Source: Pegea sp. RAD2-039
Taxonomy: Eukaryota; Chordata; Thaliacea; Salpida; Salpidae
Reading direction: 5' to 3'
NCBI GenBank assembly: GCA_034620365.1
Contig: JAQGEQ010000192.1
Location: forward strand, 1,545,001 to 1,609,000
DNA: 64,000 nt
Shown here: positions 1-64,000 of the stretch, piece after piece
Layout of the letters: every line of letters begins with the position of its first letter
Numbering within the stretch: position 1 is the first letter of the stretch
Program-made: the position numbers and the translations under genes
The notes under the pieces: generated by a model
Databases searched by the model: none
What the model was told of the DNA's origin: nothing
Seen by the model: only the letters and a program-made list of their open reading frames with translations

Positions 1-68
1 AAGATCTTGATCATAAAAGTATAAATCAAAGATGAAGATGATTTATTTGTGATCATTTCTCTTTTTAG

Positions 69-3000
69 ATCAACCAACTATCAGCAAGAAACCAAAGTTT
101 TCGAGTCAACATGACGTCATCAACGTCTGTTACGTCGCTGTTGTCAACTGATTAAATTTCAGAATCATGTTAAGGAGGAAACGATTGTGAATCCGAGTGA
201 TCTTGTGAAAGATGAAGAGAGATCAGATCAACTACCTCCTCCCACTTCCAACTATCTCGAACACACCACAAACGACCAACCAGCAACCACCACAACGACC
301 ACCACCGCCAACCAGCAACCATCTAAGTAACCATCATCTCATGTACCTTCAACTTCATCATCATAACTCTTCACTCAGACCCAAGCAATCCTCATCTCCG
401 CCTGTTAAAAGATCCATCAACGATCTTCCTCTTCCTAATCTTCTACCGATCCCTGGAACCGATGACTCATCTAGGAGCTCGCTAGAGCGCGAGTTATCGA
501 AGCGCAAACGCCCCAGGTTAGCTTAATCTCATCCCACCATCTTCTCGCTTCAACTTTCTTCTGTCCAGTATCTGTGGACCTCGAATCCGGGAGGTGAAAC
601 AGGGCAAGGACTGGGGCACGAGTTGTGTGGATGAGTATGAGATCTTGGGCATCACTGGTGAAGGGACTTTTGGTCAAGTATTTAAAGCCAAACATAAGAA
701 AGGGTCGTGTATATCTGCCCTGAAAAAGGTCACTCATCTACTTACCATCTTCTTGTTTATTTTAGCGATTGTTGTGTAGGTGCGGCTAGACAACGAGAAG
801 GAAGGTTTCCCCATCACCGCGGTTCGTGAAATCAAAATACTCCGGCAATTGAAACATTCCAACATCGTCAATTTAAAAGATGTACTTACCGACAAACCCA
901 ACGCTACTGACTTTCGGAAAGAAAAAGGTTGGTTGTTAGATGGTTGAGTTGGTTGTTAGATGGTTGAACTGGTTGCTAGATGATTGAACTGGTTGCTAGA
1001 TGGTTGAACTGGTTGCTAGATGGTTGAGTTGGTTGTTAGATGGTTGGGTCGGTTGTTAGATGGTTTGAACTAGTTGTTAGATGGTTGAGTTGGTTGTTAG
1101 ATGGTTTGAACTGGTTGTTAGATGGGTTTAACTGGTTGTTAGATGGTTGAACTGGTTGTTAGATGGGTTTAACTGGTTGTTAGATGGTTGAACTGGTTGT
1201 TAGATGGTTGGATTGGTTGTTAGATGGGTTGAGTTAGTTGTTAGATGGTTTGAACTGGTTGTTAGATGGTTGATCTGGTTGTTAGATGGTTGAACTGGTT
1301 GTTAGATGGTTAGTTTAGTTCAATGGTTCTTACATTTTTTCTGACACCATAACAAACATTGAAAAATTTTAACATTTCAAATGGTTATAAATCCATCAGA
1401 TATTCATCCATTAAATCTTGCTTACATCAACCTGATGGGTTTACTCGATTCTGGGATGGTTCACTTCACCGAAAAACACATCAAAGCTTTTATGAAGCAA
1501 TTACTTGATGGCTTGAACTTCTGTCATAAGAAAGGATTTCTTCACAGGTACATCTACCCTAATTTCATCCTCTTCATCTTTTCATCTACTTCTCGTTTCA
1601 GAGACATCAAATGCTCCAATATTTTACTCAACAACAAAGGAGAGATCAAGCTAGCTGATTTCGGATTGGCTCGTTTTTATCATCAAGATGAAGCGTGAGT
1701 CCTTCATCTTCTGATCTTCATCCTTAAATCTTCATCTTTTAGTCGACCTTACACTAACCACGTCATCACTTTGTGGTATCGACCGCCCGAACTGTTGCTA
1801 GGTGAGGAGATGTACACTCCTGCTATCGACATCTGGAGCTGCGGGTGAGTGTGTCCTCATCACTTCTTCTCATCTTTTTATCTTCAATCTTCACAGATGC
1901 ATATTAGCTGAATTATTCAACAAAAAGCCCCTTTTTCAAGCTGAGCATGATCTGGGTCAGTTAGAAGCTATCTTCCGCATTTGTGGGTCACCTTGTCCAT
2001 CAGTGTGGCCCGGAGTGGAACAGTTGTCACGTTACCGGACGATGAAGATGAAACGGATATATCGTCGATGCCTTCGCGAGCAGTTCCCTCTGTTAGTCGC
2101 TCTTTCTCATCAACTCTTTGCTCATCTTCTTCTCGTAGGATCCCGACTCTAGCGATGGATCTGTTGGATCAGATGCTGACTTTAGATCCCAAGAAAAGAT
2201 GTTCAGCTGAAGAAGCGATTAACTCACCATGGTTACGTAACGTTGATGCTGACAGTATGCTGATGCCAGAGTGAGTCCCAAAAGCTCCCAAATCTCTCCT
2301 TATCTCATCTTCTAAATAGATTCCCTCACTGGCAAGACTGTCATGAGATGTGGAGTAAGAAGAGGAGGAAGGAGCAGCGTGAGAACGCGAGAAACGCGGT
2401 TTTCGAAGCTAAGATGGTTGTTAGTTGCCACCTGTTCCCGTATCCGTTTGTTCTTTGATGATTGAACTCATTTAAAGGGTAAGAAGATGCCAAACAAAGA
2501 CCACGATAGTCGGTCCAACATGAAACAATCGAACGGTCGAAGTGAGAACGTAGTGAAACAGGAGGCCGGGACTCGAAATAATGGTCCAGTGAAGAAGAGT
2601 AGTAGTGGAGGGAAGATGTCAGATGCAGAAGTTGAACAGATCTTTAAAACTCGTAACATCGATGGCAATACCCTCAAAATTCTTTCTCAAGTTGGTAGCC
2701 AGGAGGTGTTGAAGATGTTGAAGACTACAGGAATGCAGATCAACTCACCAGGTAGATCCTTGCATCCTTAAATTGCTCTTTAAAGCTCTTTTTTGATGCT
2801 CAGAAAAAATCAAAAAAATTGTTCAAGTGATTGAAGATTTAAAAAATAAAGTCCCAAAAAGCTCTTCTTCAAGTAAGTAGTCTTCGTGTCACTCGATGTC
2901 ACGTGACATCGAATCACTCATCCACAGATGCTGCTGTCGATAAGCGACCAACTACAGTGGATAGCGAGAAGTCTCGACGATCAACCACAACTGATTGTGA

Positions 3001-3193
3001 TCGTAGAATCGCCCATAAACGTCCTAACAACGAAACTAATGTTCTGATATCCGACAAACAACCGGCTGGTGGCAGTAAAGAGTCAATCGGCTCGTCAAGT
3101 AGTAGTAGTGACAGTAAAAAGCTGAAAGATATGGATTTAAGAGCTGGACCGTCTCGTTCAAGAAATGATGTAAAAATGAAGAAAGTTTCATAA
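69..3193 (+). CDS. CDK12: CDK12/CDK13-type cyclin K-dependent kinase (5' partial)
   Basis: Transcriptional CDK that, with cyclin K, phosphorylates the RNA polymerase II C-terminal domain in the nucleus. I read 14 exons whose phases all agree: 69-115, 163-326, 379-516, 569-728, 780-927, 1400-1547, 1602-1694, 1743-1844, 1897-2091, 2139-2270, 2320-2416, 2478-2751, 2804-2872, 2928-3193, about 676 codons. Seen in order: a proline/threonine-rich N-terminal part with NDLPLP (the family has TDLPLP), [76 protein letters not shown], and the diagnostic extension [20 protein letters not shown]. The tail is serine-rich with [16 protein letters not shown]. The first exon begins after an acceptor at 67-68, so the true start lies outside the window. 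The exon after the long intron (from 1400) has a poorly conserved hinge. CDK12 and CDK13 are co-orthologues of one invertebrate gene, so the symbol is approximate. Confidence 0.93.
928..1316 (+). repeat. Minisatellite inside a CDK12 intron
   Basis: About 19 imperfect tandem copies of a 20-21 bp unit of the form GGTTGTTAGATGGTTGAACT. Variants include GGTTGCTAGATG and runs of GATGGGTTTAACT. The array starts at the splice donor itself (GAAAAAG|GTTGGT). It makes this intron 472 bp, while the other introns of the gene are 47-61 bp. The copies differ by scattered substitutions and one-base length changes, so it is an established array rather than a very recent expansion. Confidence 0.95.
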
Positions 3194-4807
3194 TAACAAC
3201 ACACCAAGTAATTGGTTGGATGCCTACTTCATCTGCTACTTGATACTTCTTCACCACATCAGGTTCTTGATATTTTATGTTCATTGAAGAATACAGATTA
3301 CCTAAAAGTCGTAGTTTGCTTGTTCTTTAACAATTTGGATTTTGCTATTTATAAACTAGGCTCAAAAATTAGTGATGAACATTCACTTCTATTGATTGGA
3401 GATAGACGAGGTGATAATTGCCGCAAAAAAACTGGCTCTAAAAACTTTGTATATGTCTGAGGTATTGTTGGTGCAGATGTAACGTCATTTTTCTGTCTCC
3501 TATTCTTGTTATATTTCGATTCTACTGCAAATAAATGTTGATCAATTGCTAGATCTTCAGTTCTCAAATTTCCAAACTTTACTGAATTTAACTAACCACA
3601 AAGTTGTAACAAACACAAATGATAAAACATCAAATAATCGAAGTTTAGATGTTTACTTCCAAACAAATCTTCTTTTCAATGTGTTCTCTATTTCACAAAT
3701 ATAAATTAGTTTCGAAATTGCGCCACTAATTCGATGACAAACTTCAAAACAAATAAAACTTTTCAAATAAAAATATTTTATAAATCGAATTAAGTTATCA
3801 GAAAAATTAAAAAAGAAAATATCTAAGCTCCTCAGTCTAACGGTTGAAATCCTGCAACGGTTTATTTAAAAGCATCGCTGATAAGTCCTAGTGACATACA
3901 GAAGCCCAGTTAATAGGGAATGTAACTCGCTGACAAGTCAAGTGATTTTCAACCCCCAATTTAAAATATAAATTGCTTCGTCAAAATGCCATTTGATAAA
4001 AAATCAAAATAACTAATTACACGAAGTTAAATTGTTTTTGTTTCCTATCGATCCACTAGTGTTCCATATTACAACACCTAATTTGTACTAATTTAAAATC
4101 ATCTACCCAACTTTGCTTAAAATCATTTTGTTGTGAAAACAAAGCTGTCAATGTTAGCTAACATGTGAGAAACTGTTTTGAAGTTTTCCATCAATTAAAT
4201 AATGCTTCTAACTGAGTTAAAACTTGCATCATGCCCTGGTTAATCAACAAATCTATGCAAGATCTTCTCCAACTCGGTTCTTCACAAATATCAATCATTT
4301 GTTTTGATAACAAACTTGTTTCTATCTCTACTTTCCTTTTATCGATTTATTTGAAAATTCTTAATGTTTTTATTTTAATAATAAATCAACAAATCGTGTA
4401 ACCAAAAATCTGTTGCAGTGTAAATGAAAAATTAATTTAAAAACTAAAAAGCTACGAGTTTTTTTCACCTATCAAACAATTTCGATATAATTTCTTCAAA
4501 ATCTAGTTTCGATATCAAACTACAAAACACAGGCAAAGTAAAATAACAACTTGATAAAAGGAATGTTGGAAAGTTTTATCAAATTATGTTGTGGATGGAA
4601 GTTAGTAAAAAATTGAGATAAAAAAATTTGATAAATTTCTTTGCTCTTGTAACTTTTGTAACTAAAAGACTTCAATTTTATATTCAAGAAATACATGATG
4701 ATTTAAAGGTAGAAAACTGATAAGTTGTAGAAAACAATAATTCTATTTGATAAACAATCTTTGGAAAAAAATTAAAGAAGAATGTAAAGAAGTAATGGGG
4801 GTAATTT
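3194..4807. other. Intergenic region between convergent CDK12 and USP53/54
   Basis: AT-rich DNA between the 3' ends of two convergent genes. Short ORFs on both strands look like chance frames; none has recognisable protein features. A slightly GC-richer patch at about 3830-3960 holds no identifiable gene. Both 3' UTRs probably lie here. Confidence 0.6.
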
Positions 4808-7800
4808 TTAACTTTTGTTTGTACAATTTGTGCAAGATCTAGTTGTAGTGCTTCTAGTAGAACCACAAAATGGACATTTAATAAAGTAGGAAGCATCCGA
4901 TGAAGATGGGTTTGAATCACTTTTTCCTGTAATCATTGACATTGTTTTATTAAAATTTTAATAAAAGTTGATTGGAAACACTACTGTTGTTACCATAAGT
5001 AGATTGTTGCCGAACAGATCGTCTGGCAATTTCATTGATGATCGTGTTCCGATATTCAGGAGTTAATTGGGGATAATTGGGTCTCTGTTGGACCCCATGA
5101 ACCCATTTCAACATTCCCTGTCATTTAATAATCATAAAATGATGTGAATGACGTTCAGATGTCAATTACCTCATCGCATTTAGCTGCTTCATGACTATTT
5201 CGAGAAAAATGGTTTGGAAACATCAACTGTGATGACGTCATCGATGGTTCTTCTTTACTGACAGATTTCAAAATTTAAATAAAAAAGAAGAAATTGAATC
5301 GAGAAGGTTTACTTCTTGGGTTTTGGTTTGTTGGCTTCGTAAATCTTGGAGCTGTTAGTCGAAGATCCTCGTGATGAGAGAGAAGCCATGATAGCGAGAC
5401 GAGATCGGATGCTGTCGTTGTAGGAAGATACTGGGAGTGGTTGAGGATATCGGAGCTGGAAGTTGGAGGTTGGTAACTGAAAAATTGGGAAGATATCAGA
5501 GATGAAAAGAAGATGAGAGGCAGATACTTGAGGATGTTCGAAGATCTTGGTGGGTGGCTTTTTATACAACTTCATGTCTTGGAAGGGGTAGAGATGAGCA
5601 GGGGCTAGATTGAAAGTTTGTTGAACCTCCGAAGGGAAAGAGTTAGGAGTAGGAGTCTTTGATCTACGGATCTTATGATCTTCAGATAAGTGATTCTGTA
5701 CTTTTTGTAATCCTGGATTAGGAGTCTTTGATCTTTGAATCTTTTCAAATGGAGCTTCTTCAGATGATTTTTGTTCTTTTGGTTTTCCATAAACAAATAT
5801 ATTTGTAGCTGATTTATTTGCTCCGTTTAATGTCTTCTTATCCGATTTCGTCTGTGAACATCTCATTCGCATCTTTCAAATAATTTAATAAATTGAAGAT
5901 TACTTGATTTGATGTAGTTGGTTGCTGGATGCTGGGCTTATCAGTATGAGAAGAAGAGTCTTTTGAGGAGTGTTTCATCTCAGTCAAACCATCATCTTTA
6001 TGATTGACTAGATTTGAATATTTGTTTTGTTCTTGTCTTAGTTGTTTCCTCCGTCGGAGAATTTTAGCTGAAAAATGATTAAAAGTCGAGAATCAGAACA
6101 TCTTCAGAATATTTTATATAATTATGAGATTAGCACAAGCTAAAAACACGAACAATCAGCATGATAACAACATTTGAAACACTAAAATGTATTTACAACA
6201 AATTAAAGATCACAAAATAAAAATCTTCTAATTAATTGCTTCAAGTGTTTTGTAAATAAAAGTTGGAACTTTACAATTAGCTGTTGCTTATATTTGTAGA
6301 AAGTTGTTTCACCCACCAAGCTTATTAGTTTCATCATACTTAATCGAAAACAAATGAGAGATTTCATCAGATAACTCGTTAGATGAAAGATGAATTTTTT
6401 GTAGAATTTCAAGAGCTTGGCAAACCAAGTCATATGCCAACTGGTAGTTCATTTGTTCATCAGCTAGTCGACATTGTTTCACCAACATGTCGGCTTCGAG
6501 GACTTGACTACTAGCTACCCGATCTTTATTGACATGAAGCAAACAATGAAACTTTTGAGGCTTAATTATAAAGATAGATGTAAAATAGATTCGTGAAAAT
6601 CTATCAAAGTTGGCCAAATTAAGTTTTAATAATTCTGCATTTGCCAAATTAGAGAGTAGTGAGCAGATAGCAAGCAAAATGAGTGATTAAAACATCAGAT
6701 GAATACCTGAAAGCGTGTTAAGAGGGTCTGTAAGTTTATTGGTGAGTAGTTGGTTTGGTTTGAAGCCAGTTAAGTTGGTGGTTTGGTGTTTTTGGTGGTC
6801 AGCGGGTGGGTCTTGTGGAAGGGCGGGTTTTGAAACTCCATGAGAGTTACGATCATGCAGGTCAGTGTCTGTTCACATACAAGTGATATCGTGCAGATGT
6901 GGATCATGCAAGCAAGATCAAGATGATCAAAAACTCACTTGATGTCTTCACATTTTCATCAGATTCCTCTTTCTTCAAAACTGAAAAATTTCCAGATTTG
7001 AATTTCTTCTTCAATTAGAGATTTCCTACCTGAAGAATTGATGCTTCTCGCGTTGTTCGATAGCGTCGTGTTGCTACTGACTACTGATGACGACGACGAT
7101 GATGACGTCACTGTCTTGTAATTGGATAATTTTCGATTGGGTATGATTGGAAGATTCTCGCATCTGTAGGCAGTGTTCAAAGATGAGTGATCTTCATCTA
7201 CATCTGAGATGAAAAGTCCTTTGTAAGAATTTGGATTCGAAAGATTCGGGGAGTTACTTCGATTCGGATCTTTTTTGGTGTTTGGATTTGTCTTTACGGA
7301 GTTCTAAAAAAGTGAAAAGATCAGTTGAGATAGGATGTAGATGGGACTGTTACCGGGTAAGGGGTGTATGTGGTCCACTGGGCGGTCACTGGTTCGTTGT
7401 AGCCTCTTATTTTGTTGTCTTGTTTTCGATTCCAAGTAAAAGCGGGTTTCTTTCGTTGATGAGACTCCGTAGAAGATGTGAGAGAAGTTGAAGATGAATG
7501 ACTGGATGCAGATTGGACCTCATCTGGGATCATATGATCAGCAAGTGATGAAGAGAATGATGAAATACTTGAAGTAGATTTCTCGTGAGAAGTCTTCAGA
7601 CGAGTCTTTTGAGATTTCAAAGTTCCGTTTGATCGAAGTGAGACATCTTCCTCTGTCACTGGCTTCCTAGGCAACGGGACTTTTTCGTGGATATCTTTAG
7701 AAGGTTTCGGCTCAGATTTGTGATTTAAACCATTTTGATGATGTGATGGAGATGAAGAGAAAGGATCTAAAGAAGATCTTTGATTAAAAGATGAAGATGA

Positions 7801-9224
7801 AAAGAGGAAGCAGGGACCTGCTGAAGATGTGTAAAGAGACATTTCAGTATTGTGTCTGGGAGCAACAGTGACTGAAACCGGATCAGCGTCTGGATTGGTA
7901 TAAAGTAGAAGAAGTGGCTGATGATGATTTCGTTCACATTTGATCACAACCTCTGACCATCTCTTGCCCACCTACCCAACATCAGATAGGATCATGTGAT
8001 CATCTACATCACCTCTTTACCTCAACCACATAAGCATCATCAAAGTAAATCCATCTCTTCTTTCCGGAGTGAAAGAAATAAGTGGAATAGTGTTTACCAT
8101 AGTAACAAACCATTCCCACCAACACCAGCTCCTTCTTCGCCGTTTTTTCATCCACAACAGTGGAAAACAACTGCAACAATGCCACCTAGTGTTCACTTTT
8201 ACTCTTCCTTTTTATTTCACAAAAACTGACATCCGATATCTTGAGAGTTGTTCCCAAGATACAAAGAAGTTCGCTAATCTCCTCCAGACTTGCTTGAGCA
8301 GTGTCCCAAACAATCCCGATTGAAATAACGTCCGGAGAGTTCATCAGTATCCTCCGACACTCCACAGAAGTCTCACCACACTTGCTCTATGATCTCAACA
8401 TCAGATCATCAACTCACAACATCCGGATCACTCACCGGACACACTCTTCCCTCATCACTTCCGGCAAGTCGGATGAGTTTGCCAAAATCGTGGATCATTT
8501 TGTTCCTCATCCTCATCTCTCGATCTGTGTTACTGCGAAGATTTAAAGACATTAAATGATGATTGAGATGAAGTGGACCAACCAGAGGGCTTTAGATGCC
8601 ACATAGTGGACCATCTCTATGTGTGTGTCCGGCTCCGACGTCGCCTCACAAGAGCAGTGAAGTTGCTCCAGTAAACTCATCCCAAATTTCTGATGAGGGA
8701 TGCAATGAGGGATCGTACAAGATTGTGTCTCATCTACTTCATTTGCGATATGAATGTGAATTCTCGTCAAGATGTTCTCCTACAAATGTGATTGGTTGAT
8801 CATCATCATCACGTGATTGATGAAAACTCACAAAGCACTCAGCAGCGTCATCCATTCTGCCAATTTGGAATCGGTTCTGTTCATGAAATGTCTCAGCGAG
8901 GGCATTTCGGAGTGCGTTTGGATCAAGTGAAGTGTCTTTGCTATATTCAAACTGTTCAAATATCATCTTAAGAGCACAAAAGATACAAGATACTCCGAGG
9001 CATGCATGACCTGTTAGCAACCTAAAACTTCGTCTAAATACCGCAAGATGCCATAAAACCTGTCAAGTAGTTAGAAGATCAACCACAAGCATGTAAGTAC
9101 CCCAGAAGCTGACCTGAATCGCGCTGTTCAGGAAGCAGTTGTTTTCTCCCGGTTGATTCAGAAGTCCCTTGTTTCCAGCACATGACGCCAAACGACCTTT
9201 TTTCTTTTTTTGTGATTTTCTCAT
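4808..9224 (-). CDS. USP54: USP53/USP54-type ubiquitin-specific protease
   Basis: Peptidase C19 family protein of the USP53/54 branch, linked in vertebrates to cell junctions and K63-chain cleavage. Exons read with consistent phase: 9224-9114, 9059-8832, 8779-8583, 8532-8436, 8386-8231, 8170-8021, 7971-7354, 7303-7030, then several more to the stop at 4808-4810. Catalytic features are intact: Cys box [50 protein letters not shown], His box [17 protein letters not shown], then [21 protein letters not shown] serine-rich low-complexity middle follows. A predicted helical segment ([20 protein letters not shown], about 6515-6440) resembles the MIT-like region I associate with USP54. The C-terminus is a four-Cys zinc-ribbon-like motif, [18 protein letters not shown]. 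The start ATG at 9222-9224 follows an acceptor-like site; the ELAC2 stop is only 47 bp upstream. Exon limits in the 3' half are less certain. The symbol could equally be USP53. Confidence 0.9.
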
Positions 9225-9280
9225 TAAAAAGCATTAAGTGGATTAAAAAGCTGGAGACAGAAAAAAGACGATTATTTATT
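9225..9280 (-). promoter_or_regulatory. ELAC2-USP54 intercistronic junction: poly(A) signal plus acceptor-like site
   Basis: Reading the minus strand: AATAAA at 9280-9275 overlaps the last two ELAC2 codons and is followed directly by the TAA stop. Then come a pyrimidine run and acceptor TTTTTTCTGTCTCCAG, ending at 9251. A 26-nt leader leads to the USP54 ATG at 9224. This is the arrangement expected at an operon junction resolved by 3' cleavage plus spliced-leader trans-splicing. No promoter would fit easily in 47 bp. The alternative is a normal intron in a longer USP54 5' UTR that overlaps ELAC2. Confidence 0.6.
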
Positions 9281-11559
9281 TGCTAAGATAGTTTCTAGTG
9301 TCGATTTGAATCGTTGATTAGCTCTGAGGTTGCGTTCATCTCTTTTAGCTTGTCTCTTCTCGTGTTTAGCGAGAATAGATTTAAATAATGGGTAGAGTTG
9401 CTGATGAATATCTGGCAAAGACTTCAATCTTGAAAAACAAACTTCCATGTGATCAGCAGCATAAAAATAATTTCGTCCAATCAGACTTCGATCATAATAT
9501 GGTAGTGGTAATGAAGGAACATAGGAGTTGAAGTGAGTTAGCAGAGTGTTCTTTGCTTGCATTGCTTCAGCTGTAGCAAGGGCACCTTCTATGTTACTAT
9601 GCTGCTTTTGTTTAGCTTCAAATTCGGTTCCAAAGTCCACAAAAGTACATTCATGAATTAGTAAATCAGCCTTGGTACCTTCTCTAATAAGTTCTTTAGA
9701 CATTGGTAAAGTATCTGCAGAATATGCTAACTTCCACTTGTCAGTTGCAACAACTAATCCATAAGTTAAAGGACCATGTTCTACTTTGACTGGAGTAAAC
9801 TGTTTAAGTCCTAATAATTTTTTGATTTTTCTAAAGTTTAAATTTTCTATCTGATTTAAATCATACAAATCAAACTTGTCAACAAGTTGAGAAAGTTTAA
9901 CATATTCACCAATAAAATAAAGAACTCTTCTAGGTGCAACAATAGCAATTTTTTCATCTGAATTCTTATTTACTTTCAGCAAATGTTCAATAACAGATAT
10001 TGAACCACTAACATGATCAGTGTGCTTATGAGATATGAAAATAAGTTTGATGGTTGACAATATTTCTTTAAATTTAGAAGGACCAAAGTGATTATAAATC
10101 TGTTGCAATGACCCAGTTCCACATTCCATCAATATAGATTTGTTTTGATTAAGCCTGTAAAGATAACAAGATGGGTTTCTGATATATAAACTTGATGAGT
10201 TACAACCTAACACAATAAATCTTGGGTTAAGCAGCTTAATACTTTCAACATTTTCATTAGTTTGATTTTCAGGTAGACATTCTAAAAACTTTTCAAAGCG
10301 TGAAGTAAACTTGAAAAGATCATTATACTCTTTTAATCCATACTTTGAGAATACAAGATTTAAGTAATGGTCTTCATCACTAAGAGCTTTTATTTCTGAA
10401 TCTCTCATCTTGTTATCATCTAATAAGTTTTTTTGCTGGTACAAAGGGAAAAAATGGGGTGCACCCTTATTAAAAGCTGACCTAATTAAACCAGAAATTG
10501 GATGCATTCTGTTACTTGAACTTGTATTATCCGCAGCAATATGTTGAATGTTATACTTAGCAATTTTATTCATCCACTTTTGATATCTTTCATCATTAAA
10601 TATTTCTAATGGGGTAAGATGAATTAAAACCTTTTTCTGATCTTCATCATTAAATCTGTTCAACAAATTTCCTTTTAATAATGCATTAGCATGATCAGAA
10701 GTAGGACAGTCCACAACCACAACTTTTAGTTTATGTTCTTTATCAGGTAAATCTTCACATAGTTCTCTATCTGAAACATCTTCTTCTAACTCTTCCATTT
10801 CAGCATCATGTTTGAAATCCATTTCATAAATAATTGTTGAGTTGTTATACCTTCTACTTTTAGAATTGTTTGGAAATAATTCAAACGCTTTTGCATATAA
10901 ACAGCCATCATCAATAACACTACCATTATCTAATTCAACAAATATTAAATGAGGCCAAATCTGTTCATATAAATAATTTGAAAATTGTTTCATGATTAGG
11001 TTACGCATTGTTTCATGATTAGGTTACGCATATACGAACCAATACCTTTTGGTCCATAAATATAAATTTGTCCAGCGGCATGTTGTTTAGCTTTATTAAT
11101 TTGAGGAAGTATAGAACTTATAATTACTTGTGAAACTCCAGCAATATTTCTCCAGTTTAAACTTGTAAATAATATTTTTCTACATAAGTGAACTTGCAAA
11201 GTTGTGTTCATAAAACTTTGAAGGGTGTTTTCAGGAACATTGATATAATAAGATCCTTGTTGTGATCTTTTAGAAAAGACAACAGATGGACTAAATAGAT
11301 TACTTCCTTTATATATTTTCAAGGATAACGCATTTGACTTTGAATTCTTCATTTTCCTTCGTTTACTTTGTTGAAAATATGTGTTTGGTTCAATTCTATC
11401 AATTGTATTTAATTGGTTCCATTTTATTCTATCATCAAATGATAAAGATCGATCATTGAGAAGATCTTTATCATCTTTAAATGTTCCAGCCGAAAATCTT
11501 CGAAAAACTTTTAGTTTTTGATGTAAATTCCATCTTTTAATGGTATGTAAAGTATTCAT
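9272..11559 (-). CDS. ELAC2: Long-form RNase Z (ELAC2), reading frame interrupted
   Basis: Endonuclease of the metallo-beta-lactamase fold that removes tRNA 3' trailers in nucleus and mitochondria. The N-terminal half (from ATG 11557-11559) begins MNTLHTIKRWNLHQK and continues with Arg/Lys and few acidic residues, a plausible mitochondrial presequence. The C-terminal half carries the zinc site SHKHTDHVSG, plus YSADTLP, LLIHECT and LLTHFNSY, matching the HxHxDH, D, HE and H motifs of ELAC2. The LMECGTG segment replaces the usual LDCGEGT. The gene has no introns over 2.3 kb. A 23-bp tandem duplication at 10984-11031 shifts the frame by two, so the upstream ORF ends at 10996 after about 187 codons and the downstream one (578 codons) is read in another frame. 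With one copy the two halves would be continuous. It may be an assembly error, an allele or a real lesion. ATG lies 7 nt after an acceptor-like TTTAG. Confidence 0.9.
10984..11031. repeat. 23-bp tandem duplication breaking ELAC2
   Basis: Two perfect adjacent copies of a 23-bp unit (10986-11008 and 11009-11031), with the match extending 2 bp further upstream. Unit begins TGTTTCATGATTAGG. Because 23 is not a multiple of three it shifts the ELAC2 frame. The duplicated residues (MRNLIMKQ) appear at the end of the upstream ORF and at the start of the downstream one. Confidence 0.97.
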
Positions 11560-13951
11560 ATCACATCTAAATATTAATTACAAAACATTTTCCTAAAAAA
11601 ATATAAAATCATTTTGCTTTAAATGAACTTAAAGATAAACTATGATGAAAATGATCAAACTGAAATAAACTAAACTAATATAGAAGATATATGTAATAAA
11701 TTATAAAAAAATAATTACATTTCATTTAAGAATTAATTTATAATATATTGGAAAATAATGTACTAAATACTTTGTAATTAATTAAAATAAAACATCTATA
11801 AACTATATTTATCTAAGTACCTTCTATAAAGTAAACTTCTAAATCAAACATACAACATTATTAAATTATACAGAATTTTATTTTTAAATGAGAGATTTGA
11901 GAAAAACAAAGATAAAAGATTTTTGTAAAGTAATAAACTACTTGCTGCCTAAAAATAAATGGAACTTATATAATTTTATCAATTCAACTCTATAATTATT
12001 TTATAATTATAATATCAAAACAAATATAGGTCTTCATAATTAGATTTTTAAAGTATTATATAACATAAAAAGTGTTTATAAAAAAATATATATAATATAT
12101 ATATAAATAAATATAATTATAATAAATCATATAGCATATAAAAACTTTAACTTGCTGATACTACTATCAAATAAATTTATCATAAATATTAAATTGAATA
12201 AAAATATATATATTCTGTTATATATATATAACTGAATATGTAGAAAAATAACAATAAGAATTTAAATCAATATACAAATCAGATAAAACATAAATTTTTC
12301 TTAAATCAACAATAAAATATTTTAATTTTAATGGAGAATTTACACCTTAAGTATTTAAAGTACGAGATAAAATTTAAAAATAGGATTTAATACATATTTT
12401 AACAAAAAGTAAACAAGATAATAAAATTAAACTTAAAAAAATTAAAATCAGATAAATAAGCATAAAGTCAGAGAAAACATGAACTAATTAAGAAAAATAA
12501 AAAATTTAGATTATAATATATAACATTAAAAACAGAAGGTGGTTAACATACTTCAAATTTATTTCTGATAAAATTTAGAAGAAAATAAATTGTGTCACAA
12601 ACTCATATTTGAAAAATTGTACAAAGAACTTAATCTTAACAACTTTCATAACCATTATTACATTTTTTAATTAATAAATGTTTTTAATTATTATTCTTAA
12701 TTATATCTGTTAATTACATAAAAGTTATTATGCAAAGCTAATGTGAGATCAAAATATTTATTACAAATAATATTTAATTCATATTACTTGATAAGTTTGC
12801 AAAATCTTGTTGACTAAATTATCTAATTTATAAAACAGTTTATTTACTATTAATTAATAAAATGAAGTTCAATTTTATACTTATCACGAGGACAATTTTG
12901 TTGATATTCGGCATTCAACATAATTTGATTGTAGTTTACATAATAAAACTAAGGTTAAATTTACTTGAAAAAGTATAAACAACTGATATTTCTTAAATTT
13001 TAAATAGTTTTTTTTTTAATAATCTACTAAAAAACTTCTTATCAAATGAAAAATCAAATACAGAAATATTATGCAGAACCAAAACATTACCTGTGTGATA
13101 TATACTTTTATAATACATTAGAGATTCATTATACATTAAAAAAATAATAATTTTCATATTCTACAGCCAATATGTTACAATTTATCTAAAAAAAAAGTTT
13201 ATCTTTGCTTAAAGATGTTAGCCAAGCAATGGCGTTTCATTGGTTTACAAAATGTCCTATTGCTAATCTATCTCTAACGTTAGCTTATATAAATAAGCAT
13301 TTTGTGAAATACTCCAGAAAATTCATTCATTTCAATTCAAAGCGAAAATATTTCAGCTTAATTTAATTAATACAAACTTTTACATTGTTTTCTTGATACA
13401 GTACATCCTTTTTTGACCTTGTAGCTGTTTTCTAAAAATTTAAATAATTGATAAATAATCACGATACGTTTATGGATAAAGTGTTTTAATGTCTCACTTA
13501 ATGATACCTAAGGTAGCACAGAGATGAATTTTGGAGAAAATTATTAAGAACAAATTAATTTTGCAGTGTTATGAGAAAAATCTAAGTTCACTTTACAGAT
13601 AAATTTTTGGGTCTGAGTTTACAACTGTGAAGTTTTTATAGATTTTTTGTGCTTTCTGCAACATTCATATTAGAAAGCTAATCAAATAGGTTTACTTTAA
13701 AATTTTTCTTAAAATATGGTTTACAAAACCAGGTAAGATTCACTTAAATGGGACCTTATTAGTAGTTGAAATTACATTAAATTTGCAATGTTACGTTATA
13801 TTAACCAAATTATTAGCAATGTTATTATTAGCAACTTGTAAATATTTGTTTATTTTACCATTTTGTAGGAAAACCTTTAATCAAATATTTTTTCAAAAAT
13901 TTTAAACATGATTTCATCAAAAATTAAATTTTTGTAAAAAATTTATGTTAG
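11560..13951. other. AT-rich intergenic DNA upstream of ELAC2
   Basis: Very AT-rich with no credible ORF. TA-dinucleotide runs lie at about 12085-12120 and 12200-12230. A GC-richer patch at 13215-13330 holds a TATATAAATAAG element near an ATTGG box and could be a promoter, but nothing coding follows on the plus strand. Confidence 0.5.
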
Positions 13952-13958
13952 AAAAAAA
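13952..13958 (-). terminator. Pol III terminator of tRNA-Arg(ACG)
   Basis: Seven consecutive T on the minus strand, one base after the tRNA discriminator. Confidence 0.85.
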
Positions 13959-13959
13959 G

Positions 13960-14032
13960 CGACCACACCAGGACTCGAACCTGGAATCTTCTGCTCCGTA
14001 GGCAGACGCGTTATCCATTGCGCCATGCGGCC
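13960..14032 (-). tRNA. tRNA-Arg (anticodon ACG)
   Basis: 73-nt cloverleaf read on the minus strand. The acceptor stem GGCCGCA pairs with TGTGGTC (two G-T pairs). The A box is GGCGCAATGG. The anticodon arm is TCTGC-CTACGGA-GCAGA, with U33 and anticodon ACG. The B box is GGTTCGAGTCC, and the discriminator is G. There is no intron. It decodes CGU and, after A34-to-inosine editing, CGC and CGA. Confidence 0.97.
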
Positions 14033-15040
14033 GACGTTTGTTCAGACTATAATTGTATATTAATTCATAAATTTTTCTTTGATTTTGAGCCATATTTTTT
14101 TACTTTTGGCGAAATAACTAAACAAATTAAATTCTTCTTTTTGCAAACTTTTTTGAAAACTCTAAAAGTTGAAATTTATTTTTTAACGTAAAATTTAATG
14201 AATTTAACTTTTATCATTAACTTCTACATTTATCAAAATATAGCAATTTTATAAAGTATCAAATATCTAATTATGACAAATTGAATTTAAATAAATCTTC
14301 CAACATTATGAAAGCTTAAAAGTCATTTAATTTAGAACAATTAATTTTGGATATGTATGCGACATTAGTGTAAGACTAAGTCTAGTTTACATTTAATGTT
14401 GCAAGCAAATATAACTTTTTTTTTTCACAAGATATCTATCAAGTAAATTATTGTTTCATGAATTAGATATAAAACAATTTTAAGATTTCTAGCAAACTGC
14501 TAATATCAGAAACATTATAAGTTTTTATATAATAATACAGTTGGTTTTAAAATTAAATACTTTATTTAGAATTCAAATTAAACTGATTTTTAATACTAAC
14601 AACTCAATTACTTTTACTACTTCATATATTACTTGAAGGTTAGTAGCAAATGTGTTCAGAGCAAATCTCGCGGAACTCGTTCAAGTGGAAATTGTGGGTC
14701 ATGAAGTAGTTAAATATACTGAAAGTTGTAAAACCGACAGCTGAATTGGTGGTAGGAGTTTTTAAAGATATTTTAAATCATTTAGATTTTTAAATATTAA
14801 TTGTAAAAATTTAACTTTTCACTTCATATAAGAAATGGAATATTTTTTATTTGATTAAATTTGATTATTAGAAAAGTAACTTTCACAGATTTTTAAGTTT
14901 TCTTTTCACAAAATAATCTGTTTAAATCTTTTTTAATTAAATCCCCAAAATTACAAATTTAAACAAAAATGTCATTTTTGAAAATGCGTTGCTTACAACT
15001 AACTAGATTAAAAACAGAAAAGTTTTAATTTAAAAAAAAT
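14033..15040. other. AT-rich intergenic DNA
   Basis: No ORF or RNA gene recognised. A GC-richer patch at 14640-14740 has no identifiable content. The region lies 5' of the tRNA on the minus strand and 3' of the unrecognised gene ending at 15041. Confidence 0.5.
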
Positions 15041-16793
15041 CTAGTTGGTGTAGTCGTGTCGATATAAAAAATGCCTCTTGTGCATCATTTGAGAAGCCAC
15101 AGAAAACTCCTCTTTGAGCATTTGCTGATATCTAATCGGGAACCTTGTTCTTAATAAATCTTCCTCTAGCTTTGTTGGAGTGATTCTTTGAGATTTACGA
15201 GTTTTCGGCTGAATGAGAACGTAACTAAAATAAGAGATCAAGTAAATGACAAATCTGAAATCAATCAATTGTTTTTCCATCATCACCTCATCTTGTTAGG
15301 AATAGAACAACTAGATCTAGGTCGATGAAACTGACATGGATCTTTCTTCTGAACATGCCTTGTCGGAGTTGTTCGGCGAGATGCTTGAGATGTTATTGGT
15401 CGTTTACTTACTGATGATATGACGTGGTTTAATTTGAAAGCATGTGATTGGTTACTTGTTGGTCTTTGTTGTTGCGAATGATTGAACCTGAATAATCAAA
15501 TTATTTGTCAAGAAATATTTTTAAAGAATTAGAATACTTTGAAGTGAAAGATCGATTGAGAGAAGTTTTATGAAATGAAGGACTTCTTTCCAAGACATTG
15601 ATCTCTTTAGGTGGTTTTAATGAAGATACTGGAAGCTGATGACGAGTTTACTTAAGATATATGTCTTTACAATTAACTCACTACATCTTTAACGAGAGAG
15701 TTTTTAAATCTTTCAATTTGTTTTTGTTCTTCAAATCGTTGTTCGTGAAACTTTTCCAATTTCTCAATTTTACTTTTCTACAAGAAAAATTGAATTGAAA
15801 TTTGAAATAGAATTAAAAGTAGGTAACTTACATACCAATCTTCATCATACTTAATCATTTCAAAACCAGTTTTGCGATTGGTTTCACTTTTTCTACATCA
15901 ACATATTTTTATCTTTCAAGTTAAAAACATTTGAAACTAATTCATAAAGAGTTTTGGTGTAATCAGTAAATATTGACTCTTAAGCGGGCATTTCAATATT
16001 TGATTTTAATTACTTCAAACTTACCAACAAGTGATGTATTTACAACTAGATTTTATCTAAACAACAAACTCACTTCTCATCACTTTTACTTTTGTAGATC
16101 ATTCGGACTTCACTGATTGATCTTACATCTTTATCAATCTTTAGATTAAATAAAAAAAATTATATTTTCAGATTTACATAAAGATTAGAGGAAAATTTTA
16201 TTCGAATTTTTAACAATATTTTGTAACAAACTCACTGATTCATCTGAATCTGTTTTAAAGCTTCGGTTTTGTTGAGATGACTCTAAACAAAAATCAAAAA
16301 AGTGAATCAAACTAATCAAAAGTCGAAAAATAAATTTCTAAATGATGAAAATTAGAGTTAATTTAAGAAACAATTTTTTACGTACTCAGTATATTTCTGT
16401 TGTTTGAAAGTTTCTTTTCAGATTTTTTTTGTTTTGATAAGTTATTCTGCCTGTAGAAGGCTACAAAGCAAGTTAATGAACATGTAACAAGACAAAGATA
16501 GTTTTTAGTAACCTGCTGACTTGGTTAGTCGTGTTTGAAGTCTGTTCTTTAGAGGTATATTGGAAATTTGTTCTATTTTGATTTTCTGTGGTGATCTACT
16601 TGAAACAATTGGTAATTCAATTCCCTGTAAAAACTTATACTAGTTCAACTAACTCAAAATATTTTAAAGAAAATCAGTAAATTACTAAAACAACCTTTAC
16701 AAAAGGAATAAAGTTTGGAATAGGAACATATGTGCTTTGAGGGCACATTCCAAATGTACCCAGTTTTTTCTTAAGTTGATTTTGATTATTCAT
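15041..16793 (-). CDS. Unrecognised basic, coiled-coil-prone protein
   Basis: I do not recognise the family. The start ATG at 16791-16793 is preceded by an in-frame stop. Exons separated by short AT-rich introns read MNNQNQLKKKLGTFGMCPQS, then GIELPIVSSRSPQKIKIEQI, a K/Q-rich piece ending SEKKLSNNRNI, RKSETNRKTGFEMIKYDEDW, a helical segment KIEKLEKFHEQRFEEQKQIE, PPKEINVLERSPSFHK, and a last exon starting near 15286 and ending QMMHKRHFLYRHDYTN. The product is Lys/Arg/Ser/Gln-rich with no signal peptide or clear membrane segment; one stretch YLISYFSYVL near the end is hydrophobic and may be intronic. It lies on the same strand downstream of the WD-repeat gene. A cytoskeletal or ciliary role would be guesswork. 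Exon boundaries are partly inferred. Confidence 0.5.
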
Positions 16794-16972
16794 AATTTAG
16801 AAGAAATAAAAGTTGTTTTGAACAGAAAAAAATTTAATCATTTAAGAAATAAAAACCTCAAAAAAAAGATTAGAAATTCAGTAATTAGTAAAAACAAAAC
16901 AAATCCTTAAAAAATCTGAATAAAAAGTTTAAAACAAATAAAAGAGTAATTCGCTGAAAGCTTAAAAGTATG

Positions 16973-17453
16973 CTAGCAAGTTAGAAGTAATCGTAAGTGA
17001 AGAAAAAAACGACAACAAACAAAAGAAAAAAATACTCCTAATACAAACATTTCAAATTTCTCATTGTTATTTGATAGTGTAAAAGAAAGAAAGAAAGTTT
17101 TCTCTTCATCTTGAACAGATACTTGAAACAATTTCAAGCTGGTTATCAATCTTATTTTTATAATTGTTTCTAAGATTCTTTTTATGAAATTAAAATCAAT
17201 TTTAATCTTTCTTACTCGAGTCTGACTTTGTTTAAAAATGTCTTGGTTACTCGTTCGCAGAAATTCATAATTGTTGTATGAACGAGTTGATAGTTCCTTT
17301 TTCTGTGAAAAGAAGCTAGAACTAAGGAAGAAGCACGATGAAGTTACAGACCAGGTTGTGAAGGAGCTGAGTCTTGTCTGAAGGGATCGGTTCATGAAGA
17401 CTGTGCAAAGACACAACTCTCACATCATCAACATATTTGTTGATAAAACTCAT
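16973..17453 (-). CDS. Possible small gene between WD-repeat gene and coiled-coil gene
   Basis: A first exon from ATG 17451-17453 (MSFINKYVDDVRVVSLHSLH) ends at a good donor at 17351. It joins in phase an exon from 17302 after TTTTCACAG that begins KKELSTRSYNNYEFLRTSNQ. From there the frame stays open to 16973, giving about 143 codons. Alternatively a GTAAG donor at 17215 ends the second exon early. The start is 80 bp downstream of the WD gene stop, with no obvious promoter between. No family recognised. The hydrophobic, Phe/Leu-rich end of the open frame looks less like real protein than the first 60 residues. Confidence 0.35.
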
Positions 17454-17533
17454 CCGGGAGACGAGACTTTTACCCACTTTTAATCTTTCAGTAATTTCAA
17501 CATTTTTCAATCATTTTCATCAACATCAACATC

Positions 17534-20500
17534 TTACTTCTTATCATCTTCTTCAGGTATTTCTTCCATCTGAAAAACTTTCAATTATTCAACTCGATTA
17601 ATTTACAACAACGCCACCTTGTGGTCAAAACGAAGACTATCTTCATCAAGTAACTTTAAACTCATAAATTTATCATTAAAAAAGTCCTCAGAGCGATGAA
17701 CTCCAATCACAATCTCAACATCTTCTTTCGATTTTTTCTTCTCTAGAAAACGACGTTGAACCAAACTGATCTGTAATCAACATCCTCATCAACATCCACC
17801 CTTTCGTGTATCCCTCACTTTTTTTGATCTCTTCAACTGCCTGATATCTACATCGAGACCATCAACTACGAGAGGGAAGGGCTTCAAATAGCTTTCCAAC
17901 GTGACGTCATTGCTCTCGAGTATAGCATCTGCTCCTACCACATTCGGATCTTCATAGATTGTAGAAAGATCTGTAAAATCGCGATCTTTTCAACATCCAG
18001 TTTATTTCGGATGATTTTAACCTCCAACACTAGATGGCGTTGTTGATTCGTCATCACTATCATCGGATGATGACGTCATCAATTTGCTAGAACTGATCTT
18101 GAAGATATGACTCTTCCATCCAATAAGAAGATCGCCTGTTGCGTTGAGGAAGTAACAAGATGAAAGACTCTCATCCAGCTTGATCTCACTCAACAACTTC
18201 CCTTGTAGTCCCCAGATCTTGATCAGTTGATCAGTACTAAGTGAAAGATCTTAATCAATCAACATCCAGGACATCTTTTCTTCTACCTGACTGTACAGAA
18301 GACTTTTTTGGGAAGACACGAAGAGATACTGATCACTGCTGCACTGTGCACGTCATCATCTCTAAATCCTTCCTCTAGCTCCCTTCTCAGCGGTGCTAAG
18401 CAACAAAAACTATAATCTTACAAGCAACAGAAAGATGAAGACTCACAGGGAGTTTGGAGCTCATATAAGTTGACGACGCCATCTTTGTAACCAATAGCAA
18501 CGTAACCACCGAAAACTTCGTAGACACTGAAGTTGTTGCCGAACGCAAGTTGATGTTGGAGTTGCAGTGTGGGAAGAGACCATGTCTTCCGGAGCATATA
18601 TTGATGATAAGACTTACAAGATGTGAACAAACCTTAAAAGTGAAGAGCTCGTAGTCTGAGATAGTGATTAGCATCTTCTTTTTGTAGTTGTGTTGAACAT
18701 CCAACAAAGCTCTCCTGGCGGCTTTCAACACGAAATAAATTTGGTTTTGTTTCTTGCAATCAGCAAACAACAACGAACCATCTCGTAAACCAACTAACAG
18801 CATGTTTCTAAGACATTTGTTAAAGATGTTGTTTAACTTCATAAAAATCAACACCTTTTTAATGCAGAACAAACACCGAACGAGTGCGAGAAACGGAAAC
18901 CTTCAGATGAGTAACAAGTTGAAAGACAGGTAGCTGTAGAAAGCATCTTGCTTTCATTCCATAAACCAGCTTGATCGATTGCTACACTCATCTGGTTGTT
19001 ATATCTATCGTCCCAAGTGGACCGATAGTAACCAAACGTTTGTAGGTCATTGATACTCCATTCAGCAATTCTATATTGAAATTATTCATTTAAGATGATC
19101 TACTAATGAGGAAGAAGACTCACTTGCACGCCGGATTAGTCTTGCTCGTGTAAATCCAAATCTTTCGTGGAGTGACTAATAAATAAAATAAATTTTCAAG
19201 ACGATTGTACGCGATGCACATGACTCCAGCTACTACTAAAGGTGGTGTCAGCATCACACAAACAGAAGTACTAGACTCAATTGTGGGCTGATAAATACGA
19301 GCGCTACCTAGGAATGAGAAAACTGGTTGGAAGTTGACTTATCTCAACAACTTATTACTGTCTTCTCCAATAGTTACGATTAGTTTGTTCTTGTTGACAG
19401 CTTCACTTCCAAAGAAACGAACAATTTTACAGTTAGAGTAAGCCCACATATCTGTGTTACATGTTTGAAACTTGTAAAGATGAATCTGAAAGACACAATT
19501 AGTTTTTCTAATCTGATTGTCTTTAGATAAATCTACTTCTTTTTTTGACCCACACCAAACAACTCCATTTGAAAATGTTCCCATAAAAAAGACCCCGTTT
19601 AAACAAGTAAAAGTAGTATAGAATTCCTCTAGAGTTTTAAGGGACCATACTTTAATTACTCCATCAACAGAAGCGGAAAATAGTAAAGTGTTATGAGCAG
19701 CACAAAGAGATAAGCTGCATTTAAAAGTTAGCAAGTTTCTTGTTAATTTAGTCTGATTTTCAAAGTTTTTTTTTTAATTACACAAAAATAATTACTTCAA
19801 AAATGTTTATAGAATAATAGACTGACCTTTTAACAGGGTGGGTGTGTCCAGTAAAAGTTGAGATATGACTTCCTGTCTCGCTCCATATTTTAATTGAGTT
19901 ATCCAAGCTTGCAGAGATTAAAACTTGTTCAGATGATGAGAAGGTGATACAAGTAATTGGTAAGCCATGTGCTCTGCATACCAACCAAATAATTTAAACA
20001 TTCAGTTAATTGATGTAAAAAGTAAATCAATTAAGAAATACTGACAGCCAGGAATATAGGAGACTCATGTTTTTACACGAATAAACTAAAATGGTTCCTT
20101 TAGAACAGTAAAGAAGTTTTTGAGAAGCTTCAAGAAGAAAGATACATTCACATTCTGATCTACTCAAAATCGAATATTGAGCTTTTAGATATAAACTACA
20201 AATATATCAATTAATTAGGTATTTGTGAAAATTCTGTCATTAAAACCTATAATGAGAGTATGTGGCTAATGCTCCAATGGGTTGTTCATTTTTAACTTGT
20301 AATTTCCAAAGACTTGTACCTAATACACCATGAGTAATTAACTCATCCGTAATTGAATTAAATTGTACGTGTCCTACAGGATGTAGACACGAATCATCTA
20401 AAGTCTCAAACTCAGTTTTGAAATATTCATTCAAAATCTATGACAACAGAAGCATAAGGAAGTCTTAAATAAATGGAGTCAAAAATATGAATCAATAATA

Positions 20501-21102
20501 AAGATGGAAATAATCTCGTTGAAATAATTTACAAAAATTAAGCTTAAAAGTAAAAGATTTATTGCATTAATCTAAAAAAACATAATATTTATTACTTAAA
20601 GTAAAATTTATTATAAAATAATTTCACTGAATTTTTGAAATTCATTTTAACAACCTGAATACGAAAGTTTTTGTTCACACCAAAGTACACTCCATATTTT
20701 TCACAATAAGTTAAAAATAATAAACAGTTTGTTTCATATTTTGGAAAATGAAACTCTCTGACAAGAAATTTACGAAGAAGAGCGAAATTTCCTGTTGAAA
20801 AGGTGACAACTCCATATGCATCTAAACCAAATAATCTAAAAAACATTAACTATTACCAGGAAGATGGTGACAATAAAAATACTTAAATGACGAATGAATT
20901 TTTTCTAATTTTTATTACTTTACAATTTTTTAAAGATGGTTTTAGACAATTGTAAATACTTTTCGTGTCTATTGTTGTATCCTATTTGTAAAAAAATATC
21001 AAATTTCTGCTTTAAACGACTTTTCTTCATTAAACTAAATCCAAGTTGCAAATATTGACTACTATGCGTAGTTTCTTCCAAATCATTATAAGATATACTC
21101 AT
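17534..21102 (-). CDS. WD40-repeat protein, WDR87/WDR97-like
   Basis: Multi-exon gene from ATG 21102 (MSISYNDLEETTHSSQYLQL) to TAA at 17534-17536. WD-type blades are clear: SLDNSIKIWSETGSHISTFTG, VDGVIKVWSLKTLEEF, CTVSTDQLIKIWGLQGKLLS followed by GDLLIGWKSHIFKI. Other segments read VGHVQFNSITDELITHGVLG and TPPLVVAGVMCIAYNR ending in TNPACK. The 3' exons chain in phase through DLSTIYEDPNVVGADAILES, KKISLVQRRFLEKKKSKEDV and MEEIPEEDDKK. The mix of canonical blades with the LDAYG, THG.LG and TNP.CK segments recalls large WD proteins such as WDR87/WDR97. That assignment is from memory and uncertain; the WD40 call is firm. WD40 propellers act as protein-interaction scaffolds. The 3' exons are GC-richer and carry two TGACGTCA copies and two CTCF-like motifs. 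Confidence 0.75.
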
Positions 21103-22510
21103 TATGTTAATTTTATTTAATTTATTTAGCGTATATTGAGCATGTACTTATGAAGTTATAAAAAGTATAACTTTATAAGCCATTTTATAAGGTGCTTGTT
21201 ATTATAATTAAACAATAGTTGTTTAGGCTATCTTTTACATTAATTATTATTTAAAATTCGTCATTCGCTTTTTTCAATATTAAATAGATCAAAAATCAAC
21301 CTAAAATTCATTAAAAGTACTAAGTTTGTATTAAAATAATTAAACCCTATTTCTCAACTCATTCATGAAAAATTATTTCACACATAAATAAAAAGTTAAA
21401 AACAAGATATAACAAAGCACTTTATCAAAGGTATATGTAGTTATTTCATTTGAAATATTTTTTGTTCAATATATTCGCTTAAGTTGTGGCTAGCGATAAG
21501 GCTGCACAAAATCTTATTTAGTCTTACTTAGCGTTAAGTTAATTTCATGCTTAGCGTCTTAACTTATTGAAATCATTGGCTAAAACATCAAATCTAGAAA
21601 AGCTTGTTCCAACATTTTTATTTAAATCTTTTTTTAAACCTATTAAAGACTCGTAGCCGAAGATGTGGCATGATGCGCTATATTACAGCAGAAACTAAAG
21701 AAGGCTGAAAAGTATCTTTACCAACTATAAGTAATTAGTACTACTGCCTTATAATTGTTTCGGCAGAAGCAAAGACTATATGAATGAATATATACAGAAA
21801 ATATACAATCTCTTGTCCTCTATACCAAGCACTGAATCTAATGAGTGAGGATAGGTTATCACATGCTACTCTCCACTATAATCTAAATCCATGCACAGGC
21901 AGGAAGAAAGTTGTCAACTTATTTCTATCTTCAACTTCGGTTGACAAAGCTCAGCCTGAAAAACATGTACTTATGTTACTAATTTTTCTTCTGCTACGAT
22001 ATCATTATCATAAAGATGTTTAAACAAGTCTTTCTGCTATTGTAGAATCATTTAGCATAAGAACCGAGCAAAGCATAATCAATAAAAAATATGTTGTTAT
22101 TTACGAAAAATATGTTCTTTGCTAATTTTTTATTCAAATTGACCAATAAAAATTATAAATGTACATAAAATTAAGAAAAATAAAACTTAAACAATATAGA
22201 AAGGTAGATGATACATTTAGAACACCATTTAGTCAAGTGATAAAGATCGTTTTACTATTAAACTAATGACTTAATTTCTTTTATATGAATTTTTTCAGTT
22301 AGTTATTTTAATTTTCAAGTTAAACGTTTTGTTTCATATTGGGGAAATTATTGTATCGAGTATTTAGTTTATATCGTATATTTACAAGTTTGTTTCGTTT
22401 TTGGAATTATTTTGACTATTTTAACAACCTTAATTTTTTAGGAATTAACTCTTATTGGAATTACATTTAAACACAAATTTTTTATTCTTTCTATCTATCT
22501 AATTTTAAAG
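21103..22510. other. Intergenic region between divergent WD gene and serine dehydratase
   Basis: AT-rich spacer between two divergently transcribed genes, so both promoters should lie here. A somewhat GC-richer stretch at 21480-22020 contains a 79-codon ORF (21784-22023) with no recognisable features. No clear TATA or CAAT element could be singled out. Confidence 0.5.
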
Positions 22511-22530
22511 TTTATTTTACAGTATTTACA
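22511..22530 (+). promoter_or_regulatory. Acceptor-like site just 5' of the SDS start codon
   Basis: TTTATTTTACAG ends at 22522 and is followed by only 8 nt before the ATG at 22531. It fits either a 5' UTR intron or a spliced-leader acceptor. Confidence 0.5.
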
Positions 22531-23628
22531 ATGACTACATCGCTTCATATTCAAACTTTATATAAAAAAAGTCATTCTTTAAGTGATAGTTGTGGCTTAA
22601 ATGTTTTTTTGAAATATGAGAATACTCAACCAAGTGGCTCCTTCAAATTGAGAGGTATTGGTCATCTATGTCAGCAGTCAGTTGAAAGTGGATGTAAAGA
22701 GTTGGTTTGCTCGTCTGGTGGAAATGCTGGAATGGCTGCAGCATATGCTGCTGAGAAACTAAATGTTCCTATCACTATTTTTCTACCAACAACAACTCCT
22801 CAGTTTATTATTAAAAGATTAGAAAACTATGGAGCTAAGACTGTTGTTGTTGGATCGGTATGGGATGAGACTGACAAAGAAGCAAGATCTTTTGCTTCTG
22901 ATCGTAACTGTGTCTATGTTCCACCATTTGATCACCCTCTAATATTTGCTGGAAACTCCACAGTAATTGATGAACTGAAAGAAAAACCAGATTTGGTGAT
23001 CTGCTCTGTTGGTGGAGGGGGTCTTTTGACTGGAATCATTCAAGGACTCCAACGAAGAAATTGGGATGATGTCAAAGTACTTTCTGTAGAAACTATTGGA
23101 GCAGATAGTTTATATCAATCGTTGAAGATGAATGAAAGAGTAAACTTAAAGGAAATCACCAGGTTTTATAAAATTGTTTGAAATATAATCTTTATTGGCT
23201 TTAAAAATCTTTATCACAACCTTTCTTTCGAACTAAACTTTTAACCATTTAATTGTTAGCATCGCAAAAAGTCTTGGTGCAAAATCAGTTGGTGTAACTA
23301 CCTTTAAAACAGCCTCTGAATTTGGTGTAATCCCGTTAAGAGTTAATGATCAGGACACAGTTGTTGCTTTGAGTAAATTTCTGGGTGAGTAACTTTTATA
23401 AGAATCAAACATAATGTTTCCGAAAAATTGTTTTTAGATGAAGAAAGAATGCTTGTTGAGCCCGCTTGCTCATGCTGCCTTGTTCCTCTTTATAATGGAG
23501 ATATCAACAAGATTATAGCAGAAAATAAGCTGATCAACATAAAAAATATCGTTGTTATTGTGTGTGGGGGATCAACTGTCAATTATAAATTGTTGAATAA
23601 ATGGAAAACTGATTTGAAAATAGCATAA
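22531..23628 (+). CDS. SDS: L-serine dehydratase / threonine deaminase, SDS type
   Basis: Fold-type II pyridoxal-phosphate enzyme that deaminates L-serine (and threonine) to pyruvate (2-oxobutyrate) and ammonia in the cytosol. Three exons join in phase: 22531-23162, 23260-23384, 23438-23628, giving 315 residues (human SDS is about 328). The PLP lysine lies in PSGSFKLRGIGH (about residue 39), the substrate loop is CSSGGNAGMA, and the phosphate-binding loop is SVGGGGLLTG. Further family segments are YVPPFDHPLIFAG, DEERMLVEPAC and VVIVCGGSTVN. The loop SSGGNAG is close to SSAGNAG of SDS and unlike SSGNHAQ of serine racemase. The gene is AT-rich with 97- and 53-bp introns. It converges on WRAP53. 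Confidence 0.93.
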
Positions 23629-24030
23629 AAGTTGTGCTGCTACAAATACTTTCATTATATTGTTTGATTAAGTTGACTATACAATTCTATATCTATTTTT
23701 CTAATATCATTATTGAATATTATGTTGTGATATTTTCATGTTTTGAAACGAATCATATTTTGTAATGAATTAGTACAAAAAAATTTGAAATAAATTTAAT
23801 AAAAAGTACTTTTAGATTAAAGTTAAATTTTCTGAATAAGTTTGCCTTTAAACTGAAAACTATTATATCATTATTGACTGTCTATATGGTGAAAAAATCA
23901 ATAAATATAATTTTCAAAGAACTTCATCTCTTAGGTCTTTAATCGTTTTTGTAACGTTCAAAGTTTTATAGTAAAAAATCAATTTAAACTAAACTTTAGC
24001 AAAATAGTAACTTATAAAACACAACAATAT
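23629..24030. other. Intergenic region between convergent SDS and WRAP53
   Basis: About 400 bp of AT-rich DNA holding both 3' ends. AATAAA-type hexamers occur on both strands (for example near 23800 on the plus strand). Nothing else recognised. Confidence 0.6.
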
Positions 24031-25592
24031 CTAGCACAAAGGTAGTAGCCAAATTTTTACAGAATTGTCTGATCTTCTACAAACTCTCTTGGCTACAGTT
24101 TCATCATCGTCATCATCTACTTCAGGTATTGATCTTTGACCTGAAGATGTTGCTAGAAGAGGCATGCAAGGATTGAAGCTGCATCCATTTACGCAATCTT
24201 CATGAGCTTTAAACTTTGAACTTTCTTTTCCACTTAGGTAATTATCACTATCAAGAAATTCGTCTAGACTCCAGAAAGCTACATGTCCATCTGTATGACC
24301 AGTTGCAAGCACATTTTCCATAAACCCTTCATCATGCGGCATAATATCAAAATAAATTCGTTGGTTTGTATCCACACAACGATTCATTTCAAATAAAGGT
24401 GCTTGCAAGTAACGAATATCCCAACAAGCCCAAAAATTATCACGTCTTGCACCAGCATAGAAGCGGTAACCATCTTTTGACCATTTTACTTGAGATAAAC
24501 CATATCTACAACCAGCAGCATAGTCAAGTGGTTTTCCATTAGCAGAGTCATATACTACAGCAGTTCCATTATAACAACCACAAACAAACATTGAATCGTC
24601 AGGAGAAAAAGCACAACAAGAAATAATTCCATTTTGTTGGTTTCTATTTCCATTTCTCTTTTGAGATGTGGCCCAATTTTCACATTTAGACCCAGGCCGG
24701 TCAAGATAAAACAAACTGACCTCTCTGCAGATAATAAAATATTAGATTAGGATGTGAAACTCAAAAATATATAAATTTTTAGACATTAATAAATAATATA
24801 AAATATTTTTAAAATGATTTACTTGTTGAAGCCGCATAATAGTTGAGTTGCTTCTGAGTTGATTGCTAAGCTGTAAGCTGATTTGATTTCTTGAGTTGAA
24901 TTAAATTTTAAATAAGAAGCTTTTAAGCTACCATCAATTGAGTTCCATAAATGTATCGGTTGATCTTTAGCTGATGTAACAAAGCAACAAGTCTCTGGAT
25001 TATTACAGTTCATCATTGGAAACCAACAATAATCATAAATTATTTCAGGCTCCTTAATTTTTAAACATAAATCTAAATTTACTTCTTCTGATAGATTAGC
25101 CATTTTTTCTAAATCAAAAAATTCTTGTGGAATTGTAAACAACCTTAAAGTGGCATCATCCGCATTTGTTATGATACTAAAACCATCAGGAGACCATTTA
25201 ACTCCTTTGAAGCAATTAAAGTCATCAAGATCTGCTTTAGCTACTAACTTGGGTGTTTTTTTTGAGCTAACTTGTAATCTTGGTAATTCTTGGGAATGTT
25301 CCAATAATTCTTGATTTTCTTCTTTGTTTGTTAAATCATCTTTTATTTGAGAATCACAAATTTTTTCAACAGTTAAGTCTTTGGTAATTGGAAGAGAGAT
25401 TTTACATTTTGGTAAAACATTCTCTTCTGACACTAAATCAGTCTTAGAAACAGGAAATTCTGCAGCTAAACAATTTAGTAAACTTTGTTTAGTTGCTGCT
25501 AATTCATCATCTATTGAAAATTTTTCTATCTTTTCAAGCATTTCAAATAAAACATTTTTTGCTTCGATATCATCAAGAGATTGACTATCCAT
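24031..25592 (-). CDS. WRAP53: WRAP53 / TCAB1, telomerase Cajal body WD40 protein
   Basis: Binds the CAB box of telomerase RNA and H/ACA scaRNAs and brings them to Cajal bodies. Two exons, 25592-24823 and 24724-24031, join in phase across a 98-bp intron into 487 residues. After an acidic N-terminal part of about 125 residues come family landmarks: FKGVKWSPDGFSIITNADDA, IYDYCWFPMMN, QPIHLWNSIDGSLKASY, LLCGFNKEVSLFYLDRPG, NGIISCCAFSPDDSMFVCG, GYRFYAGARRDNFWACWDIR, TNQRIYFDIMPHDEG, CVNGCSFNPCMPLLATSSGQ. These follow the order of human WRAP53, and length is close to that protein's. The human C-terminal tail after the ATSSGQR segment is shorter here. Conservation suggests telomerase and scaRNP trafficking in this organism. 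Confidence 0.94.
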
Positions 25593-26966
25593 TCTATAAT
25601 ATTTTATACTAACTGTATATTATCAGATAAAACTGTGAAACAACAAAAGTATTTAATAAATTATAAACCATAAAATGAAAAAAAACACCAAAAAACTTGC
25701 TTTATATTTTGCAAAATCTATAAATAAACTGATACTTAAAACATAAATCATTTTAATCTATGATTATATGTACAATGTTTATTATATAATTAATTAAGAA
25801 AGATTATAGACAAACCAAAAAAACTTTTCACTTACTCAATCTAAAAATGCAGATATCTAAATACAAGAATAATTCAAAAAAAGTAGCTAACAGTAATTTG
25901 ATCAATCATTCTATATTTATTTTGATTGCTGATTAAATTATTAATATAATAACAAGCTTTAAATGTTCTGCTTGCTTAATCAATAAAAATTACTACAAGC
26001 TTTATAAGTAGACAAAAAAGATATTTTTAAAAAACAATATTAAATGAATCTTTACAAATAAAATTCATTTTAATGGTATTCATTTTAATAAATTTTCTTT
26101 AGCCTGGACTATTTTTACAACTTAAAAAAGCAAAGTAAGAATTATTAAAAATAGTTGGTTTAATATTTTCACCAATAATTATTTCAATCATAAATTTATA
26201 GCAAAATATAAATTAGTGAGTAAAGAAACTTTTAGTAATATCGTCTAATATTTAGTACCACTTTTATGTTTGAACAAAATTATTTTGTCACTGCAAAAGA
26301 GACCCATAATGTTGTTAATTTAAAACGGATTCTTTTTATAAACTAATGATATTTATACTTTACATTTTACAGTTATTAGAGTCTTTTTTATAAAATGTTA
26401 ATAATATATCGTAAATGTTTTATGTGCTTTTTCAGCTGTAGTTTAATCAATCAAATTTGTTTGGATGGAAATTTATCAGAAGATCATCAAGTGAGTCTTC
26501 CGCGAGAAACAGATTAACTAATCATTAATCTGATATTGTAACTTTTGCCTTAAAATTAAAAAAAAAATACAATATTTATGTAAATTGTTTTTTATTTTAG
26601 AGTAATTATAATTCTACTAAATAATTATTTAGATATTTACTGTTTAAGATGTACACTTAGCAGGGTGTGATGCACACTTTAGTATTTTTCATTAAAATTC
26701 AGTTATTTTGCAAATTGAAATTAGCTATTAAAATTGTTGAGAGCCAAACTATTAAAGACTAAAAAAAAGTCAAGTTTAAATTTCGAAACATAGAAAAACT
26801 GGATATTTTAAAAATAAATAAACTCGATACGTCTCTAAAACTAACTAAAAATATCTATATCAACAGTAGATCAAATACGCTCTTTAAACATAACTTATCC
26901 AAAACTTTAATTAAAACTAAAAATTTTACTAAATTTTTAATAAAATTAGTAATGATCCCACCAGTC
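25593..26966. other. AT-rich intergenic DNA upstream of WRAP53 and tRNA-Arg(TCT)
   Basis: No ORF of substance. The WRAP53 promoter should lie near 25600-25700 but no core element stands out. Confidence 0.5.
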
Positions 26967-27039
26967 GTCTCCGTAGCGCAATGGATAGCGCGCTGGACTT
27001 CTAATCCAGAGGTTCCGGGTTCGAGTCCCGGCGGGGATG
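26967..27039 (+). tRNA. tRNA-Arg (anticodon TCT)
   Basis: 73-nt cloverleaf. The acceptor stem GTCTCCG pairs with CGGGGAT. The A box is TAGCGCAATGG. The anticodon arm is CTGGA-CTTCTAA-TCCAG, with anticodon TCT reading AGA. The B box is GGTTCGAGTCC, and the discriminator is G. It has no intron, although many animal tRNA-Arg(TCT) genes do. Confidence 0.97.
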
Positions 27040-27041
27040 CA

Positions 27042-27049
27042 TTTTTTTT
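27042..27049 (+). terminator. Pol III terminator of tRNA-Arg(TCT)
   Basis: Eight T starting three bases after the tRNA end. Confidence 0.88.
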
Positions 27050-27468
27050 AATAAAGTAAAAACTTTTTTTTTATTTCATGATTTTCAAGGCTAATGCAAA
27101 TTTCGTTTATCTTCCATTTGGCATAAAACTTGATTTTGATTTCTGGTTCTTCACCAGTTACATCTTCGCTTTTGCTTCACATAATTTTGCAGATCTAAAC
27201 TTTTTTTTAAATATCAGCTGTTATACTAAAAGACTTTTTATTTCTTATAAGTGTTTCACAAAATTAATTCACTAGTGATTAAATCTCTAAATCTTTTAGG
27301 ACTCAAAAAAAGAATCACATTTTAAATTCTCACCAAAGTTGATTTTCCAAAAATGTGAACAACATTCTTAATTTTATTTTTGAAAAATTCAGTCGAAAAT
27401 AATTAAAGATGTCGGAAGTTATTGATGAAGATACATCAGTAAAAAATCAAAGATTGGAATTTGAAAAA
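27050..27468. other. Spacer between tRNA-Arg(TCT) and the C2CD5 3' end
   Basis: AT-rich. A 65-codon plus-strand ORF (27078-27275) is hydrophobic and has no family match; I do not call it. A minus-strand AATAAA at about 27375-27380 could serve C2CD5. Confidence 0.45.
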
Positions 27469-30400
27469 TTATTCGGCTCCATGTTGATTGAAGTCGATGT
27501 AAACCACATCACCAGAAATTGACATCAGCAATTGAGCTTCGTTTTTAGCGAAATTTTGTTTCAATATCGCCGATGTACACGAATACGCGATTAGCGCATT
27601 TCCACCCATCGCGTTTGCATGAGCGCGCGCTAATGTTTGCGCTTCAAAAATTGCTCGGGTGACAAACCAGTTGCACGCCGAAGGATGAGGCTCAGTGTCC
27701 GGCAGTTCTTCCTCAGATCCCCGAACTGCTGTCGTCTCACGAATGATAAAAAGATTAATCGATCCGAGATATCTGTAGATATTAGGGACATCGGATGCAG
27801 GAATCAGCTCAACTAAGCAGGAAGAAGTGAGATTATTTAGCTTGAGATGATCCAAATGGAAGTCTTCACTAAAATGTCGCTTCATCATCGCCACGATAGT
27901 GTTCGAACGTCGCAAGCGATGGATTAAAGATAAAGTATTTCCGGCTGATATAGCAGGGAAGCGAACAGAAGTCCGCCCTTCATCACTAACAGATCGGACT
28001 CTTTTGTTGATGCTCCGTGAGGTAAAAGTCTCTTTTTGACTCGAACTAAGAACTTGTTGGATCTGTTGAGGAGCGAAAGCGGATCCTACTAGCCAGATCT
28101 AGGACACACATGGATTCAGTTTCATCTAGATGATGATGACGTCATACCTGGAACTGATCATCGGTAAGGACGATATTAAAGCGAATGGAAGAGAAGTTAA
28201 TGACGTCATTGTGACATTTGCTGACACGGAATGTAAGACTAGCTAGAAGATCTTCACAACATTTGCGAAGAGCTGCGTTGAGATCAGATGTGCTACAATC
28301 ATCATCATATCTAATTCTTCTGAACATCTGAAAAGTCTTTAGAAGAAGATGAGATAAATGTAAGATTATGTCTTCATCTTACTTGACTAAGGACAAGATG
28401 TGAAGATTGATGAGTCGGCCAAGACTCTAAAGTTGTCAAAGTGATCTTCTCGTCTGGGAGATGATCTTCTAATAACATCACTACATCACCATCATCATCT
28501 AACTGAAACATAAAGTTGTGAAAATGAATCAAGGTCATCATTACTAACTGATGCTGCTGCTAGGGACTTCGCTACCAAGTTGGTTTTCTGAAGAGGAGTT
28601 GATTCTTTTAGGATCTTCTTGATCATCTACATCAACATCTTCAGTTTGATTAAATCTCAACAATCTTCAACTAACCGATTTTGTTCTTATTCCTGTTTTC
28701 AATCTTTTCTTACAAAGAGATGAGAATTCTTCAAGATTGTTTTGATGAGTCAGATTGCAAGTGCTAAAAACTGCCGTCTTCAAATCTTTAACATCAAAAG
28801 ATCTCTTCTTCAGATGAGGATCAAAAAAATCGATTCAAAATAATACCTGAAGGTTGAGAAGATGGTAAAGCTGCCAGCTTCACTCCTGTACCAGTCGCTA
28901 TTCCAATCAACAAATTCTCTCCAATTGAAATTGAGCTTTTCAAACCAAAGATCGCGTTCAAACCGCGTAACTACTCGACGAATATTAATGATGTTGGAGA
29001 TGAAACAGAAAATGTAGAAATTTACCTTTAACTTGCAATACAACTGACGATGTAACTCGTATTCAATAAAAGGCAACATCTCTGTAATATTCACTGCACA
29101 TGTCTCACCGGAGTTCTTTTTCTTAGTTCGACAAAATCTGTAGATGAAGATGTGAGAAGAACAGACGAAATGATGAGATCTACCTTGCTTGGATTAAACA
29201 ACAGCGACCGACTGTTTGAAGATTTGGAGGAAGATCGACTGTAGCTAGAACTATATCAGGGACCAAGCAATCAGGGTTTAAAGGAGACGGCTGAGGAGCA
29301 GAAGAGGGGACACAATTGAGAAGATATATCGGAATCTGGAATAACTTTGCATCATCAACTTCTTGCTCAATAGATCTATAAAGATGAATAAAGAGATTTG
29401 GATGAAGATTATTGGAGAGATTCACCTGGAAAAATTTCGGTTGTCTTGAGATTGGTTTTGGTCGCATTGAAATACATTACAATCATCATAAATATCATCT
29501 GTAAAAGAGTGAGTCACATACCAGCTACATCATTTGCAATCTTACATTGTTGAAAGTCTTTATCAACCATCGCAGCTGTTCCTTGTGCTGACATCAAGAT
29601 CACATCATCACTATAAAGATATCAATAAAAGAAGATACACAGATTGTTGATGAATTACCAAACAGAGGTTGTTTCTGTGTAACCCAAAACAGCATTGCAC
29701 CCAATAGATGAGCAATGATCTGTAATCTCTTGTCTAAGATCATTCCACCAGGTGTTCCTCGTGTCAGCATCATCTGGTGATGGAAGGATCTTTACAGATC
29801 TTGTACAAACTGTACTTGAGTATCTTTGAACGAAACCAGCAGCATGCTGTTTCATTGTTGAGAATAATAACTCCTGCGAGTAAACAATCTAGTAGCTACA
29901 TATACAAAGTTGAAGTCTTTATCTACCTCTTTTAAATGATTTATTTCTGAATGACCAAATTCAGTTGATGTCTGCAATCAGTTCATAAATTATAAAAAGC
30001 TTTCAATTTTATTTAATTGTAAATAAATGCAAATAAGATGAAAGAAGTTTAAAATCGTTTTTTAAACTCACAAATGAGGCGTTAAAACCACCTAGACTTG
30101 ACAGAGAAGTATAACTACTCTCATATTTGCTTAGTTTTTCATGTTTCGATCTAAAAAAAGATTTAATATTGATTTAAAGCTATTAGTTTTTTAATATTGA
30201 TTTAAAGATTACTTATGGAATAAAACACTGGTGAAAAATTCAACTTTCAGAGGTATTTATATAAAAAAACAAGTTTGATAAAAATAAAAATTATTAAAAA
30301 TCAAAAAAGGACAAATTTGAAAACTTTATTAAAATAATTTTGCATTATCTGGTTAGAGAATGAATCAAATCAAACAATATAAAAAAACTTTTTAAGCTTT

Positions 30401-31811
30401 TTAACTGGCCTAGAATTTGAAATATTTGTAAGACTCATGAAAGATCAGAAAGCAAAATATAAAACCAGACACATCTTGGCATCGAAACTTCTGGTCATCA
30501 AAATACAAACATCCACAATATGATGTAAGAACTCACGGTGAAGGGGTCGAAAATTGCTTTAACATTTGAGGTCGGTTAGTTGCTTGATGACCTTTTGAAG
30601 AGATTGAAACTACTGTTCCAATACCTCGAATCACAACCCCAGAATCCCCTTCAATATCAAGTACTTGTTGATAACCAATCACAGCATTTCCTCCAAGTTT
30701 TTGAGCCTAACAACAGATGATTTGAAGAAGATTTATTTTTATGATAAATGTATTTCAGACTGACTTTGCTACCAATTTTTCGCTGCAATTCACCCGACAT
30801 TTTAGTGAATAATCTTTGTCGGGCTTCATTAGACGCTCGAGGTGACCTCATCCGATCTATCCATTGATATTCGGGATCATCTCTCGCTAGAAGACCACTA
30901 ACGAGACCGTGAACTTTTTTCAATTCGAAACAGTCCGGAAGAGTTGATGCTAATTTTATAAATCCTGACTAAGATGAATTCCACATGAATGAATCTTACC
31001 ATAAAGTAAACTAAACCCACAGCACGATTGCTTATACTGATTGGAATCGAGGAAGAGGTCCATTCGGATGACTACTAGTATCTCTCCCCGGATGCCTGAG
31101 AGTTTGAAGTAAAAAGGATGAAGTTGATGGATGAGAACAAACCGTGCATAGTGTCATATATAGGAAACCATCCAGACATATAATGATCTGTACCAGCTGC
31201 CATCAAAGGATCTACATCAATATAAACTTTCCCAATTGCATCATGAGAGCTGTATGTGTCATGATCCAGGACACGGATTTGAAGAGGTTCATCTTGGAGC
31301 TCTTCATCATCTACCTTTTCATCAAATGTGTTTTAGATATTCTGATTAAATTGATTTTATAAATGAAGAGAACTTGATAATGATAAAATAAGTCTGATTC
31401 ACCTCAAATTTAAACCAATCAGAATTCCAGATAGGATTTAGAGATTTAGAACAGACATCGGTTTTGTAAGAATGGGAACCAAATTTTATCTATAAGATGT
31501 AGACTAGATTATAAAGATTTCATTTTTAGTTATTTATTACAAGATAAATTAGTTTATCATTTCACATTCATTAAACCCTATAAGCAATTATTTATAATTA
31601 GAAAAACTTAATCTGTTATAGAAAGTATTTAAGAAAGTAAAATACAACTTAAGAAGATTTTTTTAGATTTTTTATACATATAGATGATCAAATTATTTAA
31701 TCAACATAAAATTTTAATTGCCTCAACAAATGCATCAGTTAGATCAGATGCTCTATCCATCACTGGTAGGTGTCTTCCACTAATAATTTTTACTTTCAGG
31801 CGACCTGGCAT
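27469..31811 (-). CDS. C2CD5: C2CD5 (C2 domain-containing protein 5, CDP138-like)
   Basis: Calcium- and phospholipid-binding C2 protein; in mammals an AKT2 substrate that promotes GLUT4-vesicle fusion. First exons: 31811-31722, 31489-31403, 31314-31143, then GIRGEILVVIRMDLFLDS. The C2 domain begins MPGRLKVKIISGRHLPVMD with acidic ligands in DRASDLTDAF and LDHDTYSSHDAIGK. Later exons match the family throughout: DPEYQWIDRMRSPRASNEAR, RQRLFTKMSGELQRKIG, SVKILPSPDDADTRNTWWND, SIGCNAVLGYTETTSV, IVLATVDLPPN, GRCCLIQAR, and a last large exon with IYRYLGSINLFIIRETTA and AMGGNALIAY. Stop at 27469-27471. The AKT-type motif is RQRLFT, with Thr where human has Ser (residue number from memory: 197). Intron 1 appears to use a GC donor. 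NTAQ1 lies 342 bp upstream on the same strand. Internal exons between 31000 and 27915 were sampled rather than fully phased. Confidence 0.92.
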
Positions 31812-32120
31812 TATTGGTTTCTAAGTAACAAGTTAAAAATGAAACTAGAAAAATTGATTACATGATTTCAACTGAAGATAAGAATTAAAATGTAACTTTC
31901 ATACATCATAACAAGATCATTTTATGCAAAAAATTTTATTAAAATTCAGAAAATGTTTCATAAATAAAATGCAGAAACAATTGATAACAGATTTGATGTC
32001 TCATAAACTTTCCACAAAACAAAATATGTTTTAGAAATAAAGTTTAATACTAAGAAAAGTAATAAAACATTTTATAATAAGAGTTAAAGGTTGTGGAGTT
32101 CTTTAGGAACTTTTTAAACA

Positions 32121-32126
32121 TTTATT
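32121..32126 (-). terminator. Poly(A) signal of NTAQ1
   Basis: AATAAA on the minus strand, 28 bp after the NTAQ1 stop. Confidence 0.65.
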
Positions 32127-32153
32127 TGAAAGTAGGATTTGATTTTTAACTTC

Positions 32154-32774
32154 CTAAGGTTCATCTTCTTTTTCTTCAGGTATTAACTTATATGCAATTT
32201 GAAAACTTTTCATTGAAAAAATATTCCCAAAATGCGAGTCTTTCAAATTGTTCATTGAAATATAAGAATGTAAATTCATTTTTGTTGTACCATTTTGTAT
32301 TGGTGAATAATTAGGAGCAGGTGCAAGTAATATTCCTTCATTATTTAACATATGAGAACGATCAGAAGAAAAATGTTTAAGAAAATCAACAGCATTTACA
32401 ACACGAAATGATGGAATATATCTCACAAGTTTTTTCATTTTAGGTCTAAAAGCTTTTTCAAAATAAGAAGGCAGGGTTTCTGGAAAATTTAAAGTAGTAT
32501 CTAAATCAAATACATAAAAATTAGATTGATGATTTAATATTAATATCACGTGATAATCCCAGGTAATTGGGATTTCTGTGTTACTTAATCCAGCCTTTTG
32601 ATTCCAAATTGCTACTGTTTTATTTTTGTTATTTATAAAAACAACAGAAAATTTGTCAAGTTCAGTGGGTTCCTTTTTATAAATATAGTCACAGAGTTTC
32701 CAAATATTTTCTTCACAGTAACAGGATGTGTAAATACAATCTTTTAATGGAGGTACACAACTTAATGCTGACAT
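32154..32774 (-). CDS. NTAQ1: Protein N-terminal glutamine amidohydrolase (NTAQ1/WDYHV1)
   Basis: Converts N-terminal glutamine to glutamate in the Arg/N-degron pathway, in cytosol and nucleus. Single exon of 206 residues (human about 205). The catalytic triad is visible: Cys in CIYTSCYCEENIWKLCDYI, His in the signature WDYHVILI, Asp in FYVFDLDTTLNFP. Further matches are AFRPKMKKLVRYIPSFRVV, HFSSDRSHM and TTKMNLHSYISM. I chose the ATG at 32772-32774 (MSALSCVPPLKD); a frame extension upstream lacks an ATG. The gene is AT-rich and intronless. C2CD5 follows on the same strand after 342 bp. Confidence 0.95.
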   Translation of the reverse strand: MSALSCVPPLKDCIYTSCYCEENIWKLCDYIYKKEPTELDKFSVVFINNKNKTVAIWNQKAGLSNTEIPITWDYHVILILNHQSNFYVFDLDTTLNFPETLPSYFEKAFRPKMKKLVRYIPSFRVVNAVDFLKHFSSDRSHMLNNEGILLAPAPNYSPIQNGTTKMNLHSYISMNNLKDSHFGNIFSMKSFQIAYKLIPEEKEDEP

Positions 32775-34440
32775 TTTATAATTAAAGTAAGACAACAGAA
32801 AATATAAAACTGTTCAAATATCTAAAATCAATAATTAATTTATTTTCAATTATCTTTAGTAACAAATCATTTAAAATAATTTAACAAAACAATTATTTAT
32901 TTATTAATTTAAGTTTCTTTATCCTAAGATAAAAGTTAGATTAGCTCAACTTAGCAAGAAAACTGGATAATATAATAATTTGAATAAGTTAGAGTTATAT
33001 CAATAAAACATTAAATTTAATTTCACTGGTAAAAAATTTTCTAATGTTTTTATTTATATAAAATATTATTTTTAATTTTTTAAAATTAGTCCTAATATAA
33101 ATGTCATTTCCTATTTTTAAAAATCTTGATACTATAATATATTACAACATTATTTAGTGAGTGTAAGACAGGATATTTAATTGTAATTATAAATAGATTT
33201 GTTGAAAGAAATATATTCTAACATTTTTTAATACAATTTAATGGATAATTAGTTTGTTCATCAAAATTTGCCTAATTAAAATATAATTTAATTATCTTAC
33301 ACACTCTTATGACGTATAATAATAGATTTTTCTAAAATACAAATATGTCCTGTAAAAAGCCAACAAAATAATAGTAAACAAAATGTACTTTAAATTTATT
33401 TAATAATTAATAGCTCTAAAAAAATACATTTATTGTACAAAAAAAATATACACTAAAATATACATAAATTATAATGCAGACAAAAAGACATGAAATCAAA
33501 ATTATTTTAAGTATAGTGAAAGTTAGTTTTATATCATTAGTTTTATTGATTCTCTATACATAATTTTATTCTTAACTTTTTATATTCATCTTACTGAAAC
33601 TTTTAGATTTGTATAAGCTGCAAATAACTACTTCACAAACCATTTAAATATAATTCTTTTTAAAAATAACGTTTAGCTAACGAGATATATTATTTTTGAG
33701 CTATTTTCAAGAACTGCTTTACATCTAAAATATGAAACTCAATTTACTTTTGAAGAAAAAAACAGTTTATCAAAAAGTTGTTTTTTCGATAAGAAAGCTC
33801 TTATTCTCTCTATTTTACATTAACGAGTCATTGAAATGGGACTCTTATCAGGAAATATACATAAAACATCTAATTGAGTAGTATAATACCTTTCATTTTA
33901 CTTTTGTATTTATTCTCTAAATTTTCATTTTATTTTAATAAATAGATTTTAATAGATGTTTTAAAAGTAATCAAGGAATCATTTCGAAAAGAATCAATAT
34001 TTTGTTACAATCCGAAACAAAATGTCATATATATATCAAAAAATTTCTAGAAAATGAAAAACTCCAAAATAATCTATACTCGTAAAGTAATTTAGACAGA
34101 ATGGTTATATATTAGGAAAAGTTATTGACAGAAAACTGATTGATTCGATTGTTGTAAAAAAGTTGGTGAGTTGAACAGAAAACCTATTTTAATAAAATCA
34201 TAAAGTTTTTTAAACAAAGCTAGCTATTAAATCATTTCTTTATTTTTCTGATCTTTTCTACAATTTTCTTTACATTAAGCTTTGCTTTCTTAGAGAAGAA
34301 TCAATTTGCTATAATATATTCGAAACAAGTCTGAAAATAAATATCATCGTTAATGCAAAACTTTCCAAAGAATACCTCTATCGCTATTTTTGTCAACGAG
34401 TAGAATATAATAAAATCTTTTACACAGAAATCTAAAGAAG
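32775..34440. other. AT-rich DNA upstream of NTAQ1
   Basis: Very AT-rich, with no ORF or RNA gene recognised. It presumably contains the NTAQ1 promoter close to 32780-32900. Confidence 0.5.
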
Positions 34441-35325
34441 TTATTACAAGACATTTATCAACAGACAAATCAGCTAATATCCTCAGATATTTCCTAACTC
34501 GATTCGATGGGAATATGAGTTGTCAGCGGCCTGATATTAGCTGAAAATACTCCCCAGTTATTTTGAAAGAATCCAAATGATAGAACTCACGTGGATACTG
34601 TAAAATCGCTCATGCGTATCATTCAATGAGCCCGCTTTAGTAATAGCTAACAATATGATCCAGCTAAGGAAGATGAATTCCAGTAAGACGAATCATTTAC
34701 TGGTACTCATGGGATCATGGGACTCAAACCTCGCAGCACTTATTATACCCGGGTATTTCCCGTTGACTTCGACTCTAGAAAACGATGATGAGACACGTGA
34801 AGGTAGCTGCTGAACAGGAACTTGGAGGTTGCCGATGAACAACTCGAAGCTCCTGATTTATGATGATGAGGAGTTTATTGATGTCTCTAGAGCAAGTTGA
34901 GAAGTTCCAAAAAGTGATGCAGCTCAAAATCTGCTGTTGCTTAAAGTTCGGGAAAATTAGATCTCGATTCGCGGATCAAAAAGTGATCTTGAAGGTTGAA
35001 GGATCATCAATTGTTAAGTGAGTCTCATCCAGAGTTAATCCTTGTACCCTTGATTGATGTCCCTAGAGCAGGTATCTTTACTGCAGCTCGTTAATACGAT
35101 CATCTGTTGAAGGTTCTCAAGATTAGTAAGGATAAAAGGGGAGAAAGTATCCAGGACATCACTAAAGATCACTAACATCCGTTGAGCTGTGATGATGATC
35201 TTAGTGATGTGACCACTCCCACTTACTTCATCAATGGGGGTCCATCAGATGTTGAAGACATGAGATTAAGTTGAAGATGAACTCCTAGTGATCGGCTTGT
35301 GTCTTCATCATCTTCTCCTTTCATC
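34441..35325. other. GC-richer island without a resolved gene
   Basis: Base composition changes from about 34440. Two near-copies of TGATGTCTCTAGAGCAAGT occur, at about 34880 and, with C for T and G for A changes, at about 35055. A CCCGGG palindrome lies at about 34748. There are short GATGATGA runs like those in the introns of nearby genes. No convincing ORF; it could be UTR or intron of the gene whose last exon ends at 35375. Confidence 0.35.
34471..34543. repeat. 11-bp perfect inverted repeat, 51-bp spacer
   Basis: CAGCTAATATC at 34471-34481 and its exact reverse complement GATATTAGCTG at 34533-34543. It sits at the edge of the GC-richer island. It could form a stem-loop in RNA or be a paired binding site; chance is possible in AT-rich DNA but arms of this length this close are uncommon. 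Confidence 0.6.
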
Positions 35326-35331
35326 TTTATT
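35326..35331 (-). terminator. Poly(A) signal after the unidentified 35.4-kb exon
   Basis: AATAAA on the minus strand, 43 bp after the stop codon at 35375-35377. Confidence 0.55.
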
Positions 35332-35374
35332 TTCACACAAACTACGTAAAAGTGAATCTTCATCATCCGACTTT

Positions 35375-35910
35375 TCATCGACTGATCTTCGGGAAAATCT
35401 CTAACGAGCAACAAACCACTTTATCAATTTCAACCACTAGGTGGTGGTAGTGAGTCACTATTTGATTACTGATATATGTCGCTGATTGGACGATTTCTTT
35501 CACTGATTGATTTGTGACGTCATAGATGAGTTTGTAGAGAGATGAAGAGAGATGCTGAAAGTCGATTTTCAAGATGAACACTGAATCAGTTGATCGTGAA
35601 ACCGCTAAACGCGCTTCATCTATCACATCATGTAAAAAGTCTCTGAAGAGCAAGATGTAAATGAAGTTCGATCTCATTCTGATTCATCTTGACATCATCA
35701 GGTGTGTCTCAGAAAAACGAGGAGATGAAGAAGTCACGTGACAAGGCGGAAGCTGCTAATCTGTCGCGAGAAAGATGTTCAGAAGAGTCATCGTCATCTA
35801 CATCCTGAATATTTTTCTTCTTAATTAGTTTCAGCTGATGAATCAAATATCCATGATTTTTCAAGGATTTCAATCTTCTAAAACTCCTCACTAAATGATG
35901 TCGATGACGT
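35375..35910 (-). CDS. 3' part of an unidentified spliced gene
   Basis: The probable last exon is 35642-35375, after the acceptor GCTCTTCAG. It has 89 codons ending in TGA, starts DFLHDVIDEARLAVSRSTDS and continues with YKLIYDVTNQSVKEIVQSAT. A likely upstream exon (about 35889-35760) reads SFRRLKSLKNHGYLIHQLKL then a DVDDDDSSEHLSRDR acidic stretch. The two do not join in phase at the donors I could find, so either a boundary is wrong or another exon lies between. The composition (amphipathic helix, few low-complexity runs) and the AATAAA just downstream support a real gene. I do not recognise the family. The exon carries a TGACGTCA (35515) and a CTCF-like motif (35434). Confidence 0.45.
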
Positions 35911-36480
35911 CACTGTTTCCACAGAGATAAGCACATCACTGATGACGTCATTACTGGCTTCGGCTTACACAAGAAATGACCTCAGGACCAATGAAGCGAC
36001 TGTTGTCCTAGCTTTCATTTCGTGGTCAGTCTCACAACCACTTCACGTGATCTGATGACGTCATCTTAGATTAGACTTGTGCATCGAGACCTTTTCGCAG
36101 ATTTCTGACCAGTGGGGATCCTGCAAGGACCTTTTTCGCGTCATCGCGATGATTCCATTACCAGGTGATCACGTCAACACGTCTTAGTCGTTTATGACAG
36201 AATTTAAGCTGCAACCACCTCAATGCTGACCACTTAGTGGTCGGTGGACACCCTTTATTGCAGCAGCGAGTTGCAACTACGAATTGTCGATTTTGACCTT
36301 AAGATAATTTCAAAAGTCAATTTAAAAGTAAAGAGCTTCGTATCTATCATCATAGCAACCACCGCTCGACCCCGCGATGACCTCTGTCAGCGGATAATGT
36401 TGTCTTAGTTACGCTTCAGCAACAGCTTAGCAGTATTGTATATAGACCTTGACCTTCATATGAACTGTGAACTGTCACGT
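35905..36480. promoter_or_regulatory. Dense cluster of regulatory-like motifs
   Basis: Within 580 bp: TGACGTCA at 35905, 35943 and 36056; an E-box CACGTG at about 36045; the palindrome GACCACTTAGTGGTC at about 36229; repeated GACCTT at 36445-36456; and TGAACTGTGAACT at 36461-36473. It is GC-richer than its surroundings and lies directly upstream of the minus-strand exons at 35.4-35.9 kb. This fits a promoter/enhancer, or GC-rich introns and UTR of an unseen gene. Function is inferred only from motif density. Confidence 0.4.
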
Positions 36481-36636
36481 AAGTGCTCCTCATCATCTGC
36501 TCCTCATCACAAGCTCCTCATCATCATCTCTTCATTTTTTTATCTCTAGATATGTCATCTATGATGATTTTTAAAGAAGATTTCACGCAAGGTAGATCCA
36601 TTATTTGATATGATGTCACCGCAAAAGTCAGACAGC

Positions 36637-36924
36637 TCAATAGCAACTTGTCCAAACAACCCATTGACGTGTAGTAGGGTTTGTGGGCCTTTGAGGTTGG
36701 TCCCTGTGGATCCAGTCAAGTGGTTTGCTTAACGGTTTTATGGCTGAGTTTACGTCAACGCCAGAATCACTTATCTTCTCACGTATGTCCCAATCTCTTC
36801 CCCTTCTCATTTGCATATAGCAATTTGTAATTTGTTTGAAGAGTTGTGGATTTAGTGACGTCTCTCTGAAGTCATCAATTGTAGAAGACACTGTTGCCAA
36901 ATGAAACCAGTAGCAACCATTCAT
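36637..36924 (-). other. 95-codon ORF of doubtful status
   Basis: Begins MNGCYWFHLATVSSTIDDFR and is followed by basic and Pro/Thr-rich sequence. It has normal composition for a protein but no recognised family. The island around it contains ATGGTTGCT-type repeats (36900-36960) reminiscent of the CDK12 minisatellite. It could be an upstream exon of the gene at 35.4 kb. Confidence 0.25.
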
Positions 36925-36964
36925 GACCGACTAGCAGCAACCATTTATGAGCAACCAGCAAAAC

Positions 36965-39900
36965 CATTAACCAAAAACCTTTAAATCAATAAGACCATCA
37001 TCAAATATTTGCTGATTGATTTTTTAACAAAGTCCTCAAATCTCAGATGTGATTATATTAACAAAACTGACTTGCTCTGCTTACAACAAACATCTTTTTT
37101 TTGAAACTGAAGTTTTATTTTTTAGATTGAATCAGTTTTGATTTATTTTAGTGGAATGAATTATACTGTCAGGTCTTATAAATTATTAAGTTTTAATTAA
37201 AAAATATCTTCTAGAATCACTGTAGCTTACAACAGTCAAACATATATTAGAAAAAAATATATAAATTGATTTTTACATTTGTTTTAATAATACAATAAAA
37301 AAAATTAGGAAAAAGTTTTTTTTTTAAATTTAAAAAAGCCAAAAAAGTTTTAAATATAATCAAACTTTTATCAAACTTCAAATCTTAACTACTTCTGAAC
37401 AAAGTGCGAATATTTTAGCTGTCAAAATACTTTCAAAATAACTTCAAATATTTCTATAATGTTATGGCTAATCATAAACCTACAAATGTCTTTTCATCAA
37501 GTTTTCTATTTGCTATGTAAATATAAAACATTTTAAAGATAATTTATTTGACACTTTATATCTAGAAATAAATAAATTGTTGCTTAAATTGTTGGCCTAA
37601 ATGTTAAAATTTAACAAAAAGTTTTCAATGACTAAAATGTTTTTCGATTTTCAAAGCTGGTATCTTGTTTTGAGTAAAAAATATAGAAAAATGCGATTCA
37701 TTTAAAGATCTCTATTAATAGCAAGAAGAACAAAACCAACAAATCATGCAGCTTTTCCCGCAGTTTGTGTGACGTAAAATTTTTAAGTAAAATTCTTAAT
37801 TTCGATTTCGTAAAACTAGTTTGCTTGAAAATCACCTTTTGAAACAACAAACTTTTTTTTTTATCTCCAATAACAAATCATTTTTAAACATTGTCTTCGA
37901 TTGAAACATGTTAAATATTTGAAACCACAAAAAACTATAAAAAAGTTGAAATGATTCTACAAATGCCAAATTAGAAAGGTAATTAAACTTTTAAAATAAT
38001 TACAATGTCTCATAGTATTTATACTATTTGGAATTTTTGATTCGATAGTTTAGTAAATAGTTTATCAAAGTTTTTCCAAAATTACTCAATTAACTTTTCA
38101 GAATATTTAACCAAAAGTTGCATAACAAATATTAAAGAAGACTGAAAAATTATATTCAATAATCTCATAATAGCTTAAAATGGTATACAACTAAATTATT
38201 TGTATTTATTTACTTAAAGAGAAATATAAAACAATAACAAAGTCAGGGAATATCATATGATTTTATAAAAGTAAATAAAATATTTAAAAGGTTTAGTTTA
38301 AAATTTAGATATTTAAAAAGCAATAAAATTTATGACTAAAGATTTTTATAGACAGCACACAACAAAAGCAGATTTTCAAACAAAGTTCTTTTTATTCGAT
38401 TAAGAATTATTACTGAATGGTAAAAGATTATATGTGCTGGCCTGGTGATGTGGTAACAAGTTTGATTATTTAGTTCCCTAATCTATAAAACCTTGGCGAG
38501 CAGTCAATGCAAATAAAAATTGTCATGCTGACAAAATCTGCTCAAGGTGGTTGAAGAAGTCTGCTTCGATCTATTAACGTAGTGTGTATGGTACTCAATA
38601 AAACGAATTAAACTAATTGAAAGCATCTAAATTGTGTTATTATTTTGGGTAAATATTTAGAAATCAATTTCTAAACTGTATAATATAATAACCGATTATC
38701 TTGATTTTGAGATTTTATCACTTTTAGTTATTTATTTATAGTGAATTTATAAAAACTATTATAGTAAAGTTTATGTGAGTTGTAATAAGTATGGTAATAT
38801 ATACGCTAGCTAGAAAATAGCTAAGTATCGAAACCTTTGACAACTTTTTAAACATTTGGTGCTAGATTATTTGATTTATATTTTTTACTTTAGCAGTAGG
38901 CTTTTAATTACAAATTTTAATACAAATTTTGAAAAAAATTTAGATATTTTACTATTCAGTAAAACAGAACCTTTTCCAAAACTATATTTTTGTAAACTTG
39001 ATAAATGTTCTGTCATAAAAAAAAATCTTTAAAAATACAATAAATCTGTTCACAGCACAAAATAGCTACAAAAAATTACCACAAAGTAAAAGAATAGAAA
39101 AAAAAAAGATATTTTAATGGAAGACATAGGCTGTGAAATTATACTGTTTGATATGTTGAATAGTAGTCATAAAATTGTACAATTCACCTGCTTCTAAAAA
39201 TAAAAGTTTTTCAAAAATATACACAAGAATAAAGAGTAGTAAAGAAAAGTATTGTTCCATAAAAATATCAAAAAAGTTATTTTGATACAATGAATTATTT
39301 ATATCTATATATTTCAAACATATAAATTCAACATTTATTAGTAAGAGTTGTTTATGACTTATATGTGTTGGGATAATTGTACCTCTTCGACGTATCTGCT
39401 GACTAACCTAAATAGTTTAACTTTAAATATTTATTGATTGAAATACTATAGATGAATGATTTAAAAATAGTAAGAGCTAGATATTTTAAGAATAAAAGTT
39501 AAAAAAAAACTGTCTAGGTAACACAAAAAGAAACTTTTTTGTGACTTGGAGGTTAACAGACAGGTTGTAAGATTGTTTATTTTTGAAGTTATGTACTTTT
39601 AACTTTTAATTTGTAAATTTTGAATTAATAATGTAGTTGATTTTGTCACTCAATTACTGGTATTCAACTTCAACAAGCTGAACTGTGAAAGATTTTATAT
39701 AAACAGCCAGCTGAAAGATGATGATGTTTTTTTAGTATTTGCTTTGATTAGTCTTTAGTGACTTCAATTAGTAAAAAAGGCGTTTAGTACTTGAACAAAA
39801 AGGAAACTAAAAAGGAAATCCCTTAATTATTTCATGTCAATTAAATGGTAGAAACAATTTTTTTCAGTATTTAGTTATTTAGATTAAATTTCTCTTATTT

Positions 39901-42900
39901 TTAAGCATGACCAACGAGCATACCGTAATTTATAATTTTGTTCAAAAAACCTTTGGTAGTATTCTTATTTAATTAACTCCTGGAAAACTGAATGAATTTT
40001 TTCACTTCTGTTAATAAAATGTTTACTTGAAGTTTTCTTAAATTAGATAAAACAACTTAAATATAAATTTAAAAATAAATCTAAGCAAGCAATAAAGGTG
40101 GATATATCCTTGGACTTTTTAAAAATCATTTATCTTTGCTTATTTTTACCTAATTTTGTTTTAGTCAAACTTAAATATTAAATACACGAAGTTTGTAAAT
40201 AAATAATGACAGTTTGTAAATTTCAATAACTATATTGCTTAATAATCATTTAATCTGAATTTTTATTAGCAAGACAAGCTCTTACATGATTTATCTAACT
40301 AATGAGTCATCATCAAAATTAATTTTTTTTCATAAATTATGGGTATTTAGTTCGATGCTTTCTTATTTTGACTTAGATTTTTGTCACCTTAGATTATATG
40401 CACAATTTGTTTGTTTATACTATCAAAAGTACGTGAAAATTAATAAATATATTTCTCTTTTTAATGTTTATTTTACTTAAAGCGAAAAACTTTAATTCAT
40501 TTTTCTATTTTTCGTGTTTTAATGTTCAGAAAACCTTTTTTGGCGTTATAAATTATATGCTTTTACAAATGTCACTATGGCATGTGAAAGATGATTATTT
40601 ATTTTGTTGACAAATTTGACTAGAAACCTTTCTAAGACTAGAACAAAACTCTGTAGTAAATCTAAGTCTTTTTAGTTTTTAAGAAAATTGCTTTATTGTT
40701 CAAGCTTTTCAATTTTTGATCAAATATTTTTTTCCTTTTAAAGTTTCATATTTATTATTCTGATTTTCTAAATAGTTTTGAATGACTTAAGTTGAAAATG
40801 ATGAAATATTTTTATATGAATTTAATCTCTTTTACACTTCTTACTTTTTTATTTGAATTTAACAAACGATTTCTACAAGATAATCGAATTTACTCAATTA
40901 TTTAAATGGTTTTGAGTATTTTCTTCAAACTTATAAAGTTCTAAAATCTCCAAAAAATTTCTTTATTTTTTTAAAATCAAACGTTGTTTGTATTTCATCT
41001 TACTAACAAGTTAAAAGGTTGCAACGATGCAAAGGGGTTATTAAGTTAAGCTCTATATAAGGTCTGCAAGTCACAATAAGAGCAGTATAAGTATTGTTGA
41101 TTTATCAAAGATTATTTGTGTGTTGAACTATCCAAACAACTTAAGTACATGTAAAGAAATTTCAGCATTTAAAATAGTTTTTATAAAGTATAAGTGTTCA
41201 AATGATAAGATCAAAATCTTATTAAAAAGTCATTACTAATGAATGGATTATTTTTTTGATGTGAAGATAAAACTGATTGATTCTTCATCAAATTGTTTTC
41301 ACTTAATCTTTTTTGAAGCAAAGATATTCAATTTACTTTCAAGCCAATCGATTTAATAAGTTAATTTTATAATAGTAAGTTTTGTTTAACTTTACTTAAT
41401 CCAAATCTTATACAGCAATTAAAATCTAATTAAGTTGGTACCAGTTAGTTTTAATTTCACTTTACCATAAATAAAAGATTATTGTTTCTTGATAGACAAA
41501 AAAAAAGGAAAACCTAAACGTTAAACTGAATCAGATAAAAATAGGATGAGCCCTGCTTTTAAAAACAAAATCTCAATTGTTAAACGTTTTGCTTTTTAGC
41601 TTGATGACAATACTGGTAAATCGTGCTATTTATTTTTGTCCATCTAGATTTAAATATCGAATGTTAAATTTGTTTGTTAGTGATTTAGTAAGCTTCAAAA
41701 TTTACTTTTCAGATTGAAAGTAGCTTTAGTAGGAGCTTTAACCAAAACATCAAGCCTTGCCAAGAGAAGCCTCTGCGTATGTTTTAGGTAGTCAAGAAGC
41801 TAGATTATTTTTCACAAAGTAAAAAAAAAACATTTTTTTTTGAAAAGATTTTTAATTTAAAAGCATTTTTTGTCCTTTTTAAAAAGATATTAGTATTTAA
41901 AAAGAAATTAAAGCATTTGAAGCTTTGCAATGTGCGCAAAGTCTAAACTTTGATGTGATTTATACAGATTAATTCATTTTTATTCCTCGATATCGGCTAC
42001 AGTTTTTTTTATAACTATTCTTCAACTGATGTTAGGGTTAAGCTTTATGAATCGTTATTACTAATTCTTGATATAATAAATAAATATTTTATTAAAGTAT
42101 TATAAAATTTATATTATCAATTATTTTAAAGGTTATTTAATCGTTTTTATTCTAATTTTGCTGAAAAATAACTTCTTAACTTATCAACATAAATAGATGA
42201 ATATGATTAATTGACTTTTTTAGCTTTTGTTGCTTGGTTTAGGTTGTAAAGTTGAAATAAATATGAAATTTCATAATTTAAAATATACATTTGAACGTTT
42301 TTGAAGTAAAAAAATACAAATAAAAGTTACTAGAGTAAAAATGTAAACAAATTATATGTAAATGATACTTATTCTTCTTGAACCTTTTGAATTAAGCAAG
42401 CGTGTAAATATTTTTGATGAGTATGTGGTTAATCATGGTGGAAAGTTTGGTTTACAGAAAACTTCAATTTGTTTTTTTTTCTTCTTCTTTTTTCTACTTT
42501 TTTATGTGATATAACTTTTGTATGAAGAAATGTTTGACAGACTAACCAGCTAGTACAGGTTGGACAAGCGTTGAATTTCTCTGTCATCAAATCACTCAGT
42601 TACCAACTAAGTTAATCCAGCTAACTTAAGTTTAGTGATTTAGTTTTGAATATATTCACCACCGCTTAAAAAGCTGTGAGTTGATACGACAATCTTTGCT
42701 TAAGTGACTTGAGTGATTCCATCAGAAAATGTTGAGTTTTACTTTTAAAGTTTGTATTTTTACCGAAAGTTTTTATTTTTCATTGAAAAGAATTTTTTTT
42801 GTAACTTCTGCAAATTTATTTCGATTGATTGTTTAAAAAGATAGTTTGAGTAAGTAAGTAAGTACATACAACAACTGATACTCGTTGTCAAGCTCTCAAT

Positions 42901-45900
42901 AGTTAACTGACCTCTATACAGCTAATTAAAACCACAAATAGCAATGAAAATTGGCAAGAAAAATTGGCAGATTAAATGACTTAAACTGCTTGAATCGAAT
43001 AAATTAAAGAAACTATTTTTATCACTTCAGTAAAGAGACATCTTATATCAAAATACAGGTAAAAGAAATATATACCAGAAACCAACTTACACGATATATC
43101 AGTCTGACAATAAAAACTTAATAACCTTTAGTAAGTTTTTTAATTAATCTAATTTTATAGAGACAAGAGCTCTTCACTGAGTTAGACTTTCATGAAAGCA
43201 ACTGAAAGTTGCTTAAAGCATCTCACTATAGTAATCTTCTACTGTGTGATTAAGTATCATTAAAATTATAAATGTCAAATTTGTCTGCTTAAATGTTTTT
43301 GCTATGAACTTAATGCAGGAATTAAATTATTAAGTGTAGCAATTACTTGTTATTCCTAATACTTTTTTGTCGGTTCTTTTAAAATGATGAATCATTAAAC
43401 TTTTTTGTGGATTCAAATTTATGTTATTTAAGATGCCAGCCAAGAACAGCAGAGTTTAAACTCTATGAAGAGATCTAAGAAAGAACAAAACTAACTTTTC
43501 TTTTTTTGTAACAGCAGAAAAAGCATTATAATAAAAGTAGTTTTTTTTAAAGGTGTTATTTCTTAATTTTAAATTGCTTTTTTTAGGCTTCTAAACCAGT
43601 AAAAGCAACAATGACAATAATTGATTATTTGGTTTTAGAATTAATTTTTTTATTTATTACTTTGCAAGTGAAAGTTTTTACATTAACCTTATAATAATTT
43701 CTATTTCAGTAGTCAGTGAAAATTTTTACATTAAGTAAAGCTAATAAAAGCATTTTTGAAAAGTGTAGTTAGTTATTTTATATATCTACAAGAGCCATAA
43801 GGTTAAAAAACTTATTAATAAATAATTGAGTACTTGTATAGTCTAACTGATTCATTTATATTCATTTATTGGATTTCAGCTATTGGAAAAGATGTTTTTA
43901 CTTAAATTTGAAATTCTTAATAGTATGCATGGTACTATTAGAAAAATTATTTGAAATTTTTTATACTCAATTACAATCAGATTATTTTCAAATTTGAACT
44001 ATCATGTTATTTTACTCATTTAGCCAAATTAATTAATAATTTCTTTGTGGCTTTCTAATTTTTATATATTTATAATAAATTGCAGGTGTGCAGCTTGCGG
44101 TGTTTTGAAATTTCTCTCTTACAAATGATGAATTCATTTTGAAGTCTAAATTTTTTAACAAATAAATTTCATAACAACAATTATATTTTTTGACAAAAAT
44201 ATTTCACAGATTTTTATTGACTTTAATACTTTTTTTTCAAAAGAATTCTTCCCTAAAAATTGTCGGTGACAAGACACTATCTTTGTAAATTAAAAAAAGT
44301 GGAAGTTATTGTTAGTATAAAGTCTACAATTATCTTGAAGTTTTCTTGTTAAAAACATTTCTGTTTATTTTTAGTTCTTTATAGCGTTTGCTAGCGAAAT
44401 TGTTCAAAGCCTTGCAAACATTTATATACAAAACTAAGAACTAAAGTTTTGTAAATAACTCTCAGTTTGATTGTTTACTTTCTGCTACAAATTTCTAGAA
44501 AAGTACTTAAAAGTAAAACTATAATTAATAAAACTTTACACGTAGAACACTAGAAAAATTGACAATGAATTAAAATCTAGCAGACAGAGTATTTTTTAAT
44601 TGATTAAATATTTAATGTTTCATTTGAGAAGTTATTAATTGTTTTATTGATTTTTTGTTGTTATTTGATTGACATAATTTGAAATTCATTTTTTAATTAC
44701 TCATTGATGTCCCAAATAGTTTAAAGAAGATATTTTGAAAACAATTTGAAGATAGCGCAGATGTTATCGAAAGATAGTTGTGACAGCGACTTTGGTGGTC
44801 ATGTTATGATTTATCATTTGAATTAAAGATAAACAAAAGAATTAAAAATGTGAAGTTTATATCATCCAAGAAACTGCTGCTAATTCGCTTAGATCAATTC
44901 GGTGTGACCTGTCAGTTTATTTTAAATTATAAACCCAGCAAAGTTTCTGAACTGTTATTTACAGAAAAACTTTAAAAAATTTCTTTTAAAAACTTGACAA
45001 ACAATAAAAGCATTCATAGAAAATATCAACCATCAATAAACACGTTTTCTAACTCTTTTTCTATTTTGTTTTTTTCGGTTATTTTTCTGCTTTTAACCAC
45101 TCAAGCAATTAAACAGTTAATTAACTTGTAAACATGACTTTAATAAACCTTGGATTGTAATAAAATGTCCAATAAAGTGTTTCTAAAGAATTAATTTTTT
45201 AACAACCCAATCTATGCTATCATAACCAACAAAAGTTCTTTTCAATCACCCGAACTGACAGATTCGCTTTTGATATTTGTAAGTTATAGGTTCATTTTAA
45301 GGTCTATATGCTCTTCTGTCAATCATCCAACAAATGTGCACTCATGCGGAACTCGATGATGGGTTGAAGAATTGAAAAGCAGAAATTAAAATTATGAAGA
45401 TATCTTCAAAAAAAAAAATTTTTGAAACTTAAAGAAATTTTCTTTAAATGTTAAGAAAATAATAAAGACTTTTTTCTGATCAATTTCGGAATGTTAAAGA
45501 TGATACGAAGCTTTCATCAAATCATAAATCAATTTTCAACACACCTCTGTTCACGTGACTTTTGTTTCACTTAAGTACAGACAAATATGACGTCATACCT
45601 GTCACTCAAGTAACAGGTATGGGTCATATAAGCAATTGACAAAGTTCAGTAAGAAGTTTTAGATGTCTAAATCTATTTCAATTAATACTAACTAAAATTG
45701 CAAATATATCAGTTTTTACTTGAAAAATTCTCAATTAAATTTTTCATCAATAGCATTATAGCTGACTGTTTGGAAGAAATCCAAACTTCAAGTTATTCAA
45801 AGTTCATGTAAAGTGCATGTTTTTACTAATTGAAAATTGTTGTAAAATTTATGCCAGAGAAAAACTGGTAAGGAAAGATTTTTTTTGTAGTTTTTTCATC

Positions 45901-48900
45901 AGTTGAAATATTTTGGAAGTTTAAGAATTATATTTTGTTATAAACAAATTTTTTTTCGATTGATAAATCTTTTGAAACGTACATCAATTTTGTGAAAAAT
46001 ATATACTTCAAAAAATTATTTATTTATGAATGTGACTTTTATTCTAATTTTTCTGATAATAAGTTTTATTTAAAAAAACAGAAAAGGAAATATTTTTAGT
46101 TTACTTCTGTAAACATTTGCTTCTAAATTTTTTTCTAAAGTACAAAACCAAAATAATTACTAAATACAAAGTTCAATCATTTGAAACGAATTTTTGCAAA
46201 ATTGATTAATACTTTAATAATTTTCCATTTTCTTGAAATTACAGATTATTCAATTTAAAACTCAAGTCTAAAAACAAAGTTTAAATCAATTTCCATCTAT
46301 ACTTTAATTTCAATCTTAATGACAAAGCTTTTAAAAAAAAACATCAAATTAAAGCTTTTCTAATAATAGACGATTTTAAAATGTCAAAAAATTGTCTTTT
46401 CTAATTCAATTATGATGTCATGAGACCCACATCACTTTTTTTTCAAAAATATTTCCCATTAAAGTCTACCTTAAACGTCTACCTCTTAGATTTGAGTCAT
46501 CTACCTTTTGTCATAGTAAAATATGTAAGAAAATATTTTATTCAATACATCTTCATCAGACATTTATTTAATTTCAATTTCTCAATTTATTAAAAAGTTT
46601 AAAATTTTGTTTATATATTTACAGATAAAGCAGAGAATAGTTTTATAATAAGCTCAAGGAATTAATAACGTGCTTAAGATAAAGTATGAGGAAATCCAGT
46701 ATTAAGTAATCAATAGTGAGTTAATCATTTTAATTAATCTATTAGCAAATGTAGCTTCAAGCAACTATAACATTTTGTATTTTTTAAAGTTTAGATAAAG
46801 TTTTATTAAGAAGAAGTATTCATATTTAGCATCAAGATATCTTAAGTTTGAAAGATTTAATTTTCTATTGAATTAAAAATCAGTTTAATAAGCTGCATTA
46901 ATAATGAAGCAAAAAATAAATTGTAACTTGCTAGTTGGTTTTTGTTTCCTTAAACTACTTTTCAAACATTTTAATTCCTTCAATTTATTTTGCTGGGAAG
47001 CTAAGTTTTGCCTTAAAATAATTAGGTGATAGTAATTAGAAGCCTAAAGTAATTAGAAGAAAAATAGTTAATGTAAAAATGAAGATAATGAAAATGTTTT
47101 AAGTAAAAATCCATCTTAATGACCTGTCTAAAACATTTTTTGAACTTTGAAAAAAATCTAAGAGGTGATGATTAAACTAATTTATAAAAGACTTTATCAA
47201 GTTTAAGAGGAATGATTTTTTTTGAACATTTATCAAGAATTCATTTCAGTTGTTATGAATAACTTCAGAGCTTTTGCTTTCTTGTAAAGTTGTTCATACT
47301 TTCAATAAGATTATTTGAACAATGTTAAAAATGTTTTTTTTTTAAATAGTTGTTTTACTGATTACATTTTTTTATTGAAAAAAAGAGTATAAATAAAAAT
47401 GAAATTATTTTTTACTTGATTAACTTTTAGTTGCAAGACTAATTTTAAACAAAATAAAAAGAAATAAACTGAAAATAAAAATTACTTAAAATGAAACTAT
47501 TGGAAAGCATTATTTCCTTATTTTACAAAATATATGTTAAAAAGCTTTTTTAGTTTTTGTAATTTTTAATTAAAACAAATTAAAGAAGTAATAATACTAA
47601 GCCAGGAAAGTGAAAAATTAAGTAGTTTAATTAAAAAACAGTTTATAATTAGTTAGAATATGAATTTTATTTATCTGTTTTATTTATTTTACGAGCTTAC
47701 TCTATTTTATTTTCAAAAATTCGAGAACTACTAAGTCACCAAGCAAGTAACCCACAAGCTTACATCAATACAACAGTGGAATTTACAAACCAATAAAATA
47801 GAAAATATTTGAAGACAGTCAGAGTTTGGTAGGATACATACGTCGTGAATAACATTAGAGATTGAAAGCTAGTAAGATTATTAGAAGAAGAAGATAAAGA
47901 AAGTTTTCAATTCAGTTAAACCAAATTCGATTTAGTGTCACATTTGCGCAGCATATGCGCTGTACCTAAAAGCGCTATCTTTTGAGTTTTAGTTCTTTGA
48001 ATTTCTTGGTATTTCTGAAAAAAAACTTTTTTAAACTTATTTAATGTTATTACTAATGCACCAATCATAATTAGAAGTATTTTAATCTTTACTTTCCAAA
48101 CTATTTCAATTTCTACATCCTTGTAATTCTCTTCAAATTGTTTGATGTTTAAGTGACTTACTACTGCGGTGTCTTTTAGTAAACAATTTTGCCGCTTTGG
48201 TTTTTTTTGACTGTAATTATTTAGAAATGTGAAAATTGTATAACATTTTAATTTTCATCTAATTAATTTTCTGTGATGGTTTTGATAACAAATTTGTTTT
48301 ATTACTTTTTTGTAAAACAAATTCTTTTCTAAACAAATGTTGTCTAATGTGAGTTGATTTATATTTAATTAATATCTAAAACAACAATTGTTTAAAGATT
48401 TATCTTAAGTATATATTAACAGGTTAGAAAATGTTTAGAATACGATTATTACAGAAAAAATTGTTTTCAAAACTTTTTAGATAGCTTTTCTATTTTTTTT
48501 TAGTTTTAAAAAATTAAACCAATTAATTACAAAACTAAAAGTCAAAATAATTTTATTAAAAATCTATTTTTATATTTTTTTCTTTATTAAAAAGCGATAC
48601 GTTTAATGAAAACATGTAATTTGTTTAACTTTATTCACGCACCACTGAACATCAATATAATTGTATATAACAGAAGTCTTTAAAGCAGAAGTCATCAGTA
48701 CTACGTTGCCATTAGCAATAGTATGAGAAAAATACATCGCAATGCCATCTTACTTAATTACAGATGAGTTAGTAAAGCAAGTTCTAATGATTTTTGAAAA
48801 TATTTGAAAGTTAGTTAATCAGATTAAATATGAAAGGATTAGAGAATCGTCGAAAGGAGAACTGATTAACCGGTTAAGATGAACAACTTCTATCAAAGAC

Positions 48901-51900
48901 TTTTTTTAAGAAGATTTACAATTGACATGATAATACACTGAAGTCTCAAAAATGTTTTTTTAAAGATTTATTTGATCTGCTTTTTGTGAGTTTGTAAGGT
49001 TTAGTTTTTTTAGACTTCAAATAATCTTATCTAGCCTTTATCTTACTTTTCTTGGTTACATTTAAAAATGAGTTTTTTGTGAAAAGATACTAAATTTTTC
49101 TTATCTAATAAGATCTTGAATTCCTCAGTTCAAATATTTTCTTTAAAATCAAAAAAAGTCTGTAATAATGATTTGGGAAAAATCGAAAAATAAATTGTTA
49201 TCAAGATTGAAAAAATCATCTTCTAACATGATAGTGATCACATGAACTTAATAATATATTTTGATATTTTAAAGAAAAAAATTAAAAGCTTCAAAGTTTT
49301 TTATACAAACTGTTAAAAAATGATGATTGGATAAAAATGCTGACAGAAAAATTGTAATGACCTTGTATTCTAATTGATTCAACAAACCAAAAGTAGGTTT
49401 TATTTGAAAAAAAATAACTTTGAATCACTAAAATGATAGAAAACTTGTTGTAAATATAATAATTGTTTTGAGTCATCATTATCTAATGACTATAAAGCTT
49501 TGGCTGAAGAACATAAAGCTTTTCTGAGTTGATTTTAATTTGATTAATTGTATAATTACAATTACTAAAATGATAAACTTGTTTATATACTAGTTGCTTG
49601 ATCAAGCAGTTTTAAGAATAATATTTTTAATGAGTAATTTCTGTGTTCACCTTGTTTTGTTATTAATTTAAAATTAAATAAAAAAGGTTAAAAATAACTA
49701 ATTTTTTAGATGTTACAAGTTTATATTTGAATTTAAAAATACTTTGTTTACCTTTTTTATAACCAATTTATCATATAAAATATCAGTGAATACCCATATG
49801 CACTTGGTAAATAAACTTTGATTATTGTAAACTTCTTTGCTTTCATCGATTCAAGCTTTGTACATCTTGTAATACTTGACTGATTTATTTCAACACTTAA
49901 TTTTGATTGATTTAGCTTTCATCAGAGCTTGAATAAAGAGCTGAAGTTAAATAACCAACGAGTTTTTAAGTGAATTTTAAGAGAATTATTTCAATCTTGT
50001 TCTATAGATCAAGTGATTAATGATAAAAATCAAAGGAATAAATTAAAAATCAAATCAAATAAAAATATTAATATAATTTGTAAAGTTCTAGTTAACCATC
50101 TAGAGTTGATTGAGAAAAATTTGTTTGAAAATTACAGAATAAGTTTTATAAAGGTTGAAGTCCGACTTTCAATTATATCGAAGTTGTTGTTGGAATTACA
50201 TTTAATGTTATTCCAGTTTGTTCCAAAACGTGAAAACTTGTTTTTTATCATCCTTCAAAAACAAATAAATTTTCATTAGCTTGCAAAGCATATATTTTAA
50301 TTATATACCAAAACATAAGAAGTAAAAAGATTAGTTTTAAAAAAGCTTTCAGCCGTTTAAAGTTTATAAAGCTTAGATAGGATTTGATTTTAAACACTTG
50401 AAAGAATTGAAGAGTTTTGTTTTATTAACAGCTAAATAAATTCTATAAAAATATTTCCATTTGCTCTCGGGTAACTCATGCTGAAAAATTCATTTTTATA
50501 TTGATTCATAATTACTTTATTAAAATGCTTTCTGTCATCAATTATTTATTAACAATTATTTAGTTAACTAATTTATAATGAGATTAGTTAGACAGTGTTT
50601 AATGATATCTTTTCAAATATCTCATACTAGTTATAATCAAGTATAAGGAATTTACTGAAGCATATTTACATTTTGGTTCTAACACCAAATATTAAGTCAT
50701 TTATTAGAAATTCTACACATATTTCCAACTATACAAAATACTCATTTATTTAACATTTGTTCATGTTGTCAAACTGAAGAGCTATTAAAGATTGTCAAGT
50801 GGTTGAGGTTACAGACATGTAAGTATTTACTCCGATTAACAAGACAAAATCATAACGTCGAGCATAAAATGATCGATAGGACAGATTCTTATTTAGAATC
50901 ATTATAGATTCATTTTTTTAGTTTCAAGTTCAATTACTTTTCATATTTACAATACTTTAGTTTTTTTTTTTTGAGTTTTTATTCTTAGTTTTTAGGGATT
51001 ATTTTTTATCTTTCTCATAAATGCCTTTGAATAAAATTACAGAAAAAATCTACAAATTTTTAATAAAGTTTTGCTAATTTGATTTTTTAAATCTATTTGG
51101 GTTTTCTTAGAGTCATATCTAAAGATTTAATGAAACATTATGGTTTAAATTTGTTAAAGTATTTACAGAAAGCAAAGTATTTTTTGACAGGCTTATTTTG
51201 ATTGGAAGCAAAACCTGCACAAGTAAATTTCTTGTGTTGAAGGAAACCAGTTAAAAGTTATTGAAGTTGTACAGCATCATAATCCATTTAGTCTTTTTGT
51301 TCAAAACCAAACAATTTCTGCTGTAAACATGGTCAGGCAAGGTAGCTACTAATCACAGACTTTATTAAAACAATTTTCTGAAAAGAATTTAAGATTTTAA
51401 TCTTCTCTTTCTTCCAAATGCTGTGTTTAGCAACTAAAACTTATTCCTAAATTTCTAAAACAATCCATCTAGCATAAGAATCAATTTTTGATAATCTTAT
51501 TTCTCTAGTTCTGATAATTCAGTAAATTAAATTAAAAATATCTTTGACTTTTGCTGATTAGTTAGTTCATTAACTCGTGTCGTTGATGACGTCATCACTG
51601 ATCAGTATTGTTAGTTGTTAAAAAAGCATTTTTGAACATTTGGAATATATTATTTTTTGTCAGAAAGATTTAGAAATGATTGATTTTCTTTTTATTGTGT
51701 ATTTAATTTCAAAGTTTTAATCTTCAGTAATTTTATTGATTTAATCTTTTTAAAAAATAATTGATGAGATTGAATAAGGTATGTGAGAAGTTTTTCTTAT
51801 CATTAATTTTAATTTAAGACAGAAATAAAAAAAAAGAATTCTTAATAACTGAGAAAGATGAAGCATAAAAAGCAATGTTAGCAAATATATCAAAAACAAA

Positions 51901-52460
51901 AAGAGTTTTCTTTTAGGAGTTAGATACTGATTTAATTGTTGTTCAGTCTTAATTTTTATGAATTAAGTAGCTATAAAAAGATAACTTTATAAAAATAATT
52001 TAATTATTAGATACAATTCTATCTAAATTCTTTTTAACCTTCAAAAACAGTTTTAGTAAATGTATATCTAGAGTTAACAGCTATCTAATTTATTATTTCT
52101 ATCTCTGCGTTAAAGAATAATTAGAAATAATTTTTCAACTATTTTAGTGAGTTAAATACATTTTGAAAATATTTGTAATTTTCAACCAGATGCTAGATGA
52201 TCTGAGAAAATTATAAACACCTACACAGAGAGTTCAATAATAGGGTATGTATGTAAGAATAACACTGTTTGAATTATCTCATATCTTAAATGTAGCTTCT
52301 GCAGGGTTTTGTTTCTTTATTGTTTGTTTTCTTTGAATTAGAATTCTAACAAGAAAATTATCGTAGAGTTGCTTACACTGGCAAGTTTTTAAGAAAAACT
52401 CGTATTTCAGGTTAAAAACCTGAAGCTAATATTTTTGAGAATGATTAAGTACTTCCTTTG
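36965..52460. other. AT-rich gene desert, part 1
   Basis: About 15.5 kb without a supportable gene. The longest ORFs (39114-39317, 40286-40480, 49291-49479, 50013-50279) are Ile/Lys/Phe/Leu/Asn-rich, as chance frames in AT-rich DNA are. Small GC-richer patches occur near 38430-38600 (with CTATAAAACC and ATGCAAAT), 39660-39720 and 41030-41090 (TATATAAG), 44780-44930, 45540-45620 and 51570-51610. The patches at 45588 and 51587 each hold a TGACGTCA. No transposon ends, long terminal repeats or reverse-transcriptase frames were seen. Confidence 0.6.
45588..45620. promoter_or_regulatory. TGACGTCA fused to an 8-bp hairpin motif
   Basis: TGACGTCA at 45588-45595 overlaps the first arm of a perfect inverted repeat: ATACCTGT (45595-45602), a 10-base loop, and ACAGGTAT (45613-45620). 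A CACGTG E-box lies about 35 bp upstream at 45552. It is an isolated GC-richer islet in the desert, so a regulatory element is possible. Confidence 0.35.
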
Positions 52461-53560
52461 TAAGATAATAAAGGAAGCTTTAGATCAAATATTAAAGCTG
52501 CTGTTGATTAAAACACTAATCGATCTACAGGTGAGTGGAAACAACATTTCAATTGGTAATCTGTACAATCAATCAATCTAAATTATTTCTTATTTTGTTT
52601 TTTGATTGGCTGATAATATCGTACTGAGATTGAAAGACGGATTTTTTAGGATTAGAAGTAATTTGAAAGTCTCAGAGGTTCCGATTCATTGATAAGTTTA
52701 ATGCTACCTGATCAAAACATCCAATCCAAGAGATTCATCTGATCGGATGTCTTCTCTAACCTTCAATTAGTCGAAACGAATCAATCCTTTGAAAATCTTA
52801 GCTCTGAGGACTTTATAAAAGAACAATTGATTAAAGATTTGAGTATTAAGGAAGATATTCGAGAGATGATGACTGTCAGAAGTAACTAATTTTAGTCGAA
52901 TTCACTTTGAAGATAACCAAATGATCACGTGACTTGCCGAAAATCAGATTGAGAAATAATTAGTTGCTTATTTATAGTAAGAATTGCCAATTGGAGTTAT
53001 CCATTAGATCGTTGATTTTGGGAATTCACGCTTTCTTAAGTCACGTGCAATTTTCTACCACCTGCAATGATGACGTCATAAGCGCGTAAGCAGTTCACCT
53101 TCTGATTTACATGGTATAAATGATTTCACATCGCGTCTGACCTTATTTAGTAGAGAAAGATCTGCAGATGTGTGTACAGTTTCACCTTGAAGCAGATGTT
53201 TTATTTAATGAGAGTATCTTCATCTTTGGAAGAGTTCAGAGTAGTCGGAATATTTGCTCCAATATTTCCATTAACAAATATCAGACGTTTGCTGAGATTG
53301 AAAAGTTTAAATCAGGGTATCTCTTTTTTAACTGGGTTACGTTAAAACGCAATCTCTTTGAAAGATCCCAGTATCAGAGTCTTTTCTTCTCATCGGAGAT
53401 CAAAGCTTATCAACCATCAACTAAGTCACGTGGTCAGTTTGATTTGAGATACTTTGTATAATGATCTAACAGAGTCTGAATATTAGTTTATGATAAAAAG
53501 CCTTTGAAGAGCACAATAGACTGATGAAGTCATTTCCGGTATTAATTAAACGTTCATCAT
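52461..53560. other. GC-richer islet with a 97-codon ORF
   Basis: An islet of about 1.1 kb. It has an exon-like end at about 52531 (CTACAG|GTGAGTGG), an E-box/TGACGTCA pair (CACGTG near 53042, TGACGTCA at 53071), and an ORF at 53168-53461 on the plus strand. The ORF begins MCVQFHLEADVLFNESIFIF and ends RGQFDLRYFV. It has balanced composition compared with desert ORFs but no recognised family. A TATA-like GGTATAAATG lies at about 53112, some 55 bp before the ATG. It may be a small gene or a non-coding transcript. Confidence 0.3.
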
Positions 53561-53561
53561 G

Positions 53562-56500
53562 GTATACAAAGCTTGAATTCAAGTAAAAGTACCTGGACTC
53601 AATGTAGATTGAAAAGTAGAAATCAAAAAACATTTTTTAATGATTATTTGGTTTCATTTTTCGGTTTAGAAATCATTTCTTTTTTTGAGAAATTTAATTT
53701 TACAGATTTAAGAGTTTCCAAATACTTTTACTGAATATGAATTGATATCAAATATTCTTTTCTTTGATTGTAAATTTTTTACTAGTTTTGATAAATACTT
53801 CAGACGAAAAAAATTTGAATTTCTCACAAATTATGTTTGTTTTATAAATGTTCAAAATTTCAAATAAAACTTTGATTGAAAATTATTAATGTGCTTGTTT
53901 GAATTTAGAAAATTTCAAATCTTTAAAACAAATTTATTTTTGTGTACGAGAAGAAATAATAAAATAAAAAATGTTTGAAAAATGCAAATTAACTTTCTAC
54001 ATTATTTTCTTCATGTATTCTTGTATTTGTTTTAGATAAATACTTCAATCAAATCAAAAATTCAACCAATTGCTTTAACTAAGTAATTTGAATCAAAATT
54101 TTGATGAATTTTTAAATATTTATAAAATTGGATAAAAGCGATTTACATCAATTTAATTTTTGGATAAAATTATTCACAAAAAAAAATTAGAATCATTAAA
54201 AACATGAATATTCAAAGTTGAAAAACTTTTACAGATTTAAACTGATTTCAAACATAAGAATCAATATTTTCTTCGTTTTCAGCAGGACTCTGAAACTGTG
54301 ATCACTAAAGACTCAACCTGTTAACCAAATCTACTGACTGACCAAAAAACTTTTTTTCCTACTTTTTCTTTTCGCTCTAGCAAGCACAAAGGTGAACGCT
54401 AGTGCATACTCCATTCCATTTTCATTCTTATATTTTGCTGTTAGACTACTAGAATTTGTGGCCCATTTTAAACGACCAGTCATGGGCTTAGTACTTGCAA
54501 GTCAACAAACCATTAATGGTCGATTTTTTATGTAAAAAACACCATTTAAATCGATTAATTAAAATAGTTTCTTCTTAGGTAATTTCCCCCATTTTTTCTT
54601 AATTTTCTCATGCTTTGCTCTCAATGAAAACTGGTAAGCTGTGAAAAAAGTCTTTGAAAAGTTTGTTGTGAGGCTGAAGGGGTTAAAGTTCATTTTTAAC
54701 TAAGACCTTTTGAAAGGAGCTCAGTTTGAAGTATAGATGAAGAATTGTGTAATTTGCCATTTTCAGATTTCAGTCAACAAAGTAATGTAAACATTGCAGG
54801 TGTAATCTCAACTTCGAGTGATCTAGTTATGTGAGAAGATTTGATTTTATCTGTTGGAGTACTAGCGTCACATGTGCTCAGTTAAAAAACGTTCATTTTA
54901 CGTCACGGTGTACGTGCCAACTGCTCTTGTAAAAGATTAATTAATTACTTTTTTTAATAACTAAAATTCTTCAAAAGAATTTGTGAGTTTTTAAGTAAAA
55001 AGAAGTTTTGTTTTTCAAGTGAAGTTGACGAGTAAAGTATTCGATAAAAGTTAAATTTTGATCTTATACAAGTAAACTGACAAAACTGTTGCTGTATGTA
55101 GATTTAAAGTATTAAATATTCATTAAAAGTATAATTATCGTGAAACTATAGTTTGTTTTTAGTATTTGGTTTCACAATTACATTTTAGTTTCTAGTAATG
55201 AAGTTTTTATTTGACCAAAAAATGTTGGGGTTATTTTGGTTTCTGTTTCTAAAAAAAGTCGTGTGTTGTAAACTATATTTAATTAATAAAAATAAATATA
55301 AATAATCAAAGTATAATTTCAATTTATAAAAGGATTAGTTTTACAATTTTTTTTTTATTTAGGATGTGTTTTTTTATGATTTAAAATCTTTTTGTTTTTA
55401 ATGTCAATAAAACATCTTAGGTGTATAAGTAGCATCTATAATAAGCATTTAATTTATTTTTTTTACTTGACTATTAAAATAGAATATAAGTTAGTCATAA
55501 AAACAGCTTTTATGACTAATAAAATTTTAATTTAGTATTTTTCTCAGCAGTTTATATTTATCATTTTGTGATTAACAGAAATGTAACTTTTGGAAACTGT
55601 TGAAAACTTAATTATTTTTCTTTTTATATATAGATGCTGATATAGGTTTTTTATTTCTTATTTGTAGAAATAAGTAAAATATATATTACCAAGCATTTTA
55701 AATTAAATTATCTGCATCGGACACTTTCATTTATAGAATATACGAAAAAGCAACTACAAAATGTAAGTTTAATTTTTATCATTTTTCACATCTGACTGAA
55801 GCGTAAAATACTTGATGATTATAGGACTTTATATATTTAATTATATCTATAATTGTATTAAATTATTTAGTTGGAATGTATTAAAAAATTATGATGAAAT
55901 TCAACCTTTTGACCATCTCACTAATTCCATTAGACCCTGAAAGTTGTTTTTCTTGTATTAGTAGTTTCAAAATGATAGAACTTCTTACAAAAGATCACTT
56001 CTAAAGATTGAAACTGATCTTAGCTTTGTTTAGATTTCACTAAATGTAGTTTTAAAGTATCTGAAAGTAGAATAAGGCCTTAATAGATTATCTCTAATAT
56101 TACTTGATCAAAATAAGACATTAAATCTTTTGTATTCGGTTGATGCAACTTGGTTAGCTACATCTTTTATCTGTTGTATTTTGAGGTAACTTTATTGAAA
56201 AATACTTCTTAAAATTTACAACTTTTGTGACATTTTAAAGTGAATAAAACACCCTTTAGGCTATTCTGCTAAACTGAGATATAGTGGGTATAAACCGTCG
56301 TCAAGAGCCGTAACAAATGCATTAACTTGCTAGAACCATCAATCATGTCGACAAGCAGATAGACTAGAACTGTAATGTAATCTTTTCAATTTTTTTAAAT
56401 TGCTTCGGAATTTTAAGAGATTTTTTTACAACAGAATAACTTTGATTGTAAGACTCTAGAAGACTCCTTGAGAGAATATGGATTAAATTCTAAAAACCAA

Positions 56501-59500
56501 ATTTGAGTAACAAAATTGAAATGTAGTTTTAAAGTTTTTAGGAGTTTTAAAAATCTTTCAAAGTTTTGATGAGTATATTTTGTGAACCAAGATTTTGTTA
56601 AGCTTTACTAAACCTACTTGTCATATATGTTGGTCACAATTTTTATTGACCGTCTGTATCTTTAACATCGTTAAAGTAGAGAATATGGCGTTTTGCCAAG
56701 TTGGCGTATGACTGTAATCTTCTCTTCCTTTTCACACTGGTTCATGTTTTTTTTAACAAATTTTTGATGAAAGAAAGAAAGGTTAAAAGTTAGCCTATAA
56801 AATTATTTTCATCATCTAATTTGCAAAGCAAACACCAATTTCTTCATTGGTATGTTTACTATGAGTGATTTTATACATTTTATCAAAACTTTTTTTCAAA
56901 TTCTAGCTACGTTTTACAAAAAAAGAAAATTTCAGATGAAAATGTTAATTGATATAAACAGGAATCGAGTAATTGACTTGTACAAATATTTTATTTTGCA
57001 AGTTTTTGGCCAAGTTGATAAAAAAGTTTCAACTTCTGACCTTCGCATTAATGTAATTGACAATTGCATTTTAATTTAGTTTCTGCATTTGAAGTTTTAG
57101 AAAATTAGAACTTAAAACAATTTCATATCGACTACAATAGTTTCAAACAATGCTACAAAATAAAACTTTATTTCAAAGATTATTTTTGTAATTATATAAA
57201 TATTATTAATATTACAAAACTTTTATAGTTCATTTTTAAATCTGATAATTTGTCACTGAAAATTTCTTGAACAAACAATCTGTAATTTAATATTTTTTAA
57301 AATTTTGTTTACTTAAAAGATTTTGTTTGTTTCATAAATATCTGAAAGTTATTTTTGAATTTAAAATATTAGAAATTATCTCAGTTTTAACTTGAACAAT
57401 ATAAATTAATAGATTTATTTATAAACAATTGAATTAAGAAGTTATTATATATTTTTTACTGTTAATTCAAATAAAAAAAAGATTCTTTTATTGGATTACA
57501 AATTTTTCATTTTAATTGAATCTGTTCTTTTTGTAATTTAATAAAATATAAATTCTTTTTTTTAATAAGAGACTTAAACCTGCATTCAATTCTGATTAAT
57601 GAGCTAGCTTAACTTGTCAATTTCGTGAACTATATGTTCTCTAATCTAAAGATTAGATTTTGTTTTTTCAAGTTTATTACATCAATAATTTAATTATAAT
57701 GGAATAAGTATTAAAATAAAGTCAAAGTCGATATATATCATTAAATAAAATTGATTACCGTTTATTTGTTTAATAAATTTCTATATATGGTAAGAAGATA
57801 AAAATAAGCAGAACAACGTTTTTATTTAAAGTTTTATGTAATATTTTTTAATTTAAATTTCATATATTTGATCCAGTATTAGTTGATCACCTTAAATTAT
57901 CATAATATTGTTTTAAAAATATTAACTTAGTAAAGCTCTGTAGCACTACTTAGCGACAAAGTAATATTTAAAAATCTGAATTCATTAGCATAAAATTATT
58001 CACAAAATAGTTAATATCATTAAACGGTGTTTTAAAAACAAACTTTTAAATGTTATTGAATGAAATAAAACAAAAAGGTCAATAGTCAATGATAAACTTT
58101 AAATATTTATAAGATTGAAGATATATTTTTGTTATATAAACAGTATTTTTAAAAATAAAATTTTCTTATCTTATCATAACTAAAATCAACTTTTTGATTT
58201 ATAAAAAAATTCTCCGAATAATTTCATTTATTAACTTTGGATTATTCTAAACTCAAACATTAGAAAAACAACAGTCCAACAGTTTAACCTCTTGTCCTTT
58301 TTTATGTATAATGTTGACTATAAACAAATAAAGAAATTTCGAAACACATTCTATCATTTCTAAGTATTTTTCAGAAATCAAAAGCAAAAATACTCAGAAA
58401 ACAAAACATCAAACAACACAACATTATCAGATTAAGAATTTAATCTTTATCTATTGATCAATACTTACAACAGATTATCAAAATAATACTTTGGTGAATA
58501 CTCAACAATTGTGACGAAAAAACAATTGGTTTATGAATGATCTTTAAATCACGTTTTACTCGAAATGTCTTCTAGTTGAACTTTCAATGAACTTTAGTTT
58601 GTAAACAACAATTTTTGACAAAGATAAATCACTTCTTCACCACGTGACAGCAAACCTGCTGGTCGTCATGACAACAATTTTGCTATCGGTTTTCTGATTT
58701 GTGATAAAAAAGTAACAAATTAATACTTCTTGCTACATGGGTTCCAATCGACAAGAAAATAATTCGATTTTTAATTTAAATGAACTTTTTATTTCTCAGC
58801 ATTTGTTGCAACTTTAAGTTGCAGATGATGAAGACACATTTGGTGATTGTTTCTCTACATTAAGATGATCTACATCAGATAGAAGCTAAATAATTAAACA
58901 GAAATTTAATAATCTAATAAAGTTTTAGCAAAATCTCATTAAATAGCCATTCAAGAATTTAATCAAACTTTTTTTAGTTGTTTGCTTTAGAAGAATTAAG
59001 AAAGCTTGAATTAGTCATTTACTGGTGACAATTTAAAGACTTTAACAAATTCAAGTTAAAAAAAAACATTAAAAATGTTAAGATAACAATTTAAAAGATG
59101 TCTTAGGGTCAGGAGTTCTTATTTTATAGAAGATGTTAGAACATAAGAATGTTGTGTATAGTTAATAATTAATTGAGGCAATATTAAATTGCAGTTGCCA
59201 TTGCTTCAGTTTACTTAAATTTCAGATTAATTACAGATAATTTCGTGATATCGTTTTTTTAATATAAACTAAATCAGATTGAACTTTTTTGTTTAAGTCA
59301 ACTTAAAGTTTTGTAAATTCTCATAAACATTTGGTTCGAATGTTATCGCTTGATTTGAACTAATAACAAAAAGTTCTTGTAAAGTTGAATTGATCTTAAA
59401 ATTGATATTATTGGGTAAGGATAACTGAGATATTAACAAAAAAAAATCTTTAATTAATCCGTAAACTTTCAGAAAACTTTTTACTTACAAAACAATTTTG

Positions 59501-60330
59501 AAATTTAATTTATTTTTGAATAATCTCAGCCAAGTTTGATTTAAAATAGCTCACAAGTTCACTAAAAAAGTTTTTTATAAACCATTAAAAGGCAAACAAA
59601 AATTGAACTCTTTGAGGTCATAATATCAGCTCTTTTACGATCTCTTATTGATAATAAATCCATGAATATAGTCAGCTAAAGAGTATTTCACGGAATTATT
59701 CTCATCATTCAAGTATTTCATCAAATATCAACAGCTCATCAAAAATCTGAAGTCTAGTGACAAACAGCAAAATAAAGAAGACATCTTCAATATTTTGATG
59801 ATCAGTGAATCGGATGTGACGTCATAAAGTTGATCGAAGGGTCAGTCGCCCGAAGCTTTTGATAATTTTGAACTTTATCAAGTTGCTCAGAAACTCGGCA
59901 AGTAAAGCTACTATTGAGCAAACGAGATGTAGTTAGTGGTGGGGACAGAAAAGTAAAGCTAAAAACAAATATGGCCTAGAGAATAAACTTTTGGTGGCCT
60001 TTTGAACCAGGTAAGGTTTGCAGTCTGACTGAAAAAGTAAACTTGGTCAAATGATCAACAAATTTCCCTGTTTATTTTGAAGATTGAAGAGAAATATTTT
60101 GAACTTTACATGAAGCTTTCAAATATGTGTTCATGTTGCTTATGTGGACACAAGTTGTGCAGTTACAATAGCACACACAATTGCACATGTACAAGCTTAA
60201 AAACACACACACACGTCAGTATCAGATATTCAATATATATTAAAGACTTAAAACAAGCGTTTAAGTAGTTATAAAGAGTCACAAACTCTTTTCATCTTTT
60301 TATAATATCAAGGGACAAAGAGTTGGAAAT
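53562..60330. other. AT-rich gene desert, part 2
   Basis: About 6.8 kb with no supportable gene. ORFs at 56852-57079 and 60077-60268 look random. Islets with slightly higher GC lie at 54280-54540, 54830-54930, 56280-56370, 58640-58700 (with CCACGTGAC and GTCATGAC) and 59800-59900 (TGACGTCA at 59817). A short CA run (ACACACACACAC) lies at about 60200. Confidence 0.55.
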
Positions 60331-60713
60331 AATCTCATAATAAAAGGTGCCATGAACCACAGAAAGGTCGATCTAATCTTACAATCAGATATTATTATAA
60401 TCATGTCCAATTTATTGGGAATTTTTTCAACGATTGCCTTGTTGGCTTCCATAGAAAGGCGAACGTACAGAGGTCATACTTGGCCATATTGGTCATTGGG
60501 TCATCGGTTGAAGGTTATTCAGAAAAAAACGAATGGATACGACAAGAGATTTTCTTATCTTCTTACTTCCTTTTAGCATTTGCTGCCCTTTTCACTGCAT
60601 CAACATTAGTTGAGTTGGATATTGATGGACATTTATTCAAGGGTCAAATCTCTTTTACCACAAACAAGTCTTCATCTTTTTGTTATTTTCCGTCTATTTT
60701 TACAGTGAGGTAG
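60331..60713 (+). other. Open frame with a possible membrane segment, no ATG
   Basis: A frame open from about 60331 to 60713, apparently without an in-frame ATG. It reads NHVQFIGNFFNDCLVGFHRK, then YLAILVIGSSVEGYSEKNEW, then a hydrophobic stretch SSYFLLAFAALFTASTLVEL and DIDGHLFKGQ. It looks more protein-like than the overlapping ATG-started frame (60352-60576), and could be an exon or a decayed gene. I do not recognise it. About 1.5 kb upstream of CYP26. Confidence 0.3.
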
Positions 60714-62197
60714 TTAAATGAGTAAAAAAAGAATTGAAAAAGGGCTGAGAGTGAAGTTCAGATAAAGTTCAAACTTTTTTTTAGTAATTTCTTATCACAA
60801 AATTTCATGGATAATTATGAAAATTTAACTGTACTTTTAGTTTTGTTGTGTTCATAGTTCATCTTTTTATCTGCTCTACTAAAGGTTGAATCAAAAGCCA
60901 ATTTATTATGTATTAAGTGGTATAAGAAATACCTTTAGATACTTTTGATGTCAAATTTGTCAAATAGTTAACAAAACAGGAAATCATAAAAAGTAAAAAG
61001 TTCAACTGATTAAAGATATCGCTCAACTTACAGATATCTTATTTGCAAGTCATACAGATCAACCTTTGCTCCAACAAGTGGCAAAACTTGCCAGCTTCAA
61101 AGCAAAACTTTTAGAGATCATTGCTTAAATTCATCATCATCTTCTTCTGTTGAAGAAGTAGTTAGCAAACAATTTTGTTGTTTTATTTGTTGTCTTTTAC
61201 AGCAAATACTCTCTATGAAAGATACAACAAATAAAACGTGTATTTGAAGCCAAATCGAGATTAGTGTCGAGTTTGAACTTTGCTTCGACCTAAATATTTA
61301 TAGACAACTTGATAACTAAGCAAACTTTTGTTTCCAATTTTTATTAAAACTTTTCATACCTCATTCTTTCATCAGCGTAAAGAATTTAAGTAAGGATATA
61401 GAAAAAACAAAAGCTTAAGCAGAGAACTTTTCATGACATAATGTCACCCTCATAAGTAAGCTTAAAGCGATAGATTTTCACCATTAAGGTCACACAAGGT
61501 TCGGGCCAAAATCTAAAAAGGCCAGAAAGTCAACGACATGTGGATAAGAAAACGAGAGAGTGCCCGGGTCAAACCACACTTAGTATAATCAATTTAAAAG
61601 GAGAATTTTCAGCGCATTGTAAAGAAAGAGAAGTAAGAATGATGTGAGGAGGTAGTGTGCGCGTGCAGAGTGGGTGTGCGCGAGTGTTTATAAGGTTTAC
61701 GGAACCAAGTAGAATGATCAGAATAAGTTATCCGTACAGAGAACCTCTCTGTAATTACCCAATTGTTTCGAAAATTTCTCAAACTTATTTTTTGATTTAA
61801 TCCTAACTTTGAGTTATGAAAGCAAGTAGTGAGCAGATGGTTGGGACTGGTAGTTCTTTTGTTGTGGTTGTGGACCATCTTCCTTTCCTGGTTTGTTGCA
61901 AATGTTTTTAAAAAATCTTTTTTTGAAATGACGATAAATTTTTGATAAAAATTTTTGATTGAATTTTTGATTGAATTTTATTTAATCTTTTGACAAAGGC
62001 AAATTTCAAGAGATTTTTTCAACAATTTTTTTCTGTTCTAATTTTACCAAAAATTAAAATTCTTTACTCGGTACAAGGCTAAGAGTAAATGAACTTTGAA
62101 TGAACGTATCAGATCTCTTAATCTTAATCTAATCTTCTTCTTTCCTTTTCTACTATTTCATGTTTGATTAGATCATTTTCTGAACGTTTTTTATTTC
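60714..62197. other. CYP26 upstream region
   Basis: Mostly AT-rich, with a GC-richer block at 61440-61700. That block contains AGGTCA-CACA-AGGTTC at 61487-61502, GGGTCA at about 61567, a GT/GC-rich alternating stretch (GTGCGCGTGCAGAG, about 61658) and TTTATAAGG at about 61687, which could be a TATA element. Nuclear-receptor half-sites upstream of CYP26 fit the retinoic-acid feedback known for this gene family, but this is inference. Confidence 0.4.
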
Positions 62198-62276
62198 CTT
62201 TTTGAGCAGACCGCGTCTTACTCTGAAGCGTCATCTAACAGTAGCACGAAAATCGAAATTTTGAATGAAAAAATGA
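62198..62276 (+). promoter_or_regulatory. CYP26 leader: acceptor-like site and 3-codon uORF
   Basis: A pyrimidine-rich acceptor ends in TTTTTGAGCAG at 62209 and leaves a 63-nt leader. An upstream ATG at 62265 starts ATG AAA AAA TGA. Its stop overlaps the main start as ATGA (62273-62276), an arrangement that can permit reinitiation. Confidence 0.5.
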
Positions 62277-64000
62277 AAACATTAGCAACCAATCAGAATG
62301 CAGATGCAAGTTACGTCATCAAAACGATCGAGATCATGACGTCATACTCACCGGTTTCCTTCTTCGATTTGATAACCACTCTATTGAGTTTGATGATATT
62401 TAAATACATTCTGGACTTTTTGTGGACTCTTTACCACCGAAAACTCGCGAATGATCCCGATGCCGGTGACGTCATCAATCTTCCCTTGCCTCCTGGTTCA
62501 TATGGGACCCCTTTGATTGGCGAAACACTCAGCTGGCTTCGACTGGTCAGTATTTTGTTGCTACTAACAACTAATTATAATTTGATGCTAACATAAAAAG
62601 CACCTTCATGACGTCATCACCGTCGTACTGACGTCATCAAAATATTTTGATTTGAAAAGGTCATAGCAGATTGACCTCAAGATTTGAACTCAACTCGTAT
62701 CATGCTTCACTGCTTCTTCTAAACTCACAATGACGTCAAGCATATATCATATCGCTGATGACGTCATATTTAACCTGCAATTTTGTGACGTCATTACTTC
62801 TTTTTTACGCAGGGCGAACGTTTCAATCGATTAAGGCGACAGAAGTATGGTAACATCTTTGCAACCAACGTTCTTTTCATGCCTATGGTCAAAGTAACCG
62901 GACATGATCACGTCAAAGAGGTCAGTGACGTCATCAGCGATGTGATCACTTCCGCTAACTTCAAACAATTTCAGATTTTGAGGAGTGAACACACCAAAGT
63001 GACCACCATTTGGCCTCGAAGTGTCCGGGACATTTTAGGGGCTAATGGTCTGGTCAACTCTTCGTCATCTGTCCATCGATTTAAAAGACGAATCGCGAGC
63101 AAAGCGTTCACTCACGAAGCATTAGATGGTTACTTACAGTCCATGTACCAGTTGTCAGATGCCAATGTAAGTCACTCTGATTATGGGTCAGTGGTCAGTA
63201 ACAAATGTGGTTTTCGACCAGGTCGCTGCCATGGCAACTTATGAACGTCCCAAAGTCTATGACATGATGTTGAGACAAACATTTGATATTGCGGTCAACG
63301 CCCTGTTGGGTCTAGACGTCACTGCTGGTCACGATCTTGACGAACTCTTTGTAACTTTCAACGATTTAGTTTCCAATATTTTCTGTATTCCTTGTCGAGT
63401 TCCAGGTTTTGGATACGCAACGGTGAGACGCGACTACTTTATGATGACGTCATCAATATTCGTCAAATTTCAGGGTATGAACGCGAGAAAGAAGATTTTG
63501 GATCTACTTCATTCTCACATCACGCGTAAGAAGTTCTGGTTGAAAGATGAAGTTCAAAGAAGTAAAGGAGATTTAAAGACACAAGGAAACTTAGGTGCGA
63601 TTGATATTATTCTACGGGAAGAAATGATGTCTCAACTAAAGTAAGATCACTTAAGATTGATGCAGAGATATTGATTGGATGCTAATGTAGATCAGGAAAG
63701 ACATCAGAAGTTAATGAAGATCAGGGACTGGATGAACTGACGATGAAAGAGATGTCAATTGAATTGATGTTTGCTGGCTACTTCACAAGTGCAAGTGCAA
63801 TCTCATCATGTGTCTTGGAGCTTGCTCTTCATCCTCATGTCTTCCAAAAACTTGAAGATGAATTGATCGATTTCGACTTCATCAATTCCGACCGAACCGC
63901 TTCTCAACCCTGCCCTCTAGTGGACAGCAATCTCATTAATCAGATGACTTATTTAGACAAAGTTGTGAAAGAGACTCTAAGATTACGTCCCCCAGTTCTT
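62273..64000 (+). CDS. CYP26: CYP26-type retinoic acid hydroxylase (3' partial)
   Basis: Cytochrome P450 that inactivates all-trans retinoic acid by 4-hydroxylation in the endoplasmic reticulum. Exons with consistent phase: 62273-62545, 62813-62920, 62975-63166, 63222-63422, 63474-63640, 63691 to the window end, 417 codons so far. An N-terminal hydrophobic anchor (SPVSFFDLITTLLSLMIFKY) is followed by the proline hinge LPLPPGSYGTPLIGETLSWL. Family segments include IWPRSVRDILGANGLVNSSS, RRIASKAFTHEALDGYL, the I helix ELMFAGYFTSASAISS and the K helix KETLRLRPPVL (ExxR). The I helix lacks the usual acidic residue (AGYFTS), as I recall for CYP26B1/C1. The heme-binding Cys lies beyond the window. 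Intron 1 (267 bp) is packed with TGACGTCA; the others are 50-55 bp. One 54-bp intron (62921-62974) keeps the frame open and could be mistaken for coding sequence. A CTCF-like motif sits in the last exon. Confidence 0.94.
62658..62677. promoter_or_regulatory. Inverted AGGTCA half-sites in CYP26 intron 1
   Basis: AGGTCA (62658-62663), 8-bp spacer, TGACCT (62672-62677). Both are perfect nuclear-receptor half-sites, in the first intron of a gene whose relatives are retinoic-acid induced. IR8 is not the classic RAR/RXR spacing (DR5, DR2), so receptor binding is a hypothesis. Confidence 0.4.

Follow-up and report, generated by a model that had tools for sequence, protein, structure and literature searches.

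The palindrome TGACGTCA is far above chance in the genome of the salp Pegea sp. and is crowded in small GC-rich islets and in introns of very short length

The window, meaning the whole stretch of 64,000 nucleotides of Pegea sp. DNA that was analysed, contains 24 exact copies of the octamer TGACGTCA and, at its end, the 5' part of a P450 gene (Table 1). The P450 gene, which we take to be CYP26-like, was modeled with 6 exons and 5 introns and is open once spliced, with the start codon assumed. A paralogue of the 1.6-kb P450 stretch was sought to follow gain and loss of sites, and no second match was found in the genome. All 24 copies begin where the original prediction placed them, with no further ones in the window, and none lies in the stretches of ELAC2, NTAQ1, SDS and WRAP53, in agreement with their reported absence from these genes. 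The copies were also said to be confined to GC-richer DNA, which holds for 22 of them (500-bp tiles with a G+C content of at least 0.32) but not for two in tiles of 0.20–0.28. The extension to GATGACGTCATC ascribed to many copies is exact in only 5 of the 24, whereas 14 of the 24 match ATGACGTCAT.

Table 1. Copies of TGACGTCA and P450 gene features in the window.
Feature	Position	Strand	Remark
Copy	112..119		
Copy	5233..5240		
Copy (ATGACGTCAC)	7103..7110		
Copy	17902..17909		
Copy within GATGACGTCATC	18071..18078		
Copy	28137..28144		On the minus strand, begins 3 nt inside putative intron (CAG/GTATGACGTCAT); splice site by eye
Copy	28201..28208		
Copy, GC-richer islet	35515..35522		
Copy, islet of 35515 copy	35905..35912		Next copy 38 bp away
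Copy, islet of 35515 copy	35943..35950		
Copy, islet of 35515 copy	36056..36063		TCACGTGA at 5 bp
Copy, AT-rich desert islet	45588..45595		TCACGTGA at ~30 bp
Copy within TGATGACGTCATCA	51587..51594		
Copy	53071..53078		GTCACGTGC at ~30 bp
Copy	59817..59824		
P450 gene, 5' part	62273..64000	+	p450 match 1e-28; runs on past window
Copy by 5' end of P450 model	62337..62344		Counted as exon
Copy, P450 exon	62467..62474		Encodes G-D-V-I
P450 intron 1	62546..62812	+	267 nt, 5 copies
Copy, P450 intron 1	62609..62616		
Copy, P450 intron 1	62629..62636		Exactly 20 bp from 62609 copy
Copy, P450 intron 1	62731..62738		
Copy, P450 intron 1	62759..62766		
Copy, P450 intron 1	62786..62793		
P450 intron 2	62921..62974	+	54 nt, one copy 5 nt from 5' end
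Copy, P450 intron 2	62926..62933		
P450 intron 4	63423..63473	+	51 nt, one copy
Copy, P450 intron 4	63445..63452		

A genome-wide count, set beforehand as a check, upheld the excess: in the whole genome (105.7 Mb), TGACGTCA occurs 27,792 times, compared with 969 for the reversed word. It is about 40 times commoner than TGTCGACA, a CpG palindrome of the same composition (695 copies). The 12-mer GATGACGTCATC is present 3,824 times against 4 in the control count, corresponding to 13.8% of the TGACGTCA copies. In the window, Markov models predict 0.47 copies (order 1) or 1.7 (order 3, a figure raised by the motif itself), and 100 dinucleotide-shuffled versions contained 0.32 copies on average and never more than 2. 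Tiles of 500 bp with a G+C content of at least 0.40 contain 12 copies versus 0.12–0.19 expected, indicating that base composition does not account for the excess. The density of TGACGTCA is patchy, with 64 per Mb in C1:1–1.56 Mb versus 263 per Mb genome-wide, and clumping is strong, with 24 copies within 10 kb at locus L007. Elsewhere in the assembly, a search for COX1 gave no match, and the parts of six contig ends that were inspected showed no clear telomere repeat.

The original prediction did not mention that many sites fall inside spliceosomal introns roughly 50 nt long. Three genes from site-rich stretches, encoding tankyrase, formin and P450, were spliced by hand, and 16 of the 31 introns in these models carry TGACGTCA. 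Over 2,703 bp of intron there are 26 sites (0.05 expected), and over 6,022 bp of exon there are 4 (0.12–0.15 expected, an approximately 30-fold enrichment); the absolute densities are untypical because the tankyrase and formin genes were picked in clusters. An exonic placing of several sites in open frames was abandoned, since splicing put many of them in introns. In the RIM-like locus L007, four sites share a single linker reading frame. A codon or peptide origin does not fit the presence of sites in introns, in islets and in two reading frames, and was rejected. Collectively, these results confirm that TGACGTCA is far above chance across the genome and is concentrated in small GC-rich islets and in introns of very short length. 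Its density and placement are unusual, and a literature search with partial coverage found no paper describing such a genome. Papers containing the 12-mer GATGACGTCATC deal, by title, with promoter design and word theory.

Alignment of the flanks gives a single symmetric motif, TGA-TGACGTCA-TCA, with background nearly reached beyond 3 bp. Among 51 sites not fetched for the 12-mer, position +1 is T (.69), C (.21) or A (.02), and a purine before or pyrimidine after the core (+1 T or C) is found in 90% of half-sites; +2 is C at.41, +3 is A at.55, and farther bases are close to background. The left and right flanks of these sites are independent, with both-TC sites numbering 9 against 8.2 expected. 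The pooled 102 sites show the same pattern (both-TC in 25 of 102), with figures inflated by loci reached via the 12-mer (L001–L004, L007 and L034). In a 214-kb sample that includes one cluster locus, the half-sites TGAC and GTCA occur as pairs only when directly abutting (58 at spacing 0 versus 0–4 at spacings 1–12), which gives the contiguous 8-bp palindrome TGACGTCA. The AP-1 word TGACTCA is not enriched in this sample (21 versus 22–28). In GC-rich tiles taken without selection, words one base off TGACGTCA are slightly over-represented, with 22 versus 13.5 for all twelve, 4 versus 0.9 for TTACGTCA and 7 versus 3.3 for TGATGTCA. Genome-wide, TGATGTCA counts 11,070 versus 2,673 for its reversal, 1.7–2.4 times the extrapolation from the 214-kb sample. 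CpG decay was discarded as a full explanation of TGACGTCA, TGATGTCA being only mildly raised. A second regulator palindrome, TCACGTGA, counts 4,614 genome-wide versus 237, and lies within 300 bp of TGACGTCA in 11 of 41 cases in C1:1–1.56 Mb (1.2 expected).

Closely neighbouring copies tend to be spaced by about 20 bp, or two helical turns. In a small sample of 17 close pairs, 7 are at exactly 20 bp and 11 at 19–21 bp (P about 1e-6 against uniform spacing), with 9 of the 17 coming from six loci picked for the 12-mer. When only the window and unselected places are counted, 4 of 6 pairs fall at 19–21 bp, and locus L035 gives 0 of 2. No helical phasing at longer range was seen among 72 distinct listed pairs 39–68 bp apart. 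Co-binding may account for the two-turn spacing. Tandem arrays of the motif with a 20-bp period also occur, and one 20-bp pair sits inside a tandem array.

A cognate bZIP is encoded in the genome. A CREB1-like bZIP with a pKID is found on contig C14, where the bZIP matches PDB CREB1 at 8e-20 and the pKID match is located about 4 kb upstream, and a JUN-like bZIP is found on contig C34. In total, 12 bZIP matches were retrieved from the genome, with no obvious expansion. The 14-bp consensus of the sites, TGATGACGTCATCA, presumably corresponds to the extended bZIP SELEX motif of the JDP2/ATF7/BATF3 type; this exact string was not found in the literature search, whose coverage was partial. The sites resemble the CRE in being an exact palindrome with R/Y flanks and a partner word, CACGTGAC, and in showing no surplus of the TRE (TGACTCA). 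One comparative study ranks the CRE among the top conserved words in worms, flies and mammals, as upstream elements (PMC551538), whereas in Pegea it is spread through the whole genome and, within site-rich genes, is dense in short introns and some exons. The counts, symmetric flanks, companion palindrome TCACGTGA and CREB1-like gene support the idea of a genome-wide CRE/bZIP palindrome, and the same sequence features suggest a regulatory role.

Judging from these sequence patterns, we consider it probable, with moderate confidence, that the copies are true binding sites of CREB/ATF-type bZIP proteins and have built up through weak selection or through a bias linked to binding. TGACGTCA would form the core of a palindrome recognised by a CREB/ATF-type bZIP dimer, with the preferred flanks described above. 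Weak selection for numerous small control elements, both within and between genes, may favour bound sites; alternatively, a fixation bias tied to binding may do so. The sites would gather wherever coding constraint and CpG loss permit, which would concentrate them in introns, islets and the linkers of proteins. The AT-rich genes may lack sites because germline methylation removed their CpG. The exon enrichment and the linker sites of L007 are not predicted by plain enhancer selection and speak against the CREB/ATF reading.

A purely molecular origin would make TGACGTCA a eukaryotic counterpart of cyanobacterial HIP1 (GCGATCGC), with sequence-dependent modification, repair or conversion making and keeping the palindrome while individual sites are not useful. 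Both words are palindromic octamers far over expectation in coding and non-coding DNA, and TGACGTCA is genome-wide with a small halo of one-off words. The Pegea genome also has 11 C5-methyltransferase matches, of which 7 occupy single open frames of 832–873 aa and some adjoin one another, and in cyanobacteria HIP sites accompany matching methyltransferases (PMC4390886). However, the Pegea methyltransferase genes are at most candidates for a GACGTC specificity, and the affinity-like flanks and the second palindrome TCACGTGA follow a TF-site pattern. HIP1 is a different word, for which that paper gives a density of about one per 1000 nt (PMC4390886), whereas TGACGTCA is strongly clumped rather than fairly even (64 per Mb, 263 per Mb and 24 in 10 kb, as above). 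We therefore regard a HIP-like origin as unlikely. Slightly less doubtful is a CRE palindrome that spreads and persists through a bias tied to binding or modification, so that it comes to occupy short introns and islets and even adds D-V and M-T-S peptides to protein linkers under loose constraint.

A splicing or intron-definition signal read in RNA could explain why 14 of 26 introns of at most 60 nt carry a site in the three site-rich genes, two of these introns ending in TGACGTCATAG or TGACGTCATCAG. Yet 12 of the 26 lack one, sites also occur in intergenic islets and exons, and an RNA signal has no need of a palindrome. Neither a fixed place nor a strand-specific form was found among the 16 short-intron and 26 intronic sites of these genes: the position varies from 3 to 41 nt from the intron 3' end, and gene-strand flanks are equally palindromic (TCA on the left in 12 of 26 and on the right in 15 of 26), making such a signal very unlikely. 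The original prediction also raised descent from a dispersed repeat, an idea that is already largely refuted; a small transposon, for example, could have left its terminal inverted repeats or the footprints of its excision. The 12–14 bp extension is palindromic, and local duplications or tandem arrays include some of the copies (209 nt at 90% in L034; 20-bp arrays), but these few local duplications apart, the copies have little in common past 3 bp on each side, with flanks near background from the fourth base on. One-off decay words are few and the P450 stretch is single in the genome, so that this origin appears highly improbable. Equally improbable is that the word acts in meiotic recombination, as M26 (ATGACGT) does in fission yeast, and that GC-biased conversion produced the GC-rich islets. 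The motif includes ATGACGT, minisatellites occur in site-rich stretches, and M26 is a CRE-like site bound by Atf1-Pcr1 (PMC9775316); an ATF/CREB binder would be shared. However, M26 is defined by hotspot activity, conversion is expected to erase motifs that initiate breaks, and the same paper notes the absence of hotspot activity at a CRE in ade6 (PMC9775316).

If the sites are functional, this salp would have very many CREB-type sites, many of them in introns of about 50 nt, and would offer a natural test of whether introns this small act in gene control. If the single sites have no function of their own, they would show, in an animal, a molecular bias maintaining a short word, which is the question left open by HIP1, and a process acting on DNA that leaks into proteins. 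In both cases the system offers a well-defined starting point: a single motif at 27,792 places, distinct compartments and a named candidate binder.

The CRE/bZIP palindrome TGACGTCA had been claimed to be strongly over-represented in the window, and all 24 copies were recovered where the original prediction placed them, against a mean of 0.32 in shuffled sequence. The window covers 64 kb of contig C3, and the whole genome comprises 105.7 Mb in 387 contigs. Genome-wide, the octamer occurs 27,792 times, compared with 969 for the same word read backward. The CpG palindrome TGTCGACA, matched to it in composition, has 695 copies, and the reversal of TGTCGACA, which lacks CpG, has 1,659. The extended 12-mer GATGACGTCATC has 3,824 copies, compared with 4 for its reversal.

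The octamer sites are clumped along the genome. The first 100 on contig C1 span 1.56 Mb (64 per Mb); 23 of the gaps between them are shorter than 200 bp, where about 1.2 would be expected. Nineteen 10-kb places fetched regardless of motif hold 13 sites, and 24 are found within 10 kb at L007, a locus picked inside a cluster. Across the window, these nineteen places and six contig ends, tiles with GC ≥0.40 contain 18 sites (0.16–0.27 expected) and tiles with GC <0.28 contain 5 (about 0.4 expected). The excess is thus present everywhere and strongest in GC-rich DNA, and base composition does not account for it. CpG observed/expected is 0.9–1.0 in cluster loci and 0.46–0.69 in tiles with GC <0.32, a contrast that hints at germline methylation behind these compartments, with only 0.57–0.80 in unselected tiles with GC ≥0.32.

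The first flank count combined 102 sites, roughly half of them at loci found by way of the 12-mer, and was therefore redone on 51 sites from the window, the unselected places and the formin locus. In these, 90% of half-sites have T or C directly after the core and 2% have A; the next two positions favor C (41%) and then A (55%), and those beyond are near background. Left and right flanks are independent (both TC at 9 sites, 8.2 expected). Pairing of TGAC with GTCA is confined to abutting halves, with 58 cases versus 0–4 at spacings of 1–12. In unselected tiles, the core reaches 29 versus 0.46 expected at GC ≥0.34 and 4 versus 0.42 at GC <0.30, and the twelve one-substitution words together reach only 22 versus 13.5 and 28 versus 22.2, respectively. 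Much of this small excess is due to TTACGTCA and TGATGTCA, the latter with 11,070 counts genome-wide versus 2,673 for its reversal. The flank and variant pattern resembles an affinity landscape more than the decay of a repeat. A satellite-like stretch accounts for nearly all the CAATCGTA excess in the sample.

Coordinates and matches of features in the window and elsewhere in the genome
Feature	Location	Observation
Tankyrase	L034	Ankyrin, SAM, PARP; PDB tankyrase-2, 7e-97
Formin	L035	FH2, 2e-85
P450	Window	Family match, 1e-28
L007 gene	L007	PDZ and C2 domains; exons judged by eye, unspliced
C5 DNA-methyltransferase matches	C57:819728-826344	Outside window; two, adjacent, opposite orientation
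C5 DNA-methyltransferase match	C249:1740707	Outside window
C5 DNA-methyltransferase matches	C32:10146-38173	Outside window; three, close together
C5 DNA-methyltransferase match	C52:9209	Outside window
Minisatellite	Window 930-1311	About 19 copies, 20-bp unit
ELAC2 duplication	Window 10984-11031	Perfect 23-nt tandem duplication
Satellite-like stretch	L016:1-3200	149 copies of CAATCGTA or complement

Among 17 neighboring pairs within 30 bp, nine of them from 12-mer-reached loci and the set drawn from fetched loci and the window, 7 lie exactly 20 bp apart and 11 lie 19–21 bp apart (P ~1e-6). A spacing of 19–21 bp holds for 4 of 6 pairs in the window and unselected places and 0 of 2 in the formin locus. 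Apart from one tandem array, spacers appear unrelated when inspected by eye. Elsewhere the octamer is also found in tandem arrays with a 20-bp period, so duplication may contribute part of the peak. Gaps of 31–60 bp separate 4,195 pairs genome-wide, versus 2 in the control, and no phasing was found among the 72 distinct pairs listed. The site-rich L007 and L034 also carry 14-, 15-, 19- and 20-bp minisatellites, some intronic.

Three genes were spliced by hand, with open frames and family matches as checks: tankyrase and formin, whose loci were picked for lying in clusters, and the P450, presumably CYP26-like. A Pfam search with the P450 open-frame pieces alone gave no match. The octamer is present in 16 of the 31 introns, and in 14 of the 26 of ≤60 nt. 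It occurs 26 times in 2,703 bp of intron (0.05 expected) and 4 times in 6,022 bp of exon (0.12–0.15 expected). In short introns its distance to the 3' end ranges from 3 to 41 nt, and its flanks are similarly palindromic when read on the gene strand. Most introns (26/31) are 45–59 nt long, 5' splice sites are loose (GTAAG, GTGAG, GTATT, GTTTG, GTCAG, GTCCT), and there is no clear pyrimidine tract. In the L007 gene, which we take to be RIM-like, some sites fall in putative introns and four share a single serine-rich open frame of 206 aa. Three introns identified by eye in AT-rich WRAP53 and SDS contain none. In AT-rich ELAC2, the duplication lies between two long open frames and disrupts the reading frame there; it could be a mutation or an assembly error.

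A second palindrome, TCACGTGA, presumably a typical bHLH-zip site, is also abundant (4,614 copies genome-wide versus 237). In C1:1-1.56 Mb, 11 of 41 copies lie within 300 bp of TGACGTCA (1.2 expected), three of them overlapping it. When words in GC-rich tiles were ranked with tandem repeats masked and chosen loci among the input, the TGACGTCA family came first, and TCACGTGA and CACGTGAC were within the top ten. One study places the CRE among the top conserved words of worms, flies and mammals, and CACGTGAC among those of mammals (PMC551538).

The genome has 12 bZIP_1 matches, a number that does not point to a large expansion. One of them resembles CREB (PDB CREB1, 8e-20), and its contig also has a pKID match about 4 kb upstream of it; another is JUN-like. 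After the basic-region Ala-Ala pair, the former has Lys for Arg and the latter His for Ser relative to the solved proteins (loci L032 and L033), and this change could tune flank preference. SELEX work has shown that the flanks confer a sub-structure on the CRE and that different bZIP pairs have preferences for it (PMC5349851).

The abundance of the octamer, in exons as well, might stem from a binding- or modification-linked bias; this would make it a eukaryotic counterpart of HIP1 in cyanobacteria (PMC4390886). The exon enrichment and the small halo of one-substitution words keep this parallel alive, but the patchy density argues against a close one. Methyltransferase genes are encoded in the genome. 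Seven C5 matches, each a single open frame of 832–873 aa, have the look of a multi-copy family that is perhaps mobile, and a split DNMT-like gene lies on C49; methyltransferases have reportedly been found inside retrotransposons. The simplest account is that the TGACGTCA copies are real CREB/ATF-type sites, whose abundance may alternatively reflect weak selection favoring numerous control elements within genes.
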